A DNA stretch of 64,000 nucleotides. It comes from Flaviaesturariibacter aridisoli (GTDB lineage: Bacteria; Bacteroidota; Bacteroidia; Chitinophagales; Chitinophagaceae). The translations under genes and the position numbers were made by a program. Under the pieces are notes generated by a model that did no database searches, was not told where the DNA came from, and saw nothing but the letters and a program-made list of their open reading frames with translations. Location: assembly GCF_004343705.1 (NCBI RefSeq), contig NZ_SKFH01000001.1, positions 62,001-126,000 on the forward strand. Direction: 5' to 3'. The first letter of the stretch is position 1. Each line of letters starts with the position of its first letter. Positions 1 to 64,000 of the stretch are shown here, in pieces.

Positions 1-206
1 CGGGGCAGTCGTTCGCTACCATCATGCAACGCGCGGCGCCCCTGTTTCGCCTGTTTGCCGGCAGTGGTGCTTTTCTCTTTGCCGGCCTCGCGCTGATTGT
101 GGTGTCCCTGTTGCGCGTGTTGTGGTGCCGCGAGCCGAAGACCGTGCAGGATCCGGTGGTTCGGAGCGTTGTGGTCGCAGAGCCCGCCGCAGGCATCCTG
201 CGCTAG
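1..206 (+). CDS. C-terminal end of a membrane protein (5' truncated by the window)
   Basis: An open frame enters from the left edge and ends at a TAG. The visible 67 residues hold one strongly hydrophobic segment (about residues 17-40 of the fragment, around FLFAGLALIVVSLL) followed by a short basic and polar tail, so this is the last transmembrane helix and cytoplasmic tail of a larger protein. The internal ATG at 24 could start a small protein but the frame is open upstream of it. The neighbours (cytochrome c, NsrR-like and NnrS-like genes, Ric) make a heme-copper oxidase or NO reductase subunit possible, but nothing in the fragment proves this. Confidence 0.45.
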   Translation, partial: GQSFATIMQRAAPLFRLFAGSGAFLFAGLALIVVSLLRVLWCREPKTVQDPVVRSVVVAEPAAGILR

Positions 207-298
207 GCACGTGACCATTGTCATCCCGGGCGTTGAGGGGCGTTAGCCAAAGCCCCGCCTTGTTAATAAGACCTTTGTGTCTCAATAAAGAACTGCTC

Positions 299-1186
299 AT
301 GAAACCGCTTTCCGTCCTGTTTTTACTGCTGGCCCTTTCAACCGCGCCGGCGCGCGCCTGCGACATATGCGGCTGCGGCGTGAGTTACTATAATCCCAAC
401 CTGTTTCCGCACCTGTCGAAGAATTTCGTTGGCCTCAGTTACCTGCATCGTCTTTACCACACGGCGGGGCACGGGGGCAACGTGGGCACGGAACGATACA
501 ACAGCTTATTGCTTACCGTGCAGTATGCAGCCGGCAAGCGTCTTAAGCTCGTGGCTTTGCTTCCCTGGCAATTCAATACGCTGCGCAATGACGCGGGGGC
601 ACGCACGCTGAGCGGCGCCGGCGACGCAACGCTGCTGGCGCAATACCGCTTGTGGGATCGCAGCAGCGATAAGGGGGTGCGCCAGGTGTTCGTGGCCGGT
701 GCGGGTGTGAAGCTTCCGTCGGGAAGCTATACCGCGGCCGCGGCGTCCAAGATCGAGGAACAAAACTTTCAGCTGGGTACGGGCAGTACCGATGTGCTGC
801 TCAACGGCGTATACCGCCTCAGCGTGCGGCACTGGTCGCTGAGCGCCACCGGGTCGTATAAATACAATACGGTGAACCGGGACGGCTTTCGCTACGGCGA
901 CGTACTCAACACGGGCGTACAGGCGGCCTTCCGCCGCGAGCGGCGCAACTGGTCGCTCACGCCTTACCTGCAGGCCAGCGGCGAATGGCAGCTGACCGAC
1001 GCCAGCAACCACGTACTTCAGCCCGACTCGGGCGGCGAGGTAGTGTATGCCGGCGGCGGCGTCGACTTCAATACCCGCAAAGTGTCGCTGGGTGTCAACT
1101 ACCAGGCGCCCATCGCCCAGCACCTGGCCGGTGGCCTCGTGCAGGTGAAGCCGGGCTTTTCGGTACGGACCACTTTTCTTTTCTGA
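299..1186 (+). CDS. Secreted outer-membrane beta-barrel protein with CDICGCG motif
   Basis: The 295-residue protein begins with a clear signal peptide (MKPLSVLFLLLALSTAPARA) and the mature end starts with the striking motif CDICGCG. The rest is rich in alternating hydrophobic strands and ends in a terminal aromatic residue (TTFLF), as expected for an outer-membrane barrel. It resembles proteins usually annotated only as transporters or MetA-pathway-of-phenol-degradation-like barrels in Bacteroidota. I chose the ATG at 299 because the signal peptide starts there; the open frame extends back to 218 without coding character. It precedes a lipoprotein and a cytochrome c on the same strand, which suggests one respiration or metal-linked unit. 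The Cys cluster may bind a metal; this is inference. Confidence 0.7.
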   Translation: MKPLSVLFLLLALSTAPARACDICGCGVSYYNPNLFPHLSKNFVGLSYLHRLYHTAGHGGNVGTERYNSLLLTVQYAAGKRLKLVALLPWQFNTLRNDAGARTLSGAGDATLLAQYRLWDRSSDKGVRQVFVAGAGVKLPSGSYTAAAASKIEEQNFQLGTGSTDVLLNGVYRLSVRHWSLSATGSYKYNTVNRDGFRYGDVLNTGVQAAFRRERRNWSLTPYLQASGEWQLTDASNHVLQPDSGGEVVYAGGGVDFNTRKVSLGVNYQAPIAQHLAGGLVQVKPGFSVRTTFLF

Positions 1187-1200
1187 ACCAACCTACTTTT

Positions 1201-1608
1201 ATGAACTACAGAATGATCCTGCCTTCCGCGTTGCCCCTGCTGGCGCTGCTGGCCTGCACCCGTCACCAGGGCGATGTGCCTGCGCCGGCCACTACTGCTG
1301 GAACTGCTGTGCTGACAATTTTTGAGCCGGGTATCCAGGCGCAGTACCGATACGGCGACACGCTGCACCTCCGGGCAACAGCCACGGCTCCGGCCACGAT
1401 TCACGGTTATGAATGGTCGGTGTGCCCGGTCAACGACACGACAAGTCTTTACTCCGAGCACGTACACGATCACAACGATACGCTGCACATCGACCGGTAC
1501 TGGGTGAACGACCGGCCCACCCCGGTGGCCCTGGAGCTGCGTATCAAGCTCACGCTCGATCACGATGGGCATACGCTCCTGCGCACTGTTCCTTTCGAGG
1601 CGCGCTAG
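1201..1608 (+). CDS. Small lipoprotein, function unknown
   Basis: The 135-residue protein has a short hydrophobic leader ending in a lipobox (LLACT), so it is predicted to be cut by signal peptidase II and lipidated at Cys17 or so. The mature part contains a stretch rich in His and Asp (SEHVHDHNDTLHI) and reads as a small beta-sandwich. It starts 14 bp after the barrel gene and is followed by the cytochrome c gene, all on the plus strand. A metal-binding role is possible from the His/Asp content but there is no recognisable family. Confidence 0.6.
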   Translation: MNYRMILPSALPLLALLACTRHQGDVPAPATTAGTAVLTIFEPGIQAQYRYGDTLHLRATATAPATIHGYEWSVCPVNDTTSLYSEHVHDHNDTLHIDRYWVNDRPTPVALELRIKLTLDHDGHTLLRTVPFEAR

Positions 1609-1664
1609 CCGGAGCTTGCGTCTTTCCACGTCCCTTTTTTATTTTTAACAATAAACCCATCATT

Positions 1665-2162
1665 ATGAGAAATGCGTTTCTGACCATGGCGCTGGGCGCC
1701 TGTAGTTTGCTCGCGGTTTCCTGCGGTTCGGACTCCGGCAATTCTGCGCCGGAAAGCTCGCCCCCCGCAACCACTACCACCGACGCGGGCAGCACGGGAA
1801 GCACTGAGGCCGCCGCCAGCAATCCCCACGGCATCGGGCCGGTAACCGAGGTTAAGCTGAACAATCCCCTCGACTCAAAACTCGTTGCCGGCGGCAAGAG
1901 CATTTATGAAGTGAAGTGCGGCTCCTGCCACAAACTCTCCGGCGAAAAGCTGGTGGGCCCGGGCTGGAAAGGCGTCACCGACCGCCGCAAGCCGGAGTGG
2001 GTGATGAACTTCGTGATGAACACGGAGGAAATGCTTAACAAAGACACGGCCGCCCAGAAAATGGTGGAAGAGTGTATGGTTAAGATGCCCAACCAAAACC
2101 TGACCGAGACCGACGCGCGCGCCGTACTTGAATTCATGTTCGCCAACGACGGCAAGAAGTAA
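1665..2162 (+). CDS. Lipoprotein c-type cytochrome
   Basis: The 165-residue protein has a leader with a lipobox (LLAVSCG), a Ser/Thr/Ala-rich linker of about 40 residues, and a single-heme cytochrome c domain. The heme site is CGSCH near residue 86, and MPNQNL near residue 145 supplies the likely distal Met ligand. It should be membrane-anchored in the periplasm and pass electrons between a quinol-oxidising complex and a terminal reductase. It is last of a three-gene plus-strand run and is followed directly by a terminator at 2179-2210. The tether length and small size match mobile or anchored cytochromes of the cytochrome c class I type. Confidence 0.85.
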   Translation: MRNAFLTMALGACSLLAVSCGSDSGNSAPESSPPATTTTDAGSTGSTEAAASNPHGIGPVTEVKLNNPLDSKLVAGGKSIYEVKCGSCHKLSGEKLVGPGWKGVTDRRKPEWVMNFVMNTEEMLNKDTAAQKMVEECMVKMPNQNLTETDARAVLEFMFANDGKK

Positions 2163-2178
2163 TGCTTCCTGTGTTTCC

Positions 2179-2210
2179 ACAAAGCCGTTGCAATATTGCA
2201 GCGGCTTTGT
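2179..2210. terminator. Bidirectional terminator hairpin
   Basis: Fourteen-base arms (ACAAAGCCGTTGCA and its near-exact complement, one mismatch) enclose a 4-nt loop. It lies 16 nt after the cytochrome c stop and its right arm touches the stop codon of the convergent membrane protein gene, so it can serve both strands. Confidence 0.7.
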
Positions 2211-3412
2211 TATGCCCCTGTGGGTCGTCGCCAGGCGGAAAGCGCCATCAGCAGCGCGCCGCTCAGCAACAGGCCGGCGGCACCCAACAAGGCCCAGCTG
2301 AACAGGCTGCTGTTGGTGCCGAGCAGCACACCCAGCCCCTGCAGCATCAGCAACCCTTCGTTAGCGAAGATGCCGGCGGCAAATACATAAACCGGGATGG
2401 ATCCACCCCGCGTCTTCGTAAAATAGCCTTCCTCGGCCAGGTGCGCCAGGAGGTAAAAGCTCACAAACCCCAGGAACACGAGGTGCAGAAACCCGATGAT
2501 CACCGGCCGGTCGCCAAAGACGGCGTTGCCCAGCCCGGGGATGATGGTTCCGGCCTGGAGCAGCAGCTTCAGCCCAAGCGACAGAAAGGACAAGCGCAGC
2601 AGGCGGCGCCCGAGCAACGTCCGGTGTGAGGACAGGTGCCCCGATTGCTGCCACATCCGCACGAAGGCATACAGCGCCGCCAGCAGCAGCAACACGCCCG
2701 CGGCGCCCAGCACGTAGAAGAACGGCCGGTTCAGCCAGAGCAAGGACAGGAATAACGAGGGGAGAAGCGCCGCGCAAAGAAGCCGGCTGAAGCGGCCTGT
2801 CCAGGGACTAACGGCAGGGGCGCCGGCCAGGCTCGAGCGGTAATGCGCAAAGATGCCCAGCGTGAAAAAGCCGTTGTATTGAAAATGCAGAAACCAGTAG
2901 ATCGCGCTGCGGTGCAGGTAGGGGTTAGCCGAGGCACCGGACATCATCCAAGCCAGTAGGCCGGGCCCGACTGTCGACAAGATCATCGCTAGTAGCGCCC
3001 AATAGATCAGCATCCGCGTAGTTTTTTCTATAGTACGCAGGCTGGTCCGTAAAAAGGCGATGGCATAGACAGTGGTCAGCAGGATGAAGGCGGAGGAAAA
3101 GAACAGCGAGGCGGCGCCGTAACCTTCCCAGGGAAAAGTCAGTGCCATACCCAGCGCCGAACCGTTTATCAAGAGCAGCAGGTAGCCAAACCAGCGCCGG
3201 TTTTCGGCGGGCAGCAAGTACACCGTGAAGAAGGACAGCAGCATAAAGCCGACCCATCCCCCGAACGCAAAATGCGAATGGGCGCTGAGCAGGTTCCGGT
3301 AGTCGATCATGGGTAATTCGAACACGATCTTGAGGCGCATCAGGAAACCAAAAAGTGCAACCAGTACCAGGTTCAGCAGCCCGAGCCGGAAATAAAGATG
3401 CTTGCTATGCAT
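2210..3412 (-). CDS. Polytopic membrane protein with conserved AHSHF and HFQYNGFF motifs
   Basis: The 400-residue protein has about eleven or twelve predicted membrane segments. Two His-containing motifs stand out: SAHSHFAFGGW in an early helix and LHFQYNGFF in the middle. They look like heme or metal ligand sites and recall the heme-copper oxidase/NnrS type of membrane protein, but no cofactor site can be proved by eye. I chose the ATG at 3412 because it begins the hydrophobic protein and has an AT-rich leader; an ATG at 3436 and a start at 3562 are also in frame but add unconserved-looking sequence. It is convergent with the cytochrome c gene and divergent from the Fe-S assembly gene, inside a block of NO-response genes. 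Confidence 0.6.
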   Translation of the reverse strand: MHSKHLYFRLGLLNLVLVALFGFLMRLKIVFELPMIDYRNLLSAHSHFAFGGWVGFMLLSFFTVYLLPAENRRWFGYLLLLINGSALGMALTFPWEGYGAASLFFSSAFILLTTVYAIAFLRTSLRTIEKTTRMLIYWALLAMILSTVGPGLLAWMMSGASANPYLHRSAIYWFLHFQYNGFFTLGIFAHYRSSLAGAPAVSPWTGRFSRLLCAALLPSLFLSLLWLNRPFFYVLGAAGVLLLLAALYAFVRMWQQSGHLSSHRTLLGRRLLRLSFLSLGLKLLLQAGTIIPGLGNAVFGDRPVIIGFLHLVFLGFVSFYLLAHLAEEGYFTKTRGGSIPVYVFAAGIFANEGLLMLQGLGVLLGTNSSLFSWALLGAAGLLLSGALLMALSAWRRPTGA

Positions 3413-3647
3413 AAACGAAATTAAGCGCTGCCGCATCGCGGCGGTATCCAATGACCGGATCCGGCCAGCGGAAAGTGAACAAAGTGCCTGCCGTTCTATC
3501 GTTCCCCGGCCATCGTGTTGGCCGTTACTGCTTGCAATAATGGCCGCGGCTCCTGGTTTCACAACCCTGACCAGAATCAGCGCGCCATTGCTGCGGCGTC
3601 ACCCTGCCCTGAAGCGGGCCCGCAGACCTTTGCGCAAACCTCCCTTT

Positions 3648-3944
3648 ATGTCAGTGCCCGAAGTGATCGAGCGGCTCCGCACCGTTTATGACCCCGAGAT
3701 CCCGGTGAACATCTACGACCTTGGTCTCATTTACGACCTCCAGGTGATCGGGTCCGAAGTCTATGTGCTGATGACGCTCACCACGGCTTCCTGCCCCGCA
3801 GCGGCCTTTCTCCCCGAGGAGGTGCGGGCCGCGATCGAAGGAGCACCGGGTATTACAACGGCGCATGTAGACGTTACCTACGAGCCCCGCTGGACGCAGG
3901 CGCGCATGAGCCCCGAAGCCCGCGCGCAGCTAGGCTTTTCCTGA
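3648..3944 (+). CDS. MIP18/DUF59-family metal-sulfur cluster assembly factor
   Basis: The 98-residue protein starts with the usual family opening (VYDPEIPVNIYDLGLIYD) and carries the conserved central Cys in TTASCPAA followed by the C-terminal PRWTQARMSPEARAQLGF signature. This family (SufT, PaaD and eukaryotic MIP18 relatives) helps mature or repair Fe-S proteins in the cytoplasm. The open frame continues upstream to 3402, opposite the divergent membrane gene, but the family begins at the ATG at 3648. Its 3' end overlaps the convergent nnrS-like gene by 15 bp. The context of Ric and an Fe-S type regulator fits Fe-S repair under nitrosative stress. Confidence 0.85.
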   Translation: MSVPEVIERLRTVYDPEIPVNIYDLGLIYDLQVIGSEVYVLMTLTTASCPAAAFLPEEVRAAIEGAPGITTAHVDVTYEPRWTQARMSPEARAQLGFS

Positions 3945-4976
3945 GCGCAACTGCGCCGCCGTATGCACACCCACAAAGGCGAGAAACAGTACGATCGCCA
4001 CAGCATTGCCCAGGCCGGCCCAGCGCCGCAGCGCCGGTGCGCCCGCCACATCGGCACAGATACGCAGCAGCAGCGACAGCTGCAACAAGCCAAACGGAAC
4101 ATACAACAGCGGGTGATATACGCGGAGCCGTCTTTTGAGCAACGCCGGCAGGATCACCGGGGCGTGGGCAAAAATCATCGAAAATACAAAGCCGATGAAA
4201 AAGCTGTGCAGCACCGCGTCGTAGCCAAGCGGCAGCCGCGCCTGTACCAGCAGCAGCACGCTTGCGACCAGCAGCCACCCGTAGCCCGTGAGCAGCAGCC
4301 ACCCGGAGTAGCGATGGCTCCCGCCGGCGCGAAGCGCATGCCGCGCCATATCGTAGCGCAGCAGCCAGAGCGCCGTAACACCCAGCGACAGCGACAGCAG
4401 GTAGGACCCGTCTGCGGGCAGCAGCAGGGCCGGCAGCACCAGTGCAAGCGCGGTCAGCAGGATGGCCTGGCGGCCGGGTGGGCGCGGCAGGAACTTGGTG
4501 AGCTCAAGCCGCTCGGCAACGATGGTGAGCAGCAGGAAAGCCATCCACCAGCCCGACGCCGCGGCGTAGCTGTTCGTCCGTAGAAATACAAGTTGCCCGC
4601 AGAGGGCGGAGCCGGCACCCGCGGCAAAAACATAGTAATGAAGCTCGCGATGGCGGTATACAAACCAGGCGCACAGCAACAGGAAGCCCGTGGCCGAGGC
4701 CAGCAGCAGGCCTTCGGCCAGCAGCGGGGCGCCGCAGAGGAAGGCGGGCACGCTGGCCGCGCTCAGTGCGGGGAGCAGGCGCACCCACCAGCCGCGGAAG
4801 AGGACAGATCGTTCCAGGATGATCAGTGAGGCCAGGAACCCGTTGACCATAAAATTGCCGTGGTTGGCGGCGGCCAGCGGCAAGGGCAGCGCCCAGCCGG
4901 TGCGGAGCAGGCCGCTCCAGAGGGCTGCCAGCAGGGCCAGCAGAACCAGGGGCAGGGCTGCCAGTGTCAGTTTCAT
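3930..4976 (-). CDS. NnrS-like polytopic membrane protein
   Basis: The 348-residue protein has about eleven or twelve predicted transmembrane helices and the motif IFAHAPVILPALL near residue 280, which recalls the His-containing segments of NnrS, a heme- and copper-containing membrane protein of the nitric-oxide response. The start at 4976 overlaps the stop of the Rrf2 gene in an ATGA arrangement, so the two genes are translationally coupled. The open frame extends upstream to 5138, through the regulator, and that part is a shadow. Family assignment rests on topology, the HAP motif and context, so an unrelated heme-copper-like membrane protein cannot be excluded. Confidence 0.6.
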   Translation of the reverse strand: MKLTLAALPLVLLALLAALWSGLLRTGWALPLPLAAANHGNFMVNGFLASLIILERSVLFRGWWVRLLPALSAASVPAFLCGAPLLAEGLLLASATGFLLLCAWFVYRHRELHYYVFAAGAGSALCGQLVFLRTNSYAAASGWWMAFLLLTIVAERLELTKFLPRPPGRQAILLTALALVLPALLLPADGSYLLSLSLGVTALWLLRYDMARHALRAGGSHRYSGWLLLTGYGWLLVASVLLLVQARLPLGYDAVLHSFFIGFVFSMIFAHAPVILPALLKRRLRVYHPLLYVPFGLLQLSLLLRICADVAGAPALRRWAGLGNAVAIVLFLAFVGVHTAAQLRSGKA

Positions 4977-5410
4977 CGATTTCGTTTGAGGAAGGTCTTC
5001 CCGAGCTCCAGGTCGTCGGCAAGGCCCTGTACGGTGTGGGTGCAAAACTCCTGGTGCAGTTGTCCGCGCGCCGCCTGGTAGGAAAAATGGATGGGGCAGG
5101 GTTTCTTGTCGGAGCACTTTTGCAGGCCCAGCCCGCATTCGGTGAACAGGCCGGTGCCGTCCACCACGCGCACGATATCAATCAGGAAAAGTTCCTTGCC
5201 GCCGGGCGGAATGCTGAAGCCCCCGTTGGGTCCTTTGGCCGATTCGATCAGGCCTTCGCGCGCCAGCAACTGCAGGATCTTGGCCGTAGTGTGTTCGTTG
5301 GCGCCGATCGCTTCCGACACGGCACGGATTCCGGCGCGCGCTCCCTGCCGGGAGTGCGCAGCCAGGAATACGGCCGCCCGCAAGGCATATTTACAGGAGG
5401 TGGAAAGCAT
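4973..5410 (-). CDS. Rrf2-family regulator, NsrR-like
   Basis: The 145-residue protein has the Rrf2 winged-helix start (CKYALRAAVFLA) and the recognition region around EHTTAKILQLLAREGLIES. Three cysteines lie at residues 92, 99 and 105 (spacing C-x6-C-x5-C), close to the ligand pattern of NO-sensing NsrR and related Fe-S regulators. I therefore expect an Fe-S cluster that is destroyed by NO, releasing DNA. It sits between ric and the nnrS-like gene in one minus-strand operon, with 22 bp after ric and an ATGA overlap with the next gene. A palindrome 20 bp upstream of ric is a candidate operator. The start at 5410 is set by the family's MLSTSCKYALRA opening. Confidence 0.85.
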   Translation of the reverse strand: MLSTSCKYALRAAVFLAAHSRQGARAGIRAVSEAIGANEHTTAKILQLLAREGLIESAKGPNGGFSIPPGGKELFLIDIVRVVDGTGLFTECGLGLQKCSDKKPCPIHFSYQAARGQLHQEFCTHTVQGLADDLELGKTFLKRNR

Positions 5411-5432
5411 AGGCAAAGATGGCCCGGGAACC

Positions 5433-6404
5433 TTATCCGCGGAGCTCCTTCTCGAGTTGGAGGGCTTTCGGGAACAGGATGTTGTTTTCGAGGTGTATGT
5501 GGCGGTGAAGGTCCGCTTCCAGCCCTTCCAGCTTCGTATACAGCAGGTTGACGCTGTTGCAGGCACCTTCGGGGCGCCGGTAGCCAAAGGTGCAGCTCCG
5601 CATGCCGGCCAGCAGCTCGCCGGCGGCTTCGTGGTCGGCTTCCATCATCTGCAGGGGCTCGCGCAGGGAAAACTGGCGGCGCAGGGCTTCGTGGTCGCCG
5701 CTGTCGCGGGCCTGCACCAGGGCCTTGATAAAGGGAAAGACCACTTTCTCTTCTTTTGCGAAGTGCGTCTGAAGCTCGTTGCTGAGAATGGTCCAGGCGG
5801 CACGCAGGTCGAGGAGCTCGGGGAGGGCGTGGCCGTGGTGGCCGGCTACTTTTTCAAGCAGGTCGCCGATCGCGGGCGCTTCGTCATAGTAGTAGCGGTG
5901 GTGCTTGTTGTAAATGTAATCTGCCAGGAATCCGAGGTCCCAGCCGTCGTAGTTCTCGGCGGGTGCGGCGCTGCCGGCGCTGGCCTCGAGTTCGGCTTCC
6001 ACAGCGGCGAGGTCAAGGCCTTTTTCGGCGCAGGTCTGCTTCAGCGATTTGCGACCGCCGCAGCAGAAGTCGATGCCGTATTTGCGAAACACTTCGGCCT
6101 TGCGGAGATCCTTCGCGGCGATCTCGCCCACGGTGGGGCCGTCGGCGGTGGCGAGCTTCCGTATTTCTACAAGCCAGTTGTCCGGCCCCTGCTCCAGGTA
6201 GGTCCAGGCGAATACGTTGCCACGCTCGGCGATCAGCTGGTAATACAGGGGCTTCGGGTCGTGGTCGTTCAGAATGCGGAAGGCGTCACCCGGCGCCAGC
6301 TCGTCGAAGTAGCGGAAGATGGTGGGGTGTTTCAGGCGGGGTTCAATAATCGAAACGTGGAGCGTGTATACGCTGCCCGGGACGGTGGTATCGGTAGCCA
6401 TCAT
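5433..6404 (-). CDS. ric: Iron-sulfur cluster repair di-iron protein (ScdA/RIC) with N-terminal DUF2249 domain
   Basis: The 323-residue protein has three parts. Residues 10-85 form a DUF2249-like domain, residues 92-145 the ScdA N-terminal domain with the signature FRKYGIDFCCGG (Cys114-Cys115), and residues 160-320 a hemerythrin-like four-helix domain with several HxxxE-type segments (NKHHRYYYDE, HFAKEEKVVFPF, EADHEAAGE, HRHIHLENNILF) that bind the di-iron centre. RIC proteins donate iron to repair clusters damaged by NO or peroxide in the cytoplasm. It is first in an operon with the NsrR-like regulator and the NnrS-like protein. Typical ScdA/YtfE proteins are about 220 residues; the extra N-terminal domain explains the length. 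A second Met (6401) is an equally possible start. Confidence 0.92.
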   Translation of the reverse strand: MMATDTTVPGSVYTLHVSIIEPRLKHPTIFRYFDELAPGDAFRILNDHDPKPLYYQLIAERGNVFAWTYLEQGPDNWLVEIRKLATADGPTVGEIAAKDLRKAEVFRKYGIDFCCGGRKSLKQTCAEKGLDLAAVEAELEASAGSAAPAENYDGWDLGFLADYIYNKHHRYYYDEAPAIGDLLEKVAGHHGHALPELLDLRAAWTILSNELQTHFAKEEKVVFPFIKALVQARDSGDHEALRRQFSLREPLQMMEADHEAAGELLAGMRSCTFGYRRPEGACNSVNLLYTKLEGLEADLHRHIHLENNILFPKALQLEKELRG

Positions 6405-6423
6405 GAGGAGTTGTTTTAATCCG

Positions 6424-6451
6424 GAGTAAAAGTAGATGGATACTTTTACTC
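6424..6451. promoter_or_regulatory. Perfect 11-bp inverted repeat upstream of ric (candidate NsrR-type operator)
   Basis: GAGTAAAAGTA and its exact complement TACTTTTACTC are separated by GATGGA. The site is 20 bp before the ric start and 26 bp after the stop of the upstream receiver gene. AT-rich dyads are typical Rrf2 targets, and the operon encodes such a regulator. It could instead act as the terminator of the upstream gene, since it lacks only a clear T-run on the minus strand. Confidence 0.5.
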
Positions 6452-6476
6452 GGAAACTGATCCTCGTCAGTCGCCG

Positions 6477-6881
6477 TCAGGATAGTGCCCCGTCGTCGGT
6501 GAGAAATTCCCGGATGGTTTCTTTCAGTTGCTGGTAGGTGCGCGGCTTCACATAAAGGGGCACGCCGAATTTTTCGCAGGTGAGCCGGTCGAGCGGGTTT
6601 TCGGAAGTGGTGAACACGATGGTCCGCAGCGCGGCGAAGTGTTCGTGCTGGCGCAGGGCCACCAGGGTTTCGCGGCCGCTCATCTGGGGCATATTCATGT
6701 CGAGGATCACGAGGCAGGGGAGGGCGTCGCGGGTGGCGCCGTCTTCGAGCAGCTCGAGGGCTTCGCGCCCGTTGCGCGCATAAAGCACGCTGATGCCCAG
6801 TTGCAATTCAGCCACCGCTTCCGAAAACATTTCGAGGTCGTCGGTATCATCGTCTACCCACAGGATGCATTTTTCCGCCAT
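6477..6881 (-). CDS. Single-domain response regulator (CheY-like)
   Basis: The 134-residue protein is a receiver domain only. The acidic pocket is DDD at residues 10-12, the phospho-acceptor is Asp61 in VILDMNMP, Thr91/Thr92 follow at the end of strand 4, and Lys112 in YVKP completes the active site. It has no output domain, so it should act through partner proteins or as a phosphate sink, like Rcp1-type regulators that pair with bacteriophytochrome or other soluble kinases. No kinase is encoded nearby. It lies 83 bp downstream of another receiver of the same kind. Confidence 0.9.
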   Translation of the reverse strand: MAEKCILWVDDDTDDLEMFSEAVAELQLGISVLYARNGREALELLEDGATRDALPCLVILDMNMPQMSGRETLVALRQHEHFAALRTIVFTTSENPLDRLTCEKFGVPLYVKPRTYQQLKETIREFLTDDGALS

Positions 6882-6964
6882 AAGCCGATCATTTGTCCCG
6901 CGGCAGCTGCCAAAAACCGAGCCTGTTTGACCGCTGCACCGGCGCGGTGCTAATATACGGTGCT

Positions 6965-7366
6965 TTAATGCAGCTCAAGCTTGGTGGCGAGCATCCACCC
7001 GACCAATTCTTCCCAATCGCGGATGCTGGCGGGTTTCGTCAGCATGTCGATGCCGTGGCGGGCGCAGAAAGCCTCGTCTTCGGCGCTCGCCGAGGAGGTG
7101 AATACGACGGCGGTGAGTCCCTGCGGTCCTTCGCGGTGCAGGGCTTCGATGAATTCGTAGCCCGACATCCCCGGCAGGTTTAGGTCCACCACGAGCAGGT
7201 CGGGGTAGGCCACGGGCGGCAGGCTGCGCAGGTGGGCCAGCGCGTCGTCGGCGCGCGTGAAGCGCTCCAGGCTGATGGCATGGGTGTGTGCGCGGAGGGC
7301 GAGCTCCAACAGGCGTTGATAGTCCTCGTCGTCTTCGAGGTGCAGCAGGCGAATAGAAGGGGTCAT
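6965..7366 (-). CDS. Single-domain response regulator (CheY-like)
   Basis: The 133-residue protein is a second stand-alone receiver with acidic residues EDDED at 11-15, phospho-acceptor Asp61 in VVDLNLP, TSS at 90-92 and Lys111 in LTKP. It differs enough from the downstream receiver to be an old duplicate rather than a recent one. The two are on the same strand with an 83-bp spacer and may be co-transcribed. No histidine kinase lies in the window beside them, so the partner must be encoded elsewhere. Confidence 0.9.
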   Translation of the reverse strand: MTPSIRLLHLEDDEDYQRLLELALRAHTHAISLERFTRADDALAHLRSLPPVAYPDLLVVDLNLPGMSGYEFIEALHREGPQGLTAVVFTSSASAEDEAFCARHGIDMLTKPASIRDWEELVGWMLATKLELH

Positions 7367-7791
7367 AGCAGTTGGTTACTTACGGAGTAGCGGCAGCCCC
7401 GGATTTTAAAAAACCGGTCGTTCGGGCGGCTAATCTACGACGCAACAACTTCGTTTGTGCATTCAGCCACAATGACTTAGGCAGAAAAAAATAAATCGTA
7501 TAAATACGTTAGGGTAAATGCTCGGAAAAATATAGGTTATCACCCCTATGCTGAATTTGGCCCGTGACTGAATAATGGCGCTTACGATCACACTTTATTG
7601 ACAGAAGATGATAGCTTTAAGATCAATACGGGTCCACCCGTGTGGACTCTTCGGACGGTGGCGGCTACGGTAATGCCAACGGCAGCTATTTCTTTACCCA
7701 GATCAGCGACAGTACCGCAATGGCGGCACTATTTCAATGGCCGAATGCGGCATCGATCGTATCCATAAGGCTATACGGGGTTGGCCCGCCG
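7367..7791. other. Intergenic region, no gene recognised
   Basis: These 425 bp separate the start of the receiver gene from the stop of the flippase-deacetylase gene; both are on the minus strand. The half near 7430-7620 is clearly richer in A and T than the rest of the window and should hold the promoter of the receivers. A 6-bp hairpin (GTCCAC, loop CCGT) is at 7633-7648. A short open frame from 7621 to 7791 contains SSDGGGYGNANGSYFF, which looks like a decayed piece of a secreted protein, but I cannot support it as a gene. Confidence 0.4.
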
Positions 7792-9786
7792 TTACGACGC
7801 TTTGGCGGGGAGGTGAAACGCAACCTGGTGCGCCGCGATCGGTATTGCTTCAAAACGATAGCCCAATGCTGTGAAATGCTGGAGTAAGCGTGGCAGAACT
7901 ACACGGATATGGCCCGCAGAGCTTAAAATGTCGTGACAAAGTATGATTGATCCTGGGCCGGCTTTACTGGCTACGTTTTGGAAGCACTGTTCGGGTGTGA
8001 TGCCTTTGTCGTAATCCTTGCTGTCGACCGACCACAGGACGAGCTGGAGGGGATGCCCTTTGCATTGCAGGTACTGCATCCGGGAGCGGTTGATATGCCC
8101 GTAAGGCGGTCGAAAAAGCGGTGAGTCGATGAGACGGGCTGCCTCGTTTACGTCGGCAATGTAGGTATCGGATGGGGTTTTCCAGCTATCAAGGTGTGAG
8201 TGGGTATGGTTGCCAACAGCATGGCCTTCAAAGCGGATGCGCGCATAGATCTCCGGGTATTGTGCAACAGCGGAGCCGAGGCAAAAGAAGGTGGCCCGGG
8301 CATCATACAGCTGCAATTGCTCCAGCACGAACGGCGTTCCGACGGGGTCGGGGCCATCGTCGAAGGTGAGGTAAATCAATCGCTTTTCAGTTTCAATCTG
8401 GCGGGTAGCCTCCACCAGCAGTCCATACCGGAAAGCGAGGCGTGTTGCCAGGGAATGAGGATATCGCGAGGCCCGTTCCGACAGGGTGTGCAGCAGATTG
8501 TTGGCAATCTGGCCGGGACGCATAAATCCAGAATGCGCATCCGGATCCTGCTGCTGGCTCAGGTAAAGCAGATAGCCGGCGAACTGGAGCACTTCGGCGA
8601 TAGCAAAGGCAACGGCAACGCCATTGCCGTGCCACAGTTTTGCAAACAACAGGAGGAGGGAAAAATTCACGATGAACCCAAAGCCTAAAAAGCGCATGCA
8701 GATCCGCTTTTCGTCGCCTATAAGCAATAGTTGTGTGCCCAGAAGGGTATTGGTCAGGTGAAAGAAGAGCACCGGCGACATCATCGACACAATGGTAGTG
8801 GAGGCGGCAAAGTGAATTCCCAGGTAATGTGTGACGATCTTTTCGGCAAGGAAAAAGGCTGATAGCGCAGCCGCGAGGCTTAGGAATATGATATAGGGCA
8901 GGATGCGCTGCAGCCGTTCCAGTCCATCCCGGCGACTCCGGCTAAACGCAACTTGTATAAAAGGCAGCAGGATGGCAATTATCGGGAAAAGAAAAAGGGC
9001 CTGCTCCAGCAGGAACACGTTGATGGCCCCGGCAAAAAGCCAGGCATCTTCCTTCACCAGCAAATATGCGGCGACCAGCAGAATACTTACCGACAATTGA
9101 TTGGCGATCCAGTATTTTACCGGGGAGGAGGCGCCGTTTTTCAGAAACTGGCTGAGCAAGGCAGCCCACGAATGAGTTTGGTCCGGCCGGGCTTTGCGAA
9201 GCCCTTTCCCCAGCCGCCATAGGGTAAGCAGTGCATAGGCTACGGCAAGCGGTGGCAGCAGCCACCGCGCGGCACGGAGGTGTGTCAGTACAATAGCTGC
9301 TGCACAAAACGAAAGATGGAGCAGCAGCAAGCGTGTTCCCGCCGCCAGTCGCCCGGAGCCCTCATCCAGCCAAGCCGGGAGCAACAGGCTGGCCGACAGT
9401 AGGGAGAACATCGTGAGTGTGACCAGGTTGTAGATAGGCGAATCGGCATACCGGACGCAGCAGGCAATGCCGCCTGCCAAAGCTGGCAGCCAAAGACATG
9501 CTTTGACCAGCAGGATCGGACTGGCGATGCGGGCCCGCTCCCTGTCCGGATCGGCACTGAAAAGCAGCCGGGCTACGGCATACATTTCAAGCCCTGTATT
9601 GATAAACACAATTGAATAGAGATAAAGGACATAGGTTGTTTCCGTTTCCAATGCTATTTCGTGTCCCGCGAGGTGGAAAACGGCCCGGAGCAATACCAAG
9701 GGCAGTACACATTGTGCAACTGGAAGGAGAAGGAGGTTCTTTTGCGCGTTCAGAAGAACGGATTTTCCTAATGATGGTGACGTCAT
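7792..9786 (-). CDS. Fusion of a Wzx/MATE-like polysaccharide flippase and a NodB-type polysaccharide deacetylase
   Basis: The 664-residue protein has two parts. Residues 1-430 hold about twelve hydrophobic segments arranged like a Wzx or MATE-type lipid-linked polysaccharide exporter. Residues 470-655 are a complete NodB deacetylase domain: TFDDGP at 474-479, metal ligands in HTHSH at 527-531, RPPYG at 559-563, a LWSVDSKDY segment and ILCHD near 615. The enzyme part would remove acetyl groups from a polysaccharide or peptidoglycan-like substrate, and the membrane part would move a lipid-linked sugar across the inner membrane; the fusion implies both act on one product. The frame is unbroken. 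The gene stands alone and has visibly lower GC than its neighbours, a hint of transfer. Family of the N-terminal half is by topology. Confidence 0.75.
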   Translation of the reverse strand: MTSPSLGKSVLLNAQKNLLLLPVAQCVLPLVLLRAVFHLAGHEIALETETTYVLYLYSIVFINTGLEMYAVARLLFSADPDRERARIASPILLVKACLWLPALAGGIACCVRYADSPIYNLVTLTMFSLLSASLLLPAWLDEGSGRLAAGTRLLLLHLSFCAAAIVLTHLRAARWLLPPLAVAYALLTLWRLGKGLRKARPDQTHSWAALLSQFLKNGASSPVKYWIANQLSVSILLVAAYLLVKEDAWLFAGAINVFLLEQALFLFPIIAILLPFIQVAFSRSRRDGLERLQRILPYIIFLSLAAALSAFFLAEKIVTHYLGIHFAASTTIVSMMSPVLFFHLTNTLLGTQLLLIGDEKRICMRFLGFGFIVNFSLLLLFAKLWHGNGVAVAFAIAEVLQFAGYLLYLSQQQDPDAHSGFMRPGQIANNLLHTLSERASRYPHSLATRLAFRYGLLVEATRQIETEKRLIYLTFDDGPDPVGTPFVLEQLQLYDARATFFCLGSAVAQYPEIYARIRFEGHAVGNHTHSHLDSWKTPSDTYIADVNEAARLIDSPLFRPPYGHINRSRMQYLQCKGHPLQLVLWSVDSKDYDKGITPEQCFQNVASKAGPGSIILCHDILSSAGHIRVVLPRLLQHFTALGYRFEAIPIAAHQVAFHLPAKAS

Positions 9787-9954
9787 AACATTAGTCGGTT
9801 AGGTTGGATAGGTGTGGAAGCAAGCGATTGGTCAGTCAATTTCCCAGTTCGCGATGAATACGCATGCTTTTAATCAGGCAGAAAACATAGTGCCAATCGG
9901 GGCTGTAGGATTTTGACGGAAGAGGTGCTCCTGGAAAAGGAAGTTGAAAAATAG

Positions 9955-9986
9955 TTTGGTTTATATCGTAAACCAGTTTATGTTTG
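9955..9986 (+). promoter_or_regulatory. Bacteroidota-type promoter for the TonB receptor gene
   Basis: TTTG at 9955-9958 and TATGTTTG at 9979-9986 (TAnnTTTG) are 20 bp apart, matching the -33/-7 consensus of this phylum. The predicted start of transcription is about 10 nt before the ATG at 10003. Confidence 0.55.
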
Positions 9987-10002
9987 TCTGACAATTGCAT
10001 TT

Positions 10003-12249
10003 ATGAGATCCTTCTCCCTTCTTTTCTGCCTCCTGCTGATCGCCGGCCTTGCCGGTGCCCAGCCCCTCAGCGGCACCGTACGCGATGCCCGGGGCGCAGC
10101 AGTTGCCGGCGCCAGCCTTACGATCAAAGGTTCCTACGACGGCGGAACCTCCGATTCCTCCGGGCGCTTCTCCTTTGCCAGCACCGAAAAAGGCGCCCAG
10201 GTGCTGCTGGTGTCGGCCATCGGCTATAAGTCGTGGGAAGGCCCGGTGCAGCTTACCGGCAGCCCGCTGCAGCTGTCGGTGCAACTGAAAGAGGAGGTAA
10301 CGGAACTGAAGGCCGTAGTGATCTCGGCCGGCTCCTTTGAAGCCAGCGACAAGAAAAAGACGACGGTGCTGAGCCCGATCGATATTGTCACCACGGCTTC
10401 GGCCCTCGCCGACGTTACCGGAGCCGTTAAGACGCTTCCGGGCGCGCAGCAGGTGGGAGAGAGCGAAGGCCTCTTCGTTCGTGGCGGCACGGCGCAGGAA
10501 ACAAAGACCTTTATCGACGGCACGCTCGTCAATAACTTCTTTTACAGCTCGGTGCCGAACGTGGCACAGCGCAGCCGCTTTTCGCCCTTTATTTTTAAAG
10601 GAACCGTATTCAGCGCCGGCGGTTACTCGGCCCTGTACGGGCAGGCCCTTTCGTCGGCACTCATCCTCGAATCGATCGACCTGCCCGAGCAAAGCTCCGG
10701 ACAGGTGGGCGTGTCGGTGCTGGGTGTGAGCGGCGGCCTCCAGAAGCTGTCGAAAAACAAGAAGGCTTCCTGGGGCGCTTCCTATGGCTACACCAATGTG
10801 GGCCTCGGCTTCGCGCTCATCAAGCTCCGCGACGAATACTTCGGTGTGCCGCAGTACCATACCGCCGACGCCAACTTCCGCATCAAGACCGGCCGCACGG
10901 GCATGCTGAAATACTACGGTTACTTCAGCTTCAACAAGCTGGGGCTGCGCCAGCAAAGCATCGACACGATCGGTTACAAAGACGCCTTCGCCCTGCGCAA
11001 CAACAACATGTACCACAACCTGTCGTGGCGCGGCTCGCTCGGCGGCCGCTGGAAGCTGCAGCTCGGCGCCTCCTATTCGACCAACCGCGACGACATCGAC
11101 GCGCAGCTGGTAGACGGGCAAAACGATCCGAAGATGGTCGCCGGCTTCGAGCAGAAGAACTTCGGCCTGGTTACGAAAGGCCGCTACATCAATGCGAAGG
11201 CCGTATTCGAATACCGCCTCCGCGGACTCAGCGCGCTCCGCCTGGGCAGCGAGTACAACTACAGCTCCGACCGCAGCGACTATACGCTTTTCAACGGGCA
11301 GCAATTCCCGAACGCGGTGACCGAGCACGGGAAGGCGCTCTTCGGGGAAGCCGATCTTTACATCACCAATGCGCTGGCAGCCCGCGTGGGCATGCGTGCC
11401 GAGCATTCCGCGCTGCTTGATAAAGTGAATGCGGCGCCACGCCTGTCGCTCGCCTACAAGGTGGGCAAGGAAGGACAGGCATCGCTGGCTTACGGTGAAT
11501 TTTACCAGACGCCCGAGCGCCGCTACCTGTCCGCGCCGGTAACGCTCGATTACGCCAAGGCTACGCATTACATTGCCCAATACCAGCGCGTGAGCCCGAA
11601 GCAAACGCTACGCACCGAAGTGTTTTACAAGAAATACCGCAGCCTGCTGAAGACGGGTGTGCTCCAAGGCCGCGAAACGGCTACCGGCACGGGCGGCTAC
11701 GGCGAGGCGGCGGGCTTTGAACTGTTCTGGCGCGACAAGCAGACCTTCAAGGGTCTCGACTACTGGATCTCGTATTCGTACCTCGACACAAAGCGCGACT
11801 ACCTCAATTTCCCCGCGGCGCTGGAGCCTTCCTTTGCGGCGAAGCACACGGCGTCGCTGGTGTTGAAGCGTTTTATCCCGGCCATCAAAACCGGCTTCAA
11901 CCTCTCGTATACGTACGCTTCCGGACGTCCCTACTACAACATCGGCTACGACAACGGCTCGGGCAAGTTCCAACTGACCGACGCGGGCCGCACCATCGAT
12001 TACCATAGTGCGTCGTTCAGCATGAACTACCTGCCGAAGCTGTTCTCCAAAGGCGCCGGCAAGAATACAGTGCTGGTGGCATCGGTCACCAATTTCCTGG
12101 GCAACAAGCAGGTGTATGGCTACAAGTATGCGCAGAACGGATCGCGGAAAGAGGCGATTACGCCGCCCACCAACATGTTCTTTTTCCTGGGTGCGTTTAT
12201 CTCCTTCGGCGTTGACCGCACGGAAGACATCATCAATAACAATCTTTGA
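10003..12249 (+). CDS. TonB-dependent outer-membrane receptor
   Basis: The 748-residue protein has a signal peptide (1-19, ending LAGAQ), a carboxypeptidase-regulatory-like beta-sandwich at about 21-105 (GTVRDARGAAVAGASL), a plug domain from about 115 to 225 (SPIDIVTTAS, GLFVRGGTAQETKTFIDG) and a 22-strand-type barrel to the C-terminus. It would import a siderophore, vitamin or glycan using TonB energy. The size is small for a SusC protein, no SusD partner follows, and the plug lacks the long SusC N-terminal extension, so it is a FecA/BtuB-like receptor rather than a SusCD system. The ligand cannot be told. A promoter of the phylum type lies just upstream, and a 7-bp repeat array begins at its TGA. 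Confidence 0.9.
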   Translation: MRSFSLLFCLLLIAGLAGAQPLSGTVRDARGAAVAGASLTIKGSYDGGTSDSSGRFSFASTEKGAQVLLVSAIGYKSWEGPVQLTGSPLQLSVQLKEEVTELKAVVISAGSFEASDKKKTTVLSPIDIVTTASALADVTGAVKTLPGAQQVGESEGLFVRGGTAQETKTFIDGTLVNNFFYSSVPNVAQRSRFSPFIFKGTVFSAGGYSALYGQALSSALILESIDLPEQSSGQVGVSVLGVSGGLQKLSKNKKASWGASYGYTNVGLGFALIKLRDEYFGVPQYHTADANFRIKTGRTGMLKYYGYFSFNKLGLRQQSIDTIGYKDAFALRNNNMYHNLSWRGSLGGRWKLQLGASYSTNRDDIDAQLVDGQNDPKMVAGFEQKNFGLVTKGRYINAKAVFEYRLRGLSALRLGSEYNYSSDRSDYTLFNGQQFPNAVTEHGKALFGEADLYITNALAARVGMRAEHSALLDKVNAAPRLSLAYKVGKEGQASLAYGEFYQTPERRYLSAPVTLDYAKATHYIAQYQRVSPKQTLRTEVFYKKYRSLLKTGVLQGRETATGTGGYGEAAGFELFWRDKQTFKGLDYWISYSYLDTKRDYLNFPAALEPSFAAKHTASLVLKRFIPAIKTGFNLSYTYASGRPYYNIGYDNGSGKFQLTDAGRTIDYHSASFSMNYLPKLFSKGAGKNTVLVASVTNFLGNKQVYGYKYAQNGSRKEAITPPTNMFFFLGAFISFGVDRTEDIINNNL

Positions 12250-12274
12250 TGTTGGATTTCAGATTTCAGATTCG
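12247..12274. repeat. Period-7 tandem repeat starting at the TonB receptor stop codon
   Basis: Four consecutive 7-mers run from the TGA: TGATGTT, GGATTTC, AGATTTC and AGATTCG. Just before the next gene (12289-12335) there is a second, looser array with recurring CTAAAC spaced 8-9 bp. Confidence 0.6.
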
Positions 12275-12341
12275 AGAGAAATTTTTGAAGCTCTGAACTC
12301 CTAAACGGACAAATCCTACTAAACCTCTAAACTTCGCTTAT

Positions 12342-12644
12342 ATGAACTACAACGACATTCCGCAAGACAAGGATCCGCACCTGTGGCGCATTGCGCGCCG
12401 GCGGGCCGGCTTCCGTCGCTCGCTGTTCACTTATCTTACCGTGAACGCCTTTCTGTGGGCCATCTGGTATTTCACCGGGGCGCGTTCCTACGGTGCCGGC
12501 GTTCCCTGGCCGGTGTGGCCGACGCTCGGCTGGGGCATCGGTATCGCCGCGCAGTGGTTCGGCGCTTTCGGTCCGGGCAGCAACCATGCCGACCCGGCTG
12601 AATCGGAATACCAGAAGCTGATGCGCGAGCGCGAAGGCCGCTGA
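12342..12644 (+). CDS. 2TM-domain small membrane protein
   Basis: The 100-residue protein has a basic N-terminus (IARRRAGFRRSLFTYLTVN), one helix at about 26-45 and a second at about 55-75 in GWGIGIAAQWFGAF, then a polar tail. This matches the short 2TM domain common in Bacteroidota, either alone or fused to histidine kinases. The role is unknown. It begins 92 bp after the TonB receptor and is followed by a secreted protein on the same strand. Confidence 0.75.
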   Translation: MNYNDIPQDKDPHLWRIARRRAGFRRSLFTYLTVNAFLWAIWYFTGARSYGAGVPWPVWPTLGWGIGIAAQWFGAFGPGSNHADPAESEYQKLMREREGR

Positions 12645-12734
12645 TCTCCAAGAACAACATAGGTGGCGGTGCTTCGTGCCGCTCCAAAATAAAAAAATCC
12701 GGCGCGCTGCGTCGTCAACACAAAAACAAAAACA

Positions 12735-13391
12735 ATGAAACAGATCCTTCTTCTTCTTGCCCTGTTCGTTTCGGGCGCTTCCTTTGCCCAGAGCGAGAAA
12801 TACGTGGCCGCCATGCAGCCGCGGGTTAACGCCTTCGACACGACCCGCAGCTTGAGCGGGCTCAACGATCTTTCGGCCGGCTTTGAGCGTATTGCCGAAG
12901 CGGAGAAAACGCAGTGGATTCCCTTTTACTACGCCGCGCTGGCCAAGGTAAGCAGCGGCTACTCGCTCACCGGCGGCAAGATGGGCGGTATGGCCGCACA
13001 GTTGGACCCCATTGCCGACAAGGCCGAAGAGTTGCTGAACAAGGCCGAAGCACTGAGCAAAGACAACTCCGAGATCTACGTTGTGCGCAAGATGATCGCT
13101 ACGCTGCGCATGATGGGCGACCCGATGAGCCGCTACATGACCTATGGACGCCAGGCCGGCGAGGCGCTGGAGACAGCGAAAAAGCTGAACCCCGACAACC
13201 CGCGCGTGTTGTACCTGGAAGGCCAGGACAAGTTTTTTACGCCGGCGCAGTTTGGCGGCAGCAAGGAAGAAGCCGTTGAACTCTGGAAAGAAGCCCTGAA
13301 AAAATTCGATAGCTTCAAGCCCGCCGACGCGCTTGCGCCACACTGGGGCCGTATAAATACGGAATACTTCCTGGCGCAGGCAGCGAAATAG
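12735..13391 (+). CDS. Secreted TPR-like protein
   Basis: The 218-residue protein has a signal peptide (MKQILLLLALFVSGASFAQ). The mature part is alpha-helical with repeat-like segments (ADKAEELLNKAEALSKDNSEI, AGEALETAKKLNPDNPRVLYLEG) that resemble tetratricopeptide units. Such proteins act as periplasmic scaffolds. It reads as a conserved Bacteroidota protein without an assigned function. It may be in an operon with the 2TM gene (90-bp gap). A 172-bp palindromic element follows. Confidence 0.65.
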   Translation: MKQILLLLALFVSGASFAQSEKYVAAMQPRVNAFDTTRSLSGLNDLSAGFERIAEAEKTQWIPFYYAALAKVSSGYSLTGGKMGGMAAQLDPIADKAEELLNKAEALSKDNSEIYVVRKMIATLRMMGDPMSRYMTYGRQAGEALETAKKLNPDNPRVLYLEGQDKFFTPAQFGGSKEEAVELWKEALKKFDSFKPADALAPHWGRINTEYFLAQAAK

Positions 13392-13395
13392 CGAA

Positions 13396-13567
13396 GAGAA
13401 AGAACGCAGATCTTTTATGATTTCTACGATTAGCGCAGATTCTTTAGTACTGTTCTTTCAGTAGAAAGGCCCTATAATCGTAGCAAAAATCCGATTGCCT
13501 ATAGGAATAGCAAAAAGAGAAAATCATTTATCAGCTGATGAATCCTACAAAATCTGCGTTCTTTCTC
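13396..13567. repeat. Long intergenic palindromic element
   Basis: Perfect 16-bp arms (GAGAAAGAACGCAGAT at 13396-13411 and its complement at 13552-13567) bound a 140-bp AT-rich interior with further imperfect pairing, including a repeated CGCAGAT word and CCTATA/TATAGG. It fills the spacer between two plus-strand genes. Confidence 0.65.
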
Positions 13568-13590
13568 TCTCACGATTCACTATAGAAACT

Positions 13591-14172
13591 ATGCAACCAA
13601 ACTTCACGCCCGACGACAGCCTTGCGCTGATCCACACGATGATCCGGAAAACGCGCTCCAACCTGGGCGCGAACCGGTTTTACTTCCTCTTCTGGGGCTG
13701 GGTAGCTTTCGGGGCGCTCGTGGCCCAGTTTATCCTGAAGGTGCTGGTGCACTACCCGCGGCACTACCAGGTGTGGTGGGTGATCGTGCCGGCGGTGATC
13801 ATCACGATGATCCGCACAAGGCGCCACAGCCGCGCGGGTGCGCGCACCTATGTGGGCGAGTCGATGAGCGCGCTCTGGATGGGCGTAGGCATCTCCTTCT
13901 TCGTGCTTTCGTTTCTCATCGCGCAGCTGCCCGGCGGCTTCCTGCACGCCTACCCGTTCTATATCCTGTTTTACGGCCTCGGCACCTTCATCTCCGGGCG
14001 CCTGCTGCACTTTCGTCCACTCGTGGCAGGCGGCCTGATCAACTGGGTGCTGGCGATGATCTGCATCTTTGTGCCCTACGATTACCAGATGCTGCTGACG
14101 GCGCTGGCCATTCTCTGCAGCTACATTATTCCCGGGTACCTGCTGGGCCGTAGCAAAACTGAAGTACTATGA
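13591..14172 (+). CDS. Membrane protein, first of a paralogous pair
   Basis: The 193-residue protein has a short amphipathic N-terminus (DSLALIHTMIRKTRSN) and five or six hydrophobic helices. The next gene encodes a protein with the same opening pattern (ESLKLITDMIGKARRN) and a similar hydrophobic profile, so the two are tandem paralogs. I set the start at 13591; the open frame reaches 13495 but that part lies in the palindromic element. The stop overlaps the next start as ATGA. The downstream winged-helix regulator in the same operon suggests a self-regulated membrane module of unknown function. Confidence 0.7.
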   Translation: MQPNFTPDDSLALIHTMIRKTRSNLGANRFYFLFWGWVAFGALVAQFILKVLVHYPRHYQVWWVIVPAVIITMIRTRRHSRAGARTYVGESMSALWMGVGISFFVLSFLIAQLPGGFLHAYPFYILFYGLGTFISGRLLHFRPLVAGGLINWVLAMICIFVPYDYQMLLTALAILCSYIIPGYLLGRSKTEVL

Positions 14173-14846
14173 ACGAGCAACCCATGAACGAGCAGGAGAG
14201 CCTGAAGCTTATTACCGACATGATCGGGAAGGCAAGGAGGAACTTTCACGAAACCGGCACCAGCGCTATTCTTTGGGGCAGCGTCATCGCTTTTTGCGGG
14301 CTTATGAGCTTCGCGCAGCAACGCGCCCACTTTTACATCGGCTTCGACGTGTGGCTGCTGACATTGGCGGCGCTGCTGCCCCAGGTGATCATCAGCGTCC
14401 GGGAGGCGCGCCAACGCCGCGTGCGCACGCACACGCAGGAGGCATTGAACGCGGTGTGGCAGGTATATGGATTAAGCCTCTTTGCCCTCGTCTTTTATTG
14501 CAATACCGTCGGTGCTGTAGAGGCGGCGCGCCTGTCGGCCGAAGGAGCGGAGCTTTATCAAAAGGTAAACGGCGAGCTGCGCGTCGTGCAACCGCGGATC
14601 CCCAGCTACGGCAGCCTGCTGATCCTGCTCTACGGGATCCCGACGCTGGCCACCGGTATCGCGCAGCGCTTTCGGCCCATGCTGGTGGGCGCCATTTTTT
14701 GCTACACGTTCTTCATCATCTCCTGCTATACCGACAACACCTGGGATCTGCTGCTCAACGGCCTTGCCGGCATCGCCAACTGGCTCGTCCCCGGGCTTAT
14801 CTTGCGCGCCCGCTACAGGAACGAGAACCGTACCCTTCATGTTTAA
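14169..14846 (+). CDS. Membrane protein, second of a paralogous pair
   Basis: The 225-residue protein shares the N-terminal helix and layout with the product of the preceding gene and has about five hydrophobic helices. A longer polar loop around residues 110-145 is specific to this copy. It is coupled to both neighbours: an ATGA overlap upstream and an 8-bp overlap with the regulator gene downstream. No known family was recognised. Confidence 0.7.
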   Translation: MNEQPMNEQESLKLITDMIGKARRNFHETGTSAILWGSVIAFCGLMSFAQQRAHFYIGFDVWLLTLAALLPQVIISVREARQRRVRTHTQEALNAVWQVYGLSLFALVFYCNTVGAVEAARLSAEGAELYQKVNGELRVVQPRIPSYGSLLILLYGIPTLATGIAQRFRPMLVGAIFCYTFFIISCYTDNTWDLLLNGLAGIANWLVPGLILRARYRNENRTLHV

Positions 14847-15123
14847 AGACCTCGATCCCATATTGCACTCGCAGCTGCGGCTCGCCGTCATGTCGCTCCT
14901 CATCGGGGTGAAGGAGGCGGAGTTTATTTTCCTGCGCGAGCAAACGGGCTCCACGGCCGGCAACCTGAGCGTGCAGGTGCAAAAGCTCAAAGAGGCCGGT
15001 TACATCGAGGTGACGAAGCAGTTCAAAGACAACTACCCCCAGACGCTCTGCAAGATTACGCCGAAAGGGGTCGATGCGTTTGAGGCCTATGTGAAGGCGC
15101 TGCAGGGATATATCAGGAAGTAG
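14839..15123 (+). CDS. Winged-helix transcriptional regulator (HTH_34/MarR-ArsR-like)
   Basis: The 94-residue protein is a bare winged helix: helices at LRLAVMSLLIGVKEAEFIFLRE, recognition helix around GNLSVQVQKLKEAGYIEV and a wing at KDNYPQTLCKITPKG. This is the short HTH_34 type found in Bacteroidota next to integral membrane genes. It overlaps the upstream membrane gene by 8 bp, so it is translated with the pair and probably controls it. No cofactor residues are visible beyond one Cys in the wing. Confidence 0.85.
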   Translation: MFKDLDPILHSQLRLAVMSLLIGVKEAEFIFLREQTGSTAGNLSVQVQKLKEAGYIEVTKQFKDNYPQTLCKITPKGVDAFEAYVKALQGYIRK

Positions 15124-15155
15124 GAAAGTGGGAAGTCGGAAGTCGGAAGTGGAAG
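15121..15155. repeat. Period-7 tandem repeat starting at the regulator stop codon
   Basis: Five 7-mers run from the TAG: TAGGAAA, GTGGGAA, two copies of GTCGGAA and GTGGAAG. A complementary family (unit ACTTCCG) occurs 9.7 kb away just before rsmA. Confidence 0.75.
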
Positions 15156-15173
15156 GCCGGCTGTAGTGCAGGG

Positions 15174-15197
15174 TGCCGCGTAGCGGCGTTTTTTTTT
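15174..15197 (+). terminator. Intrinsic terminator
   Basis: GCCGC and GCGGC pair around a GTA loop and are followed by nine T residues. It ends the membrane pair and regulator operon. Confidence 0.8.
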
Positions 15198-15339
15198 ATT
15201 GCCTCGGGCTTAAAGAAACCATCAACAGGCAGGTTACTTATCGTGTAACGGGCTGCCCTGCTGAATTCCCCCGGCTTTAACAACCTTTCTTCTTCTCCGG
15301 TTGTTACACCAGCAAGGCCCCGGCCTAGCTTTGCAACGC

Positions 15340-16278
15340 ATGCCACCGATCATCTCCGTAACCGGACTTTCGAAGCAGTACCGCAACCTGAAGGCTGTGG
15401 ACGACCTGTCGTTTACGGTGCCGGAGAGCGCTGTGTATGGCTTCCTGGGCCAGAACGGCGCGGGCAAGAGCACCAGCATCCGGATGCTGCTCACGTTGGT
15501 GCAGCCCACGGCGGGGCGCATCGAGATCTTCGGAAAGGAACTGCAACAGCACCGCCACGCTATCCTGGCGCAGGTGGGCGCCGTCATCGAGCGCCCCGAC
15601 CTGTATAAATACTTATCGGCTTACGACAACGTGCGCATCATGGCCCGCCTCAGCGGCGTTGCTCCTTCAAAAGAAGAAGTGCTGCGGCAGCTCGACGTGG
15701 TGGGGTTGCGCGATCGTGCCTTCGACAAGACAAAGACCTTTTCGCAGGGCATGAAGCAGCGCCTCGGCCTTGCTTGCGCCCTCGTGCACCACCCGCGCCT
15801 CCTCATTCTCGACGAGCCCACCAATGGCCTCGACCCCCAGGGTATCGCCGAAGTGCGCACGCTTATCCGGCACCTGAGCCGCGAGGAGGGCAAGACGGTA
15901 CTCGTGTCGTCGCACCTGCTCAGTGAAGTGGAGCTGGTAGCCGATGCCATGCTCATCATCGACCGCGGCCGAAAGGTGGCCGAAGGGCGCGTGCACGATT
16001 TGCTCAACCCTGCCGACATGCTGGTGGAGCTGGTCACCAACGACAGTGCCGTCGCCCGGCAACTGCTGGCCGCTTCCTCCTGGGCCGGTGCCCTGCAGGA
16101 CGGGCAAGACCGCCTCCTCCTGCGTATGGCCCGCGCCGACGTGCCGGCCCTCGCCCGCGACCTGGTGGCACTGGGTGTGCCCATCCAGGCGCTGCAGCCC
16201 CGCCATTCCCTCGAAGACTATTTCCTCTCCATAACCCAGAACACCCATGTGGCCCCTCGTCCGGATCGAGCTCTTTAA
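15340..16278 (+). CDS. ABC transporter ATP-binding protein (ABC-2 type exporter)
   Basis: The 312-residue protein has the Walker A motif at residues 37-44 (GQNGAGKS), signature FSQGMKQRLGLA, Walker B LLILDEPTNGLD and the switch His in VSSHLL, followed by a C-terminal domain of about 85 residues typical of NatA/CcmA/GldA-type exporters. It powers the permease encoded next; the two overlap by 32 bp. The substrate is unknown. I chose the ATG at 15340 because the domain begins there. A -7 box TAGCTTTG ends only 6 nt before this start. Confidence 0.92.
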   Translation: MPPIISVTGLSKQYRNLKAVDDLSFTVPESAVYGFLGQNGAGKSTSIRMLLTLVQPTAGRIEIFGKELQQHRHAILAQVGAVIERPDLYKYLSAYDNVRIMARLSGVAPSKEEVLRQLDVVGLRDRAFDKTKTFSQGMKQRLGLACALVHHPRLLILDEPTNGLDPQGIAEVRTLIRHLSREEGKTVLVSSHLLSEVELVADAMLIIDRGRKVAEGRVHDLLNPADMLVELVTNDSAVARQLLAASSWAGALQDGQDRLLLRMARADVPALARDLVALGVPIQALQPRHSLEDYFLSITQNTHVAPRPDRAL

Positions 16279-17086
16279 GATCGCCCGCAAGCCGCGCACC
16301 TACATCGCCTTCGGCGCGGTGGCAGCCATCGTGCTGCTGCTGCAGCTGGCCCTGTACTCCGACGGGGCTACCTACCTGGGCTTCGCCCTGCAATCGGTGG
16401 AAAGCACCTTCTCCATCAGCGGCCGCATCATCAACGGGTACTTCGTGTGCTTCGTGATCCTGCAAACGCTGCTGGTGCACGTTCCACTGCTCATTGCCCT
16501 GGTGGCCGGCGACTCCATTGCCGGCGAGGCCAACATGGGAACGCTGCGCCTGTTGTTCTCCAGGCCCGTCAGCCGCAGCGCGCTGCTGCTGAGCAAGTTC
16601 GCGGCGGCCACTATTTATACGCTGTGCCTGCTCCTCTTTATGGCCCTGCTCGCACTCTTCGGCTCGCTGCTCCTCTTCGGCAGCGGCGACCTCATCATCC
16701 TGAAGAGCGATATGATCGTCATCCTCGACCACGCGGATATCTTCTGGCGCTACGGCGCGGCCTTCGGCTTCGCCGCGCTGGCCATGACCACCGTCGCGGC
16801 ACTGGCCTTTTTCTTTTCGCTCTTCGCTGAGAACGCCGTAGGGCCCATCATCGCCACTATGAGCGTCATCATCGTATGCACGATCCTCACCACGATGGAT
16901 ATACCCATGTTTAACGTGCTCAAGCCCTGGCTGTTCACCAACCACATGCTCAACTGGAAAGGCTTTTTTGAGCGGCCGGTTGATGGGGCGGAGATAGCGC
17001 GCTCGGCCACGATCCTCGCCGCGCACATCGTGCTCCTGGTTGGAGGCACGCTCCTGATCGCGCGCAAAAAAGACATTCTTTCGTAA
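16247..17086 (+). CDS. ABC-2 type transporter permease
   Basis: The 279-residue protein has six predicted membrane helices, an amphipathic N-terminus (VRIELFKIARKPRTYI) and the GTLRLLFSRPVSRSALLLSKF segment that is diagnostic for ABC-2 permeases (SuperFamily of NatB/NosY type). It pairs with the ATPase that overlaps it. The next gene starts directly after its TAA, so a LolA-like protein is part of the operon. NosY-like permeases in denitrifiers look similar, but nothing here ties it to copper. Confidence 0.9.
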   Translation: MWPLVRIELFKIARKPRTYIAFGAVAAIVLLLQLALYSDGATYLGFALQSVESTFSISGRIINGYFVCFVILQTLLVHVPLLIALVAGDSIAGEANMGTLRLLFSRPVSRSALLLSKFAAATIYTLCLLLFMALLALFGSLLLFGSGDLIILKSDMIVILDHADIFWRYGAAFGFAALAMTTVAALAFFFSLFAENAVGPIIATMSVIIVCTILTTMDIPMFNVLKPWLFTNHMLNWKGFFERPVDGAEIARSATILAAHIVLLVGGTLLIARKKDILS

Positions 17087-17782
17087 ATGAACCGTATGAA
17101 AAAACTACTCCTCTCCGTATTTATACTGGCCGCCGGTGCTGCCGGCGCGCAGGACGCTCCCACACTGGTGCGCCAGGTAAAGGCGCGGCTGGACAAGGTG
17201 CGCGATTACCAGGCAGCTGCCGTGATGGACATCAACGTGCCCTTTATCAGTGCGCCACGCTCGGCGGTGACCGTGTATTACAAAAGCCCCGACCGCTTCC
17301 GGGTGCAGAAGCCCAACGGCATTTCCGTGCTGCCCAAAGGTGGCGTACGGGTAAACATGGCGGCGCTGCTTGCCGGCGATCAATACAGCATTGTGGATGC
17401 GGGGTCGGCTAAAGTAGGCCCGTTTCATACACGGGTAGTAAAGCTGCTGCCGACGGCCGAAAATGCCGAAGTAGTGCTGAGTACGTTGTTTATAGATGCG
17501 GCTGCGGGCGTTATCCGTAGAAGTACGGTCGTCACCCGCGACGGTGGCTCCTACGAAATGCTGCTGGATTACGGCAGGTACACCGCCTGGGGCCTGCCCG
17601 ACAAAGTCACTTTCGTGTTCAGCGCCAAAGACTTCAAGCTCCCCAAGGGCATGACCTTCGACTACGAAAAGAGCGGGCCGAAAAAAGAAGCACCCAAAGG
17701 CGACGGCAAAGGCCGCGTTACATTGACCTATGGTACCTATACCATTAATAAAGGAGTGCCGGAGCGGGTGTTTGCCAACTAA
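17087..17782 (+). CDS. LolA-like periplasmic lipoprotein-sorting protein
   Basis: The 231-residue protein has a signal peptide (MKKLLLSVFILAAGAAGAQ after a short lead) and a half-barrel-like pattern: LVRQVKARLDKVRDYQAAAVMDI, YYKSPDRFRVQKPNG, and strands to the end. This is the fold of LolA/LolB outer-membrane lipoprotein carriers. The stop of the permease and this ATG are adjacent (TAAATG), so it is co-expressed with an ABC exporter. That pairing suggests that it shuttles the exported hydrophobic substrate across the periplasm. It is an extra homolog, not clearly the housekeeping LolA. The ATG at 17096 is an alternative start. Confidence 0.7.
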   Translation: MNRMKKLLLSVFILAAGAAGAQDAPTLVRQVKARLDKVRDYQAAAVMDINVPFISAPRSAVTVYYKSPDRFRVQKPNGISVLPKGGVRVNMAALLAGDQYSIVDAGSAKVGPFHTRVVKLLPTAENAEVVLSTLFIDAAAGVIRRSTVVTRDGGSYEMLLDYGRYTAWGLPDKVTFVFSAKDFKLPKGMTFDYEKSGPKKEAPKGDGKGRVTLTYGTYTINKGVPERVFAN

Positions 17783-17844
17783 CCTGCTCACCTGAAAAAT
17801 CTGCTGGTCTGCTCCTGCCGATCGGCTACCGGCACTATTTAAAT

Positions 17845-17875
17845 GCGAACGCCCGGCCATTGGCCGGGCGTTCGC
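17845..17875. terminator. Bidirectional terminator hairpin
   Basis: Perfect 15-bp arms (GCGAACGCCCGGCCA and its complement) with a single central base lie between two convergent genes. AT-rich flanks on the left favour termination on the minus strand. Confidence 0.75.
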
Positions 17876-17901
17876 CTGTTAGCAGATTAACTATTAATAC
17901 A

Positions 17902-18987
17902 TTAACCGATGGTCTCATCGATCCGCTCGTCTTCCACATTCTTCAGGATCTCGCCCGTCACTTTGCGCAGCGGGTTTTTGTTGCGCTCTTCGTATTCGCG
18001 GCGGCGGTTGATGATATCCACGCATTCGAAAACCGCGGTAGTAAACGACGTCGCATCGGCCAGGTTTTTCCCGGCGATGTCGAAGGCCGTTCCGTGGTCG
18101 GGAGAGGTGCGTACAAAGGGCAGGCCGGCGGAGAAGTTGACGCCTTCGCCCACGGCGATCGTCTTAAACGGAATAAGCCCCTGGTCGTGGTACATGGCCA
18201 GCACGGCGTCGAACTGCAGGTAGGAGCGGCGGGCAAAGAAAGCGTCGGCGCTGTAGGGCCCGAACACGAGGGCGCCGGTGTTCTTGGCTTCTTTGATGGC
18301 GGGGCGGATGATGCTTTCTTCTTCGTTGCCGATCAGCCCTTCGTCGCCGGCGTGCGGGTTGAGTCCCAGCACGGCGATCTTGGGTTTGTCGATGCCGAAG
18401 TCGCGGCGCAGGCTTTGCTGCAGCAGCTGCAGCTTGCTGAGGAGGGCACCCTTGGTGATCTGAGCGGCCACATCCTTCACCGGGAGGTGCTCGGTAACCA
18501 GGGCGACGCGGATATTGTCGGTATAAAGAAGCATCAGCACGTCGCGGGCGCGGGCTGCCTCCTTGAAGTAGGGCGTATGGCCGGTGTGCTTGAATTCTTC
18601 GGACTGTACGTTCTTTTTATGGATCGGGGCGGTGACGATGCCGTGGATATGGCCTTCGAGCAGGGCCTGCGTGGCGGCCTGCAGCGATTTGACCGCATAA
18701 GCGCCGCCAGCCTCGGTGAGCTGCCCCGGTATAATGGCCACATCTTCCTCCCAGCAGTTGACAACGTTGACCTGCTTGTGATTCACTTTGGTCAGGTCTT
18801 TCAGGCTCTGGTAATTGAATGCCGCTTCGGGCATCGTCTTCTTATAGAAGTTAATCAGTTTGTTCGACGCGAAAATGACCGGCGTGCAATGCTCCAGCAG
18901 GCGGTGGTCCGAGAAGGTCTTGATGATCAATTCCGTTCCGATGCCGTTCAGGTCGCCGCAGGTGATGCCGATAACAGGTTTTTGCAT
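17902..18987 (-). CDS. pdxA: 4-hydroxythreonine-4-phosphate dehydrogenase PdxA
   Basis: The 361-residue protein has the PdxA opening (PVIGITCGDLNGIGTELI), metal-binding His motifs GHTPYFKE and LNPHAGDEG, and the signature MYHDQGLIPFK near residue 265. It oxidises 4-phosphohydroxythreonine in the DXP-dependent route to pyridoxal phosphate. Length and motif order match the family. The ATG at 18987 is the start; a TTG six bases upstream is less likely. A -7-like box (TAACCTTTG) ends 3 nt before this ATG. In Bacteroidota pdxA may serve vitamin B6 synthesis alone, and no pdxJ is in the window. Confidence 0.95.
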   Translation of the reverse strand: MQKPVIGITCGDLNGIGTELIIKTFSDHRLLEHCTPVIFASNKLINFYKKTMPEAAFNYQSLKDLTKVNHKQVNVVNCWEEDVAIIPGQLTEAGGAYAVKSLQAATQALLEGHIHGIVTAPIHKKNVQSEEFKHTGHTPYFKEAARARDVLMLLYTDNIRVALVTEHLPVKDVAAQITKGALLSKLQLLQQSLRRDFGIDKPKIAVLGLNPHAGDEGLIGNEEESIIRPAIKEAKNTGALVFGPYSADAFFARRSYLQFDAVLAMYHDQGLIPFKTIAVGEGVNFSAGLPFVRTSPDHGTAFDIAGKNLADATSFTTAVFECVDIINRRREYEERNKNPLRKVTGEILKNVEDERIDETIG

Positions 18988-19292
18988 GTGCAAAGGTTAC
19001 GAAAAAACCCCACTAGGTAAAAACACGGATTGTGGCATCGTAAGTTTACTATTAAAAATTACCGAGTTTTACCCTTGTATAGATGAGAATCGCCCTTTAC
19101 TTTTGAACCGGTAAGCAATAGGTCTCGTATCTATGCATATCAAACCGAATCCGTACCCAAAAACTGAACATCCTTCTTTTCGTCGCCTTCGCGAACAGGG
19201 CCGCTTAGCGGGCTGTTTTGGCAGGAGGGTACGGTAGTGAGCCTGGCGCGCTACTTCGGAAGCGTGATCCTATCCTTTTAAAACCGTATCCT
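18988..19292. other. Divergent spacer between pdxA and a T9SS cargo gene
   Basis: The 305 bp hold the pdxA promoter at the left edge and a promoter for the plus-strand gene at 19075-19105. The rest shows no conserved open frame or clear hairpin. The transcript of the cargo gene would carry a leader of roughly 180 nt. Confidence 0.5.
19075..19105 (+). promoter_or_regulatory. Bacteroidota-type promoter
   Basis: TTG at 19075-19077 and TACTTTTG at 19098-19105 are separated by 20 bp, matching the -33/-7 consensus. It would drive the T9SS cargo gene at 19293. Confidence 0.5.
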
Positions 19293-21821
19293 ATGCAGCG
19301 ACTTTTACGCCTCCTTGTGGCCGTAATGGTCTTTTCCAACCAGGCCTCCGCACAATGCGGCGCCGGCTTTGCCCAGGCCCAGATCAACTGGGACGCGATG
19401 GACTTCCTGAAAACGACGGGCGGATATGCCACCTACGTAACTACGGCGCAATCGCAGACGCAATACTTCGCGTTCGGCACCGAAAAACTAACGATCACCC
19501 ACAACTACAGCGGATCCTCTATCGGGGGCATCAGCGCTTCCAACACCGGTGAGGCGGGCTCCAACGGCGCGGGTGTGGATGTGCAGTTCATCGGCAACGG
19601 TATCATCACCCTGACGTTTCAGACTGCCGTTCAGAACCTGAAGTTCTCTTTATACGACGTGGATGTGAGCCAGCGTATTGCCTTCACGGCCAACAATTCC
19701 CTCGGGGTGGCGCAGAACGTGACGCTGTCCGGTCTCGGCTCCTCGGTGCTTTCTTTCACCAACAACGGCACCGCTACGGCCCGTGCCGACGCCAGCAGCT
19801 CGGCGGTTAGCAACACGTCGGTGAACGGCACGCTGAACGTTTCGGTTCCCGGTTCGGTAAAAACCATCACCATCACCGTTACCAATACTGGAACGATTAA
19901 CAGCGGCCCGGCGTCCGGCCAGGAGTCGGGTATGTTCTTCCTGTCCGACATTACAGCCTGCACCACGGCGGCGGCCTTCCCCACCAACTACTTCGCTACG
20001 GCCAAGCCCTTCACCAACCAGCCCGGATACGTGCTGGTGTCGGTAAACAACCAGGTGTACCAGGTGGATCCCGTCACGGGCAAAGGCAAATGGATCTTTA
20101 CCGATCCTTCCGGCAACAACATCAACTCCTGCGCCTACGACCCTTACAACAAGTTCCTGTACTATACGTACAGCCTTACCGGTAGCCCATCCGCCACCAA
20201 AAAGGTGATGAAGTATGACTTCAACAACGGCAGCATCAGCACCTTTATTACCGATGTGAACACGCTCGGCGTCCCGACGTACCAGTCGGGCCTGGAATCA
20301 GGCGCCGCCGCCTTCTTCAACGGCAGCCTCTACCTGGGCGTTGAAGGGTACAGCGGTACGACTTCCAACAATACCGGTCGCAAGTCGATCGTGTGGCGCA
20401 TCGACATCAGCGGCAGCACGCCCGCCACGGCCATCCAGGCCTTCGGCATGCCCGCCGACGACGGCAGCAACCAGATCCACGACTGGGGTGATATCGGTAT
20501 CTACAACGGCATCCTGTACGACTTCGACGTATCGGTGAACGGAGCCAATATCAACCAGTACAATATGTTCACGGGCGCCCTGACGTCCAATATTCCCGGC
20601 TTTACGGTGAACCAGACGGGTATCGACTACGCCGGCAACATCTACAACGTGGGTACGAGCGTATCGCTTTACAACGGCACTACCGGTATCAGCAATACCA
20701 AGGCGATCGTAGGATCGCCGGCCTTACCCGCTTCGCCGAGCATCGGCGACGCCACGGAAGCTTTCAAGCCGAAGGCCGACTTCGGTGACGCGCCTTCTAC
20801 TTATGATCCCAACCCTGATGCCCCCGCGGTGCACGAGCTGGTGACCAACCTGCGCCTCGGCGCAGCCGTGACCGACGAATGGTCGAAAAATACATCCGTG
20901 CTCGCCACCGGCGACGCCGACGATGGCCTGCCCACGCCTTCCATCGTGATCAGCAACAGCAACTACCTCACCAGCGTCAACGTATTCAACAACACCGGTG
21001 CGGCCGCTACGGTCTGCGCCTGGGTGGACTTCAACAGCAATGGAACGTTCGAAGCCAGCGAAGGCATTTCGGTGAACGTTCCTTCGAGCAGCTCCACACA
21101 GACGGTGCAGCTGTTCTGGCCCACGCCCAGCACCACGCTGGCCCCGTACTCCTACACCTTCGTACGCATCCGCGTGACATCGGCCATCAACGGCATGACC
21201 ACCAGCAACCCTACGGGCTACTTCTCCGACGGTGAGGTGGAGGATTACCGCGTGCAGGTGAATGCCTACACGCTGCCCTCGAACCTGCTTTCTTTTGAAG
21301 CCCACAAAGACGGCCTCCGCAGCCAGCTGCGCTGGGATGTTTCCGACGAAGTGGCCGGCACCTCCTATATCCTGCAACGCAGCCCCGACGGCCAGCGTTG
21401 GGAAGAGCTGCAGCGCAGCCAGGCTGCCACGCCCGCCGCGCAGCGCAGCTATAGCGCCGTCGACGCGCGCCCTTTCCCCGGGGTGACCTACTATCGCCTG
21501 CAGCTGCGCAAGCCTGGTGGCCAGGCACTGTGGAGCGCTGTGCGTGAGCTCGTATGGAGCAATGACCCTGCTTTCGTGGTTCGCCCCAACCCGAGCGCGG
21601 GAACGGCCCGCATCGATGTGGACATGCCGGCCGACGGCAGCGGCGTCCTCCGTATTTATACGGGAACGGGCGGCCTCGTGCTCGAGCAGTCGTTGCGCCT
21701 TCCTGCCGGAAGCAGCAGCCATCCCATCGCGCTCCCCGGACTGCTGCCTGCGGGTACCTACCTGGTAGAACTGCAAACCGGGCCGCAGCGTCGCACCCAA
21801 CGTCTCGTATTACGCCGCTAG
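19293..21821 (+). CDS. Secreted T9SS cargo protein with GEVEDY domain
   Basis: The 842-residue protein has a signal peptide (1-21, ending QASAQ). Residues 20-250 form a beta-sandwich region, residues 270-490 contain NHL/propeller-like strands (VDPVTGKGKWIFTD, VWRIDISGST), and residues 510-660 form a DFGDAPSTYDP domain ending in the GEVEDY motif near residue 647. A hydrophobic linker leads to a C-terminal type IX sorting domain at about 765-842 (VRPNPSAGTARI, PAGTYLVELQTG, TQRLVLRR). The protein should be exported to the cell surface or medium and probably binds a polymer. No catalytic motif was recognised. The start at 19293 is set by the signal peptide. Confidence 0.85.
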   Translation: MQRLLRLLVAVMVFSNQASAQCGAGFAQAQINWDAMDFLKTTGGYATYVTTAQSQTQYFAFGTEKLTITHNYSGSSIGGISASNTGEAGSNGAGVDVQFIGNGIITLTFQTAVQNLKFSLYDVDVSQRIAFTANNSLGVAQNVTLSGLGSSVLSFTNNGTATARADASSSAVSNTSVNGTLNVSVPGSVKTITITVTNTGTINSGPASGQESGMFFLSDITACTTAAAFPTNYFATAKPFTNQPGYVLVSVNNQVYQVDPVTGKGKWIFTDPSGNNINSCAYDPYNKFLYYTYSLTGSPSATKKVMKYDFNNGSISTFITDVNTLGVPTYQSGLESGAAAFFNGSLYLGVEGYSGTTSNNTGRKSIVWRIDISGSTPATAIQAFGMPADDGSNQIHDWGDIGIYNGILYDFDVSVNGANINQYNMFTGALTSNIPGFTVNQTGIDYAGNIYNVGTSVSLYNGTTGISNTKAIVGSPALPASPSIGDATEAFKPKADFGDAPSTYDPNPDAPAVHELVTNLRLGAAVTDEWSKNTSVLATGDADDGLPTPSIVISNSNYLTSVNVFNNTGAAATVCAWVDFNSNGTFEASEGISVNVPSSSSTQTVQLFWPTPSTTLAPYSYTFVRIRVTSAINGMTTSNPTGYFSDGEVEDYRVQVNAYTLPSNLLSFEAHKDGLRSQLRWDVSDEVAGTSYILQRSPDGQRWEELQRSQAATPAAQRSYSAVDARPFPGVTYYRLQLRKPGGQALWSAVRELVWSNDPAFVVRPNPSAGTARIDVDMPADGSGVLRIYTGTGGLVLEQSLRLPAGSSSHPIALPGLLPAGTYLVELQTGPQRRTQRLVLRR

Positions 21822-21870
21822 ACCAGTCCTTTCAATATCCAGAACCACTATCCAAATCCAACCAGAACCC

Positions 21871-24651
21871 ATGAGGAAAATTCTAACCTTTCTTCTGCTA
21901 CTGCTTTGCAGTACGGCCTCTTTCGCGCAGGATAAATACAGCAAAGTCCGCATTTCCATCAAGAACCCCGCTGCCAAGGCTTTTGCCATCGACCGGCTGG
22001 CACTCGATCACTACGAGATGAAAAAAGACGCCATGGAGGTCATCCTCAACCAGGATGAGCTCGCCGTGCTGCGTGCCTCGGGCTTTTCCTACACCGTGGT
22101 CGTGGACGACTACGTAGCTTATACCACCGAAAAGAACAAACGCATCGGCGAACACTGGGAAGAAGCCGAGCAGCAGGCACGCGCCAACCTGCAGGTCAGC
22201 TGCAAGCAGGCTTCCAATATTTTCACCGTTCCCGCCGCCTTCGGCAATGGCGGATCGCTGCGCCTCGGCGCCGCCTCCGGCACCGGCTATTTCACCTACG
22301 CGGAAATGATCACCAAGATGAACGCGCTGGCAAGCGCCTACCCGGGCATCGTGTCGGTATTCAACATCGGCACCTCGCAAGGCGGACAGGTTACTTACGG
22401 CGTGAAGATCTCCGACGGAGTGTCCACCGACGAGTCGGAGCCCGAAGTGCTGTTCACCGGCCTGCAGCATGCCCGCGAGGCGATCGGTGGTACCAGCCTT
22501 ATTTTCTTTGCACAGTACCTCGCCGAGAATTACGGCAGCGACGCGCGCATCAAGGAGCTTGTCGACAACCGCGAGATCTTCATCATCCCCTGCCTCAATC
22601 CCGACGGCTACGCCTACAACTACAGCGGCGCGAGTGCTTCCTATCCCACTACGGGCGGCGGCCTCTGGCGGAAAAACCGCCGGTTGATCTCGGGCAGCAC
22701 CTACGGCGTGGACATTAACCGCAACTACGGTATCGACTGGGGCAACTGCGCCGGCGCCAGCACCAGCTGCGGCTCCAGCACGGCCTCGCAGGAAACCTAC
22801 TACGGACCGTCGGCTTTCTCGGAAAAAGAAACGCAGAATGTGCGCGCGTTTGTGACGGCGCACCACTTTGTGGCTGCCATCGACCAGCACTGCTACGGCC
22901 CTTATTACTCGCTGCCTTTCGGCCGTCCCTCGCTGCATACGATGAGCACCAACGACTCGTATTTCTACACCGCTATCCCGGCGCTCATGGGCACCTACAA
23001 CTGTCACCGCGCGGGCAACTCGCCCGAGACGGTCAACTACGAAGTGGCCGGCGGCATCAAAGACTGGTTGCTGATGGGTGACATCGGTCTGGGCACCAAG
23101 GGCAAGGTGTACGGCATGACCGGCGAGGCCGGCGGCGGCGACTTCTGGGCGCCGATCAGCCAGATCAAAACGCTTTGCCAGCAGAACTGCATGCAGAACC
23201 TGCAGCTTTCCTACGCCGCCGGCGCCTACTACGACGTCCAGGACGGCAGCGATATCACGCTGACTGCAAAGACCGGTTCGCTTCCCTTCACGATCCGCAA
23301 CATCGGTCTCACCATTGGCCAGGCCACGGTAACGTTTGTTCCCATCGAGAACATTACGCTCAATGGCACCGCCGCGACCTTTACCCCCACCAATTATTAC
23401 GATACCTATTCCGGATCGGTTGGGTACAAGCTGCCCGACGCCATCAAGAACGGCTACCGCGTGCGCTATGCCTGGAAGGTAACTGCCGGAGGCGTGTCGG
23501 TATACGACACCGTAACGAAGATCTTCAACCCCATCTCGCTGCTGTACGACGATATGGAGGGCACCTTCAGCGACAACTGGACGAGCGCGAGCAACGCAAC
23601 GGGCAACTCCGCCAACTGGGCCTATACCAACCAGGCGGCTTATGCCGGCAGCAATTCACTCACCGAGTCGCCGAGCACAAACAGCACCGCGGTCAACTAT
23701 ACCACCAGCACCACCCGCACGCTGACGTACAAGAACGCCTTCGACTTTTCCGATGTGGCCAATTCCTACCTGGTGTTCTGGGTAAAGCACCGCACCGAGA
23801 ACTGCCGCGACAAGCTGCAGGTGCAGCTGTCGACCAGCAGCACCTTCGCTTCGAACGTGACAACCCTCTGCGGTTCGCACACAGTAGCCGAACCTTCGGC
23901 AACCGGTGGCGGCTCCCTCGGCGGACAGCCCGCACTCACGGGTATCCGCGACCAGTGGACCCGTGTGTCGTATGACCTCAGTTCGCTGAAAGGCAACAAC
24001 GCTGTGTACCTGCGCTTTGTCTTTACCTCCGACGCCGATGCCGACAACTTTGCCCACGAGCTCGATGACGGGTTTTACATCGACAACATCAACGTGGTGA
24101 AGACGACGCAGACCTTCAACGTACTGCCCGTGCACTTCCTCCGCTTTACCGGCCAGCTGCAGCCCGACGGCCAGGTGCGCCTCGACTGGGAAGCCAGCAC
24201 CGACGAGCAGCACGACTACTTCGAGGTGGAGCGTTCCGCCGACGGCATTCACTTTACCCCGCTTGGACGCCCCAACCCGAACCCGCCCTACCGCCTTTTC
24301 GACGCGCACCCCGAGCCCGGCTCCAACCACTACCGCGTAAAGCAGGTGGACCGCAGCGGCCGCGTTACTTACAGCAATGTGGTGCTGATCAATGTGCAGT
24401 TGAACGTGCAGCTCAACGTGTTTCCCAACCCGGCGCACAACGAGCTCCACATCAACGTGCAGAGCACCCGCCCCGGCACCCTGCAGCTCCACCTGCGCGA
24501 CCTCCAGGGACGCAGCCTCTGGCAGCACAAGAGTGGCGGCAACAGCACACTCAACGTACCGATGAGCGAGTGGGCGCAAGGCACCTACCTGCTCCAGGTT
24601 TATGATACCGACGGTCACCTGCTCAGTGCGCAGCGCATCGTCAAACTTTAG
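21871..24651 (+). CDS. Secreted M14 zinc carboxypeptidase with T9SS sorting domain
   Basis: The 926-residue protein has a signal peptide (1-19), a prodomain to about 135, and an M14 metallocarboxypeptidase domain at 140-460. Zinc ligands are His200 and Glu203 (LQHAREA) and His340 (DQHCYGP); the catalytic Glu is Glu419 (MTGEAGGG). DINRNYG near 285 supplies the substrate-binding Asn-Arg. Later domains include a MAM/jelly-roll-like region (570-750) and a C-terminal type IX sorting signal (VFPNPAHNELHI, GTYLLQVYD, QRIVKL). It would remove C-terminal residues from peptides outside the cell. It lies 49 bp after another T9SS cargo gene and is probably co-transcribed. Confidence 0.93.
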   Translation: MRKILTFLLLLLCSTASFAQDKYSKVRISIKNPAAKAFAIDRLALDHYEMKKDAMEVILNQDELAVLRASGFSYTVVVDDYVAYTTEKNKRIGEHWEEAEQQARANLQVSCKQASNIFTVPAAFGNGGSLRLGAASGTGYFTYAEMITKMNALASAYPGIVSVFNIGTSQGGQVTYGVKISDGVSTDESEPEVLFTGLQHAREAIGGTSLIFFAQYLAENYGSDARIKELVDNREIFIIPCLNPDGYAYNYSGASASYPTTGGGLWRKNRRLISGSTYGVDINRNYGIDWGNCAGASTSCGSSTASQETYYGPSAFSEKETQNVRAFVTAHHFVAAIDQHCYGPYYSLPFGRPSLHTMSTNDSYFYTAIPALMGTYNCHRAGNSPETVNYEVAGGIKDWLLMGDIGLGTKGKVYGMTGEAGGGDFWAPISQIKTLCQQNCMQNLQLSYAAGAYYDVQDGSDITLTAKTGSLPFTIRNIGLTIGQATVTFVPIENITLNGTAATFTPTNYYDTYSGSVGYKLPDAIKNGYRVRYAWKVTAGGVSVYDTVTKIFNPISLLYDDMEGTFSDNWTSASNATGNSANWAYTNQAAYAGSNSLTESPSTNSTAVNYTTSTTRTLTYKNAFDFSDVANSYLVFWVKHRTENCRDKLQVQLSTSSTFASNVTTLCGSHTVAEPSATGGGSLGGQPALTGIRDQWTRVSYDLSSLKGNNAVYLRFVFTSDADADNFAHELDDGFYIDNINVVKTTQTFNVLPVHFLRFTGQLQPDGQVRLDWEASTDEQHDYFEVERSADGIHFTPLGRPNPNPPYRLFDAHPEPGSNHYRVKQVDRSGRVTYSNVVLINVQLNVQLNVFPNPAHNELHINVQSTRPGTLQLHLRDLQGRSLWQHKSGGNSTLNVPMSEWAQGTYLLQVYDTDGHLLSAQRIVKL

Positions 24652-24675
24652 TTTTTGGATTTGGTTTCCTCTGGT

Positions 24676-24732
24676 AAGATCACGGACAGTGAGGGTCCTT
24701 CGCCCCCCACGACCGTGATCTTCTTTGTTTTT
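24676..24732 (+). terminator. Intrinsic terminator
   Basis: AAGATCACGG and CCGTGATCTT pair across a 27-nt interior that can itself pair (GTGAGGG with CCCCCCAC) and are followed by a T-rich run. It ends the two-gene T9SS cargo unit. Confidence 0.7.
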
Positions 24733-24762
24733 GGTTAATTGGTTGATTCGTTAAATGGTAAG
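24731..24762. repeat. Period-8 tandem repeat
   Basis: Four 8-mers in a row: TTGGTTAA, TTGGTTGA, TTCGTTAA and ATGGTAAG. The complementary family (unit CCAATAGA) is found before the alanine dehydrogenase gene. Confidence 0.55.
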
Positions 24763-24818
24763 GCTTTTTCGCTACCCACCTCCTGAACACACTGATCCGC
24801 TTGCAAGCGCCGAACCTA

Positions 24819-24853
24819 ACTTCCGACTTCCCACTTCCGACCTCCTAACTTTG
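24819..24853. repeat. Period-7 tandem repeat running into the rsmA -7 box
   Basis: Five 7-mers: ACTTCCG, ACTTCCC, ACTTCCG, ACCTCCT and AACTTTG. The last one overlaps TAACTTTG (24846-24853), a perfect TAnnTTTG -7 element that ends 5 nt before the rsmA ATG. Confidence 0.7.
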
Positions 24854-24858
24854 CTTTC

Positions 24859-25611
24859 ATGTATACGTTGAAAAAGTCGCTGGGTCAGCATTTTCTCAAA
24901 GATGAGAACATCTGCCGGAAGATCGTGGAGGCCGTGCAGGCGCGGCCCTTCGCCCGACTGGTGGAGGTAGGCCCGGGCGGTGGTGCGCTGACCAAATACC
25001 TGCTCGCACTGCCGGGCATCGACTTCCGCGCCGTGGAGATCGACGACGAAAAGGTGGCCTGGCTGGAGCAAAACCTGCCGGCCATCCGGGGCAAGCTCAT
25101 CCACCAGAGCTTTCTCGATACGGCGCCGCCCTTTGCGGAGCCCTTTACCGTTGTCGGCAACTTCCCCTACAATATTTCTACGGAGATCGTCTTCAAAATC
25201 ATCGAGTGGCGCGCCCAGGTGGAAGGCTGCGTGGGAATGTTCCAGAAGGAAGTGGCCCAGCGCTTCGCCGCCACGTCGGGCAACAAAATCTATGGCGTGA
25301 CGAGCGTGCTCACCCAGGCTTTTTTTGATGTCGAATACCTGTTCGATGTGCCACCGGGCGCCTTCAACCCGCCCCCCAAGGTGATGAGCGGGGTGATCCG
25401 CCTCAGCCCTCGCCGGGAGCCGCTCGATATCGCTTCGGAGCGAAAGCTCTTTGTTCTGGTAAAAGCCGCTTTCAACCAGCGCCGCAAGCAATTGCGCAAC
25501 GCCGTCAAAAGCCTTTTTACCGAGACCGAGCTGGAGGATGAACTGTTCAACCGGCGCGCCGAGCAACTGAGCGTCGCCGAATTTGCCGCCCTTACCTTCC
25601 GAATGCGATGA
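24859..25611 (+). CDS. rsmA: 16S rRNA (adenine1518/1519-N6)-dimethyltransferase RsmA (KsgA)
   Basis: The 250-residue protein starts with the family signature KKSLGQHFLKDENI, has the SAM-binding motif VEVGPGGGALTKYLL, the catalytic motif NFPYNIS and the conserved NPPPKVMSGVIRL. It dimethylates two adjacent adenines near the 3' end of 16S rRNA during late small-subunit assembly. The length is normal. Its stop overlaps the start of the next gene as ATGA. Confidence 0.96.
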   Translation: MYTLKKSLGQHFLKDENICRKIVEAVQARPFARLVEVGPGGGALTKYLLALPGIDFRAVEIDDEKVAWLEQNLPAIRGKLIHQSFLDTAPPFAEPFTVVGNFPYNISTEIVFKIIEWRAQVEGCVGMFQKEVAQRFAATSGNKIYGVTSVLTQAFFDVEYLFDVPPGAFNPPPKVMSGVIRLSPRREPLDIASERKLFVLVKAAFNQRRKQLRNAVKSLFTETELEDELFNRRAEQLSVAEFAALTFRMR

Positions 25612-26543
25612 AACAAGCCCTGATCACCGCCCCGGCCCACGAGTCGCTGCGTCCTTCGCTGGAGGCTGCCGGCTACCGCGTGACCGAGGCGCCGGACATT
25701 AGCTACGAAGCACTTTCCGAAGCCATCGGCGATATAACGGGCCTTGTAGTGACCACCCGCCTTCGCATCGACGCCGCCCTGCTGGAGCGCGCCCCGCTGC
25801 TCCGCTGGATCGGCCGTCTTGGCTCGGGGATGGAACTTATTGACACGTCCGCGGCCACCGCCCGCGGCATCGCCTGCATCAGCACACCCGAGGGCAACGG
25901 CCCCGCCGTGGCCGAGCATACCCTGGGCCTTGCCCTGGGCCTGCTCAATCATATCCCGCGTTCCTTCGAAGAAGTGAAGCGGGGCCTGTGGCGGCGCAAC
26001 GAAAACCGCGGCACCGAGCTCGGGGGTAAAACGGTGGGGGTGATCGGTTATGGGAACACCGGTAGCGCCTTTTCCCGCCTGCTGGCGCCCTTTGGCGGCA
26101 CCGTGCTGGCGGTGGATAAATACAAAAGCGGGTATACGGACGGCTACATCCGCGAGGCAACGCTGGAGCAGCTGCAGGACGAAGCCGAGCTGCTGAGCCT
26201 GCACCTGCCGCTGACCGCTGAAACCCGCCACCTGGCGAACCGCGCCTTTTTTGGGCGGATGCGGCGCCGGCCTTTTTTCATCAGCACCTGCCGGGGTCCC
26301 GTGACCGACACGGCGGCGCTGCTCGATGCACTTGAAGGCGGCCTCATTCGCGGCGCGGCGCTCGACGTGCTGGAGAATGAAAAGCTTGGCAGCTACACTG
26401 CCGCCGAGCGGGCGCTGCTGGAGCGCCTTTGCGCCCGCCCCGACGTGATCGTAACACCGCACATCGCGGGCTACAGCTTCGAAGGCTTTCGCCGCATGAG
26501 CGACCTGCTGGTGCAGAAACTGGAAGCGTTGGCCCTGCTGTAA
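25608..26543 (+). CDS. D-isomer-specific 2-hydroxyacid dehydrogenase
   Basis: The 311-residue protein has the flavodoxin-like substrate domain at both ends and a central Rossmann domain (GKTVGVIGYGNTGSAF). Catalytic residues are Arg in STCRGPV, Glu in LDVLENE and His in TPHIAGYS. It would reduce a 2-keto acid or oxidise a D-2-hydroxyacid with NAD(P). The SerA family lacks an ACT domain here, so it may be 3-phosphoglycerate dehydrogenase of the short Bacteroidota type or a glyoxylate/hydroxypyruvate reductase. It is coupled to rsmA by an ATGA overlap. A Cys precedes the catalytic Arg where Ala is usual. Confidence 0.85.
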   Translation: MKQALITAPAHESLRPSLEAAGYRVTEAPDISYEALSEAIGDITGLVVTTRLRIDAALLERAPLLRWIGRLGSGMELIDTSAATARGIACISTPEGNGPAVAEHTLGLALGLLNHIPRSFEEVKRGLWRRNENRGTELGGKTVGVIGYGNTGSAFSRLLAPFGGTVLAVDKYKSGYTDGYIREATLEQLQDEAELLSLHLPLTAETRHLANRAFFGRMRRRPFFISTCRGPVTDTAALLDALEGGLIRGAALDVLENEKLGSYTAAERALLERLCARPDVIVTPHIAGYSFEGFRRMSDLLVQKLEALALL

Positions 26544-26613
26544 CATAAGCCGGGTGCGCCTGCCACCGTCCGTCATTGGTAGTGCGCAGGCAACAGGCGT
26601 CGCGTCTTTTCAC

Positions 26614-26621
26614 TATATTTG
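26614..26621 (+). promoter_or_regulatory. -7 promoter element of greA
   Basis: TATATTTG matches TAnnTTTG. No good -33 box is at the expected distance. Transcription should begin around 26625-26628, at the base of the leader hairpin. Confidence 0.5.
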
Positions 26622-26629
26622 TCTTTACG

Positions 26630-26669
26630 GCAACGCTTCGGTGAACAACTGGAGCGTTGCTCTTTTTTT
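26630..26669 (+). terminator. Terminator-like hairpin in the greA leader (possible attenuator)
   Basis: GCAACGCT (26630-26637) pairs perfectly with AGCGTTGC (26653-26660), extendable by two more pairs including one G-T, and is followed by TCTTTTTTT. It lies after the greA -7 box and ends 20 nt before the greA ATG, so it would stop most transcripts at about 45 nt unless read through. It is too far from the upstream stop (26543) and on the wrong side of the promoter to be only the terminator of the dehydrogenase, though it could do both. Confidence 0.65.
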
Positions 26670-26689
26670 CATAACTCAACCGAACGACC

Positions 26690-27163
26690 ATGAGTGGAAT
26701 TCAATATGTGACCAAGGAAACGCTGGAGCAGATGCGGGCGGAACTGCAGCATATGAAGGGGGTGGATCGTCCTGCGGCCTCGCGCGCCATCGCCGAAGCC
26801 CGCGAGAAGGGCGACCTCCGCGAGAACGCCGAATACGACGCCGCCAAGGAAGCACAGGGCCTGCTCGAAGCCAAGATCGCGCAGCTCGAAGGCCAGATCG
26901 CCACCGCGCGGATCGTGGACGAGGCGACCATCGATACCTCTAAGGTGTCCATCCTCACCAAAGTGAAAGTGACCAACCTCACCAACAATAAGCAGGTAAC
27001 CTACCAGATCGTTTCCGAAAAGGAAGCCGACCTCAAAAGCGGCAAGATCTCCTCGACCTCGCCCATCGGTAAAGGCCTGCTCGGCAAAGCCGTCGGGGAA
27101 GTGGCCGAAGTGACCGCCCCCGCCGGAACGATGAAGTTCCGCGTGGAGGAAATAAGTGTTTAA
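26690..27163 (+). CDS. greA: Transcription elongation factor GreA
   Basis: The 157-residue protein has the N-terminal coiled coil with the catalytic acidic tip (EKGDLRENAEYDAAKE) and the C-terminal FKBP-like domain ending in SPIGKGLLGKAVGEVAEV. GreA enters the RNA polymerase secondary channel and stimulates cleavage of backtracked RNA. The length is standard. A terminator-like hairpin lies in its leader and a terminator follows at 27227-27256. Confidence 0.97.
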   Translation: MSGIQYVTKETLEQMRAELQHMKGVDRPAASRAIAEAREKGDLRENAEYDAAKEAQGLLEAKIAQLEGQIATARIVDEATIDTSKVSILTKVKVTNLTNNKQVTYQIVSEKEADLKSGKISSTSPIGKGLLGKAVGEVAEVTAPAGTMKFRVEEISV

Positions 27164-27335
27164 GCTGAAAAAGGTTTTTCACCGCTAAGAAAGAAAGCGA
27201 GTAAACGTTTCGCAAAGCGATACGGTAACAGCCCCGCCGCAGGCGGGGCTGTTTTATTGAAACAGATCTTAGCGTACGGCCTTCTTTTCTTCTTTCCTTA
27301 GCGGTTCGGACGCATCTTCGACTTAATTTCCTTCT
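27164..27335. repeat. Dispersed intergenic palindromic element with nested terminator
   Basis: The outer arms are imperfect complements (ACCGCTAAGAAAGAAAG near 27180 and CTTCTTTCCTTAGCGGTT near 27290). The same words recur in the spacers at 47530-47690 and 50231-50400, so this is a repeat family. A perfect terminator hairpin is nested in the middle. Confidence 0.6.
27227..27256 (+). terminator. Intrinsic terminator after greA
   Basis: AACAGCCCCGCC and GGCGGGGCTGTT form a perfect 12-bp stem with a GCA loop, followed by TTA. Confidence 0.85.
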
Positions 27336-27722
27336 ATGAGCATTTTTACCAAGATCATCGCCGGCGAGATCCCTTCCTACAAGATCGCCGAAGACGAGCG
27401 CTTCTTTGCTTTCCTCGACATCTTTCCCCTCCGCGAGGGCCACGTGCTCGTGATCCCGAAAGTGGAGGTGGACAAGCTGTACGAGCTGCCCGACGAATAC
27501 CTGTCCGGGATGCTCCTGTTTGCGCAGCCCATCGCCCGCGCCATCGAAAAGGCTTTCGGAAAGCGCGTGGGTATGTCGGTGATCGGCATCGAAGTGCCAC
27601 ACGCGCACCTGCACCTGGTGCCCATTTCGTCGGCCAACGACATCAATTTCACACAGCCGAAGCTGAAACTTTCGGAGGAGCAGCTGAAGGCCGCACAGCA
27701 GAAGATCCTCTCCCACATTTGA
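27336..27722 (+). CDS. HIT-family nucleotide hydrolase
   Basis: The 128-residue protein has the histidine triad HAHLHLVP near residue 90 and the family opening IFTKIIAGEIPSYKI. HIT (HINT-type) proteins hydrolyse nucleotide phosphoramidates or dinucleoside polyphosphates in the cytoplasm. The length and both halves match the housekeeping member that follows greA in many Bacteroidota. Confidence 0.94.
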   Translation: MSIFTKIIAGEIPSYKIAEDERFFAFLDIFPLREGHVLVIPKVEVDKLYELPDEYLSGMLLFAQPIARAIEKAFGKRVGMSVIGIEVPHAHLHLVPISSANDINFTQPKLKLSEEQLKAAQQKILSHI

Positions 27723-27804
27723 AAAAATCGGGTGCTGGGATCATGGCGGGATGGCGCTTCGAACGCGTCCCGTCCGTTCACAGTCGCAGGATGAGGGCGA
27801 AGGA

Positions 27805-28221
27805 TTATTGCTTGGGAGGGGCCGCCGGCTGCTTGCGTCGATAGATCAATTCCAGTATTTCCTTTTGCAGGATGCGGAGGCGGATTTCTTTGGGGCCGAT
27901 CGCGGCGATACCGAAGCTGCGCGCCGGCATACCTTCCCCGGGTTCGATATACAGGCTGTCCTGGCGGATCGTCCAGCTGCCCTTCCACGTTTTGTCTGTC
28001 GTAATCAGGTCAACGCTGGTCCCGCTGACGTGCAGCTCGGGAATGCCGGGGGGCAAGCCGGTATTGCGGTTGGTAAAGGTGACGCCGTAGCCTTCGAGGT
28101 CATTTACCTCTTCGAGTACCCAGTCGCCATCGGGGAGCACTTTCGGAACCGGAGTCGTTTGAGCGGAAGCACCGGCGGTGAGCAGGAAGCAGGAAATGGT
28201 AACGAGCGCGATCTGTTTCAT
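27805..28221 (-). CDS. Small secreted protein, function unknown
   Basis: The 138-residue protein has a signal peptide (MKQIALVTISCFLLTAGASAQ) and a compact beta-rich body (DGDWVLEEVNDLEGYGVTF, KTWKGSWTIRQDSLYIEPG) that resembles the lipocalin-like META/DUF4488 type of small periplasmic domains. The start at 28221 is chosen for the signal peptide; the frame is open up to 28278. It ends in a Pro-rich basic tail. No enzyme motif was seen. Confidence 0.6.
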   Translation of the reverse strand: MKQIALVTISCFLLTAGASAQTTPVPKVLPDGDWVLEEVNDLEGYGVTFTNRNTGLPPGIPELHVSGTSVDLITTDKTWKGSWTIRQDSLYIEPGEGMPARSFGIAAIGPKEIRLRILQKEILELIYRRKQPAAPPKQ

Positions 28222-28287
28222 GCGGTTAAGATACAATACCTGTTGTTTCCGGTTAGTAGCAGAGGAGCAGATCAGCACATGAGCTGA

Positions 28288-28878
28288 CTATGCCAGCCGA
28301 TCCGGGTTGGCGGCGAGGAAGCGGTCCCAGTCGGTGGCCGCTTTGGCCTTGCGCGGGTTGCGCGCGCGGCCGGTGCTGCGCGTGGCCTGCGGCAGTCCGT
28401 CGGAAAAATGGTGGCAGATAGCGACGGCGAGGGCGTCGGTGGCATCGAAATACTTGGGCGATTCTTCAATAGTAACGATGCGGTGCAACATCTGCCACAC
28501 CTGCTCCTTGTCGGCATTGCCATTGCCGGTAATGGCCTGCTTCACGCGCTTGGGTGAATATTCGGTAACGGGGATGCCGCCGCTCATGGCTGCAGCGATG
28601 GCTACGCCCTGGGCCCTTCCGAGTTTGAGCATCGACTGTACGTTCTTGCCGAAAAAAGGCGCCTCGATGGCGAAGGTGTGGGGCCGGTGCAGGCGCACGA
28701 GCTCGCTGACCTTCTGGTGAATGAGCTGCAGGCGCACGTAGCTGTCTTCCTTTACGGGCAGCTTCAGCGCATCGAGCTCGATGACCTTGAGGTCGTTGCC
28801 GGAAACAGCAAGCACGCTGTAACCCATGATGACGGTACCGGGGTCGATGCCCAGGATGATTTTCGATTGTTTTTGCAA
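28288..28878 (-). CDS. ruvC: Crossover junction endodeoxyribonuclease RuvC
   Basis: The 196-residue protein has the RuvC nuclease residues: Asp in GIDPGTVIMGYS, Glu in FAIEAPFFGKN and Asp in DATDALAVAICH. It resolves Holliday junctions together with RuvAB; ruvB is in the window at 45553. No ATG precedes the conserved start, so a TTG at 28878 is the likely initiation codon. The C-terminal tail after residue 165 is basic and unusually long. The gene is divergent from the next one with only 23 bp between starts. Confidence 0.95.
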   Translation of the reverse strand: MQKQSKIILGIDPGTVIMGYSVLAVSGNDLKVIELDALKLPVKEDSYVRLQLIHQKVSELVRLHRPHTFAIEAPFFGKNVQSMLKLGRAQGVAIAAAMSGGIPVTEYSPKRVKQAITGNGNADKEQVWQMLHRIVTIEESPKYFDATDALAVAICHHFSDGLPQATRSTGRARNPRKAKAATDWDRFLAANPDRLA

Positions 28879-28901
28879 GGGGGGCGGTTATATTTACGGC
28901 A

Positions 28902-29888
28902 ATGCGGCTGGGTAAAATTAGTAAAAAATTTAGCAATTACTTCCTGGGACCCTTGCTCTTCGCCTGGCTGTCGTGGTCCATCTGGCGCGCGCTGCACCAG
29001 CAGCAGCACCTGGCCGCCTCCTGGGAGGCGCTCAAAACCGGGTTTGGCGCCGGCTACCTGCTGTTGCTGCTGTTGCTGATGTTTTGCAACTGGGGCCTGG
29101 AGGCCATCAAGTGGCGGATCCTGGTGGCGCCGGTGCAGCGGATCTCTTTCGTTCAATCGTTCAAGGCCGTCCTTTCCGGCGTTTCCTTTTCCATAAGTAC
29201 CCCCAACCGCATCGGCGAATACCTCGGGCGGATGCTCTATCTACCCGAAGGACGGCGCCTCAAGATCATCGCCCTGACGCTGGTGGGCTCCCTCGCGCAG
29301 CTGCTGGTGACGCTGTGGGCCGGCTGCTTTGCCTTCTTCGCCCTGCGCGACCGCCTGATCGACGGCGGGCTGCTCCACCCGCTTGCCTACCAGTTCGGCG
29401 TGTTCGGGCTGCTGTTCATATGTAGCATTTTAACATTGTTTTATTTTAACGTCGGTGGCCTGGAAAAATGGCTGGAATCCGCGCTGCGCAAAGCTTCCTG
29501 GTTGCCATTGGTGACGGCGTTGCAGGAGTTCGGGATGCAACGGCTCGGCCTTTTATTGCTTCTATCCGTTATCCGGTACGCGGTTTTCGTGATACAGTAC
29601 CTTTTAGCATTTCGTTTGTTTTCGGTTACTGTATCATTGCTGCCTGCCGTAGGGGTGATGAGCCTGGTGTTTCTGGCGCTGGCTGTCATTCCAAGCGTGG
29701 TGCTGCTGGAAGTAGGGATCCGGGGTGAAGTAAGCCTCAAACTGATCGGCTTGTTTTCTGCCAACAGTTTGGGAATTTTGCTCACATCGGTGACCATCTG
29801 GCTGATCAACCTGGTCATCCCGGCGCTGGCCGGCAGCATCCTGATCCTCGGAATCAAATTATTCAAGCAACGATATGAAGAAACTTAA
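28902..29888 (+). CDS. Flippase-like integral membrane protein (UPF0104/LPG synthase TM region)
   Basis: The 328-residue protein has about eight hydrophobic segments with the family words WGLEAIKWRIL, FKAVLSGVSFSISTPNRIGEYLGR and LVGSLAQLLVTLWAG. This is the membrane part of the lysylphosphatidylglycerol synthase/flippase family without the synthase domain. Members flip phospholipids or act in glycan export. A -7 element (TATATTTA) ends 5 nt before the ATG, and TTG lies 19 bp upstream of it. It overlaps the next gene by 14 bp. Confidence 0.85.
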   Translation: MRLGKISKKFSNYFLGPLLFAWLSWSIWRALHQQQHLAASWEALKTGFGAGYLLLLLLLMFCNWGLEAIKWRILVAPVQRISFVQSFKAVLSGVSFSISTPNRIGEYLGRMLYLPEGRRLKIIALTLVGSLAQLLVTLWAGCFAFFALRDRLIDGGLLHPLAYQFGVFGLLFICSILTLFYFNVGGLEKWLESALRKASWLPLVTALQEFGMQRLGLLLLLSVIRYAVFVIQYLLAFRLFSVTVSLLPAVGVMSLVFLALAVIPSVVLLEVGIRGEVSLKLIGLFSANSLGILLTSVTIWLINLVIPALAGSILILGIKLFKQRYEET

Positions 29889-30708
29889 ACCAATCCTGTT
29901 CGTTTCCGGTGCCTGCCTCCTGTTTTTCGGGGGAAGCGCCGGCCGTCCCCAGCAAGAGCTGCCCGTAGCCACCCCCTCCGATTTCTGCGCCACCCGCAAT
30001 ACCACCTTCCAGGATGGCGAAGTGCTGAACTACAACGTCTATTATTCCATCATCGGCATCTACGTCAACGCGGCCACGGCCACCATCAACGTGAATACCG
30101 AAAGGCTCAATAACCGGCCGGTATACCACATCACCGCCGTAGGCAAGACCACCTCCTCGCTGGAGTGGATCTCCAAGGTCAACGACCGCTACGAGACCTT
30201 TATGGACACCTCCACGCTGCAGCCCTACAAGTTTGTGCGCAACATCCAGGAGGACTCCTACCGTAAGTTCGAGACCGTCACCTTCAACCGCAACGCCAAC
30301 ACGGCCATCACCAACGACGGCGTGTTCAAGGTGCCGGGCTGCGTGCAGGACGTTATGAGCTCGTTGTACTATGCCCGCAACATCAACTTCGACGCCTACA
30401 AGCCCGGCGACAAGATCAGCTTCAATATGTTCATCGACAACGAGGTGTACAACATGTACATCCGCTACGAGGGCAAGGACAATATCAAGACCAAGTATGG
30501 TAAGTTCCGTGCCATCAAGTTCAAGCCGCTGCTGATCAAAGGCACCGTGTTTGAGGGCGGTGAGAAGATGACCGTGTGGGTCAGCGACGACGAGAACCGC
30601 ATTCCGCTGCGCGTGGAAACACCGCTGAAGGTCGGTTCCGTGAAGGTGGATATGATGGGTTACCAGAACCTGCGCTACCCGCTGGCGAGCCTGAAAAGCC
30701 TCCGTTAG
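29875..30708 (+). CDS. DUF3108-domain secreted protein
   Basis: The 277-residue protein has a hydrophobic N-terminal signal segment (LFVSGACLLFFGG) and a DUF3108-type body: FQDGEVLNYNVYYSIIGIYVNAATATI, ETFMDTSTLQPYKF, and MTVWVSDDENRIPLRVETPLKVGSVKVDM. DUF3108 proteins are periplasmic beta-rich proteins of unknown function, with a fold like LolA-type lipid carriers. Overlap with a flippase-like gene (14 bp) suggests a shared role in envelope lipid or glycan traffic. Confidence 0.8.
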   Translation: MKKLKPILFVSGACLLFFGGSAGRPQQELPVATPSDFCATRNTTFQDGEVLNYNVYYSIIGIYVNAATATINVNTERLNNRPVYHITAVGKTTSSLEWISKVNDRYETFMDTSTLQPYKFVRNIQEDSYRKFETVTFNRNANTAITNDGVFKVPGCVQDVMSSLYYARNINFDAYKPGDKISFNMFIDNEVYNMYIRYEGKDNIKTKYGKFRAIKFKPLLIKGTVFEGGEKMTVWVSDDENRIPLRVETPLKVGSVKVDMMGYQNLRYPLASLKSLR

Positions 30709-30744
30709 GCCGCACGCCGATCGCGCGGATCCTGCAAATAATAG

Positions 30745-30772
30745 AAAGCCCGGCGCAACGCGCCGGGCTTTT
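30745..30772. terminator. Terminator hairpin nested in an outer inverted repeat
   Basis: AAAGCCCGGCGC and its complement form a perfect 12-bp stem with an AAC loop, and the palindromic T/A ends allow use on both strands between convergent genes. Outer 10-bp arms (CGCGCGGATC at 30722-30731 and its complement at 30799-30808) flank it; the right arm touches the stop of the MBL gene. Confidence 0.85.
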
Positions 30773-30808
30773 GTTGTAGCGAATAAGTTGATCTGCGTGA
30801 TCCGCGCG

Positions 30809-31669
30809 CTACAACTCGCGCAGCGGGAACTCGGCTCCCATCCGGATGCCTTTCTCCGTCTGCACGAGCTCGCAGCACTCCCGCTGGTGGTCGTGCTCGA
30901 AGAAGAGGACGTAGTTGTTTTCGGCGGCTTCGGCGAGGAAGCTTTTCTTTTCATTCAGCGTCATCAGCGGGCGGGTGTCGTAGGCCATTACGTAGGGCAG
31001 GGGGATGTGGCCCGCCGAGGGCAGCAGGTCGGCCATGAACACGATAGTGCGGTCCTTGTAGCGGACCTGCGGCAGCATCATCTTCTCGGTGTGGCCATTG
31101 ACGAAGCGGATGTCGATGCCGTCGGCAAAAGGCTGGGAGGCGAGCTTTTCGCCGTTGCCTTCCGGCGCGTTCACGAACTTCAGCTGCCCGCTTTCCTGGA
31201 TCGGCAGAATGTTCTCCTTCAAAAACGAAGCTTTCTCGCGGTCGTTGGGCTGCACGGCCCACTGCCAGTGCGCCTCATTGCTCCAGTAAGTAGCGTTGGC
31301 GAAGGCGGGTACGAGCTGGTCGCCCTGCCGCTCGATAGAGCCGCCGCAATGGTCGAAGTGAAGGTGGGTCAGAAATACGTCGGTGATGTCGCTGCGCTGG
31401 AAACCGTGCGCCGCCAGGCTGCGGTCGAGCGTATCGTCGCCGTGCAGGAAGTAGTGGCCGAAGAACTTCGCATCCTGCTTGTTGCCGATGCCGTTGTCGA
31501 CGAGCATGAGGCGGCCGCCGTCTTCGATCAGCAGGCAGCGCATCGCCCAGCTGCACATATTATTCTCGTCGGCCGGGTTGAGTTTCTGCCAGATGCTTTT
31601 CGGAACCACGCCGAACATCGCGCCGCCGTCCAGTTTGAAGTTGCCTGTATTAATGCTGTATAGGTTCAT
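30809..31669 (-). CDS. Metallo-beta-lactamase-fold hydrolase
   Basis: The 286-residue protein has the metal motif THLHFDHCGG near residue 102, a further His in VNGHTEKMMLP and Asp in VFMADLLPSAGH, and a final His in FFEHDHQREC. These are the ligands of a two-zinc MBL hydrolase. The layout matches N-acyl homoserine lactonase/quorum-quenching-type or general MBL hydrolases of the cytoplasm; the substrate cannot be told. No signal peptide. A short AT-rich leader precedes it. Confidence 0.9.
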   Translation of the reverse strand: MNLYSINTGNFKLDGGAMFGVVPKSIWQKLNPADENNMCSWAMRCLLIEDGGRLMLVDNGIGNKQDAKFFGHYFLHGDDTLDRSLAAHGFQRSDITDVFLTHLHFDHCGGSIERQGDQLVPAFANATYWSNEAHWQWAVQPNDREKASFLKENILPIQESGQLKFVNAPEGNGEKLASQPFADGIDIRFVNGHTEKMMLPQVRYKDRTIVFMADLLPSAGHIPLPYVMAYDTRPLMTLNEKKSFLAEAAENNYVLFFEHDHQRECCELVQTEKGIRMGAEFPLREL

Positions 31670-31711
31670 AAAATTAATGGGATAATGAGGTAGTTGCCCC
31701 GATGTTGCCGG

Positions 31712-31746
31712 CCAACTACAAACTACAAACTACAAACTAAAAACTA
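31712..31746. repeat. Period-7 tandem repeat that includes the MFS stop codon
   Basis: On the minus strand five 7-mers begin with the TAG stop itself: TAGTTTT, three copies of TAGTTTG and TAGTTGG. Because 7 leaves remainder 1 when divided by 3, the TAGs fall in all three frames. Confidence 0.85.
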
Positions 31747-33126
31747 AAAACCCGCCTCCCGCTGCTTTCTGAGGGTCAGCCAAAGACCGATCAACCCGAG
31801 TGCGAAGAACAGCACCAGCGTCAGCACGGAGTTGCGTTGCGAGCCGGTCAGCTCGTTGATGATGCCGAAGGAAAACATGCCGATCACGATGGCGATCTTT
31901 TCGGTGACGTCGAAGAACGAGAAGAAGGACGTTGTGTCTTTGGTTTCGGGCATCAGTTTCGAGTAGGTGCTTCGGCTCAGGCTCTGGATGCCGCCCATCA
32001 CGAAGCCTACGGCTACGGCGAGCCCGTAGAAGCTCATGACGCAGCGGTCGTTGTCGGGGTGCGTGGCGCTGTGCGCAGGCAGGGCGTAGCCGGCGATGCA
32101 GCAACCGATCCAGAACAGCACGCAGACCATCAGGGCCTTCAGGTTGCCGATGCGGGCCGAGAGCCTCGAGATGAGCAGGGCGCCCGGGATGGCGATGAGC
32201 TGGATCACCACGATGGCGATGATCAGGTTCTGGGTGGGGATCTTGAGCTCGCCTTTGCCGTAGAGCGTGGCCGCGAGCATAACGGTCTGCACCCCCATAT
32301 TGTAAAAGAAAAAGGATCCGAGGTAGCGCTTCAGAACGGGGATGTGCGACAGTTGGGCGAACACTTTACGAAGCTCCTGGTAGCCCGCCAGCAGGGCGGC
32401 CTTGGGTACGTTGCGCACCTGCCGGCGCGGCAGGCGCCTCAGGGGCAGCAGCGCAAAGCCGAACCACCAGAGGGCCACCGCGAGGAAGGAGATCCGAGCG
32501 CCCAGCGTGCCTTTCGGAATGCCGAAAAGATCGGGCTTCATCACGAACAGGAAGCAGATGATCTGCAGCAAAACCGAGCCTACGTAGCCGAACGAAAAGC
32601 CGCGGGCCGAGATGCGGTCGCGGTCCTGCGGCGCGGCGATCTCGGGCAGGTAGGAATTGTAAAAAACGAGGCTGGCCCAATAACCCACGCAGGCTACGAT
32701 CATCGAGGCGATCCCAAGAAAGAGGAAGTGCGGTGTGCCGCGGTCGAAGAAAAAGAGCGAGGCGCAGGCCAGCGAGCCCATGGTCATGAAGAAGCCCATG
32801 AACGACTTCTTGTTGCCACGCGTGTCGGCGATGGAAGAAAGCAGCGGCGACACAAGCGCCACGATGAGAAAGGCCACCGCGAGGGCGTAGTTGTATAGCG
32901 AGGTATTCACGAAGCTGCGGCCAAGGAAGGTCACATGGTCGATGGTCTGCTCGTTGTCGTCGCCGGTGATGGCCTCGTAATAAGCCGGGAAGATGGTGGA
33001 GGTGATTACGAGGTTGTAGGCGCTGTTGGCCCAGTCGTACATCGCCCAGGCATTGACCACCTTTTTGGGCGCGGTGACCTGCGTTGTGCCTTCGAGGATG
33101 CCGGGAGCAGCGACAGTAGTTTCCAT
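31744..33126 (-). CDS. MFS transporter, UMF1/Atg22-like
   Basis: The 460-residue protein has twelve predicted membrane helices and the family opening VVNAWAMYDWANSAYNLVI, which is diagnostic of the UMF1 (Atg22-like) major-facilitator group. The central loop is basic (LRRLPRRQVRNVPKAALL) and a QSLSRSTYSKLMP motif follows helix 10. Fungal Atg22 exports amino acids from vacuoles; bacterial substrates are not known. A TACTTTTA -7 element lies 18 nt before the ATG. Confidence 0.88.
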   Translation of the reverse strand: METTVAAPGILEGTTQVTAPKKVVNAWAMYDWANSAYNLVITSTIFPAYYEAITGDDNEQTIDHVTFLGRSFVNTSLYNYALAVAFLIVALVSPLLSSIADTRGNKKSFMGFFMTMGSLACASLFFFDRGTPHFLFLGIASMIVACVGYWASLVFYNSYLPEIAAPQDRDRISARGFSFGYVGSVLLQIICFLFVMKPDLFGIPKGTLGARISFLAVALWWFGFALLPLRRLPRRQVRNVPKAALLAGYQELRKVFAQLSHIPVLKRYLGSFFFYNMGVQTVMLAATLYGKGELKIPTQNLIIAIVVIQLIAIPGALLISRLSARIGNLKALMVCVLFWIGCCIAGYALPAHSATHPDNDRCVMSFYGLAVAVGFVMGGIQSLSRSTYSKLMPETKDTTSFFSFFDVTEKIAIVIGMFSFGIINELTGSQRNSVLTLVLFFALGLIGLWLTLRKQREAGF

Positions 33127-33202
33127 GCAGCTTGTTTTGAAGGACTAAAAGTAGGGAAAAGCGGATGAGGGATGCCTGTGAAAGGTCTGCAGGTCGTGGA
33201 GC

Positions 33203-33269
33203 TTGCTTCCCTCGCCTCGGGCGAGGGAAGCAATAACGCCGAAGGCGTCGCTTTCACGACGCCTTCGGC
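33203..33269 (-). terminator. Two tandem perfect hairpins
   Basis: Hairpin 1: TTGCTTCCCTCGCC with its complement, 3-nt loop (33203-33233). Hairpin 2: GCCGAAGGCGTCG with its complement, 6-nt loop (33238-33269). They sit 20 bp after the uppP stop and 77 bp before the MFS start and probably separate the two units. Confidence 0.7.
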
Positions 33270-33289
33270 TATAAGTCAGCGGCCGGCTC

Positions 33290-34111
33290 TTAGCTGAACG
33301 TACCGGTGAAATACAGGATGAGCAGCAGGGCGCCCATCAGGATCCGGTAAACGCCGAAGAAGCGGAAGCCGTATACTTTGAGGTAGTTGATGAAAAAGCG
33401 GATCGCGAGCAGGGCCACCACGAAGGCCACCACGTTGCCCACGGCGAAGACCACCATATTGTCGGAAGAGGAAGTGATGAGCTCGTAACCGCGCAGCGGG
33501 GTGCCCGTTTCCTTCCATTTTTTGAGGAACAGCGAATAAGCGGTGGCAGCGAACATGGTCGGCACGGCCAGGAAGAACGAGAACTCCGCGGCCAGGTTGC
33601 GCGTCAGCTTTTGCTGCATGCCTCCGATGATGGAGGCGGCCGAGCGGCTCACGCCCGGGATCATGGAGACCACCTGCCAGAAGCCGATGGCCAGCGCGTT
33701 GCCGTAGGAGATCTGGTCGTCGCTTTCGATGGTCGGGTTGCGGAAGGCCTTGTCGATGAACAGCAGCACAATGCCGCCCAGCAGCATGCTCAGCGCCACG
33801 GTCAGCGGGCTTTCGAGCAGCTCGTCGATCTTGTCGTTGAACAGGAAGCCGAAAAGCAGGGCCGGGGCCACGCCTACGGCGAGCTTCACGTAAAACTGCC
33901 AGCGCGCGAAGTCAAAGAACCTGCGCCAGTAGAGGGCCACTACGGCCAGGATGGCACCCAGCTGGATGGCCACTTCGAATAATTTGGTAAAGTCGGAGGT
34001 GCCGATGCCCAGCAGGGAGGAGGTGATGACCATGTGCCCGGTGGAAGAGATCGGCAGGAATTCGGTGAGGCCTTCGACGACGGCGATCACGATAGCTTCA
34101 AAAAGGGTCAT
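33290..34111 (-). CDS. uppP: Undecaprenyl-diphosphatase UppP (BacA)
   Basis: The 273-residue membrane protein has the two BacA signatures: [14 protein letters not shown] near residue 13 and [14 protein letters not shown] near residue 166, with about eight helices. It dephosphorylates undecaprenyl diphosphate to recycle the lipid carrier for peptidoglycan and other glycans. Its ATG overlaps the stop of the DUF3098 gene, so it is translated with it and ftsX, the usual order in this phylum. Confidence 0.96.
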
Positions 34112-34398
34112 GCGGCAGGGTCGCTTTTACGCGGGCGGCGAAATAGGGCGTAGATCTCGATAACGAGGCCAACCAGGATCACGATCGGTGCTACGGTGAT
34201 ACGCGTTTTGCTATAAACCTCTGTGGCGTTGAAGGTATTGGGATCCTTGCTGCCGCCACCGGCCATCAGCACGAAGCCCAGAATGATCACGGCTGCGCCG
34301 ATGCCCATCCACAGCAGGTTGTCGCGGCCGAAAAGCGGCTTGTCGCTCAGGCGCAGCTCTTCGCGGGCCGTTTTGGATCTTCTGATAGTAGTAGCCAT
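34108..34398 (-). CDS. DUF3098-family small membrane protein
   Basis: The 96-residue protein has two membrane helices ([20 protein letters not shown] and [18 protein letters not shown]) with the intervening loop [17 protein letters not shown], as in DUF3098 proteins. The family occurs between ftsX and uppP in Bacteroidota and is probably an accessory of the divisome or lipid II cycle; no activity is known. It shares an ATGA overlap with uppP. Confidence 0.92.
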
Positions 34399-34415
34399 AA
34401 GAGGGGCAAAATAAA

Positions 34416-34518
34416 TGAATAATGTCTAATATTTATTGAATATTGAATAACGCCGGCGCAGAGGCCTGCTTATTCTGCATACATTATTCAATGGACTTTA
34501 TTCAATCGTTATTATTCA
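34416..34518. repeat. Inverted pair of period-7 arrays between ftsX and DUF3098
   Basis: On the minus strand the right array starts with the ftsX stop: TGAATAA recurs three times at 14-bp spacing in 34484-34518. The left array (34416-34450) has five 7-mers of the same family in the opposite orientation and ends 18 bp before the DUF3098 start. A GC-rich middle (CGCCGGCG) separates them. Confidence 0.8.
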
Positions 34519-35388
34519 ATACAACTCGTCCAGCTTCATCTTCAGGTATTTCAGCACGCTGCGGTAGGTGCTCAGCACGGTGATGCTGACGCCGATGACG
34601 AGGAGTCCGAGGAACAGGAGCAGGAACAGCTGACTGTCGAACAGGGCGTTGAAACCGGGGATGAAGTTTTCGGCCAGCAGGATGAGGCCGTACACGGCAG
34701 CGGTGGCGATGGCGGCGGCTACGGCGCCGTTCACCACGGCCCGCAGCGCCAGCGGGCGGGCGATAAAGCCGCGGGTGGCGCCCACCATCTGCATGGTTTT
34801 AATCAAAAACCGGTTGGAGAACATCGCCAGGCGGATGGTGTTGTCGATGAGGATGATCACCAGCACGCTCACCACCACCACAATCACCAGCAGCACCAGC
34901 GATACGTTGCGGAAGCTGCGTTGCATTGAGCCCACGGCCACGCGCGAATACTGCACCTCGTCTACGTTGGGATTATGCTGGAGGCGCGCCTTGATGGCAC
35001 CCAGCTGCGCGGAATCCACGAATTCCTCGCGCAGGTTGAAGTTGATGGAGGAGGGGAGGAGCGAATTTTCGAGAAACTCCGAAAAGTCCTCGTTGCCGCT
35101 CTTCAGCCACTGGCGCTTCGCTTCTTCCTTGTCTACGTAGCGCACGCTTTTCACCCCCGCCATGGCGCCGATGCTGTCCTGCAGGGCCGCGCGCGCCGTT
35201 TCGGGCGTGGTGGGCTTCAGGTACACCTGCACTTCCACGCTTTCCTTGATCTGCTGCATCACTTTCTTGGCGTTGATGCCCAGCCAGCCGAGGATGCCCA
35301 GGAGGAATAACACCAGGGTCACGCCGAGGACCGACATGAAGTAAGAAGGTTTGCCGCGTTTGAGGGAAGCTTTGCCGGATTGTGCCAT
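34516..35388 (-). CDS. ftsX: Cell division ABC transporter permease-like protein FtsX
   Basis: The 290-residue protein has a cytoplasmic N-terminus, helix 1 (SVLGVTLVLFLLGILGWLG), a large periplasmic domain (residues 40-165) with the SVEVQVYLKP start, and three C-terminal helices with the conserved FLIKTMQMVGATRGFI loop. FtsX with FtsE activates cell-wall hydrolases at the septum. It heads the unit with DUF3098 and uppP. TATTTTTG, a good -7 element, is about 20 nt upstream. Confidence 0.94.
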   Translation of the reverse strand: MAQSGKASLKRGKPSYFMSVLGVTLVLFLLGILGWLGINAKKVMQQIKESVEVQVYLKPTTPETARAALQDSIGAMAGVKSVRYVDKEEAKRQWLKSGNEDFSEFLENSLLPSSINFNLREEFVDSAQLGAIKARLQHNPNVDEVQYSRVAVGSMQRSFRNVSLVLLVIVVVVSVLVIILIDNTIRLAMFSNRFLIKTMQMVGATRGFIARPLALRAVVNGAVAAAIATAAVYGLILLAENFIPGFNALFDSQLFLLLFLGLLVIGVSITVLSTYRSVLKYLKMKLDELY

Positions 35389-35550
35389 GCGCGAGTTTTA
35401 GAAGTGAACAAAAATAGTCGTTTGCCGCAATTGCCCGGGGGGCGGCCCTTAAAGCTTTGTCAAAACCGAAGGCGTGAAAGGGCTAAATTTGCCCCTCTAA
35501 CGGCCCGGCTGCGGCCTTTATTGCCGTTTTTAATCTCGAAGAATTTTTCC

Positions 35551-38500
35551 ATGGAGTATCATTTCAGAGCGATCGAGCAGAAGTGGCAACAGCATTGGGC
35601 CGACAGCGGCGCCTACAAAGTGTCCAATGAATCGTCGAAGCCGAAATATTACGTGCTCGACATGTTTCCCTATCCCAGCGGCGCCGGCCTGCACGTGGGG
35701 CATCCCCTCGGGTACATTGCCTCCGACATCTTTGCCCGCTATAAACGCAACCGCGGCTTCAACGTACTGCACCCGATGGGCTACGATGCCTTCGGACTTC
35801 CCGCCGAGCAATACGCCATCGAGCACGGTGTGCACCCTGCCGCCTCCACGGCGAAGAACATCGCCACCTTCCGCAGCCAGCTCGACAAGATCGGCTTCTG
35901 CTTCGACTGGAGCCGGCAGGTCAACACCTCTGAGCCCGGTTACTACAAGTGGACCCAATGGATCTTTTTCCAGCTGTTTCACAGCTGGTACAACCGCAAA
36001 ACGAACAAGACCGAAAAGATCGATACCCTCATTGCCGCCTTTGAGCGGGAAGGCAATGCCTCCCACCCGATCCCCAATGCGCAGTACGTCATCCCGGGGC
36101 ACAAGGCGCAAAGCCCTTCCCGCAACAGCGGCGCAGGCTTCACGGCCGACGATTGGAAAGGCTTCGATGAAAAAACGCAGCAGGGCATCCTCATGGAATA
36201 CCGCACCGCCTATTGTGGGTACGGCGAGGTGAATTGGTGCGAGGCCCTCGGCACCGTGCTGGCCAACGATGAGGTGGTGAACGGCGTGAGTGAGCGCGGC
36301 GGTTATCCCGTCATCAAGAAGCGCCTTCGCCAATGGTACCTCCGGATCACTGAGTACGCCGATCGCCTGCTCGATGGCCTTCAAACGGTCGACTTCTCCG
36401 ATGCAATGAAGGAAATGCAGTCCAACTGGATCGGCAAGAGCAGCGGCGCGGAGATCACCTTCACCCTTCACGACTCAGGCCTCACCCTCGACGTATATAC
36501 CACGCGTCCCGACACCATCTTCGGTGTCGATTTCATGGTGCTGGCGCCGGAGCACGAGCTGGTGTCCCGTATTACTACGGAAGCCCAGCGTGCTGCGGTG
36601 GATGAATACGTGGCGCATGTAAAGAGCCGCTCCGAACGCGAGCGCATGGCCGAGAAGAAGATCTCGGGCGTCTTTACAGGCGCTTACGCGCAGCATCCTT
36701 TTTCCGGCAAGAAGATCCCGGTGTGGATCTCCGAATACGTGCTTGCCGGGTACGGCACCGGCGCCATCATGGCCGTGCCCTCCGGCGACGAGCGCGATCA
36801 TAAGTTCGCCAGGCACTTCAACATTCCCATCACCAATATTTTCGGCGATGCCTATACCGGCGAAGACGCCGTGACCGACAAGAACCTGCTGCTCCACGAG
36901 AGCGATTTCGTGAACGGCAAAACAGCCAAAGAAGCCATCGATCTGGTGATCGACAAGCTGGTGGAAAAAGGCATCGGCCGCCGCCGCACCAACTTCCGCA
37001 TCCGCGACGCCGCCTTCAGCCGGCAGCGCTATTGGGGCGAGCCCTTCCCCATCCAATGGCAGGAAGGCATCGCGTACCCGCTGAGCGAAAGCGAGCTGCC
37101 CCTAGAACTGCCGCACGTAGAGCAATACGGTCCCGGGCCCGAAGGCGAAGGTCCGCTGGCCAATGTGCCCGAGTGGACGGCCCAGCACCTCGAGACCAAC
37201 ACGATGCCAGGGTATGCCGGCTCGTCCTGGTACTTCCTCCGCTACATGGACCCGCACAACGACCGCGAATTCTGCTCGAAAAGCGCCTCCGATTACTGGC
37301 GCCAGGTAGACCTCTACGTGGGTGGTACCGAGCACGCGGTGGGACACCTGCTGTACGCTCGAATGTGGACGAAAGCCCTGTACGATCTTGACTTTATTTC
37401 GTTCGATGAACCGTTCAAGCGGCTCCTCAACCAGGGAATGATCCAGGGCAGCTCGCGCTTTGCCTACCGCGTCAATGGAAAAGGCGTGGAGCACCTGCTC
37501 TGGAACGTATTGCGCACCGGGTTCAGCGAGTATGGGTTCGAGCACGACCGGGATTCGCCGATCGATTTCATTTCGCATGCAAAACGCGTGGCCATCGAAG
37601 TGACCAGCTCCCGCAACATCGAAGGCAGGGAGCCGAAGAAATTCCAGACACCCGAAACGGAAGACTACCAGCTGTGCGTCCTCAGCCGCGAAGATGTGCT
37701 GGAGCGCTACGCCAGCGGCGACCTGGTGCCGTTCCTGGGCCGGATGTTGGGCGACAACATCGGTACGCTGCCCGTTTCGAAGCGAAAGGTCGTAACCTAC
37801 GCCTCGCTCAACCTGATCGAACAGTTCGGCAACGACGGCGTGGATCCCATTCACGTGGACGTAAACATCGTGGATGGCGTTGAGCTCGACGTGGAAGCGT
37901 TCCGCAAATGGAAGCTGGAACACGCGGATGCCGAATTCCTGCTCGAAGACGGCAAATACATCTGCGGCACGGAAGTGGAAAAAATGTCGAAGTCCAAGGT
38001 GAACACCGTCAACCCCGACCACATCGTGGAGAAGTACGGCGCCGACACCTTCCGGATGTATGAGATGTTTCTGGGGCCGGTGGAAATGTCGAAGCCCTGG
38101 GATACGAAGGGCATCGAGGGCGTCCACCGCTTCCTCAAAAAGCTGTGGCGCCTGTTTTACAACGAAGGCGGCCTGCAGGTCAGCGACGCCGCCGCGACGA
38201 ACGAGGAACTGAAGGTGCTGCACAAAACGATCAAGAAGATCGAAGAGGACACCGAACGCTTTTCGTTCAATACGGCCGTCAGCTCCTTCATGATCGCGGT
38301 CAACGAGCTGACCGACCTGAAGTGCAGCAAGCGCGCCATCCTGTCGCCGCTGCTGGTGCTGCTGACGCCCTATGCGCCGCATATCGCCGAGGAGCTCTGG
38401 GCTGCGCTCGGCAGCGAGGGTTCTGTGCTGGATGCACCATTCCCGGCATTTGAGGCGCAATACCTCGTGGAATCCTCGAAGGAATACCCGGTTTCCATCA

Positions 38501-38661
38501 ACGGCAAGAACCGCGCACAGATCAACATCGCCCTCGACGCCACCGAAGAGCAGGTGCAGCAGATCGTGCTGGCCAACGAAACGGTGCAGAAGTGGATGGA
38601 AGGAAAGCCCCTGAAGAAGCTGGTGTTTGTGAAGGGACGTATGATCAATGTAGTTGTATAA
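35551..38661 (+). CDS. leuS: Leucyl-tRNA synthetase with a large insertion before KMSKS
   Basis: The 1036-residue protein has the HIGH-equivalent HVGH at residues 48-51, the editing domain around TRPDTIFGVDFMVL, and KMSKS at 811-815, then the anticodon-binding domain. It charges tRNA-Leu in the cytoplasm. Normal bacterial LeuRS is about 860-930 residues. The excess lies at residues 645-764, between YRVNGKG and DPIHVDVNIV, where most relatives have 15-30 residues. The inserted block has the pattern E-x2-LLW-x2-LR, then PIDF and VAIEV, like a DUF559/Vsr-type endonuclease core. The frame is intact and the codon use is like the rest. A -7 element (TAAATTTG) is at about 35483. The ATG at 35551 is the family start. 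Confidence 0.95.
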   Translation: MEYHFRAIEQKWQQHWADSGAYKVSNESSKPKYYVLDMFPYPSGAGLHVGHPLGYIASDIFARYKRNRGFNVLHPMGYDAFGLPAEQYAIEHGVHPAASTAKNIATFRSQLDKIGFCFDWSRQVNTSEPGYYKWTQWIFFQLFHSWYNRKTNKTEKIDTLIAAFEREGNASHPIPNAQYVIPGHKAQSPSRNSGAGFTADDWKGFDEKTQQGILMEYRTAYCGYGEVNWCEALGTVLANDEVVNGVSERGGYPVIKKRLRQWYLRITEYADRLLDGLQTVDFSDAMKEMQSNWIGKSSGAEITFTLHDSGLTLDVYTTRPDTIFGVDFMVLAPEHELVSRITTEAQRAAVDEYVAHVKSRSERERMAEKKISGVFTGAYAQHPFSGKKIPVWISEYVLAGYGTGAIMAVPSGDERDHKFARHFNIPITNIFGDAYTGEDAVTDKNLLLHESDFVNGKTAKEAIDLVIDKLVEKGIGRRRTNFRIRDAAFSRQRYWGEPFPIQWQEGIAYPLSESELPLELPHVEQYGPGPEGEGPLANVPEWTAQHLETNTMPGYAGSSWYFLRYMDPHNDREFCSKSASDYWRQVDLYVGGTEHAVGHLLYARMWTKALYDLDFISFDEPFKRLLNQGMIQGSSRFAYRVNGKGVEHLLWNVLRTGFSEYGFEHDRDSPIDFISHAKRVAIEVTSSRNIEGREPKKFQTPETEDYQLCVLSREDVLERYASGDLVPFLGRMLGDNIGTLPVSKRKVVTYASLNLIEQFGNDGVDPIHVDVNIVDGVELDVEAFRKWKLEHADAEFLLEDGKYICGTEVEKMSKSKVNTVNPDHIVEKYGADTFRMYEMFLGPVEMSKPWDTKGIEGVHRFLKKLWRLFYNEGGLQVSDAAATNEELKVLHKTIKKIEEDTERFSFNTAVSSFMIAVNELTDLKCSKRAILSPLLVLLTPYAPHIAEELWAALGSEGSVLDAPFPAFEAQYLVESSKEYPVSINGKNRAQINIALDATEEQVQQIVLANETVQKWMEGKPLKKLVFVKGRMINVVV
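37483..37842 (+). other. LeuRS insertion domain (nuclease-like)
   Basis: These about 120 codons interrupt the leucine-specific region of LeuRS. See the finding on this segment. It carries no stop and keeps the reading frame. Confidence 0.6.
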
Positions 38662-38681
38662 GTACGGATAGCAATACGTTT

Positions 38682-38710
38682 AAAGGCGCCCCGCAAGGAG
38701 CGCCTTTTTT
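38682..38710 (+). terminator. Intrinsic terminator after leuS
   Basis: AAAGGCGC and GCGCCTTT pair across a 10-nt loop, ending in six T residues. Confidence 0.85.
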
Positions 38711-38982
38711 AGCGCGAAAACTTGAAGAAATTCATTTGACGCTATGGTGGCGCACGTAAACAAGGCAGTTGTTTCAGTTGAAGGTTTCGCGCTCTTCAGG
38801 ACGTGTTTCGCAGCGTAGTTGACGCGTCCCGCTGCGCGGACCTGCGCGGAGCGCTGTTCCTGCAACGGGCACTTACTTCCTTTCCTGGCCTAAAAAAGAC
38901 GGGAAAGCAATAGTGCGAAAAATGGGATTTTTCTGGCAAACCAACGCACGGTGTTTGTTGTTGTATGGGTGAAACACATGTT
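38711..38982. other. Intergenic region after leuS
   Basis: No gene is supported in these 272 bp. AGCGCGAAA at 38711 recurs as its complement near 38788, giving a weak outer hairpin, and several CGC-rich short repeats occur near 38815-38865. Confidence 0.4.
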
Positions 38983-39459
38983 ATGGCCTATCCCAACCTC
39001 ACCCTCATCAGTGCCCTGCGCCATGCAGCGGGGCAGCTGCGCGGCGGTGCGCCCTACGCCTGGGGCGACCACGGGTCCTGCAACTGCGGCCACCTGCTGC
39101 AGGTGCTGACGCACCTCAGCCGCGAAGAGATCCTTCGCCATGCCCGCAGCGGCATCGGTGAGTGGACCGAGATCGCCGAAGACTATTGCGGCGTTACCGA
39201 TGCGCCGGTGACACTGCTGCTGAGCAAGCTCGAAGCCATCGGCCTGACGCCTACCGATATCCATTGCCTCGAATACCTGCAGGACCGGGCCGTGCTCGAC
39301 CGCCTGCCGGGTGGATTCCGCTGGCTGCAGAAGAATGTGCGGGAAGACGTGATCCTCTATTTTGAAACCTTCGCGGCGCTGCTCGAGGAGCGGCTGTTGC
39401 CACGCATCGACATTGAAGCTGCATTCCAGCGACCAGCCGTTGTTGGTATCGAAACGTAA
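38983..39459 (+). CDS. Conserved cytoplasmic protein of unknown function
   Basis: The 158-residue protein is alpha-helical and soluble, with the motif GDHGSCNCGHLLQVLTHLSREEI near residue 30 (two Cys and a His, a possible metal site) and VREDVILYFETFAALLEE near the end. It resembles a small uncharacterised family seen in Bacteroidota. An ATG at 38965 would add six residues; the conserved part begins at MAYPNLTLISALR. It lies 31 bp before the peptidase gene. Confidence 0.6.
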   Translation: MAYPNLTLISALRHAAGQLRGGAPYAWGDHGSCNCGHLLQVLTHLSREEILRHARSGIGEWTEIAEDYCGVTDAPVTLLLSKLEAIGLTPTDIHCLEYLQDRAVLDRLPGGFRWLQKNVREDVILYFETFAALLEERLLPRIDIEAAFQRPAVVGIET

Positions 39460-39490
39460 CCCAATCTTTCCGTTCCCGATATTTGTGCTG

Positions 39491-40183
39491 ATGGAGACCC
39501 ACGAATTTCAAATGCGGCTACAGGGCCTGGTACCTGCGCCGGTGGTACCGCTGGATGCCGGAGACAAACTGCTCCGGATGAACCTGACAGCCGGGAATGC
39601 CGGGCTCAATGCCGGGACCTTTACCAGCACGGAGCGCTTCTCGGCCTGGGTGGAAGACCTGCTGCACCGCAAAGGCGCCCGCTACGGCGTGGGTGGCTAC
39701 AATGAGCACCGGACCATCTACGCCCGCGCCGAAAAGTTCGATACGTCGGGCGAGGAGCCGCGGCGCCTGCACCTGGGTATCGACATTTGGGGGCCAGCCG
39801 GCACTCCGGTCAGCGCGCCGCTGGACGGCATCGTGCACAGCTTTGCCGACAACAACGTGTTCGGCGACTATGGCGGCACCGTAATTCTACAACACGAGGT
39901 GAATGGATTCGTATTCCATACGCTGTACGGACATCTGGGCCGCGCATCGCTGCAGGGGAAGGTCGAAGGGCAGGCCGTAAAAGCCGGTACGCAGATCGCC
40001 ACCTTCGGCGTCGCCGAAGAGAACGGTCATTGGCCACCGCACCTGCACTTCCAGGTCATCATCGATATGCAGGGCAAGTGGGGCGACTACCCTGGTGTTT
40101 GCCGCTACTCGCAGCGCGAGAGCTGGCTCCGCAACTGCCCCGACCCCGACGTGCTGCTGCGCGTGATGGAGCGGGCAGAATAG
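39491..40183 (+). CDS. M23-family peptidase domain protein without signal peptide
   Basis: The 230-residue protein has the lysostaphin-type zinc motifs HLGIDIWGPAGTPV (HxxxD, near residue 97) and PHLHFQV (HxH, near residue 185), both intact. M23 enzymes cut peptidoglycan cross-links or related peptides. No signal peptide or membrane helix is visible at either possible N-terminus, which is odd for a wall enzyme; a cytoplasmic role, or export by another route, is possible. GATATTTG, a -7-like box, ends 5 nt before the ATG. Confidence 0.85.
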   Translation: METHEFQMRLQGLVPAPVVPLDAGDKLLRMNLTAGNAGLNAGTFTSTERFSAWVEDLLHRKGARYGVGGYNEHRTIYARAEKFDTSGEEPRRLHLGIDIWGPAGTPVSAPLDGIVHSFADNNVFGDYGGTVILQHEVNGFVFHTLYGHLGRASLQGKVEGQAVKAGTQIATFGVAEENGHWPPHLHFQVIIDMQGKWGDYPGVCRYSQRESWLRNCPDPDVLLRVMERAE

Positions 40184-40184
40184 C

Positions 40185-40442
40185 CTAAAGGGAATCCAGC
40201 GTCATCGAACACACCGAAACGCCGATCGCCACCAGCACAAATGCGCTGATCAGCAACAGCGTGCCCGTCAGCCGGGTGTTCTTTCCGAACGACAGCACCA
40301 CGCCCACGATGAACTGAACGAAGTTCAGCACCAGCCACAGGATGAACGCCGGGAAGGCGCCCGCGATGCCCACGAGGAAAAGAGCCACGTTGAGGCCCAC
40401 GAATATCCAGAAGGTTTTCTTGTCGAAGGAGGAGTTGTTCAT
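40185..40442 (-). CDS. Small membrane protein with three helices
   Basis: The 85-residue protein is almost all membrane: three hydrophobic stretches around residues 11-32, 34-53 and 62-80. It has no recognised family. Its ATG overlaps the radical SAM stop (ATGA), so it is the last gene of a four-gene operon and may be a membrane partner of the enzymes upstream. Confidence 0.65.
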   Translation of the reverse strand: MNNSSFDKKTFWIFVGLNVALFLVGIAGAFPAFILWLVLNFVQFIVGVVLSFGKNTRLTGTLLLISAFVLVAIGVSVCSMTLDSL

Positions 40443-41860
40443 GAGAAGCTGGGTATCGGGTCGGCCGCCTCTTCGCGTCCGGTCAGTTTTTTAAGATAGG
40501 CTTCCTTTTCATCGCGGTAAAGGAGATTCATCGTTTCAAAAGGGATGACGCGGCCGTCTTTGTGCACAATGTGCACGCAGCTTTTCTTGATGGCGCGCAC
40601 GTCGAAATCCCAGGCATCGATAAAGCGCATGATGATGATGCGGAACAGGTTGTTGTACGTAAGGCCGGGAGCCGCAACCCTTGGGATGCAACACAGGAGC
40701 TGGGCCATGTTGCTTTCCACCCGGTCCACCGAGATGCCGGTGCTGAAGATCTTCAGCAACTGTTGCTGGAGGCCGGCGTCCTGTTCATATACGATCGTAT
40801 TTCTACTGTTGTTCAGCAGGTCGGCGGGATCTATATAGCGGGTCATCGGGAGCACATTGCCGTCCACCTTCAGCGCATAGGCCATGGCCAGCGCATCGGG
40901 ATTGCAGGGTACCGGAATGATGTCGTTGGGCGCAAACACGTCCGTTTGCTCCAATATCTTCCGGCGCACTTCCGTGAGCGTGATCCGGTCGGTGGCCGGG
41001 TTGAAACCTTCCAGTCGCCCGGCGATCTGCGTGGGTTGGAAGGTGACTCCCCGCACAGAAGGCTGCTGCAACGCAAAGTCGATGATGGTTCCGATCTCGT
41101 CGTCGTTCCGTCCTTTTTGCAGCGTCACCACAAGCGTGGTGGAGAGGTTGAGCCGGTTGAGCTCGGCCAGCGCTTTCTTTCGTATATCAGTGAGATCCTT
41201 TCCCCGCAAGGCTTCCAGCGCCGCGGGCTTGAAGGAGTCGAACTGGAGGTAGATCTCAAAGTCGGGCAAATAGGTAGCCAGGCGCTCGGCGAAGCCGGGA
41301 TCCTGCGCGATGCGGATGCCGTTGGTGTTCAGCATGAGGTGCTTGATGGGCCGGCGCTTCGCCGCATCGAGGATGGCAAAGAAATCGGGGTGAATTGTAG
41401 GCTCGCCACCGCTGATCTGCACGACGTCGGGCTCGCCTTCGTTGGCCACGATGATGTCGAGCATGCGCTCGATCTCTTCGAGCGTACGATGTCGCCCGTT
41501 ATAGGGCGAGGAGCCCGCATAGCAGGTGGGGCAAGCCAGGTTGCAGCGGTCCGTCACTTCCACGATGGTCAGGCAGCCGTGCTGCTCGTGGTCCACACAC
41601 AGGCCGCAGTCGTAGGGACAGCCGTACTGCGTTTTCGTGTTGAAGCGCAATGGCATCTCGGAGGGCTTGTTGTAGTTGCGGATATTCTTGTAGTATTCCA
41701 CATCCGTCGCGATAAGCACTTTTTGAAAGCCGTGGTCGGCGCAGTTCTTCAGCATGTATACGTTGCCGTCTTCGAACACGATCTTGGCGTCGACGCGCTT
41801 CAGGCAATCGGGGCAAAGGCTCAGGGTGAAGTCGTAATAGGTATAGGGGCGTTCAGGCAT
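40439..41860 (-). CDS. Radical SAM enzyme, tetraether-synthase-like architecture
   Basis: The 473-residue protein has the radical SAM cluster motif CNLACPTC (Cys106, Cys110, Cys113) and further Cys groups: CPDC at 16-19, Cys40, and CPYDCGLC at 81-88. GGEPTIHPDF and NTNGIRI follow. This N-terminal Cys-rich layout recalls the archaeal tetraether lipid synthase Tes (MJ0619-like) group, which joins or modifies lipid alkyl chains using radicals; assignment here is by eye. It overlaps the Lgt-like gene by 8 bp and is coupled to a small membrane protein, so a lipid substrate is plausible. It could instead be a methylase-type radical SAM of unknown substrate. Confidence 0.7.
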   Translation of the reverse strand: MPERPYTYYDFTLSLCPDCLKRVDAKIVFEDGNVYMLKNCADHGFQKVLIATDVEYYKNIRNYNKPSEMPLRFNTKTQYGCPYDCGLCVDHEQHGCLTIVEVTDRCNLACPTCYAGSSPYNGRHRTLEEIERMLDIIVANEGEPDVVQISGGEPTIHPDFFAILDAAKRRPIKHLMLNTNGIRIAQDPGFAERLATYLPDFEIYLQFDSFKPAALEALRGKDLTDIRKKALAELNRLNLSTTLVVTLQKGRNDDEIGTIIDFALQQPSVRGVTFQPTQIAGRLEGFNPATDRITLTEVRRKILEQTDVFAPNDIIPVPCNPDALAMAYALKVDGNVLPMTRYIDPADLLNNSRNTIVYEQDAGLQQQLLKIFSTGISVDRVESNMAQLLCCIPRVAAPGLTYNNLFRIIIMRFIDAWDFDVRAIKKSCVHIVHKDGRVIPFETMNLLYRDEKEAYLKKLTGREEAADPIPSFS

Positions 41861-42608
41861 AAACGGCGGTCAGTTTTTTGGGGCGAAGCAGGTAAGGAAG
41901 GTAGTACAAAAGTCCCGCAAGCGCCGTAAGCTGGATGGTGGAAAGTCTGAACAGAACCGGGGTGTGGGGCTTAAGGAAATCGAGTCCGAAGCGAAATGCG
42001 CAGTAAGCGATCAGGAACAGCTTGAACAGGGCGCCTTCGGCCAGTGCGAAGCGTCGCGCGGTTGATCGAATTGCAATGCCGAGCAGGAGCAGGAACGCGA
42101 TCTCATAAAGCGCCGCGGGATGCCGCGGGATGCCGTCGCCGAGGTTCATCCCGAAGAAACTATCCGTATAAATACCGTACGTCTCCTCGTAGATGCCCAT
42201 TGAAAAGCAGCCGATGCGCCCGACGATGAGCGCCAGGATCATCGGGTACACGAAGAGATCACCGGAGGCGCGCTGCTCGCCGATGATCATTTTGGTAAGC
42301 TCCACGCCAAGCAGTCCGCCCAGGAAGCCGCCGAGCACCGTTTTATTCCCTGCTACGTAGAGCAACAGGTTTTTGCTCATTGCCAATTCATAGGGCCGCT
42401 CCAGCGAGCCGATAAGGTGTGAGCCGAGCAGCGAGCCCACAATGGCGCCGAGCACGATCCAGGCGCGCGATTGCGTGGCAAACGCATCTCCCTGCCGCCG
42501 GCGCAGGTAGAGGAAATAGCGAAACCCGAGGAAGAACGCCGCCGTTTCCAGGAGCGCGTGCAGCGTAAGTGCGTAGGAGCCGATGTGGAGGGTAACCGGG
42601 AAGTTCAT
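41853..42608 (-). CDS. Prolipoprotein diacylglyceryl transferase-like membrane protein
   Basis: The 251-residue protein has about seven helices and Lgt-type signatures: GRIGCFSMGIYEE (family GRxGNFxNGE), IPRHPAALYEI (HPxxLYE) and FRFGLDFLKPH near the end. Lgt moves a diacylglyceryl group from phosphatidylglycerol to a lipoprotein Cys. The usual GNF-NGE words are altered and the gene is in an operon with a radical SAM enzyme, so this is probably a paralog with a modified role rather than the housekeeping Lgt. Confidence 0.75.
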   Translation of the reverse strand: MNFPVTLHIGSYALTLHALLETAAFFLGFRYFLYLRRRQGDAFATQSRAWIVLGAIVGSLLGSHLIGSLERPYELAMSKNLLLYVAGNKTVLGGFLGGLLGVELTKMIIGEQRASGDLFVYPMILALIVGRIGCFSMGIYEETYGIYTDSFFGMNLGDGIPRHPAALYEIAFLLLLGIAIRSTARRFALAEGALFKLFLIAYCAFRFGLDFLKPHTPVLFRLSTIQLTALAGLLYYLPYLLRPKKLTAVYA

Positions 42609-42612
42609 AAGC

Positions 42613-43236
42613 TTATTGCAGTACCCAGAGCGAGTCGTCGGGGTAGAAGGAGAAAGCTACGACGCCTTTGTTGCGCGCCACGAATAAACGCTGAAAACCG
42701 GGAAAATGATAATTGCCCGTGTCCCGTTGGAATGCCCGCACGTTGGTAAATGTTTGGCCGTTCAACGTAAGGGAGGCAACGGTCTGCGGGGGTGTAAAAG
42801 GGCCGCCGAGTTCCGCGCCGGCGAAGCCGGCATCCTGTACGCCGTAAATGCTTCCATGAATGCTATCCATCCGGATCGATACGCTTTGATCCCGGAACCC
42901 GTCGGTCCCGGAACGCAATTGTTCCAGCGAAAAAACGGCCAGGGGCAAGCCGCGTGCTCCGGTTTCCAGCGAAACCAGTGCCCGCACGGCCTGGCAGTCG
43001 GTGCCGTTCCTGCTTTCATAGGGACCCGTTGTTTGTTCGGTGCGCAGCGTTACGGTGCGTACCTGGCCGCTGGCGTTGCGGAACTGAAGGCGGTCGTTGG
43101 CGTTGTAGGGAAACCAGGCTTCCAGCACACCCGGTTCGTAGGCAGGACAGGAGATCTTTTTACTGCATTCTTTGGACTTACAGTCGGCCAGTACGGACAC
43201 CACCGGTAACAGCAGTAGCAGGTGATGGAATTTCAT
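42613..43236 (-). CDS. Lipoprotein of unknown function
   Basis: The 207-residue protein has a leader ending in LADC, a lipobox, followed by KSKECSKKISCPAYE with three further Cys. The body is beta-rich (LQFRNASGQVRTVTLRTEQTT). It ends 4 bp before the Lgt-like gene on the same strand, so it should be co-transcribed and may be a substrate or accessory of that operon. Confidence 0.65.
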   Translation of the reverse strand: MKFHHLLLLLPVVSVLADCKSKECSKKISCPAYEPGVLEAWFPYNANDRLQFRNASGQVRTVTLRTEQTTGPYESRNGTDCQAVRALVSLETGARGLPLAVFSLEQLRSGTDGFRDQSVSIRMDSIHGSIYGVQDAGFAGAELGGPFTPPQTVASLTLNGQTFTNVRAFQRDTGNYHFPGFQRLFVARNKGVVAFSFYPDDSLWVLQ

Positions 43237-43265
43237 GCGATCGGTTTATACCGGGAAAGTACGTA

Positions 43266-43290
43266 AAAGCCCCGCTTGGGGCGGGGCTTT
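43266..43290 (-). terminator. Intrinsic terminator
   Basis: AAAGCCCCGC and GCGGGGCTTT form a perfect 10-bp stem with a TTGGG loop, 3 bp after the stop of the minus-strand reductase gene; the T-run on the minus strand is short. Confidence 0.75.
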
Positions 43291-43293
43291 CGA

Positions 43294-43953
43294 TCAGTGT
43301 ACAATTTTGTAGTTGAACATCCCGGTGCCAAGATGGCCATACAATACCACCCACAACGGCACGATTGCCTCCATCGTGCGGGCCAGGGATATACCGCCCA
43401 GGTCGCGGATGTGTGCCGCTTCCCAGTTAAAATTCTGCTCGAGGAACTTGCTGACGAGGGCTTTTGAGGCAAGGTCGTCGCCGCAGAGAAAAAGCTCGTG
43501 GTCGCCGCCGTGCACGTGCCGCGCATCCACCATCAGTTCGCTGTTGATCGTATTCAGGGTCTTTACGATGTGCGCGCTGGGAAGGGCGTGTTGCAACTGC
43601 TCGCCGAGCGATACGTCCTGGAACTCTTTGAGGATCCGCGGGGGCATACCGTGCGAGAAATCGAGCGGGTTGGTCACGTCGATCACGATCTTGTCGCGAA
43701 AGTTATCGGGTCCGGCCATCTGGATCGCATGGAGCGTGGAGCCGCCGTGGGTAGCCACGAACAGGAGCTCTCCAAAATCCGCCGCATCTGCAAAAGAACC
43801 TTCGGAGGCATCGGCCCCGTGCTTTGCGGCCCAGGCCGCGGCCTTGTCATTCCCGGCACTGCGGCTGCCCATCCGCACGGAGTGCCCTTGCTGTATCAGA
43901 GCGGTAGCGAGCGTTTCGCCCACCATGCCTGTTCCCAATACGCCGATCTTCAT
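43294..43953 (-). CDS. NADPH-dependent F420-reductase-like oxidoreductase
   Basis: The 219-residue protein is a Rossmann enzyme with GVLGTGMVGETLATALIQQGHSV at the N-terminus and the DVTNPLDFSHG and KTLNTI motifs of the NADPH:F420 reductase-like group. In Bacteroidota, which lack F420, these enzymes probably use other substrates. It lies in a run of minus-strand genes with an NmrA-type protein and a MarR regulator 60 bp upstream. Confidence 0.8.
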   Translation of the reverse strand: MKIGVLGTGMVGETLATALIQQGHSVRMGSRSAGNDKAAAWAAKHGADASEGSFADAADFGELLFVATHGGSTLHAIQMAGPDNFRDKIVIDVTNPLDFSHGMPPRILKEFQDVSLGEQLQHALPSAHIVKTLNTINSELMVDARHVHGGDHELFLCGDDLASKALVSKFLEQNFNWEAAHIRDLGGISLARTMEAIVPLWVVLYGHLGTGMFNYKIVH

Positions 43954-44015
43954 GGTGATCCTGTTTAGCCTTTAAGTTACGAAAAGAACGTCTTCCTTCC
44001 ATGGCGGTGCTGGCT

Positions 44016-44912
44016 TTAGCCGGCGTTGTAGGCCGCTGCAAATTCGGGTGCGAAATCCTCGAGCTTGCGCTTGCCGACGGGCTTGTGCCCGTTGTTGAGG
44101 AAGTCGGCCTGCATGCGGCCTTCACGCATGGCGGCGCCCATCTCCACGTAATTTTTTGCGATCTCGGCAGGAAGCCCGGCACCCTGCATGCCCTCGAGCG
44201 TTTGCTCGTCGCTGAAGCCTACCCAGGGCAGTTCCGGCTTGCCAATGGCCGCGCCGATGCTGCGGGCCACATCGCCGCCGCTGCGTACGTCGCTCGCCAC
44301 GTAGCGCACGCTGTGGCCATTGAAGTCGCGCTGCTGCAGGGCCGCGGCGGCCGCTTCGGCAATGTCGGAGGGATGCACGAGAACCATCGGTGCCTGCGCG
44401 TCGCCGTTATTGCCGCCGATGATACCGGCTCCTTTGACCATGCCGATGTTGCCGAGCAGGTTGGTGTAGAAATAGCCGGCCCGCAGGTGCAGCACGTTCA
44501 CGCCGTCGAGGTCATTGAAGGATTGCTCCACGTGGTACAGGCCGGTAACGGGACCGCAGCCTTCGGGCTGGTCGGCGCCGATGGAGCTCAGGTTGACCAC
44601 GTAGTGAACCCCGCTTGCCTTAATGGCCTCGGCATAGCCCTTGCCTACGGCAGCGATCCAGTTCTTCCAGTCGCCCTGTACGCCGAAGTTGGGCGGCACC
44701 ATGGTGTATACCGCGTCGGCGCCGCGGAAGGTTTCGGTCAGAAAGGCCACATCTTCCACCGACCCGGTGGCCGCACGGGCACCGCGATCGGTCAGGGGCT
44801 TGAGGTGTTCGGCGTTGCGGCCCACGACGGTTACATCGTGGCCGGCGGCCAGCAGGCTTTCAGCAAGAGGGCGGGTCACATTGCCCGAAGCGCCCAGGAG
44901 CACATACTTCAT
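44016..44912 (-). CDS. NmrA-like NAD(P)-binding protein
   Basis: The 298-residue protein has the atypical SDR opening VLLGASGNVTRPLAESLLAAGHDVTVV, DAVYTMVPPNF and VNLSSIGAD segments, as in NmrA-like or quinone-reductase (QorB) proteins. It has no catalytic YxxxK, so it may sense redox cofactors or reduce quinones. A copy of the MarR site lies about 70 bp upstream, so it is probably the main target of the regulator. Confidence 0.8.
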   Translation of the reverse strand: MKYVLLGASGNVTRPLAESLLAAGHDVTVVGRNAEHLKPLTDRGARAATGSVEDVAFLTETFRGADAVYTMVPPNFGVQGDWKNWIAAVGKGYAEAIKASGVHYVVNLSSIGADQPEGCGPVTGLYHVEQSFNDLDGVNVLHLRAGYFYTNLLGNIGMVKGAGIIGGNNGDAQAPMVLVHPSDIAEAAAAALQQRDFNGHSVRYVASDVRSGGDVARSIGAAIGKPELPWVGFSDEQTLEGMQGAGLPAEIAKNYVEMGAAMREGRMQADFLNNGHKPVGKRKLEDFAPEFAAAYNAG

Positions 44913-44982
44913 AAGAAAGGGTTTTAAGAGGGTTTTTAAAAAGGTTTGAGTGGGTTGGAAACGTGTTTTTCGGTTTCAATAA

Positions 44983-44994
44983 TTGTATATACAA
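44983..44994. promoter_or_regulatory. MarR-type operator upstream of the NmrA gene
   Basis: TTGTATATACAA is a perfect 12-bp dyad. On the minus strand it reads within CATTTGTATATACAAT, closely matching the site before marR. Confidence 0.6.
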
Positions 44995-45013
44995 ATGATG
45001 AGTCAAAAAAATG

Positions 45014-45442
45014 TTATTCGTGCAGGCGGTCGGCGATCCGTCCCATCGAGTGGAGCAGTTCGGAGGCTTCCGAAGGGTTCATCAGGCGATCGCACTGCGC
45101 ATAGAAAACTTCGAGGCAGGTGTTCATTTTCGGCTGCAGCTCCTTTGCTCTGGGGGTCGGGTACACGTTGGCAACCTTGCCTTCGGTGGTGCGCACGAGG
45201 AGCTTTTTTTCTTCCAGTTTCTGCATCAGGCGTGTGATCGTGCTTGGTTGCAGTTGCAGCTGGCCCGCCAGGGCGCCCGGCTGAATGCCCGGTTCTTCCA
45301 GCACGGCCAGCAGCAGGTAGGCATGCGAAGGCGAGAGGCCCAGGGGCTTCCAGCTTTCCTGTGCCAGCTTCTCCACCTTGCGGGCCAGGGCACCGCTCAT
45401 GAAGTAGAGGCATCGCGCGAATTTGCTGCCGGTCGTTTTCAT
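45014..45442 (-). CDS. MarR-family transcriptional regulator
   Basis: The 142-residue protein has the MarR winged helix: SHAYLLLAVLEEPGIQPGALAGQLQLQPSTITRLMQKLEEKKLL and a wing at EGKVANVYPTPRAKEL. Cys residues at the N- and C-terminal helices (RCLYF, NTCLEVFYAQC) could make it redox-responsive. The start at 45442 gives a standard length; a longer frame reaches a TTG at 45481. A TACCTTTG -7 box ends 7 nt before the ATG, with TTTG 21 bp further up inside the dyad at 45468-45483, so the operator covers the -33 region and autoregulation is likely. Confidence 0.9.
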   Translation of the reverse strand: MKTTGSKFARCLYFMSGALARKVEKLAQESWKPLGLSPSHAYLLLAVLEEPGIQPGALAGQLQLQPSTITRLMQKLEEKKLLVRTTEGKVANVYPTPRAKELQPKMNTCLEVFYAQCDRLMNPSEASELLHSMGRIADRLHE

Positions 45443-45467
45443 TCCGAGACAAAGGTAGGTAGTTGTC

Positions 45468-45483
45468 ATTTGTATATGCAAAT
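45468..45483. promoter_or_regulatory. MarR-type operator covering the marR -33 box
   Basis: ATTTGTATATGCAAAT is a 16-bp near-perfect dyad. It shares the ATTTGTATAT core with the site at 44983-44994. Confidence 0.65.
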
Positions 45484-45552
45484 AAATTTTTGCAACAGTT
45501 CGTTAACGGATTTCCAAAGCCCGTTCCGGCACTTTTTCGGTAACTTTAGCGC

Positions 45553-46590
45553 ATGTCCAATCCCAATTTAGTGTCGGGTGCCGAAGGCCTGACGGCGGCG
45601 GAAAAGGAGTTCGAAAACAACATCCGTCCAAAGGAGATCGAAGACTTCTCGGGGCAGCCGCAGATCATCGAGAACATCAAGATCTTTATCAAAGCCGCCA
45701 AGCTCCGTGGCGAGGCGCTGGACCACGTGCTGTTTCACGGACCTCCTGGCCTCGGTAAGACCACCCTGTCGCGCATTGTGGCCAACGAGCTCGGTGTGAA
45801 CATCAAGGAGACCTCCGGGCCGGTGATTGAAAAGCCCGGCGATCTTGCGGGCCTGCTTACCAACCTGCAGCCCAACGACGTGCTGTTCATCGACGAGATC
45901 CACCGCCTGTCCACCATCGTGGAAGAGTACCTCTACTCGGCGATGGAAGACTACAAGATCGACATCATGATCGACTCGGGTCCGAACGCCCGCTCCATCC
46001 AGATCAACCTGAATCCTTTTACACTGATCGGCGCCACTACGCGCTCCGGCCTGCTTACGGCACCGCTGCTGTCGCGCTTTGCCATCAAGAGCCGCCTCGA
46101 ATACTATGATGCGAAGACGCTGACTACGATCATCCTGCGCGCCGCCGAGATCCTGAAAGCCGAGATCACGGCCGATGCCGCCGGCGAGATCGCCCGCCGC
46201 AGCCGCGGCACGCCGCGTATCGCCAACGGCCTGCTCCGCCGCGTGCGCGACTTTGCCCAGGTGCTCAACGACTCGCAGATCGATATAGGCATTACCCAGC
46301 ACGCCCTGCGCGCCCTCAACGTAGACGAGCACGGCCTCGACGAAATGGACAACCGCATACTCGCCGCCATCATCGAAAAATTCAAGGGTGGGCCCGTCGG
46401 CATCACCACCATTGCTACGGCAGTGGGCGAGGAATCGGGTACTATCGAAGAAGTATACGAGCCTTTTCTCATCCAGGAAGGCTTCCTGCAGCGCACACCC
46501 CGCGGGCGCGAGGCTACCGACAAGGCCTACCAGCACCTGGGAAAGATCCGGCCACAGTTCGGCGCTACGGGAAACCTGTTCAGCATGTAG
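45553..46590 (+). CDS. ruvB: Holliday junction DNA helicase RuvB
   Basis: The 345-residue AAA+ protein has Walker [14 protein letters not shown], Walker [12 protein letters not shown], sensor [17 protein letters not shown] and the C-terminal winged helix [15 protein letters not shown]. It drives branch migration with RuvA; ruvC is at 28288. The -7-like box TAACTTTA ends 4 nt before the ATG. Confidence 0.97.
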
Positions 46591-46611
46591 ACCACCCCGC
46601 CCCTCCACTAA

Positions 46612-46673
46612 CCCCTTCCCGATAGGAAGGGGGAATAGAAAAGACCCGGATTGCGAAGCGATCCGGGTCTTTT
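46612..46673 (+). terminator. Tandem hairpins after ruvB
   Basis: CCCCTTCC/GGAAGGGG (46612-46632) is followed by AAAAGACCCGGAT and its complement (46639-46673), whose stem extends inward to 16 pairs with one wobble and ends in T residues. Confidence 0.8.
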
Positions 46674-46750
46674 AGTTTAGTATTGATCTGAAGTAAGACT
46701 GAAGTAATAAGGATACGACCATCCAGGTCCCCCTTTCGGGGGGCAGGGGG

Positions 46751-47449
46751 CTATTTGTGCACCACGAGGCGGAAGCCGTTGCCGTGGATATTCACGATCT
46801 CGATCTGTGTATCATCGCGGAGGTATTTGCGGAGCTTGGCGATGTATACGTCCATCGAACGGCCGTTGAAATACGTGTCGGAACCCCAGATGCGCTTCAG
46901 GGCCTGCTCGCGGGGCAGGAGGTCGTTGAGGTGCTCGCAGAGCATCTTGAGCAGCTCGTTCTCCTTGGGCGACAAGGTTTGCGTTTTGCCATCATGGCTC
47001 AGCTCGCGGAGCTTCGGGTTGAAATGATAGGAAGCAAGGTCGTATTCGCGGTTTTCCTGTTCGCGGTTGATCTCTTCGTTGCGTTTCAGGATGGCCTTGA
47101 TCTTATGCAGCAGCACCTCCGAATCGAAGGGCTTCGTGATGTAATCATCAGCGCCGAGCTTGTAGCCCTGGATAATGTCTTCCTTCATTGTTTTGGCCGA
47201 CAGGAAGAACAGGGGCACGTCGGGGTTGATGTCGCGGATCTCTTCAGCCAGCGTAAACCCATCCATATTCGGCATCATCACGTCGAGCAGGCAGAGGTCG
47301 AAGGGCTCGCGCTGAAAAGCGGCCAGTCCGAGGCGCCCGTCGCGCTCCAGGGTGACGTCGTAGTCGTTCAGTTCCAGGTAATTCTTCAGTACACTGCCCA
47401 GGTTCGGATCGTCCTCGCACAGGAGGATCTTCGCTTTCTTTCCGTCCAT
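46751..47449 (-). CDS. OmpR/PhoB-family response regulator
   Basis: The 232-residue protein has a receiver (Asp13-Asp14, phospho-acceptor Asp56 in LLDVMMP, Lys106 in ITKPF) and a winged-helix output domain (LSPKENELLKMLCEH, RSMDVYIAKLRKYLRDD). It is like RprY of Bacteroidota. The kinase gene is not adjacent. TACCTTTA, a -7 element, is about 22 nt upstream. Its stop is followed by a C-rich array of the TAGCCCC/CTGCCCC kind. Confidence 0.93.
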   Translation of the reverse strand: MDGKKAKILLCEDDPNLGSVLKNYLELNDYDVTLERDGRLGLAAFQREPFDLCLLDVMMPNMDGFTLAEEIRDINPDVPLFFLSAKTMKEDIIQGYKLGADDYITKPFDSEVLLHKIKAILKRNEEINREQENREYDLASYHFNPKLRELSHDGKTQTLSPKENELLKMLCEHLNDLLPREQALKRIWGSDTYFNGRSMDVYIAKLRKYLRDDTQIEIVNIHGNGFRLVVHK

Positions 47450-47529
47450 GTTGTCTTTTTTAATTCGCTTTAAAGGTAACGGATTCCCGTTTACAGGGAG
47501 CCGTTAGCCAGACCCCTGCAAAAACAGCA

Positions 47530-47691
47530 CCATGGGAAAGGTGGAAAAAGTAAGGAAGAGTTTTTCACCGCGAAGAAAAGAAGGGAATAAGGTATTCGCT
47601 AAGTAACACTACTCTTAGCGTACCAGCTTCTTTTCTTATTCTCTTTGCGGTTCCGAACCTTAGCTCCTTTGCCCACTTTTATTGCCGTGGT
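47530..47691. repeat. Dispersed intergenic palindromic element
   Basis: Left arm words ACCGCGAAGAAAAGAAGG and CGCTAAG are mirrored on the right as CTTAGCGTAC, CTTCTTTTCTT and CTTTGCGGTT. It belongs to the same family as the spacers at 27164-27335 and 50231-50400. Confidence 0.6.
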
Positions 47692-48288
47692 TTAATGACT
47701 CTTCAGGAGCACCGCCAGCTTCTTAAAGCTCTCATACGGGCCTTTGTCCGCGAAGGCGTTCGCAGCCCAGGCGGGGATAGAGCCGCCGGGGTCGGCCTGG
47801 AAGGTATACACAATGTGCAGCTGCCCCCCTGCGGCCGGGGTTACGATCCAGGAGATGGCGGATTGCGCTACCCGCACCTTGCCGTCGCGGGGCGGAACGA
47901 GGCCGTTTTCGCTCTTTTCGTAGAGGCGCAGCCACTGGCCCTTCGGGTCGCGCTCAAAGCGGGCGTGCACGGCAGCGTCGCGGTTTTGCAGCGGCCAGGG
48001 CAGGGCCGTCTCGGAATAATAATAGTAGTCGTCGGGGCCGCCGCTCTTCAGGAGCTCGGCGCGCTTGTTCCCATACACCCAATCCGGGAAGGCCGCTACG
48101 TTGCGCAGCGTGCGTTCAAAAGCGTCGAGCGTGCCGCTCAGCGTGCATTCCACGCGGATGTTGCGAAAGCCCTTGCCATCCGATTGAAAAACACGGATAC
48201 CGCCCTGGTCGCGGGTGAGCTTCCAGCCTCCCTGGGCTTCAGCGCCCAGCAGGACCAACGACAACAGGAGGGTGGCGAGTGTTTTCAT
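47692..48288 (-). CDS. Secreted START-domain lipid-binding protein
   Basis: The 198-residue protein has a signal peptide (MKTLATLLLSLVLLGAEAQ) and a START-fold body: GIRVFQSDGKGFRNIRVE, LRNVAAFPDWVYGNKRAELL, YYYSETALPWPLQNRDAAV and SIPAWAANAFADKGPYESFKKL. START proteins hold a lipid in a deep pocket; in Bacteroidota periplasmic versions are common and of unknown ligand. TAACTTCG lies 8 nt before the ATG. Confidence 0.88.
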   Translation of the reverse strand: MKTLATLLLSLVLLGAEAQGGWKLTRDQGGIRVFQSDGKGFRNIRVECTLSGTLDAFERTLRNVAAFPDWVYGNKRAELLKSGGPDDYYYYSETALPWPLQNRDAAVHARFERDPKGQWLRLYEKSENGLVPPRDGKVRVAQSAISWIVTPAAGGQLHIVYTFQADPGGSIPAWAANAFADKGPYESFKKLAVLLKSH

Positions 48289-48328
48289 AGGACCCGCGAA
48301 GTTACATAAATAAAATAGATAATGTGAC

Positions 48329-50230
48329 TCAGCGGTAGGTCAGCAGGCCATTCCCGTCCATGCGCAGCCGCTGTTCTGCCTGCAGGAAGTCGAGCACTGG
48401 CCAGAGCTGGTTCGCTCCTACGTCGCCAAGTGCGGCCAGCAGTAGATCTACGGTCAATGGGCGATCGGCCAGGGCGCCTTCCACGCGGACCCGGATGCGC
48501 TCGAAGTCCGCTCCGTCGAGGGGCTTCTTTTTGCGCGCCAGGCAGCGGTCGCAGATGCCGCAGGCCGGCCCGTCGCTTTCCCCGAAGTAGTGGTTGATGA
48601 ACTGCGAGCGGCATTCCTCCGCCGAAGTGTAGGAAATCATCTGGCCAACCCGTGCCCGGAAATGCGCGCGCCGCGCTTCGTAGGGAGCAGTGTTCATCCG
48701 GAAGTCGTCCACGTTCACGCGGTGGCGGCGGAACACCAACTTCGGGTCTTCGTTCTGCGGTGTATAATCGATCACACCGAAAGCAGCAGCCCGCTTCAGG
48801 CCGGCCGTCACTTCATCGATGTGCACGCCCATCAGCTGCGCCACCTGCAGTTCCGACACGAACACCGGCACGTCGAAAATGCCGGCATAGGTGCGCAGGA
48901 GGGTCGTGAGCAGGGGCTCCAGGTCGGGGTGCGCTTCCTGGAATTCGTTCAGTCCCCGCTTGTTTGTTTGAAAGGTGACGGTAGGCGGCATGTAGCTCCG
49001 GTCGTTGTAGTCGAACCAGCCTTCGCCTTCGAGCGCCTTGAGGGCGTACAGCGCCCGGAAGGGATCGAGGCCGAAGTTGCGCACGAACGTATCGTAGTGA
49101 AAGGTGTAGGAGCGGTCCTCGCCGGTGTAGCTCGGGATCTGCAGGAAGTTGACCAGCGCGCTGTACACCGCTTTGATCTCTTCAAAGGAAGGATAGCGTT
49201 GCTCGTGGAGGGCGTCGAGGTCGCGGATATCCTGTGGCGTGTAGAGCAGCACGGCGTAGGATTTCAAGCCGTCGCGCCCGGCGCGCCCGGCCTCCTGGTA
49301 ATAGCTTTCCAGCGAGTCGGGAATGTCGGCATGCACCACGAGCCGCACGTCGGGCTTGTCGATGCCCATGCCGAAGGCGTTGGTGCACACCATCACGCGG
49401 GTGCGGTTCTCGATCCAGTCCTGCTGCCGCTTGGCGCGCTCTGCCGCCGGCAGTCCGGCGTGGTAGTGCTCGGCACTGTGGCCGTGCATCCGCAGCAGGT
49501 CGGCGATCTCCACGGTGCGGCGGCGGCTCCTGGCGTATACGATCGCCGTTCCCGGCACCTTGCCGATGATGTCGACGATCTTCGCCGGCTTTGCTTCCAC
49601 CTTCAGCACCGAATAGGAAAGATTGGGCCGCAGGAAGGGCTGGCGAAAAGTGGGCGCGTTGCGGAGCGCCAGCTGGGTGAGGATGTCCTGTTGTACTTCT
49701 GCGGTGGCGGATGCCGTCAGCGCCAGTACCGGCACGTCGGGCAACTCTTCGCGCAGGGCGGCGATGCGACGGTAGGCAGGGCGGAAGTCGTGGCCCCACT
49801 GCGAAATGCAATGCGCCTCGTCGATGGCGATGAGGTTCACGTCCATCGCCGGCAGGTATTCCTGGAAGAGACCCGTCTCGAGGCGCTCGGGCGATACGTA
49901 CAGGAATTTATACGGGCCGTGCGCGACATTTTTGAGCGTTTGCACAATAGCGCGGCGGCTCATACCGGTGTAGATGGCGGCGGCGAGGATGCCGCGCTTT
50001 TTCAGGTTCTCCACCTGGTCCTTCATCAGCGCAATGAGCGGCGACACGACGATGCAGATGCCTTCCTGGGCCAGCGCCGGCACCTGGAAGCAAAGCGACT
50101 TGCCGCCGCCGGTAGGCAGCAGGGCCAGCGCGTCCTTCCCTTCCAGTACATGGTGAATGATGTCCTCCTGCAGCGGCCGGAAGGCATCGTAGCCCCAGTA
50201 TTCTTTCAGTATTTCGTGGATGGAAGGCAA
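48329..50230 (-). CDS. recQ: ATP-dependent DNA helicase RecQ (no HRDC domain)
   Basis: The 633-residue protein has superfamily-2 helicase motifs (LLPTGGGKSLCFQ, IDEAHCISQWGHDFRPAY, LTASATAEV, SYYQEAGRAGRDG) and the RecQ zinc site with Cys at CRSQF and CGICDRC near residue 560, then a winged helix. The HRDC domain is absent, as in the short RecQ of many Bacteroidota. It unwinds branched DNA in recombination repair. Confidence 0.95.
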   Translation of the reverse strand: MPSIHEILKEYWGYDAFRPLQEDIIHHVLEGKDALALLPTGGGKSLCFQVPALAQEGICIVVSPLIALMKDQVENLKKRGILAAAIYTGMSRRAIVQTLKNVAHGPYKFLYVSPERLETGLFQEYLPAMDVNLIAIDEAHCISQWGHDFRPAYRRIAALREELPDVPVLALTASATAEVQQDILTQLALRNAPTFRQPFLRPNLSYSVLKVEAKPAKIVDIIGKVPGTAIVYARSRRRTVEIADLLRMHGHSAEHYHAGLPAAERAKRQQDWIENRTRVMVCTNAFGMGIDKPDVRLVVHADIPDSLESYYQEAGRAGRDGLKSYAVLLYTPQDIRDLDALHEQRYPSFEEIKAVYSALVNFLQIPSYTGEDRSYTFHYDTFVRNFGLDPFRALYALKALEGEGWFDYNDRSYMPPTVTFQTNKRGLNEFQEAHPDLEPLLTTLLRTYAGIFDVPVFVSELQVAQLMGVHIDEVTAGLKRAAAFGVIDYTPQNEDPKLVFRRHRVNVDDFRMNTAPYEARRAHFRARVGQMISYTSAEECRSQFINHYFGESDGPACGICDRCLARKKKPLDGADFERIRVRVEGALADRPLTVDLLLAALGDVGANQLWPVLDFLQAEQRLRMDGNGLLTYR

Positions 50231-50391
50231 GGGAGTAAAAAAAGGTTCATAACCGCGAAGAAAAGAAGAAAAAAAGATGGTACGCTAAGTTGTTTGCAAC
50301 AGAAATGCCCCGCAGGGGCGGGACGTTTTCCAATCTCTTTGCGAAACGCTTCTTCTCTTTTTTTCTTTGCGGTTCAAAACGCTTCTTTCTC
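50231..50391. repeat. Dispersed intergenic palindromic element
   Basis: AACCGCGAAGAAAAGAAG near 50250 is mirrored by CTCTTTTTTTCTTTGCGGTT near 50370, and a GCCCC-GCA-GGGGC hairpin lies in the middle, as in the greA-HIT spacer. Confidence 0.6.
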
Positions 50392-52521
<2,130 letters not shown>

Positions 52522-52628
52522 CCGTTCGTTTCTTCTTTGTGCAAAGGTACCCCGCACCCACGGGCAGCGAAAGGCGTGACCTTCCTATCTTTTCAACTCC
52601 GTTGCAAACGAATGTTAAATTTGCCGCG

Positions 52629-53045
52629 ATGACCATCGATTACCGTCTCGACGAATTGCCGCAGCTGGCGCGCCGGTTCTGGGAAGCCGCCGGCGCGGCC
52701 CGCGTGTTTGCCTTTTACGGCCCGATGGGTGCCGGCAAGACCACCACCATCGCGGCACTCTGCGCCGCCCGCGGCGTGGCGAGCGCCGTGTCGAGCCCCA
52801 CGTTTTCCATCATCAACGAATACGGGTACCAGGAAGACGGGCAGCCCAGGCGCCTCTACCATATGGACCTGTACCGCCTCCGCGATGCCGATGAAGCGAT
52901 CAACGCCGGCGTGGAAGACGCCCTCGAAAGCGGCGCGCTTTGTTTTGTTGAATGGCCCGAAAAGGCGCCCGAACTGCTGGAAGATGCCCTGCGCATCACG
53001 ATCGAGGTGACCGGCCCGCAAATGCGGCGGATGACCATCGGGTAA
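52629..53045 (+). CDS. tsaE: tRNA threonylcarbamoyladenosine biosynthesis ATPase TsaE
   Basis: The 138-residue protein has Walker A at residues 31-39 (GPMGAGKTT), the PTFSIINEY motif and the HMDLYRL segment with a final WPEKAPELL. TsaE works with TsaB and TsaD to make t6A37 on tRNA. TAAATTTG ends 5 nt before the ATG at 52629. Confidence 0.94.
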   Translation: MTIDYRLDELPQLARRFWEAAGAARVFAFYGPMGAGKTTTIAALCAARGVASAVSSPTFSIINEYGYQEDGQPRRLYHMDLYRLRDADEAINAGVEDALESGALCFVEWPEKAPELLEDALRITIEVTGPQMRRMTIG

Positions 53046-53057
53046 CCACCGGTACGT

Positions 53058-53145
53058 AAGGTTTTGAAGGTACTTCAGGTTCTCCGGGTTGGCAGGTCCC
53101 TGTTACCAATAAACCAATAGACTACTAGACCAATCGGCCAAATCG
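53058..53145. repeat. Period-9 then period-8 arrays in the tsaE-ald spacer
   Basis: Four 9-mers follow tsaE (AAGGTTTTG, AAGGTACTT, CAGGTTCTC, CGGGTTGGC; 53058-53093), and five 8-mers precede the ald gene (CCAATAAA, CCAATAGA, CTACTAGA, CCAATCGG, CCAAATCG; 53106-53145). Confidence 0.6.
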
Positions 53146-53185
53146 TCGTAATTTGTCCCCTAATTCATGGAACGATTCGACGCGT

Positions 53186-54400
53186 ATGATGCACAGTAAG
53201 CCGATTGTCAGCCCCTCCTTTAGTTACGAAACCCTCGAGGAAACCCTTGACATCAAGCCCAAAGGCGCCCAGCTCCACATCGGGATGCCGAAAGAGATCG
53301 CCTTCCAGGAAAACCGGATCGCACTGACGCCCGACGCGGTGGGCGTGCTGGTGAGCAACGGCCATACCGTGACCATCGAGCACAACGCCGGTGAAGGCGC
53401 TCACTTTGCCGACCGCGACTACAGCGAGGCCGGCGCCCGCATTGCCTACGAGCGCGCGGAAGTATACAAGTGTCCCATCCTGGTCAAGAGTGCGCCTGTC
53501 ATCGACGAGGAAGTGCCGCTGCTGCAGATGAACCAGCTGATCATCTCGCCCCTCCACCTGAGCCTGCTGAAGGCGGAGTTACTGCAGAAGATGATGGAGA
53601 AGCGCATCACGGCCATCTCTTTTGAAAACCTCAAGGACGATTCCGATTCCTACCCCATCGTGCGGAGCATGAGCGAGATCGCCGGTTCGGCGGTGATGCT
53701 GATCGCGGCGCAGTACCTCGGCTCGTCCAACAAGGGCAAGGGGGTGCTGCTCGGTGGTATTTCGGGCATTGCGCCCACCAAGGTGATCATCATCGGCGCC
53801 GGCATCGTGGGCGAATACGCTGCCCGTACCGCCATCGCCCTCGGCGCTTCCGTGAAGGTGTTCGACAACAGCGTGTACCGCCTCAAGCGCCTGCAGAACA
53901 ACATTGGCCACCGGCTGTGGACCTCCGTGCTGGAGCCGCGGATGCTGGCCAAGCAGCTCAAGACCTGCGAAGTGGCCGTGGGCGCACTCTCCAGCGAAGC
54001 GGGCCGTACGCCCATCGTGGTCACCGAGGAAATGGTGAGCAACATGCGCACCGGCTCGGTCATCATCGACGTGAGCATCGACCGCGGCGGCTGCTTTGAA
54101 ACCTCCGAGATCACCACGCACGAATGCCCCATCTACACCAAGTACGGCGTCATTCACTACTGCGTGCCCAACATTCCCTCGGGTTTTGCGCGCACGGCCT
54201 CACAGGCCATCTCCAACGTGCTGATGCCCCTGCTGCTGGAAGCCGGCGAAGACGGCGGCTTTGAACGCATGGTGTGGCACAACGTGCACCTGCGCAGCGG
54301 CATTTACCTGTTCAAAGGGGCTTTAACGAATTTTTACCTGAGCGAACGGTTTCATTTGAAATTTACTGACCTTAATTTACTGATTGCATCGCAGCGATAG
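53186..54400 (+). CDS. ald: Alanine dehydrogenase
   Basis: The 404-residue protein has the N-terminal substrate domain (IGMPKEIAFQENRIALTPDAV, including the conserved Arg and Lys), the NAD-binding motif IIIGAGIVGEYAARTAI and the C-terminal DVSIDRGGCFETSE and VPNIPSGFARTAS signatures. It interconverts alanine and pyruvate plus ammonia with NAD. The N-terminal extension of about 30 residues is longer than in most Ald proteins. Tandem ATGs are at 53186; a TTG at 53153 gives a longer form. A 7-bp repeat array starts at its TAG. Confidence 0.92.
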   Translation: MMHSKPIVSPSFSYETLEETLDIKPKGAQLHIGMPKEIAFQENRIALTPDAVGVLVSNGHTVTIEHNAGEGAHFADRDYSEAGARIAYERAEVYKCPILVKSAPVIDEEVPLLQMNQLIISPLHLSLLKAELLQKMMEKRITAISFENLKDDSDSYPIVRSMSEIAGSAVMLIAAQYLGSSNKGKGVLLGGISGIAPTKVIIIGAGIVGEYAARTAIALGASVKVFDNSVYRLKRLQNNIGHRLWTSVLEPRMLAKQLKTCEVAVGALSSEAGRTPIVVTEEMVSNMRTGSVIIDVSIDRGGCFETSEITTHECPIYTKYGVIHYCVPNIPSGFARTASQAISNVLMPLLLEAGEDGGFERMVWHNVHLRSGIYLFKGALTNFYLSERFHLKFTDLNLLIASQR

Positions 54401-54527
54401 AAGTTTGGAGTTTATAGTTTGAAGTTTATAGTTGTCGTAAATTGACGATCTGACCTTCAGCTAAGCGACTCCGAAAATCACACGCGCCTGAACAACTTAA
54501 CTACAAACCATAAACTGTAAACTAAAA
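54398..54527. repeat. Inverted pair of period-7 arrays filling the ald spacer
   Basis: From the TAG stop: TAGAAGT, TTGGAGT, TTATAGT, TTGAAGT, TTATAGT (54398-54432). Near the next start, on the same strand in complementary orientation: ACTACAA, ACCATAA, ACTGTAA, ACTAAAA (54500-54527). The spacer between arms is 67 bp, and the right arm ends 11 bp before the next ATG. Confidence 0.85.
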
Positions 54528-54538
54528 ACGTCTCCGAC

Positions 54539-55309
54539 ATGGAACTTTTCAAATCCGGCAATCCCGCCCTCTCCGACAAGACCTTTGAGTCCGGCCGCTT
54601 TGCCACCGAGCTGGAAGCCCTCGATTATGAGCGTATGACCGTGCGCGGCGCGGCCGGCAAGTTCGGCGCCATGATGCTGGCGCTGATCATCGCGGCGGGC
54701 TGGGCCTGGATCCGCATTCCGCAAAGCCCCAACGTGATGCTGTGGATGGGCGGATCCGCCATCGGTGGGTTCATCCTGGCAATGATCATCATCTTCAAGC
54801 CGATGCTGGCCTCCAAGCTGGCCCTCGGCTACGCACTGCTGGAAGGTATTTTCCTCGGCACGCTGTCGGCGCTCGTCAACGCCGCCTTCGCCACGCGCTA
54901 CCCCGGCATCGCCGGCCAGGCCGTGCTGCTGACGCTGGGTGTGGCCATCGCCATGTTCGGCCTCTACTACTTCCGCATCCTGAAAGCGACGCCGATCTTC
55001 ACCAAGGTGATCATCATGGCCACGATGGGAATCGCGCTGTTCTACGTCATTAATATGGTGCTCCGCCTCTTCGGCTCGGGGATGCCTTTCCTGCACGACA
55101 GCAGCCCGCTGAGCATCGGTATCTCGCTGTTCGTAGTCGGCATCGCGGCCCTTAACTTCATCCTCGACTTCGACCAGATCGAGCGCGGTGCCGAAGCCGG
55201 CGCCCCCAAGCAAATGGAGTGGTACGGCGCTTTCGGCCTCATGCTCACCATCGTATGGCTCTACCTCGAGATCCTGAAGCTCCTGATGAAGCTGGCTAAC
55301 CGCCGCTAA
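54539..55309 (+). CDS. Bax inhibitor-1 family membrane protein
   Basis: The 256-residue protein has seven hydrophobic segments and the family-like opening ELFKSGNPALSDKTFESG of the bacterial Bax1-I subgroup, with the conserved ending LDFDQIERGAEAGAPKQMEWYGAFGLMLTIVWLYLEILKLL where two acidic residues sit on the pore helix. Bacterial BI-1 proteins are pH-sensitive calcium leak channels. Confidence 0.9.
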   Translation: MELFKSGNPALSDKTFESGRFATELEALDYERMTVRGAAGKFGAMMLALIIAAGWAWIRIPQSPNVMLWMGGSAIGGFILAMIIIFKPMLASKLALGYALLEGIFLGTLSALVNAAFATRYPGIAGQAVLLTLGVAIAMFGLYYFRILKATPIFTKVIIMATMGIALFYVINMVLRLFGSGMPFLHDSSPLSIGISLFVVGIAALNFILDFDQIERGAEAGAPKQMEWYGAFGLMLTIVWLYLEILKLLMKLANRR

Positions 55310-55331
55310 CGCTTTTTCACCACGCATACCG

Positions 55332-55363
55332 AAAGGGAAGTCCACCAGGGGCTTCCCTTTTTT
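55332..55363 (+). terminator. Intrinsic terminator
   Basis: AAAGGGAAG and CTTCCCTTT with inner TCC/GGG pairing, followed by TTT, 22 bp after the stop. Confidence 0.85.
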
Positions 55364-55518
55364 CGTGCCCAGCCGGTTGCCGGGCGGGCGCAAGCGGCCT
55401 GCATGGACGGAATGTGGGCCACCGTTTACCCCGGCTGCGCATTGGTTCCAAAATAAAAAACGCCGGCCGGGCTGCCTGTCGCCCGCTTTTTGTGGCGTTA
55501 AGGTGCCGTTAACGAGTT

Positions 55519-55558
55519 AAACAACTGTTTGATTGAATTAAACGTTTGATTAGTTTTG
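55519..55558 (+). promoter_or_regulatory. Promoter overlapped by AAAC/GTTT dyads (TetR operator candidate)
   Basis: TTTG at 55528-55531, exactly 19 bp, then TAGTTTTG at 55551-55558 form a textbook Bacteroidota promoter. The dyad AAACAACTGTTT (55519-55530) and the AAACGTTT dyad (55540-55547) overlap or lie between these boxes, as expected for autorepression by the TetR regulator. Confidence 0.65.
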
Positions 55559-55574
55559 TGACGAAATCCAAATT

Positions 55575-56198
55575 ATGGCCTACAACGAAAAGCAATTGCA
55601 GATCATCCGCACCGCCGAGGCCCTCTTCGCGCAGAAGGGGTACGACGGCGCCTCCGTGCGTGATATCGCCGAGGCGGCCGGGGTGAACAGCGCCATGATC
55701 TCCTATTATTTCGGTTCGAAGGAAGGCCTCATCAAGGCCCTCTTCGAGGAGCGCACCGCCGACATCGCGCTGAAGGTGGACACCCTGCTGCGCGATGCGT
55801 CGAAGACGCCCTGGGAAAAAGTGGCGTGCCTCATTGATGACTACGTGGAGCGCATTGCCAACAAGGTGCAGTTTCACAAGATCATGATGTACGAGCAGAT
55901 GCTCGAGAAGAATACCCTGCTCACCGAGCTGCTCAACGAGCTCCGCCTGCGTAATGCCGACAAGATCCGGGTGTTGTTGCAACAGGGGCAGGACAGCGGC
56001 GACTTTGCCGCCGGCATCGACGTGCAGATGCTCATGTTCACGCTCTTCGGCACGGTCACCAATGCGTACTTCAACCGGGAGTTCTACCGCGAGGCGCACG
56101 GCCTGCAGGGGCTCGACGAGGTGGCCTTCCAGCTCGAATTCCGCAACCGCATCCGCAACCATATCCAGCAATTATTCAAAGCACTATTAGCAAAATGA
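55575..56198 (+). CDS. TetR-family regulator of an efflux operon
   Basis: The 207-residue protein has the TetR helix-turn-helix (QIIRTAEALFAQKGYDGASVRDIAEAAGVNSAMISYYFGSKEGL) and an alpha-helical ligand domain. Its TGA overlaps the ATG of the outer-membrane factor gene, so it is part of the operon it should repress. Confidence 0.94.
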   Translation: MAYNEKQLQIIRTAEALFAQKGYDGASVRDIAEAAGVNSAMISYYFGSKEGLIKALFEERTADIALKVDTLLRDASKTPWEKVACLIDDYVERIANKVQFHKIMMYEQMLEKNTLLTELLNELRLRNADKIRVLLQQGQDSGDFAAGIDVQMLMFTLFGTVTNAYFNREFYREAHGLQGLDEVAFQLEFRNRIRNHIQQLFKALLAK

Positions 56199-57526
56199 AG
56201 CCCTTCAGAAGAATCAAGATCCCCGCAGCATTGCTGGCGCTCCTGCTGGCGGCCGGTGCCGGCGCGCAGCAGCGCCCGCTGACACTCCAGGAAGCTATCG
56301 ACCTCAGCGTGAAGAACAGCAAATCACTCAAAGGCAGCGAAGCCCGCATCGCCGCTGCCCAGGCCGCCGTGGCCGAAGCCCGCGACCGGCGCCTCCCCGA
56401 CGCCTCGGTGAGCGGCTCCTACCTGCGCCTCAACAAGCCGACCGTCAACCTCAAAACGTCACAGTCCTCCTCGGGTGGGGGTAGCGGTGAAAAGGCCTCG
56501 CCCAACAGCGCCGCCTATGTCATGGGCAATGTGTCGCTGCCGCTGTATGCCGGCGGGCGCATCAACTACGGCATCCAGTCGTCGCAGTTTCTCGAGAAAG
56601 CTGCCCGCCTCGACGCCGAGGGCGACCGCGACGAGATCTTGGCCAATACGATCGATGCCTATAACAACCTGTTCAAGGCCCGCGCCGTGCTGCTGCTGGT
56701 AGACTCCAACCTGGCCACGGCCCGTGAGCGGGTGCGGGAGCTGGGCAACCAGGAGCGCCAGGGACTGCTGGCCCGCAACGACTTTCTGAAAGCGCAGCTG
56801 GCGCAGTCGAACACCGAGCTCGCGCTCGTGGACGCGCAGAACAACTGGCAGCTGGCTAACATTAATATGAACCTGATGCTGGGGCTGGCCGACAGCACCG
56901 AGCTGCTGCCCGATTCGGCTTCGCTCCGCACGCCGGTCTCGGTAAAGCCGATGGCCGACTATGTGCAGGACGGGCTCCGTAGCCGTAGTGAAGTGGAAGC
57001 CCTGGGCTTCCGGCGCCAGGCTGCCGCCATCGGGGTGAAGGCCGCCCTCGCCGAGCGCCTGCCCAGCGTGGCCCTAACGGCCGGCTACGTGGCCCTCGAC
57101 GTGCCCAAAGTGCTCACCGTGGTCAACGCCGTGAACATCGGGCTGGGAGTCAAATACGACATCGCTTCGCTGTGGAAGAACAAGGCCCGCGTGCAGGCCG
57201 CCCGCGCCCGCGAGGCGGAGGCCGCTGCCGGCATCGAGCAGCTCGGCGACGCCATCCGCCTTCAGGTGAGCCAGCGCTACCTCGCCTACCTCACGGCGCG
57301 CAAGAAGATCGAGGTCAACGCTACCGCCGTAGCGCAGGCCGAGGAGAACAACCGCGTCATTCGCAATAAATTCAACAACCAGCTGGCCACCACCACAGAG
57401 CTGCTCGACGCCGACGCCGCGCTGCTTCAAGCCCGCCTCAACCACGCATTTGCCCAGAACGACGCCGTAGTGGCCTACTACCGCCTGCTGCAGGTGTCGG
57501 GTAACCTCCAAACCAATCACCAATAA
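56195..57526 (+). CDS. TolC-like outer-membrane efflux protein
   Basis: The 443-residue protein has a signal peptide (ending GAGAQ) and two TolC repeats of about 200 residues with heptad-rich helices (ALVDAQNNWQLANINMNLMLG; TARKKIEVNATAVAQAEENNRVI). It forms the outer-membrane channel of a tripartite pump with the next two proteins. A Ser/Gly linker follows the first strands (residues 87-97). Confidence 0.93.
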   Translation: MKPFRRIKIPAALLALLLAAGAGAQQRPLTLQEAIDLSVKNSKSLKGSEARIAAAQAAVAEARDRRLPDASVSGSYLRLNKPTVNLKTSQSSSGGGSGEKASPNSAAYVMGNVSLPLYAGGRINYGIQSSQFLEKAARLDAEGDRDEILANTIDAYNNLFKARAVLLLVDSNLATARERVRELGNQERQGLLARNDFLKAQLAQSNTELALVDAQNNWQLANINMNLMLGLADSTELLPDSASLRTPVSVKPMADYVQDGLRSRSEVEALGFRRQAAAIGVKAALAERLPSVALTAGYVALDVPKVLTVVNAVNIGLGVKYDIASLWKNKARVQAARAREAEAAAGIEQLGDAIRLQVSQRYLAYLTARKKIEVNATAVAQAEENNRVIRNKFNNQLATTTELLDADAALLQARLNHAFAQNDAVVAYYRLLQVSGNLQTNHQ

Positions 57527-57546
57527 CACAACTCCGAAAAGATATC

Positions 57547-58656
57547 ATGGCACAAGAAGTAACGACAACCACTACCGAACAGGCGCCCAAGAAGCGCAGC
57601 AAAGTATTCCTCATCGTACTGATCCTGCTGGTGCTCGCCGGCGGCGCCTTCGGACTCACGAAGTACAACCACGCGCAGCACCACGAGGAGACCGACAACG
57701 CCCACGTGGAGGCGAACATCAGTCCCGTCATTCCGCGGATCGGCGGCTACATCGCCGACGTGCGGGTGAAAGACAACCAGCATGTGAAGAAGGGGGACAC
57801 CCTCATCGTGCTCGACGACCGCGACCTGCGCCTGAAGGTGCAGCAGGCCGAAGCTGCCCTGGCCAACGCGCAGAGTGCCCTCGGCGTGGCCGAGGCCAGC
57901 ACCCGCGCCGCCAAAGCCAACATCGGCACCTCGCGCGCCGCCGTGGAAACCATCGACGCGCAGATCGAAACGGCCCGGGTGAACGTGTGGCGCACGCAGA
58001 AAGACTACGAACGCTACGCCAACCTGGTGCAGGATCATTCCGTAACGCAGCAGCAATATGAGCAGGCACTCGCCGCCAAGCAGACCGCCGAGCGCCAGCT
58101 CCGCGTGCTGCAGGAGCAGCGCCAGCAGGCCGCTTCGCAGACGTCGGCCGTCGGCGCACAGAGCGGCGCCACGGGTGCGCAGGTGCCGGTCGCTTCTACC
58201 GTCATCCAGCAGCGCCGCGTTGATGTGGAGAATGCGAAGCTCAATCTTTCCTACGCCGTGGTGACGGCCCCCGAAGACGGCCTCGTGTCGCGGGTGACCG
58301 TGCAGTCGGGCCAGTTTGTACAGCCCGGCCAACAGCTCTTCGCCATCGTGCTCAACAACCAGACCTGGATCGTGGGCAACTTCAAGGAAACGCAGCTCGA
58401 TAAAATGAAAGTTGGCCAGAAGGTGATCGTGCATGCGGATGCCTTTCCCGGTCACGATATCGAGGCGCGCGTTGCTTCCTTCTCGCCCGGCACCGGCTCT
58501 TCGTTTGCCCTGCTGCCGCCCGACAACGCCACCGGCAACTTCGTGAAGGTGGTGCAGCGCGTGCCCGTGCGCATCGAGTTCGCCAACCCGCAGGATCCCC
58601 TGCTGCAGCAGCTGCGCGCCGGTATGAACGTGGAGCTGGACGTGCACCTGGACTGA
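57547..58656 (+). CDS. EmrA/HlyD-family membrane-fusion protein
   Basis: The 369-residue protein has one N-terminal helix (VFLIVLILLVLAGGAFGL), a lipoyl/barrel-sandwich domain (NISPVIPRIGGYIADVRV, KGDTLIVLDDRDLRLKV) and a long coiled coil (residues 95-190) with TVIQQRRVDVENAKLNLSYAVVTAPEDGLVSRV closing the barrel. It links the MFS pump to TolC. The gene starts 20 bp after the tolC-like stop. Confidence 0.93.
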   Translation: MAQEVTTTTTEQAPKKRSKVFLIVLILLVLAGGAFGLTKYNHAQHHEETDNAHVEANISPVIPRIGGYIADVRVKDNQHVKKGDTLIVLDDRDLRLKVQQAEAALANAQSALGVAEASTRAAKANIGTSRAAVETIDAQIETARVNVWRTQKDYERYANLVQDHSVTQQQYEQALAAKQTAERQLRVLQEQRQQAASQTSAVGAQSGATGAQVPVASTVIQQRRVDVENAKLNLSYAVVTAPEDGLVSRVTVQSGQFVQPGQQLFAIVLNNQTWIVGNFKETQLDKMKVGQKVIVHADAFPGHDIEARVASFSPGTGSSFALLPPDNATGNFVKVVQRVPVRIEFANPQDPLLQQLRAGMNVELDVHLD

Positions 58657-58764
58657 TGTACCCAACGGGCGGTCGGCAACAATGGGTGACGCACAGGCTC
58701 CTTTGTATAGACGCACTATGTGCGCCTCTTTTGACGCACTTGCTGCGTCGCCACAAATGAATAT

Positions 58765-60354
58765 ATGCTACAACAAGAATCTTTAGTTGAATATGGCGGG
58801 CGGCGCGTGATCATCACGATCACGGCGATCGTGTGCGCCCTGCTCGAGATCGTGGACAGCACCATCGTGAACGTGGCACTGACACAGATGCAGGGTTCCC
58901 TCGGCGCCACCCTCAGCGAAGTGAGCTGGGTGATCACCGCCTATGCCATCGGCAACGTGATCATCGTGCCGATGACGAGTTGGCTGGCGCAGCAGTTCGG
59001 GCGCCGCAACTACTTCGCGGCCTCCATCATCCTGTTTACGGTGTGTTCGTACCTCTGCGGACAGGCCACGGGTATCGGTGAGCTCGTGCTCTTCCGCTTC
59101 CTGCAGGGCATCGGCGGCGGCGCGTTGCTGGTGACCTCGCAAACGATCATCACCGAAAGCTACCCGCCCGAGAAGCGCGGTATGGCGCAGGCCATCTACG
59201 GCCTCGGCGTTATCATCGGTCCCACGCTGGGGCCGCCGCTCGGCGGCTATATCGTAACGAACTCCACCTGGCCTTATATCTTTTACATCAACATTCCGCT
59301 CGGTATCATCGCCACCCTGCTCACCCTGCAGTTTGTGCGCAGCCCGCGCTACGGCGGCGGCGCCAAAAGCAAGGCGAAAGACGTGGACTGGCTGGGCATC
59401 GGGCTGCTGGCCATTTCGGTAGGCTCGCTGCAGTATGTGCTGGAAAAGGGGCAGGAAGAAGACTGGTTCAACAACCTGACCATTATCATGCTGACGGTAA
59501 CGGCCGTCTTCGGCTTCTTCTTCTTCATCTGGCGGGAGCTCACGTTCCGCAACCCGATCGTAGAACTACGGGTGCTCAAGAACGGTAACCTGCGCCTCGG
59601 TACGGTGATGTCGTTCATCCTCGGCTTCGGTCTTTACGGCTCCACTTTCCTGATACCGCTCTACACGCAGTCGATCCTTGGGTGGACGGCACAGCAGTCG
59701 GGCGAGCTGATGATCCCCGCGGCACTGACGACTGCCTTCATGATGCCCATTATCGGGCAGATGCTGCAGCGCGGCGTAAAGCAGCAGTACCTCGTGGCGC
59801 TCGGCATGATGATCTTTTTCATCTACAGCTTCTGGGCCTACAAGATCCTGACGCCCGACACCGGCAAGGAAAACTTCTTCTGGATGCTCATCTTCCGCGG
59901 CCTCGGCATGGGTATGCTGTTCATTCCCATCACCACCCTGTCGCTCTCTACACTGAAGGGCCGGCAGATCGGCCAGGGCGCTGCCTTTACGGGTATGATG
60001 CGCCAGCTCGGCGGCTCCTTCGGCATTGCGCTGATCACGACCTACCTGTCGCGGCAGATCCAGGTGCACCGCGCCAACCTGGTGACTTACCTCAACCTGA
60101 ACGACCCCGATGTGCAGCAGCGCGTCAACGGGCTGAAGCAGAAGTTCATGGCCACGGGCAAGTCGCCCGACCAGGCGCTGGCAATGGCCTACCGCGCCCT
60201 CGAGGGAACGGTGATGAAACAGGCATCGGTGCTGTCGTATATGGACGCCTTCCTTATCCTCGGTGTGCTCTTCCTCATCTGTATTCCCTTCGTGCTCTTT
60301 GTGCGCCAGCGCAAGCAGCAGGGCAAGGTGGACCTGAGCGAAGCGATGCACTGA
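58765..60354 (+). CDS. DHA2-family multidrug MFS transporter (EmrB-like)
   Basis: The 529-residue protein has fourteen predicted helices and the DHA2 motifs DSTIVNVALTQMQGSLG, TSWLAQQFGRRNYF and GIGGGALLV. It exports hydrophobic drugs or other toxic compounds through the pump formed with the two preceding proteins. A 108-bp gap with small hairpins (GACGCA/TGCGTC) separates it from emrA. A period-7 array begins at its TGA. Confidence 0.94.
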   Translation: MLQQESLVEYGGRRVIITITAIVCALLEIVDSTIVNVALTQMQGSLGATLSEVSWVITAYAIGNVIIVPMTSWLAQQFGRRNYFAASIILFTVCSYLCGQATGIGELVLFRFLQGIGGGALLVTSQTIITESYPPEKRGMAQAIYGLGVIIGPTLGPPLGGYIVTNSTWPYIFYINIPLGIIATLLTLQFVRSPRYGGGAKSKAKDVDWLGIGLLAISVGSLQYVLEKGQEEDWFNNLTIIMLTVTAVFGFFFFIWRELTFRNPIVELRVLKNGNLRLGTVMSFILGFGLYGSTFLIPLYTQSILGWTAQQSGELMIPAALTTAFMMPIIGQMLQRGVKQQYLVALGMMIFFIYSFWAYKILTPDTGKENFFWMLIFRGLGMGMLFIPITTLSLSTLKGRQIGQGAAFTGMMRQLGGSFGIALITTYLSRQIQVHRANLVTYLNLNDPDVQQRVNGLKQKFMATGKSPDQALAMAYRALEGTVMKQASVLSYMDAFLILGVLFLICIPFVLFVRQRKQQGKVDLSEAMH

Positions 60355-60480
60355 TGTCGTGAGGCGTGAGGCGTCAGCCGTGAGCGCGCATTGCGCGGTA
60401 ATAGAAAGAACGGATGCCAAAGGCATCCGTTCTTTATTAAAGGCGAAAGCAACTCACGGCTGACGCTTCACGCCTCACGT
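60352..60480. repeat. Inverted pair of period-7 arrays with nested terminator
   Basis: From the TGA: TGATGTC, two copies of GTGAGGC, GTCAGCC, GTGAGCG (60352-60386). Complementary units CTCACGG, CTGACGC, TTCACGC, CTCACGT lie at 60453-60480. Arms match over 27 bp with one mismatch. Confidence 0.88.
60405..60435. terminator. Intrinsic terminator nested in the array pair
   Basis: AAAGAACGGATGCC and its exact complement form a 14-bp stem with an AAA loop ending in TTTA. Confidence 0.9.
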
Positions 60481-60564
60481 TTGTTATTCTTTCGTGAAAG
60501 CCCGTTCCGCGCCGCACCCATTTACCGGCCGGGACTATCTTGGTTACTCACGAAACGCTTACTT

Positions 60565-60999
60565 ATGAAGACAGCTTTACTCTGGGCGCTGTGCCTGCTG
60601 CCCGCATTTTCCTTCGCACAAAAGATCAAGATCAGCAAAGGCCGCGTGTCGGTGGACGGCCGGCCTTCCTTTCGCTATGAGAAAGACGGCTGTGGGATCG
60701 GCTACGGCAACTGCGACTACCAGGTGTACGACACCGCAGGCAACCGGGTACTCCGCATTGTGCAGAAAAGCCGCCACGTGCGGGTAACGCCGCAAAACAG
60801 CAGCGGCACGGAAACCTACCTCGAATTTATTTTCCTGCAATCGCGGCAGGTGGCCTGGGTGGATGACGTAACCCCCTGGGAACGGCGCGTGGTCAACTAC
60901 ATCGCCAAGAACCACCTGTTTGTGAACGGCAAGCTCGACGAAGCCGCCGTTGACGAATTCCTCCTCGTGCACGGGGAAGAAGCGCAGCGACGGCATTGA
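60565..60999 (+). CDS. Small secreted protein, function unknown
   Basis: The 144-residue protein has a signal peptide (MKTALLWALCLLPAFSFAQ) and a body with two Cys in DGCGIGYGNCDYQVYD, perhaps a disulfide, and a helical tail. It ends one base before the convergent membrane gene. No family recognised. Confidence 0.6.
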   Translation: MKTALLWALCLLPAFSFAQKIKISKGRVSVDGRPSFRYEKDGCGIGYGNCDYQVYDTAGNRVLRIVQKSRHVRVTPQNSSGTETYLEFIFLQSRQVAWVDDVTPWERRVVNYIAKNHLFVNGKLDEAAVDEFLLVHGEEAQRRH

Positions 61000-61000
61000 A

Positions 61001-61618
61001 TCAATGCAGGAAAAAGTTCAGGATGCCCACGAGGATCAGCACAATGCCGCTGATCCTTTTTTCGTTGTGCTCGATGAAGTGGGCCGACAACAGCTTCACG
61101 CCGCGGTGGCCGAGCGTAACCAGCAGGAGGATGCCACTGATGCTGATAATGGCATAGAGCAGCGACAGGAACGTAACGAAGCCCATGCCGTAAGCACCCG
61201 CCGACAGGAACAGGCTTTCCACTTCGAGGCAGGGCGAGAGAAACATCATCACGATAAAGATGAAGATCCATTTGCCGCGGCTCCGCCGGAAGCCCTTCAC
61301 GTCCTTGTCTTCGTGGTGGTGATGGTGCGGCAGGTTGACGGTATAATACACAAGGCCGAACACGATGAGCAGCACCGAGGCTGCCACGTTGATCACATGA
61401 CCGTATTCTTCCCGCAGGTTTTTGCCGATAAGCCCCAGCACGTAGCCCAGCCCGACAGTGCCCAGCACGTGGGCGAGCGCCGCCAGGAACGTGATGGCCG
61501 TCACCTCGCGGGCTTTCCAGCCTTCAGAACGCGCCACGGCCACCAGGGGCAGCCAGTGATTCGGGATCAGGGCGTGCACGAAAGCGAGGAGTATGGTGCC
61601 GGCTACGACGGTGAACAA
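61001..61618 (-). CDS. His-rich polytopic membrane protein (RcnA/NiCoT-like topology)
   Basis: The 205-residue protein has five or six helices, a conserved HALIPNHWLPLVAVAR at the N-terminus and the cytoplasmic His cluster LPHHHHHEDKD between helices. Such a loop recalls nickel/cobalt transporters of the NiCoT/RcnA type, so metal transport is likely but the ion is unknown. The start is probably the TTG at 61618: the longer open frame to 61690 runs through a 7-bp repeat array. The AraC gene upstream, with a Cys cluster, may control it. Confidence 0.65.
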   Translation of the reverse strand: MFTVVAGTILLAFVHALIPNHWLPLVAVARSEGWKAREVTAITFLAALAHVLGTVGLGYVLGLIGKNLREEYGHVINVAASVLLIVFGLVYYTVNLPHHHHHEDKDVKGFRRSRGKWIFIFIVMMFLSPCLEVESLFLSAGAYGMGFVTFLSLLYAIISISGILLLVTLGHRGVKLLSAHFIEHNEKRISGIVLILVGILNFFLH

Positions 61619-61626
61619 GACGGGAG

Positions 61627-61745
61627 GTTTACAGTTTATAGTTTGAGGGTTCCAGTTAAAGCGCTGTGCTGATTTGCAGCGAGGTTGCAATATACAGCCA
61701 TTCCCCTAACTATAAACCATAAACTACAAACTTCCTGAAGGGTTA
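61627..61745. repeat. Inverted pair of period-7 arrays between an AraC gene and the membrane gene
   Basis: On the minus strand, from the TAA stop of the AraC gene: TAACCCT, TCAGGAA, GTTTGTA, GTTTATG, GTTTATA, GTTAGGG (61704-61745). On the plus strand near the next start: GTTTACA, GTTTATA, GTTTGAG, GGTTCCA (61627-61654). The two arms are complementary. Confidence 0.85.
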
Positions 61746-62672
61746 GCGCAGCAGCAGCTCGCAGGGCTTCAGGCCTGTATGTTTCTTGAAAGCGGTGGAA
61801 AAGTGCGAAATGGAGGAGTAGCCCAGCAGCACCGATACTTCGGTGACGCTGAGGCCTTTTTCATACAGCAGGTATTTGGCGTGCTCCATGCGCTGGCCCT
61901 GGTAGAATTCGAAGATGGTAGTGCCGAAAAGCTCTTTGAAGCCTTTTTTCAGGTAGCACTCGTTGATGGCCACCTTGCGGCTCAGTTCCTTGATGGTGAT
62001 GGGCTCGCCGATATGGTGCAGCAACACGTCGCGGGCCTTCAGGATTTTTTCGCGGTCGTCGGCGTTGGCCAGGAAGCGGCACTCGAACACCTCGGGTTCC
62101 TTTTCGCCCAGCAGGCAGCTGAGGCTTTGCAGCAGCAGGAGCTGCACCTGGGCGTTTACGAAGATATTGGCCAGGCTGTCGGCGTAATTGTGGTTGAGCA
62201 GGGCTTCCAGCAGGGTGCGGGTCTTGTTGCACAGGGGCACCGTTTTGCTGAAGGTACTTGTGTGGCGGAAGCTGAGCACCGACTCGGTTATATGCCGGTT
62301 CTCGTTGAGGCCACGGGCAAATTGCCCGAGGAAAGCGGGGGTAAAGCTGAACTGCAGCAGGTCGAGGCTCTCGGTGCGGTCGGGGCAGGGGCCTTCTTTG
62401 TGGATCGTGCAGTCGTCGCAATCCTTGCCCTTGCGGGCGCAATAGGTGTTGCCCGTCAGGCAGAAATAGAGTTGCAGCGAGCCCCCGTTGTCGGAAGCGG
62501 GTGCGTAGTGGAGCATGCCGACGTCCTCGCGTGCCCAGCCTTCGGGGCGCAGGTAGCGGCGGATGCTGTAATGCACCGATCCCGGCACCTGCTGCTCGGT
62601 CTCCTGGATCAGGTTACCGGCATCGGTGGCGAGCGCAAGACCCGGGAGGCTTATGGACGTCTGGAATGGCAT
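61743..62672 (-). CDS. AraC-family regulator with N-terminal Cys cluster
   Basis: The 309-residue protein has an N-terminal domain with five Cys at 71, 78, 85, 88 and 96 ([17 protein letters not shown]) and a C-terminal AraC double helix-turn-helix ([46 protein letters not shown]). The cluster is a plausible metal or redox sensor. I chose the ATG at 62672; the open frame extends to 62801 over the lpxC start. TACCTTTG is 7 nt upstream of this ATG. The target is probably the adjacent His-rich membrane gene. Confidence 0.85.
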
Positions 62673-62761
62673 GGCCCCGCAAAGGTACGGGGGGCGGGCG
62701 GGCGCGGCTGTCAACGAACTGTAAAGTATTCGGGTTACCGCCTTTTTCCTACTTTCGCGGC

Positions 62762-64000
62762 ATGCTTTCCGAGAATAAAGCTCCTGAATATCAACATACA
62801 TTGGCCAAGGAAGTGACGGTCAGCGGGGTGGGGATCCACTCCGGCGAGACCGTAACGATGCGCCTGAAGCCGGCCGAAGCACATTCGGGCGTCGTGTTTC
62901 AGCGTGTAGACCTTCCCGGCAAGCCTTCCGTTAAGGCCGACGTGGACAACGTGGTGGAAACCACCCGCAGCACCACCATCGGCAACGGCGAGGCCCGCGT
63001 GAGCACCATCGAGCACCTGATGGCGGCGCTCTACGCCAACGGCATCGACAACGTGTGCATCGAGATCGACGGCGCCGAAGTGCCCATCCTCGACGGCTCC
63101 TCCGGCCCCTTTGTAAAGGCCATCCTCGAAGCCGGCCGCCAGCAGCAGGGCGCCCAGAAAACCTGGTACACCCTGCAGCACAACATCGTGCTGGTAGACG
63201 ACGACAAGAAAGTAGAGATGGTGGCCATGCCTTACAACGGCTACCGCATCAATACCCTCATCGACTTCAATTCGGCCGTTCTGGGCACGCAACACGCGTC
63301 GCTCAAAGACATCGCCGACTTCAACGGGCAGATCGCCGACTGCCGCACCTTCTGCTTTTTCCACGAGCTGGAATACCTCTTTGAGCACAACCTGATCAAG
63401 GGCGGCTCCAAAGACAACGCCATCGTGGTAGTCGACAAGCCGATCACCGAGGCGCAGGTAGCCAAGCTGGGCCAGCATTTCGACGGCATCGCCATCCCCG
63501 AGGGCCGCGGTTACCTCAACAACGAGGAGCTGCGCTTCGACAACGAGCCGGCGCGGCACAAGCTGCTCGACGTGGTGGGCGACCTGGCGCTGGTGGGCAT
63601 GCCCTTCCGCGCCCACGTCATCGCCAACAAGCCCGGGCACGCCACCAACGTGGCCTTTGCCAAGAAGATCAAGGAGCACCTCAAAAAGAACCGCGTCAAG
63701 GCCGAAGTGCCCGTGTACGATATCGAGCAGCCGCCGCTTTTCGACGTGGTGGCCATCGAAAAGATCCTGCCCCACCGCTTCCCGATGCTGATGGTGGACA
63801 AGATCATCGAGCTCACCGACACCCGCGTGGTGGGCATCAAGAACGTTACTTACAACGAGCCCTTTTTCCAGGGGCACTTCCCCGGCAACTACGTCATGCC
63901 GGGCGTACTGATGGTGGAAGCCCTCGCCCAGTGCGGCGGCATCCTGGCCATTCCGAAAGACACCGACGACAAGTACGATACCTATTTCATCAAGATCGAC
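62762..64000 (+). CDS. lpxC-fabZ: Bifunctional LpxC-FabZ fusion (3' end outside the window)
   Basis: The frame is open from the ATG at 62762 to the window end (413 codons). Residues 1-315 are UDP-3-O-acyl-GlcNAc deacetylase LpxC with [13 protein letters not shown], the zinc region [23 protein letters not shown] and GHATNVAFA. From about residue 323 the FabZ part begins ([13 protein letters not shown]) with its catalytic His in [20 protein letters not shown]. LpxC commits lipid A synthesis and FabZ dehydrates 3-hydroxyacyl-ACP for fatty-acid synthesis. This fusion is a hallmark of Bacteroidota. The -7-like box TACTTTCG ends 4 nt before the ATG. Confidence 0.97.

What the first reader, a model, noticed from the sequence alone, without database searches (positions are those of the whole stretch)
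12247..61745. Period-7 tandem repeats that begin at stop codons, often paired as inverted arms across the spacer
Seven or more genes are followed directly by degenerate 7-mer arrays: TonB receptor (12247), winged-helix gene (15121), MFS (31746, minus), ftsX (34518, minus), ald (54398), EmrB-like gene (60352) and AraC gene (61745, minus). In the MFS and ftsX cases the stop codon is an exact part of the repeated unit (TAGTTTG, TGAATAA). Four spacers carry a second, complementary array ending 10-20 bp before the next gene. Units differ between loci but arms at a locus are complementary, so a fixed transposed sequence does not explain them; local duplication or template-directed copying might. Short 7-bp repeats are known from cyanobacterial intergenic STRRs, but I know of no account of stop-codon anchoring.
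Basis: partly seen in the sequence, partly recalled or inferred. Interest (0 to 1): 0.82.

Follow-up and report, generated by a model that had tools for sequence, protein, structure and literature searches.

The report
Mirrored seven-base repeats at gene edges
In this bacterium and its relatives, many gaps between genes are bordered by short repeated DNA words, often mirrored on the two sides, whose spelling can differ between related species while the place stays, which makes them a good natural case for asking how such DNA is written and whether it does anything.

Summary
In 1.17 Mb of the window's genome (a Flaviaesturariibacter relative, Chitinophagaceae) 134 period-7 arrays lie in 740 spacers, against 0.6 expected; periods 8-10 occur too, 5-6 hardly. 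Arrays sit at gene edges: 125 of 226 stop-nearest ones lie within 5 nt of the stop or overlap it; 66 of 190 start-nearest ones lie 6-15 nt before the start. Where both sides carry arrays, 74 of 108 pairs are inverted copies of one unit family, against 11% for random pairing. Orthologous spacers tend to keep arrays (odds ratios 4-7), yet the family or period may differ on both sides, in one clear case around a conserved interior (AraC spacer). Arm mismatches show no G.U excess on the coding strand (76 vs 76) while terminator cores do (118 vs 43), so the arms are not visibly selected as RNA helices. Stop-proximal, strand-polarised, inverted heptads kept at orthologous sites were already described in Xanthomonas (PMC4692102), so anchoring is not new. 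New here: many families per genome, 5 of 416 arrays quadruplex-capable, paired swapping. Best reading: DNA-level arrays renewed by slippage and template switching, pruned at gene edges.

The parts
12255..12272 (+). post-stop period-7 array, unit GATTTCA; the opposite side of the spacer before 12342 is degenerate
15123..15150 (+). post-stop period-7 array, unit GGAAGTS, begins at the last base of the stop codon
24731..24752 (+). period-8 array TTGGTTAA inside the spacer; the stop-side half of this spacer is conserved in G016 and, seen through G016, in G010
24819..24845 (+). pre-start period-7 array ACTTCCS, 13 nt before the next gene; different families in both relatives
31714..31749 (-). post-stop period-7 array TAGTTTG after the MFS/Atg22-like gene; the stop codon is its first unit
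34434..34449 (-). distal arm of the ftsX spacer, unit TTGAATA/TATTCAA; similar units in G016 and G010
34481..34520 (-). post-stop arm after ftsX, TGAATAA recurring every 14 nt
53105..53141 (+). period-8 array ACCAATAG, 47 nt before the alanine dehydrogenase gene
54402..54433 (+). post-stop arm after alanine dehydrogenase, GTTTNTA family
54499..54529 (+). pre-start arm complementary to 54402-54433; the orthologous spacer in F. flavus has unrelated arms
60358..60385 (+). post-stop arm, GTGAGGC family, outer stem around a terminator-like core
60405..60435 (+). terminator-like core hairpin inside the arms
60453..60479 (+). complementary arm of 60358-60385
61627..61644 (-). arm of the AraC spacer on the start side of the next minus-strand gene, GTTTACA/GTTTATA
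61645..61707 (-). interior of the AraC spacer with TTGCAAC...GCTGCAAA, alike in G016 and G010
61708..61732 (-). post-stop arm of the AraC gene, GTTTATA family; GGTTCTGG period 8 in F. flavus

Best explanation
The arrays are DNA-level tandem repeats with units of 7-10 nt that are born and renewed at the margins of spacers by replication slippage and by template switching: across the spacer, which yields inverted arms, and between loci, which spreads a unit family. Selection acts mainly as a filter. Arrays may fill a spacer up to the stop codon on one side and up to the translation-initiation region on the other. G-rich sense strands are kept out of leaders, which are G-poor in these genomes. 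Shown: enrichment, edge position, polarity near edges, family-level mirroring, family differences on both sides at orthologous sites, and no sign of RNA-helix selection. Inferred: slippage and template switching as the writing mechanism, and ectopic copying as the way families spread.
For: Sharp lower limit of unit length: over three species period 5 gives 3 arrays, 6 none, 7 gives 282, 8 gives 123, 9 gives 24, 10 gives 23 (sums; keeping only the best period where arrays overlap, 3, 0, 280, 122, 23 and 21). In coding sequence scaled to spacer length period-7 arrays number 1.39, 0.23 and 0.28. 74 of 108 two-sided spacers are inverted same-family pairs against 11% for random pairing; only 3 are direct. 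Families differ in abundance between species (GTTTGTA 39/9/0, GTGAGGC 33/9/0, GGTTCTGA 0/0/17 in G000/G016/G010). In 6 of 13 two-armed orthologous comparisons (5 distinct spacers) both arms belong to another family in the other species. The AraC spacer keeps its interior while both arms differ between G000 and F. flavus. Mismatches in arms of tandem spacers: G.U 76, A.C 76, against 118 and 43 in terminator-like cores. Leaders without arrays are G-poor (GC skew -0.23 to -0.26 in the last 20 nt), fitting the start-edge polarity of 70 to 4 (78 arrays, 4 equal) in tandem spacers.
Against: Arm lengths within a locus are uncorrelated and unit-order agreement is modest, so direct mirroring is not demonstrated. 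Polarity is as strong in convergent spacers (44 to 5, 6 equal, within 15 nt of the stop), where no leader constraint acts, and array-free post-stop sequence has almost no GC skew, so polarity at stops is not explained; farther than 15 nt from the stop in tandem spacers it is lost or reversed (5 to 9 and 14 to 21). 31 of 108 two-sided spacers have unrelated arms that mostly seem to keep the polarity (by eye). Interior conservation with swapped arms on both sides is clear in one spacer only; 10 of 20 comparisons with different families show little or no interior likeness. Site conservation with odds ratios of 4-7 could mean function rather than tolerance.
Confidence: 0.42

Rival explanations
1. 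Functional RNA hairpins: the arms pair in read-through transcripts to terminate transcription, stabilise 3' ends or insulate neighbouring genes, and are kept for that.
For: Stable nested folds, e.g. z = -13.9 for 60352-60490 and -3.5 for 54398-54532; some arms surround terminator-like cores; array sites are conserved between species.
Against: No G.U over A.C excess on the coding strand in arms (76 vs 76), against 118 vs 43 in terminator cores. No association with terminators in spacers of 80-300 bp: 35 of 189 tandem array spacers carry a terminator-like hairpin against 122 of 503 without arrays; convergent 30 of 42 against 84 of 131. Arrays also lie in divergent spacers (49 of 330, sums). In 191 of 323 array spacers no partner arm scored 12 or more.
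Confidence: 0.15
2. Non-autonomous mobile palindromes (foldback- or MITE-like), each family mobilised as a whole element with arms and loop.
For: Families differ in abundance between species; some GTGAGGC-family spacers share a core palindrome; half of the differing-family orthologous spacers have unlike interiors; a few array-free orthologous spacers are shorter by about an element, e.g. 116 vs 24 bp with a span of 115; seven Y1 (REP-type) transposase matches in the genome, and one of the three whose flanks could be examined, on C11, has inverted GTTTGTA arrays in both adjacent spacers.
Against: In the AraC spacer the interior is alike between species while both arms differ. Orthologous spacers without arrays are on the whole not shorter by an element: medians 137 vs 118.5 bp (62 cases), while 18 of the 27 spans of spacers with two or more arrays are 80-140 bp. 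By eye the transposase genes on C5 and C11 sit among other palindromes.
Confidence: 0.18
3. Slippage arrays that arise independently on each side, with family resemblance due only to a biased pool and polarity due only to selection on leaders.
For: Arm lengths uncorrelated; 31 of 108 two-sided spacers have unrelated arms.
Against: Same-family inverted pairing is six times the random rate, with 3 direct against 74 inverted; polarity also holds in convergent spacers.
Confidence: 0.2

Closest known systems
GGGAATC heptad repeats of Xanthomonas and GGGGA(C/T)T repeats of Nostoc (PMC4692102; passages and section 15 read)
   Same: Heptad units with constant and variable positions; preferably between tandem genes; sense strand near the stop, antisense strand upstream of genes; [quoted passage not shown]
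   Different: One G-rich family per genome, linked to G-quadruplexes; here many families with periods 7-10, 5 of 416 arrays with a G3 quadruplex motif (109 of 416 with the weaker G2 motif), and family differences at orthologous sites.
Heptad-built P6b stem of the Nostoc tRNA-Leu(UAA) intron, classes TDNGATT and NNTGAGT (PMC4476775; passages read)
   Same: Complementary heptad arms within a conserved intron; whole-stem replacement of one heptad class by another; gain or loss of units on one side.
   Different: A single intron locus under RNA-folding constraint; here hundreds of spacers and no sign of RNA-helix selection.
TAACTGA repeats of Beggiatoaceae, Cyanobacteria and five Bacteroidetes (PMC4679880; passages read)
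   Same: Intergenic heptads with preferred orientation to starts; in Flexibacter litoralis a reversed set directly after a stop.
   Different: One unit only, one indirect repeat in the main genome studied; TAACTGA x3 is absent from this genome.
REP palindromes and RAYT transposases (PMC3733652; passages read)
   Same: Intergenic palindromes often near or overlapping genes; GTAG ends may supply the TAG stop codon.
   Different: Short fixed palindromes with a tag; here tandem arrays of variable unit.
Cyanobacterial STRR and long simple sequence repeats (recalled, and as cited in PMC4679880 and PMC4692102)
   Same: Heptads are the commonest longer unit; polymerase slippage proposed.
   Different: Edge anchoring and arm pairing not compared here.

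Membership tests
Xanthomonas-type stop-proximal heptad repeats (PMC4692102) | tandem 7-nt units with constant and variable positions | tested here: met
   (also periods 8-10)
Xanthomonas-type stop-proximal heptad repeats (PMC4692102) | preferred strand relative to nearby stop and start | tested here: met
Xanthomonas-type stop-proximal heptad repeats (PMC4692102) | inverted pairs | tested here: met
   74 of 108 two-sided spacers
Xanthomonas-type stop-proximal heptad repeats (PMC4692102) | G-quadruplex-forming units | tested here: not met
   5 of 416 arrays with a G3 motif
TAACTGA repeats | unit TAACTGA | tested here: not met
   0 matches to three units in G000
Intrinsic terminators | pairing maintained as RNA on the transcribed strand | tested here: not met
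   G.U 76 = A.C 76 in arms; 118 vs 43 in terminator cores
Intrinsic terminators | preference for gene ends over divergent spacers | tested here: inconclusive
   tandem 241 of 1048, convergent 56 of 265, divergent 49 of 330 spacers with arrays (sums)
REP/RAYT elements | association with Y1 transposase genes | tested here: inconclusive
   7 matches; flanks of 3 examined, 1 with arrays of the same family in both adjacent spacers
Foldback/MITE elements | insertion of arms and loop as one unit | tested here: inconclusive
   AraC spacer and spacer lengths speak against it; unlike interiors in 10 of 20 comparisons leave it open
Foldback/MITE elements | target-site duplication | not tested
   no close strain was available
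Rfam RNA families | match to a curated family | tested here: not met
   0 matches in the window at gathering threshold

The most novel reading that the evidence does not exclude
A dedicated or inherent DNA-writing activity in Chitinophagaceae rewrites both margins of a spacer in concert with a new unit family and period, leaving the regulatory interior intact, so that an architecture is inherited while its sequence is not. The activity would tell inward from outward at gene edges by strand.
Probability: 0.13. Interest if true: 0.85.

Novelty: new variant of a known kind. Interest (0 to 1): 0.5.

Why it matters
Heptad repeats in bacterial spacers have been discussed family by family (quadruplexes, protein sites). 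Here the geometry (gene-edge anchoring, strand polarity, mirrored arms, conserved sites) holds across many unit sequences and periods, so its cause should lie in something other than the unit's sequence. That makes a concrete question testable in culturable relatives such as Flaviaesturariibacter flavus: how are inverted short-unit arrays written, and why do units begin at 7 nt?

Tried and rejected
Stop codons in all frames as the reason for polarity: several families (GATTTCA, GTTCAAT, GGAAGTC, GTCAAAA) have no stop in the inward reading, judged by eye, so not general. G-quadruplexes: 5 of 416 arrays with a G3 motif. Terminator function. Insertion into short operon-type spacers as the cause of edge hugging: only 6 of 62 array-free orthologous spacers are under 40 bp. 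REP transposases: inconclusive. Leader composition as sole cause of polarity: fails in convergent spacers. Stop codon as a regular part of the unit: 14 of 109. Exact mirror copying: arm lengths uncorrelated. Rfam: nothing.

Limits: genes were called with my own hexamer-based script, so start positions are approximate. The three-species sets are samples (1.17, 0.73 and 0.79 Mb), not whole genomes. Spacers under 40 bp were left out of most counts (under 60, under 80); spacers over 450 bp were left out (arms), and over 300 bp. Array thresholds (score 7-11) differ between calls. The majority orientation of each family was set after the fact, so small families say little. One search printed its counts (5 of 20 differing-family and 7 of 14 same-family interiors above 19 random pairings) and then stopped with a script error; the alignments were redone. 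On checking, one search replaced one search's test: the differing-family set there includes three comparisons that are the same or related families by eye or at a laxer threshold (AB C1 42176, AB C1 123618, AD C1 42576). I lowered the best explanation from 0.45 to 0.42 and the novel case from 0.15 to 0.13, and raised the mobile-element rival from 0.15 to 0.18, because the conserved-interior case rests on fewer spacers than I first wrote.
Full report
What was checked. The seven claimed sites were read and the arrays are there. The window lies in contig C1 of a 4.37 Mb genome whose nearest relatives by alanine dehydrogenase are Chitinophagaceae of the Flaviaesturariibacter group. Genes were called with a hexamer model on contig stretches. 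In 491 spacers of at least 40 bp, 99 period-7 arrays were found in 78 spacers, against a mean of 0.45 in Markov-simulated spacers (20 runs, maximum 2); periods 5, 6, 12 and 13 gave 2, 0, 1 and 0. Keeping only the best period where arrays overlap changes little. E. coli gave none in 70 spacers. One 18-mer of the GTTTATA family with up to 2 mismatches occurs 121 times in the genome and its reversed control never. In 75 loci of over 8 kb from Chitinophagaceae, the two close relatives included, 818 spacers held 68 period-7 and 33 period-8 arrays against 1 and 3 of periods 5 and 6, and 27 of the 75 loci had two or more arrays of period 7-10 (75 of 80 loci), so the phenomenon is not confined to this genus.

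Where they sit. Lag-7 identity in the 60 bp after stops has z = 24.3, 15.7 and 14.3 in the three species, before starts 9.7, 8.4 and 4.7; lag 4 is also raised after stops in two of three (9.6, 4.9), which I did not follow. Of 226 stop-nearest arrays 125 lie within 5 nt after the stop or overlap it (55%); over all 416 arrays 36% lie within 5 nt of an edge, where uniform placement gives 18%; of 190 start-nearest arrays 66 lie 6-15 nt before the start. Arrays occur in 241 of 1048 tandem, 56 of 265 convergent and 49 of 330 divergent spacers (sums). The stop codon itself is fully in phase with the unit in 14 of 109 cases, against 5.6 with random stops; TAG is used in 37 of these 109 against 386 of 1578 gene ends overall.

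Polarity and families. Read inward from the nearest gene edge, the large families have a preferred orientation: GTTTGTA 43 to 5, GTGAGGC 39 to 3, GATGTCT 28 to 6, GGTTTATT (period 8) 26 to 2, GATTTCA 20 to 6, GTGAATC 20 to 0. In base terms, within 15 nt of the edge, G-rich to C-rich: tandem stops 78 to 22 (106 arrays), tandem starts 70 to 4 (78), convergent stops 44 to 5 (55), divergent starts 9 to 5 (14). Farther than 15 nt from a tandem stop it is 5 to 9 and 14 to 21, so polarity belongs to the stop edge; at starts it persists at larger distance. Families differ in abundance between species: GTTTGTA 39/9/0, GTGAGGC 33/9/0, GGTTCTGA 0/0/17.

Pairing. In 108 spacers with arrays on both sides, 74 are inverted copies of one family, 3 direct, 31 unrelated; random left-right pairing within species gives 11% inverted. 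Arms of a locus match each other only somewhat better than arms of the same family at other loci of the same genome (18.96 vs 17.53, percentile 0.61, Wilcoxon p = 0.003, n = 79), and lengths are uncorrelated (n = 74). Folding of 60352-60490 gives -90.6 kcal/mol against -41.7 for shuffles, with a terminator-like core inside the heptad stem. But a symmetric alignment of the 132 of 323 spacers with a partner arm shows, on the coding strand of the 90 tandem ones, 76 G.U and 76 A.C mismatches, whereas 294 terminator-like cores in tandem spacers show 118 G.U and 43 A.C (p = 3e-9). Selection on RNA pairing is visible for cores and not for arms. Arrays are also not associated with terminators.

Evolution. 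Among 81, 119 and 63 orthologous spacer pairs, arrays co-occur with odds ratios 7.0, 4.4 and 6.1 (p = 0.001, 0.0009, 0.006); with the shorter spacer of 80-400 bp they are 7.3, 4.7 and 7.0; the smallest length class (40-80 bp) is not significant in any pair. Of 42 shared sites 14 have the same family (6 of 12, 3 of 19, 5 of 11; random 6-8%). Thirteen comparisons have two matching arms in both species, and in 6 of these (5 distinct spacers) both arms belong to different families in the two species, for example GGAAGTC period 7 against GGTAATGC period 8. In the AraC spacer of the window the interior TTGCAAC...GCTGCAAA is alike in all three species while the arms are GTTTATA, GTTTTCA/GTTTACA and GGTTCTGG. 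Over 20 comparisons with different or weakly similar families, the non-array part scores above all of 38 other spacers in 4, is reached by one of 37-38 in 6 (in some of these the one is the same spacer in the third species; I did not check each), and is unremarkable in the other 10, which include the swapped spacers at C1 15119, C1 31163 and C11 7495. In several of the alike cases the conserved stretch lies beside the arrays, not between two arms (C1 86651, C1 42576, C5 17177), so the AraC spacer is the one clear case of both arms differing around a conserved interior. Orthologous spacers without arrays are mostly not short (median 118.5 vs 137 bp, 62 cases), which speaks against insertion of whole elements as the rule.

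Reading. These facts fit arrays written at DNA level at spacer margins, in families that spread between loci, with selection removing those that invade genes or make leaders G-rich. Shown: distribution, position, polarity, pairing, family differences at shared sites. Inferred: slippage, template switching, ectopic copying. Unexplained: polarity at stops, convergent spacers included, and the sharp onset at 7 nt. A functional hairpin or a mobile element remains possible.

What is known. PMC4692102 (passages, section 15) describes in Xanthomonas the same geometry for one G-rich heptad and links it to quadruplexes; that link cannot hold here (5 of 416). PMC4476775 (passages) describes whole-stem replacement of one heptad class by another in one Nostoc intron. 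PMC4679880 (passages) describes oriented TAACTGA repeats, including five Bacteroidetes, and cites the slippage proposal for heptads. PMC13155455 (passages) reports that inverted repeats in bacteria peak 50-80 bp after stops and attributes this to terminators. I found no account of multi-family arrays swapping at orthologous sites in ten literature searches of an open-licence library; most subscription papers were not searched.

Noticed in passing
window 13391-13445 and about 13500-13575: A dispersed palindromic element (AGAGAAAGAACGCAGAT...ATCTGCGTTCTTTCTCT) fills this spacer; its first 55 bp have 19, 25 and 23 matches in the sampled parts of G000, G016 and G010, and 25 of 40 matches with a stop behind them begin within 20 nt of it. 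It may be a frozen relative of the arrays with a period near 10.
   Followed up: partly
spacers of G000 and G016, after stops: Lag-4 identity after stops is raised too (z = 9.6 and 4.9; 0.2 in G010), unexplained.
   Followed up: no
L136:2508-2604: A long GGGAGAC/AGGAGAC array 2 nt after a gene in another Chitinophagaceae genome.
   Followed up: no
G000 contig C11:104986-105052 and 105940-105998 (in L225): Two long period-8 arrays TCTCGTTC near a Y1 transposase gene.
   Followed up: no
G000 contig C1:209653-210343 (in L041): A spacer with overlapping direct repeats of about 100-180 bp at 86-91% identity.
   Followed up: no
G000 contigs C5:42788, C11:102962, C10:127203 and four others: Seven Y1 (REP-type) transposase matches; by eye those on C5 and C11 lie among palindromes such as CACCTCTTCGAGGTGC, unlike the heptad arrays.
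   Followed up: partly
G084 contig C1 (L267, L269-L276): Another Bacteroidota genome carries 24 overlapping exact TAACTGA x3 matches, the unit known from Beggiatoaceae.
   Followed up: no
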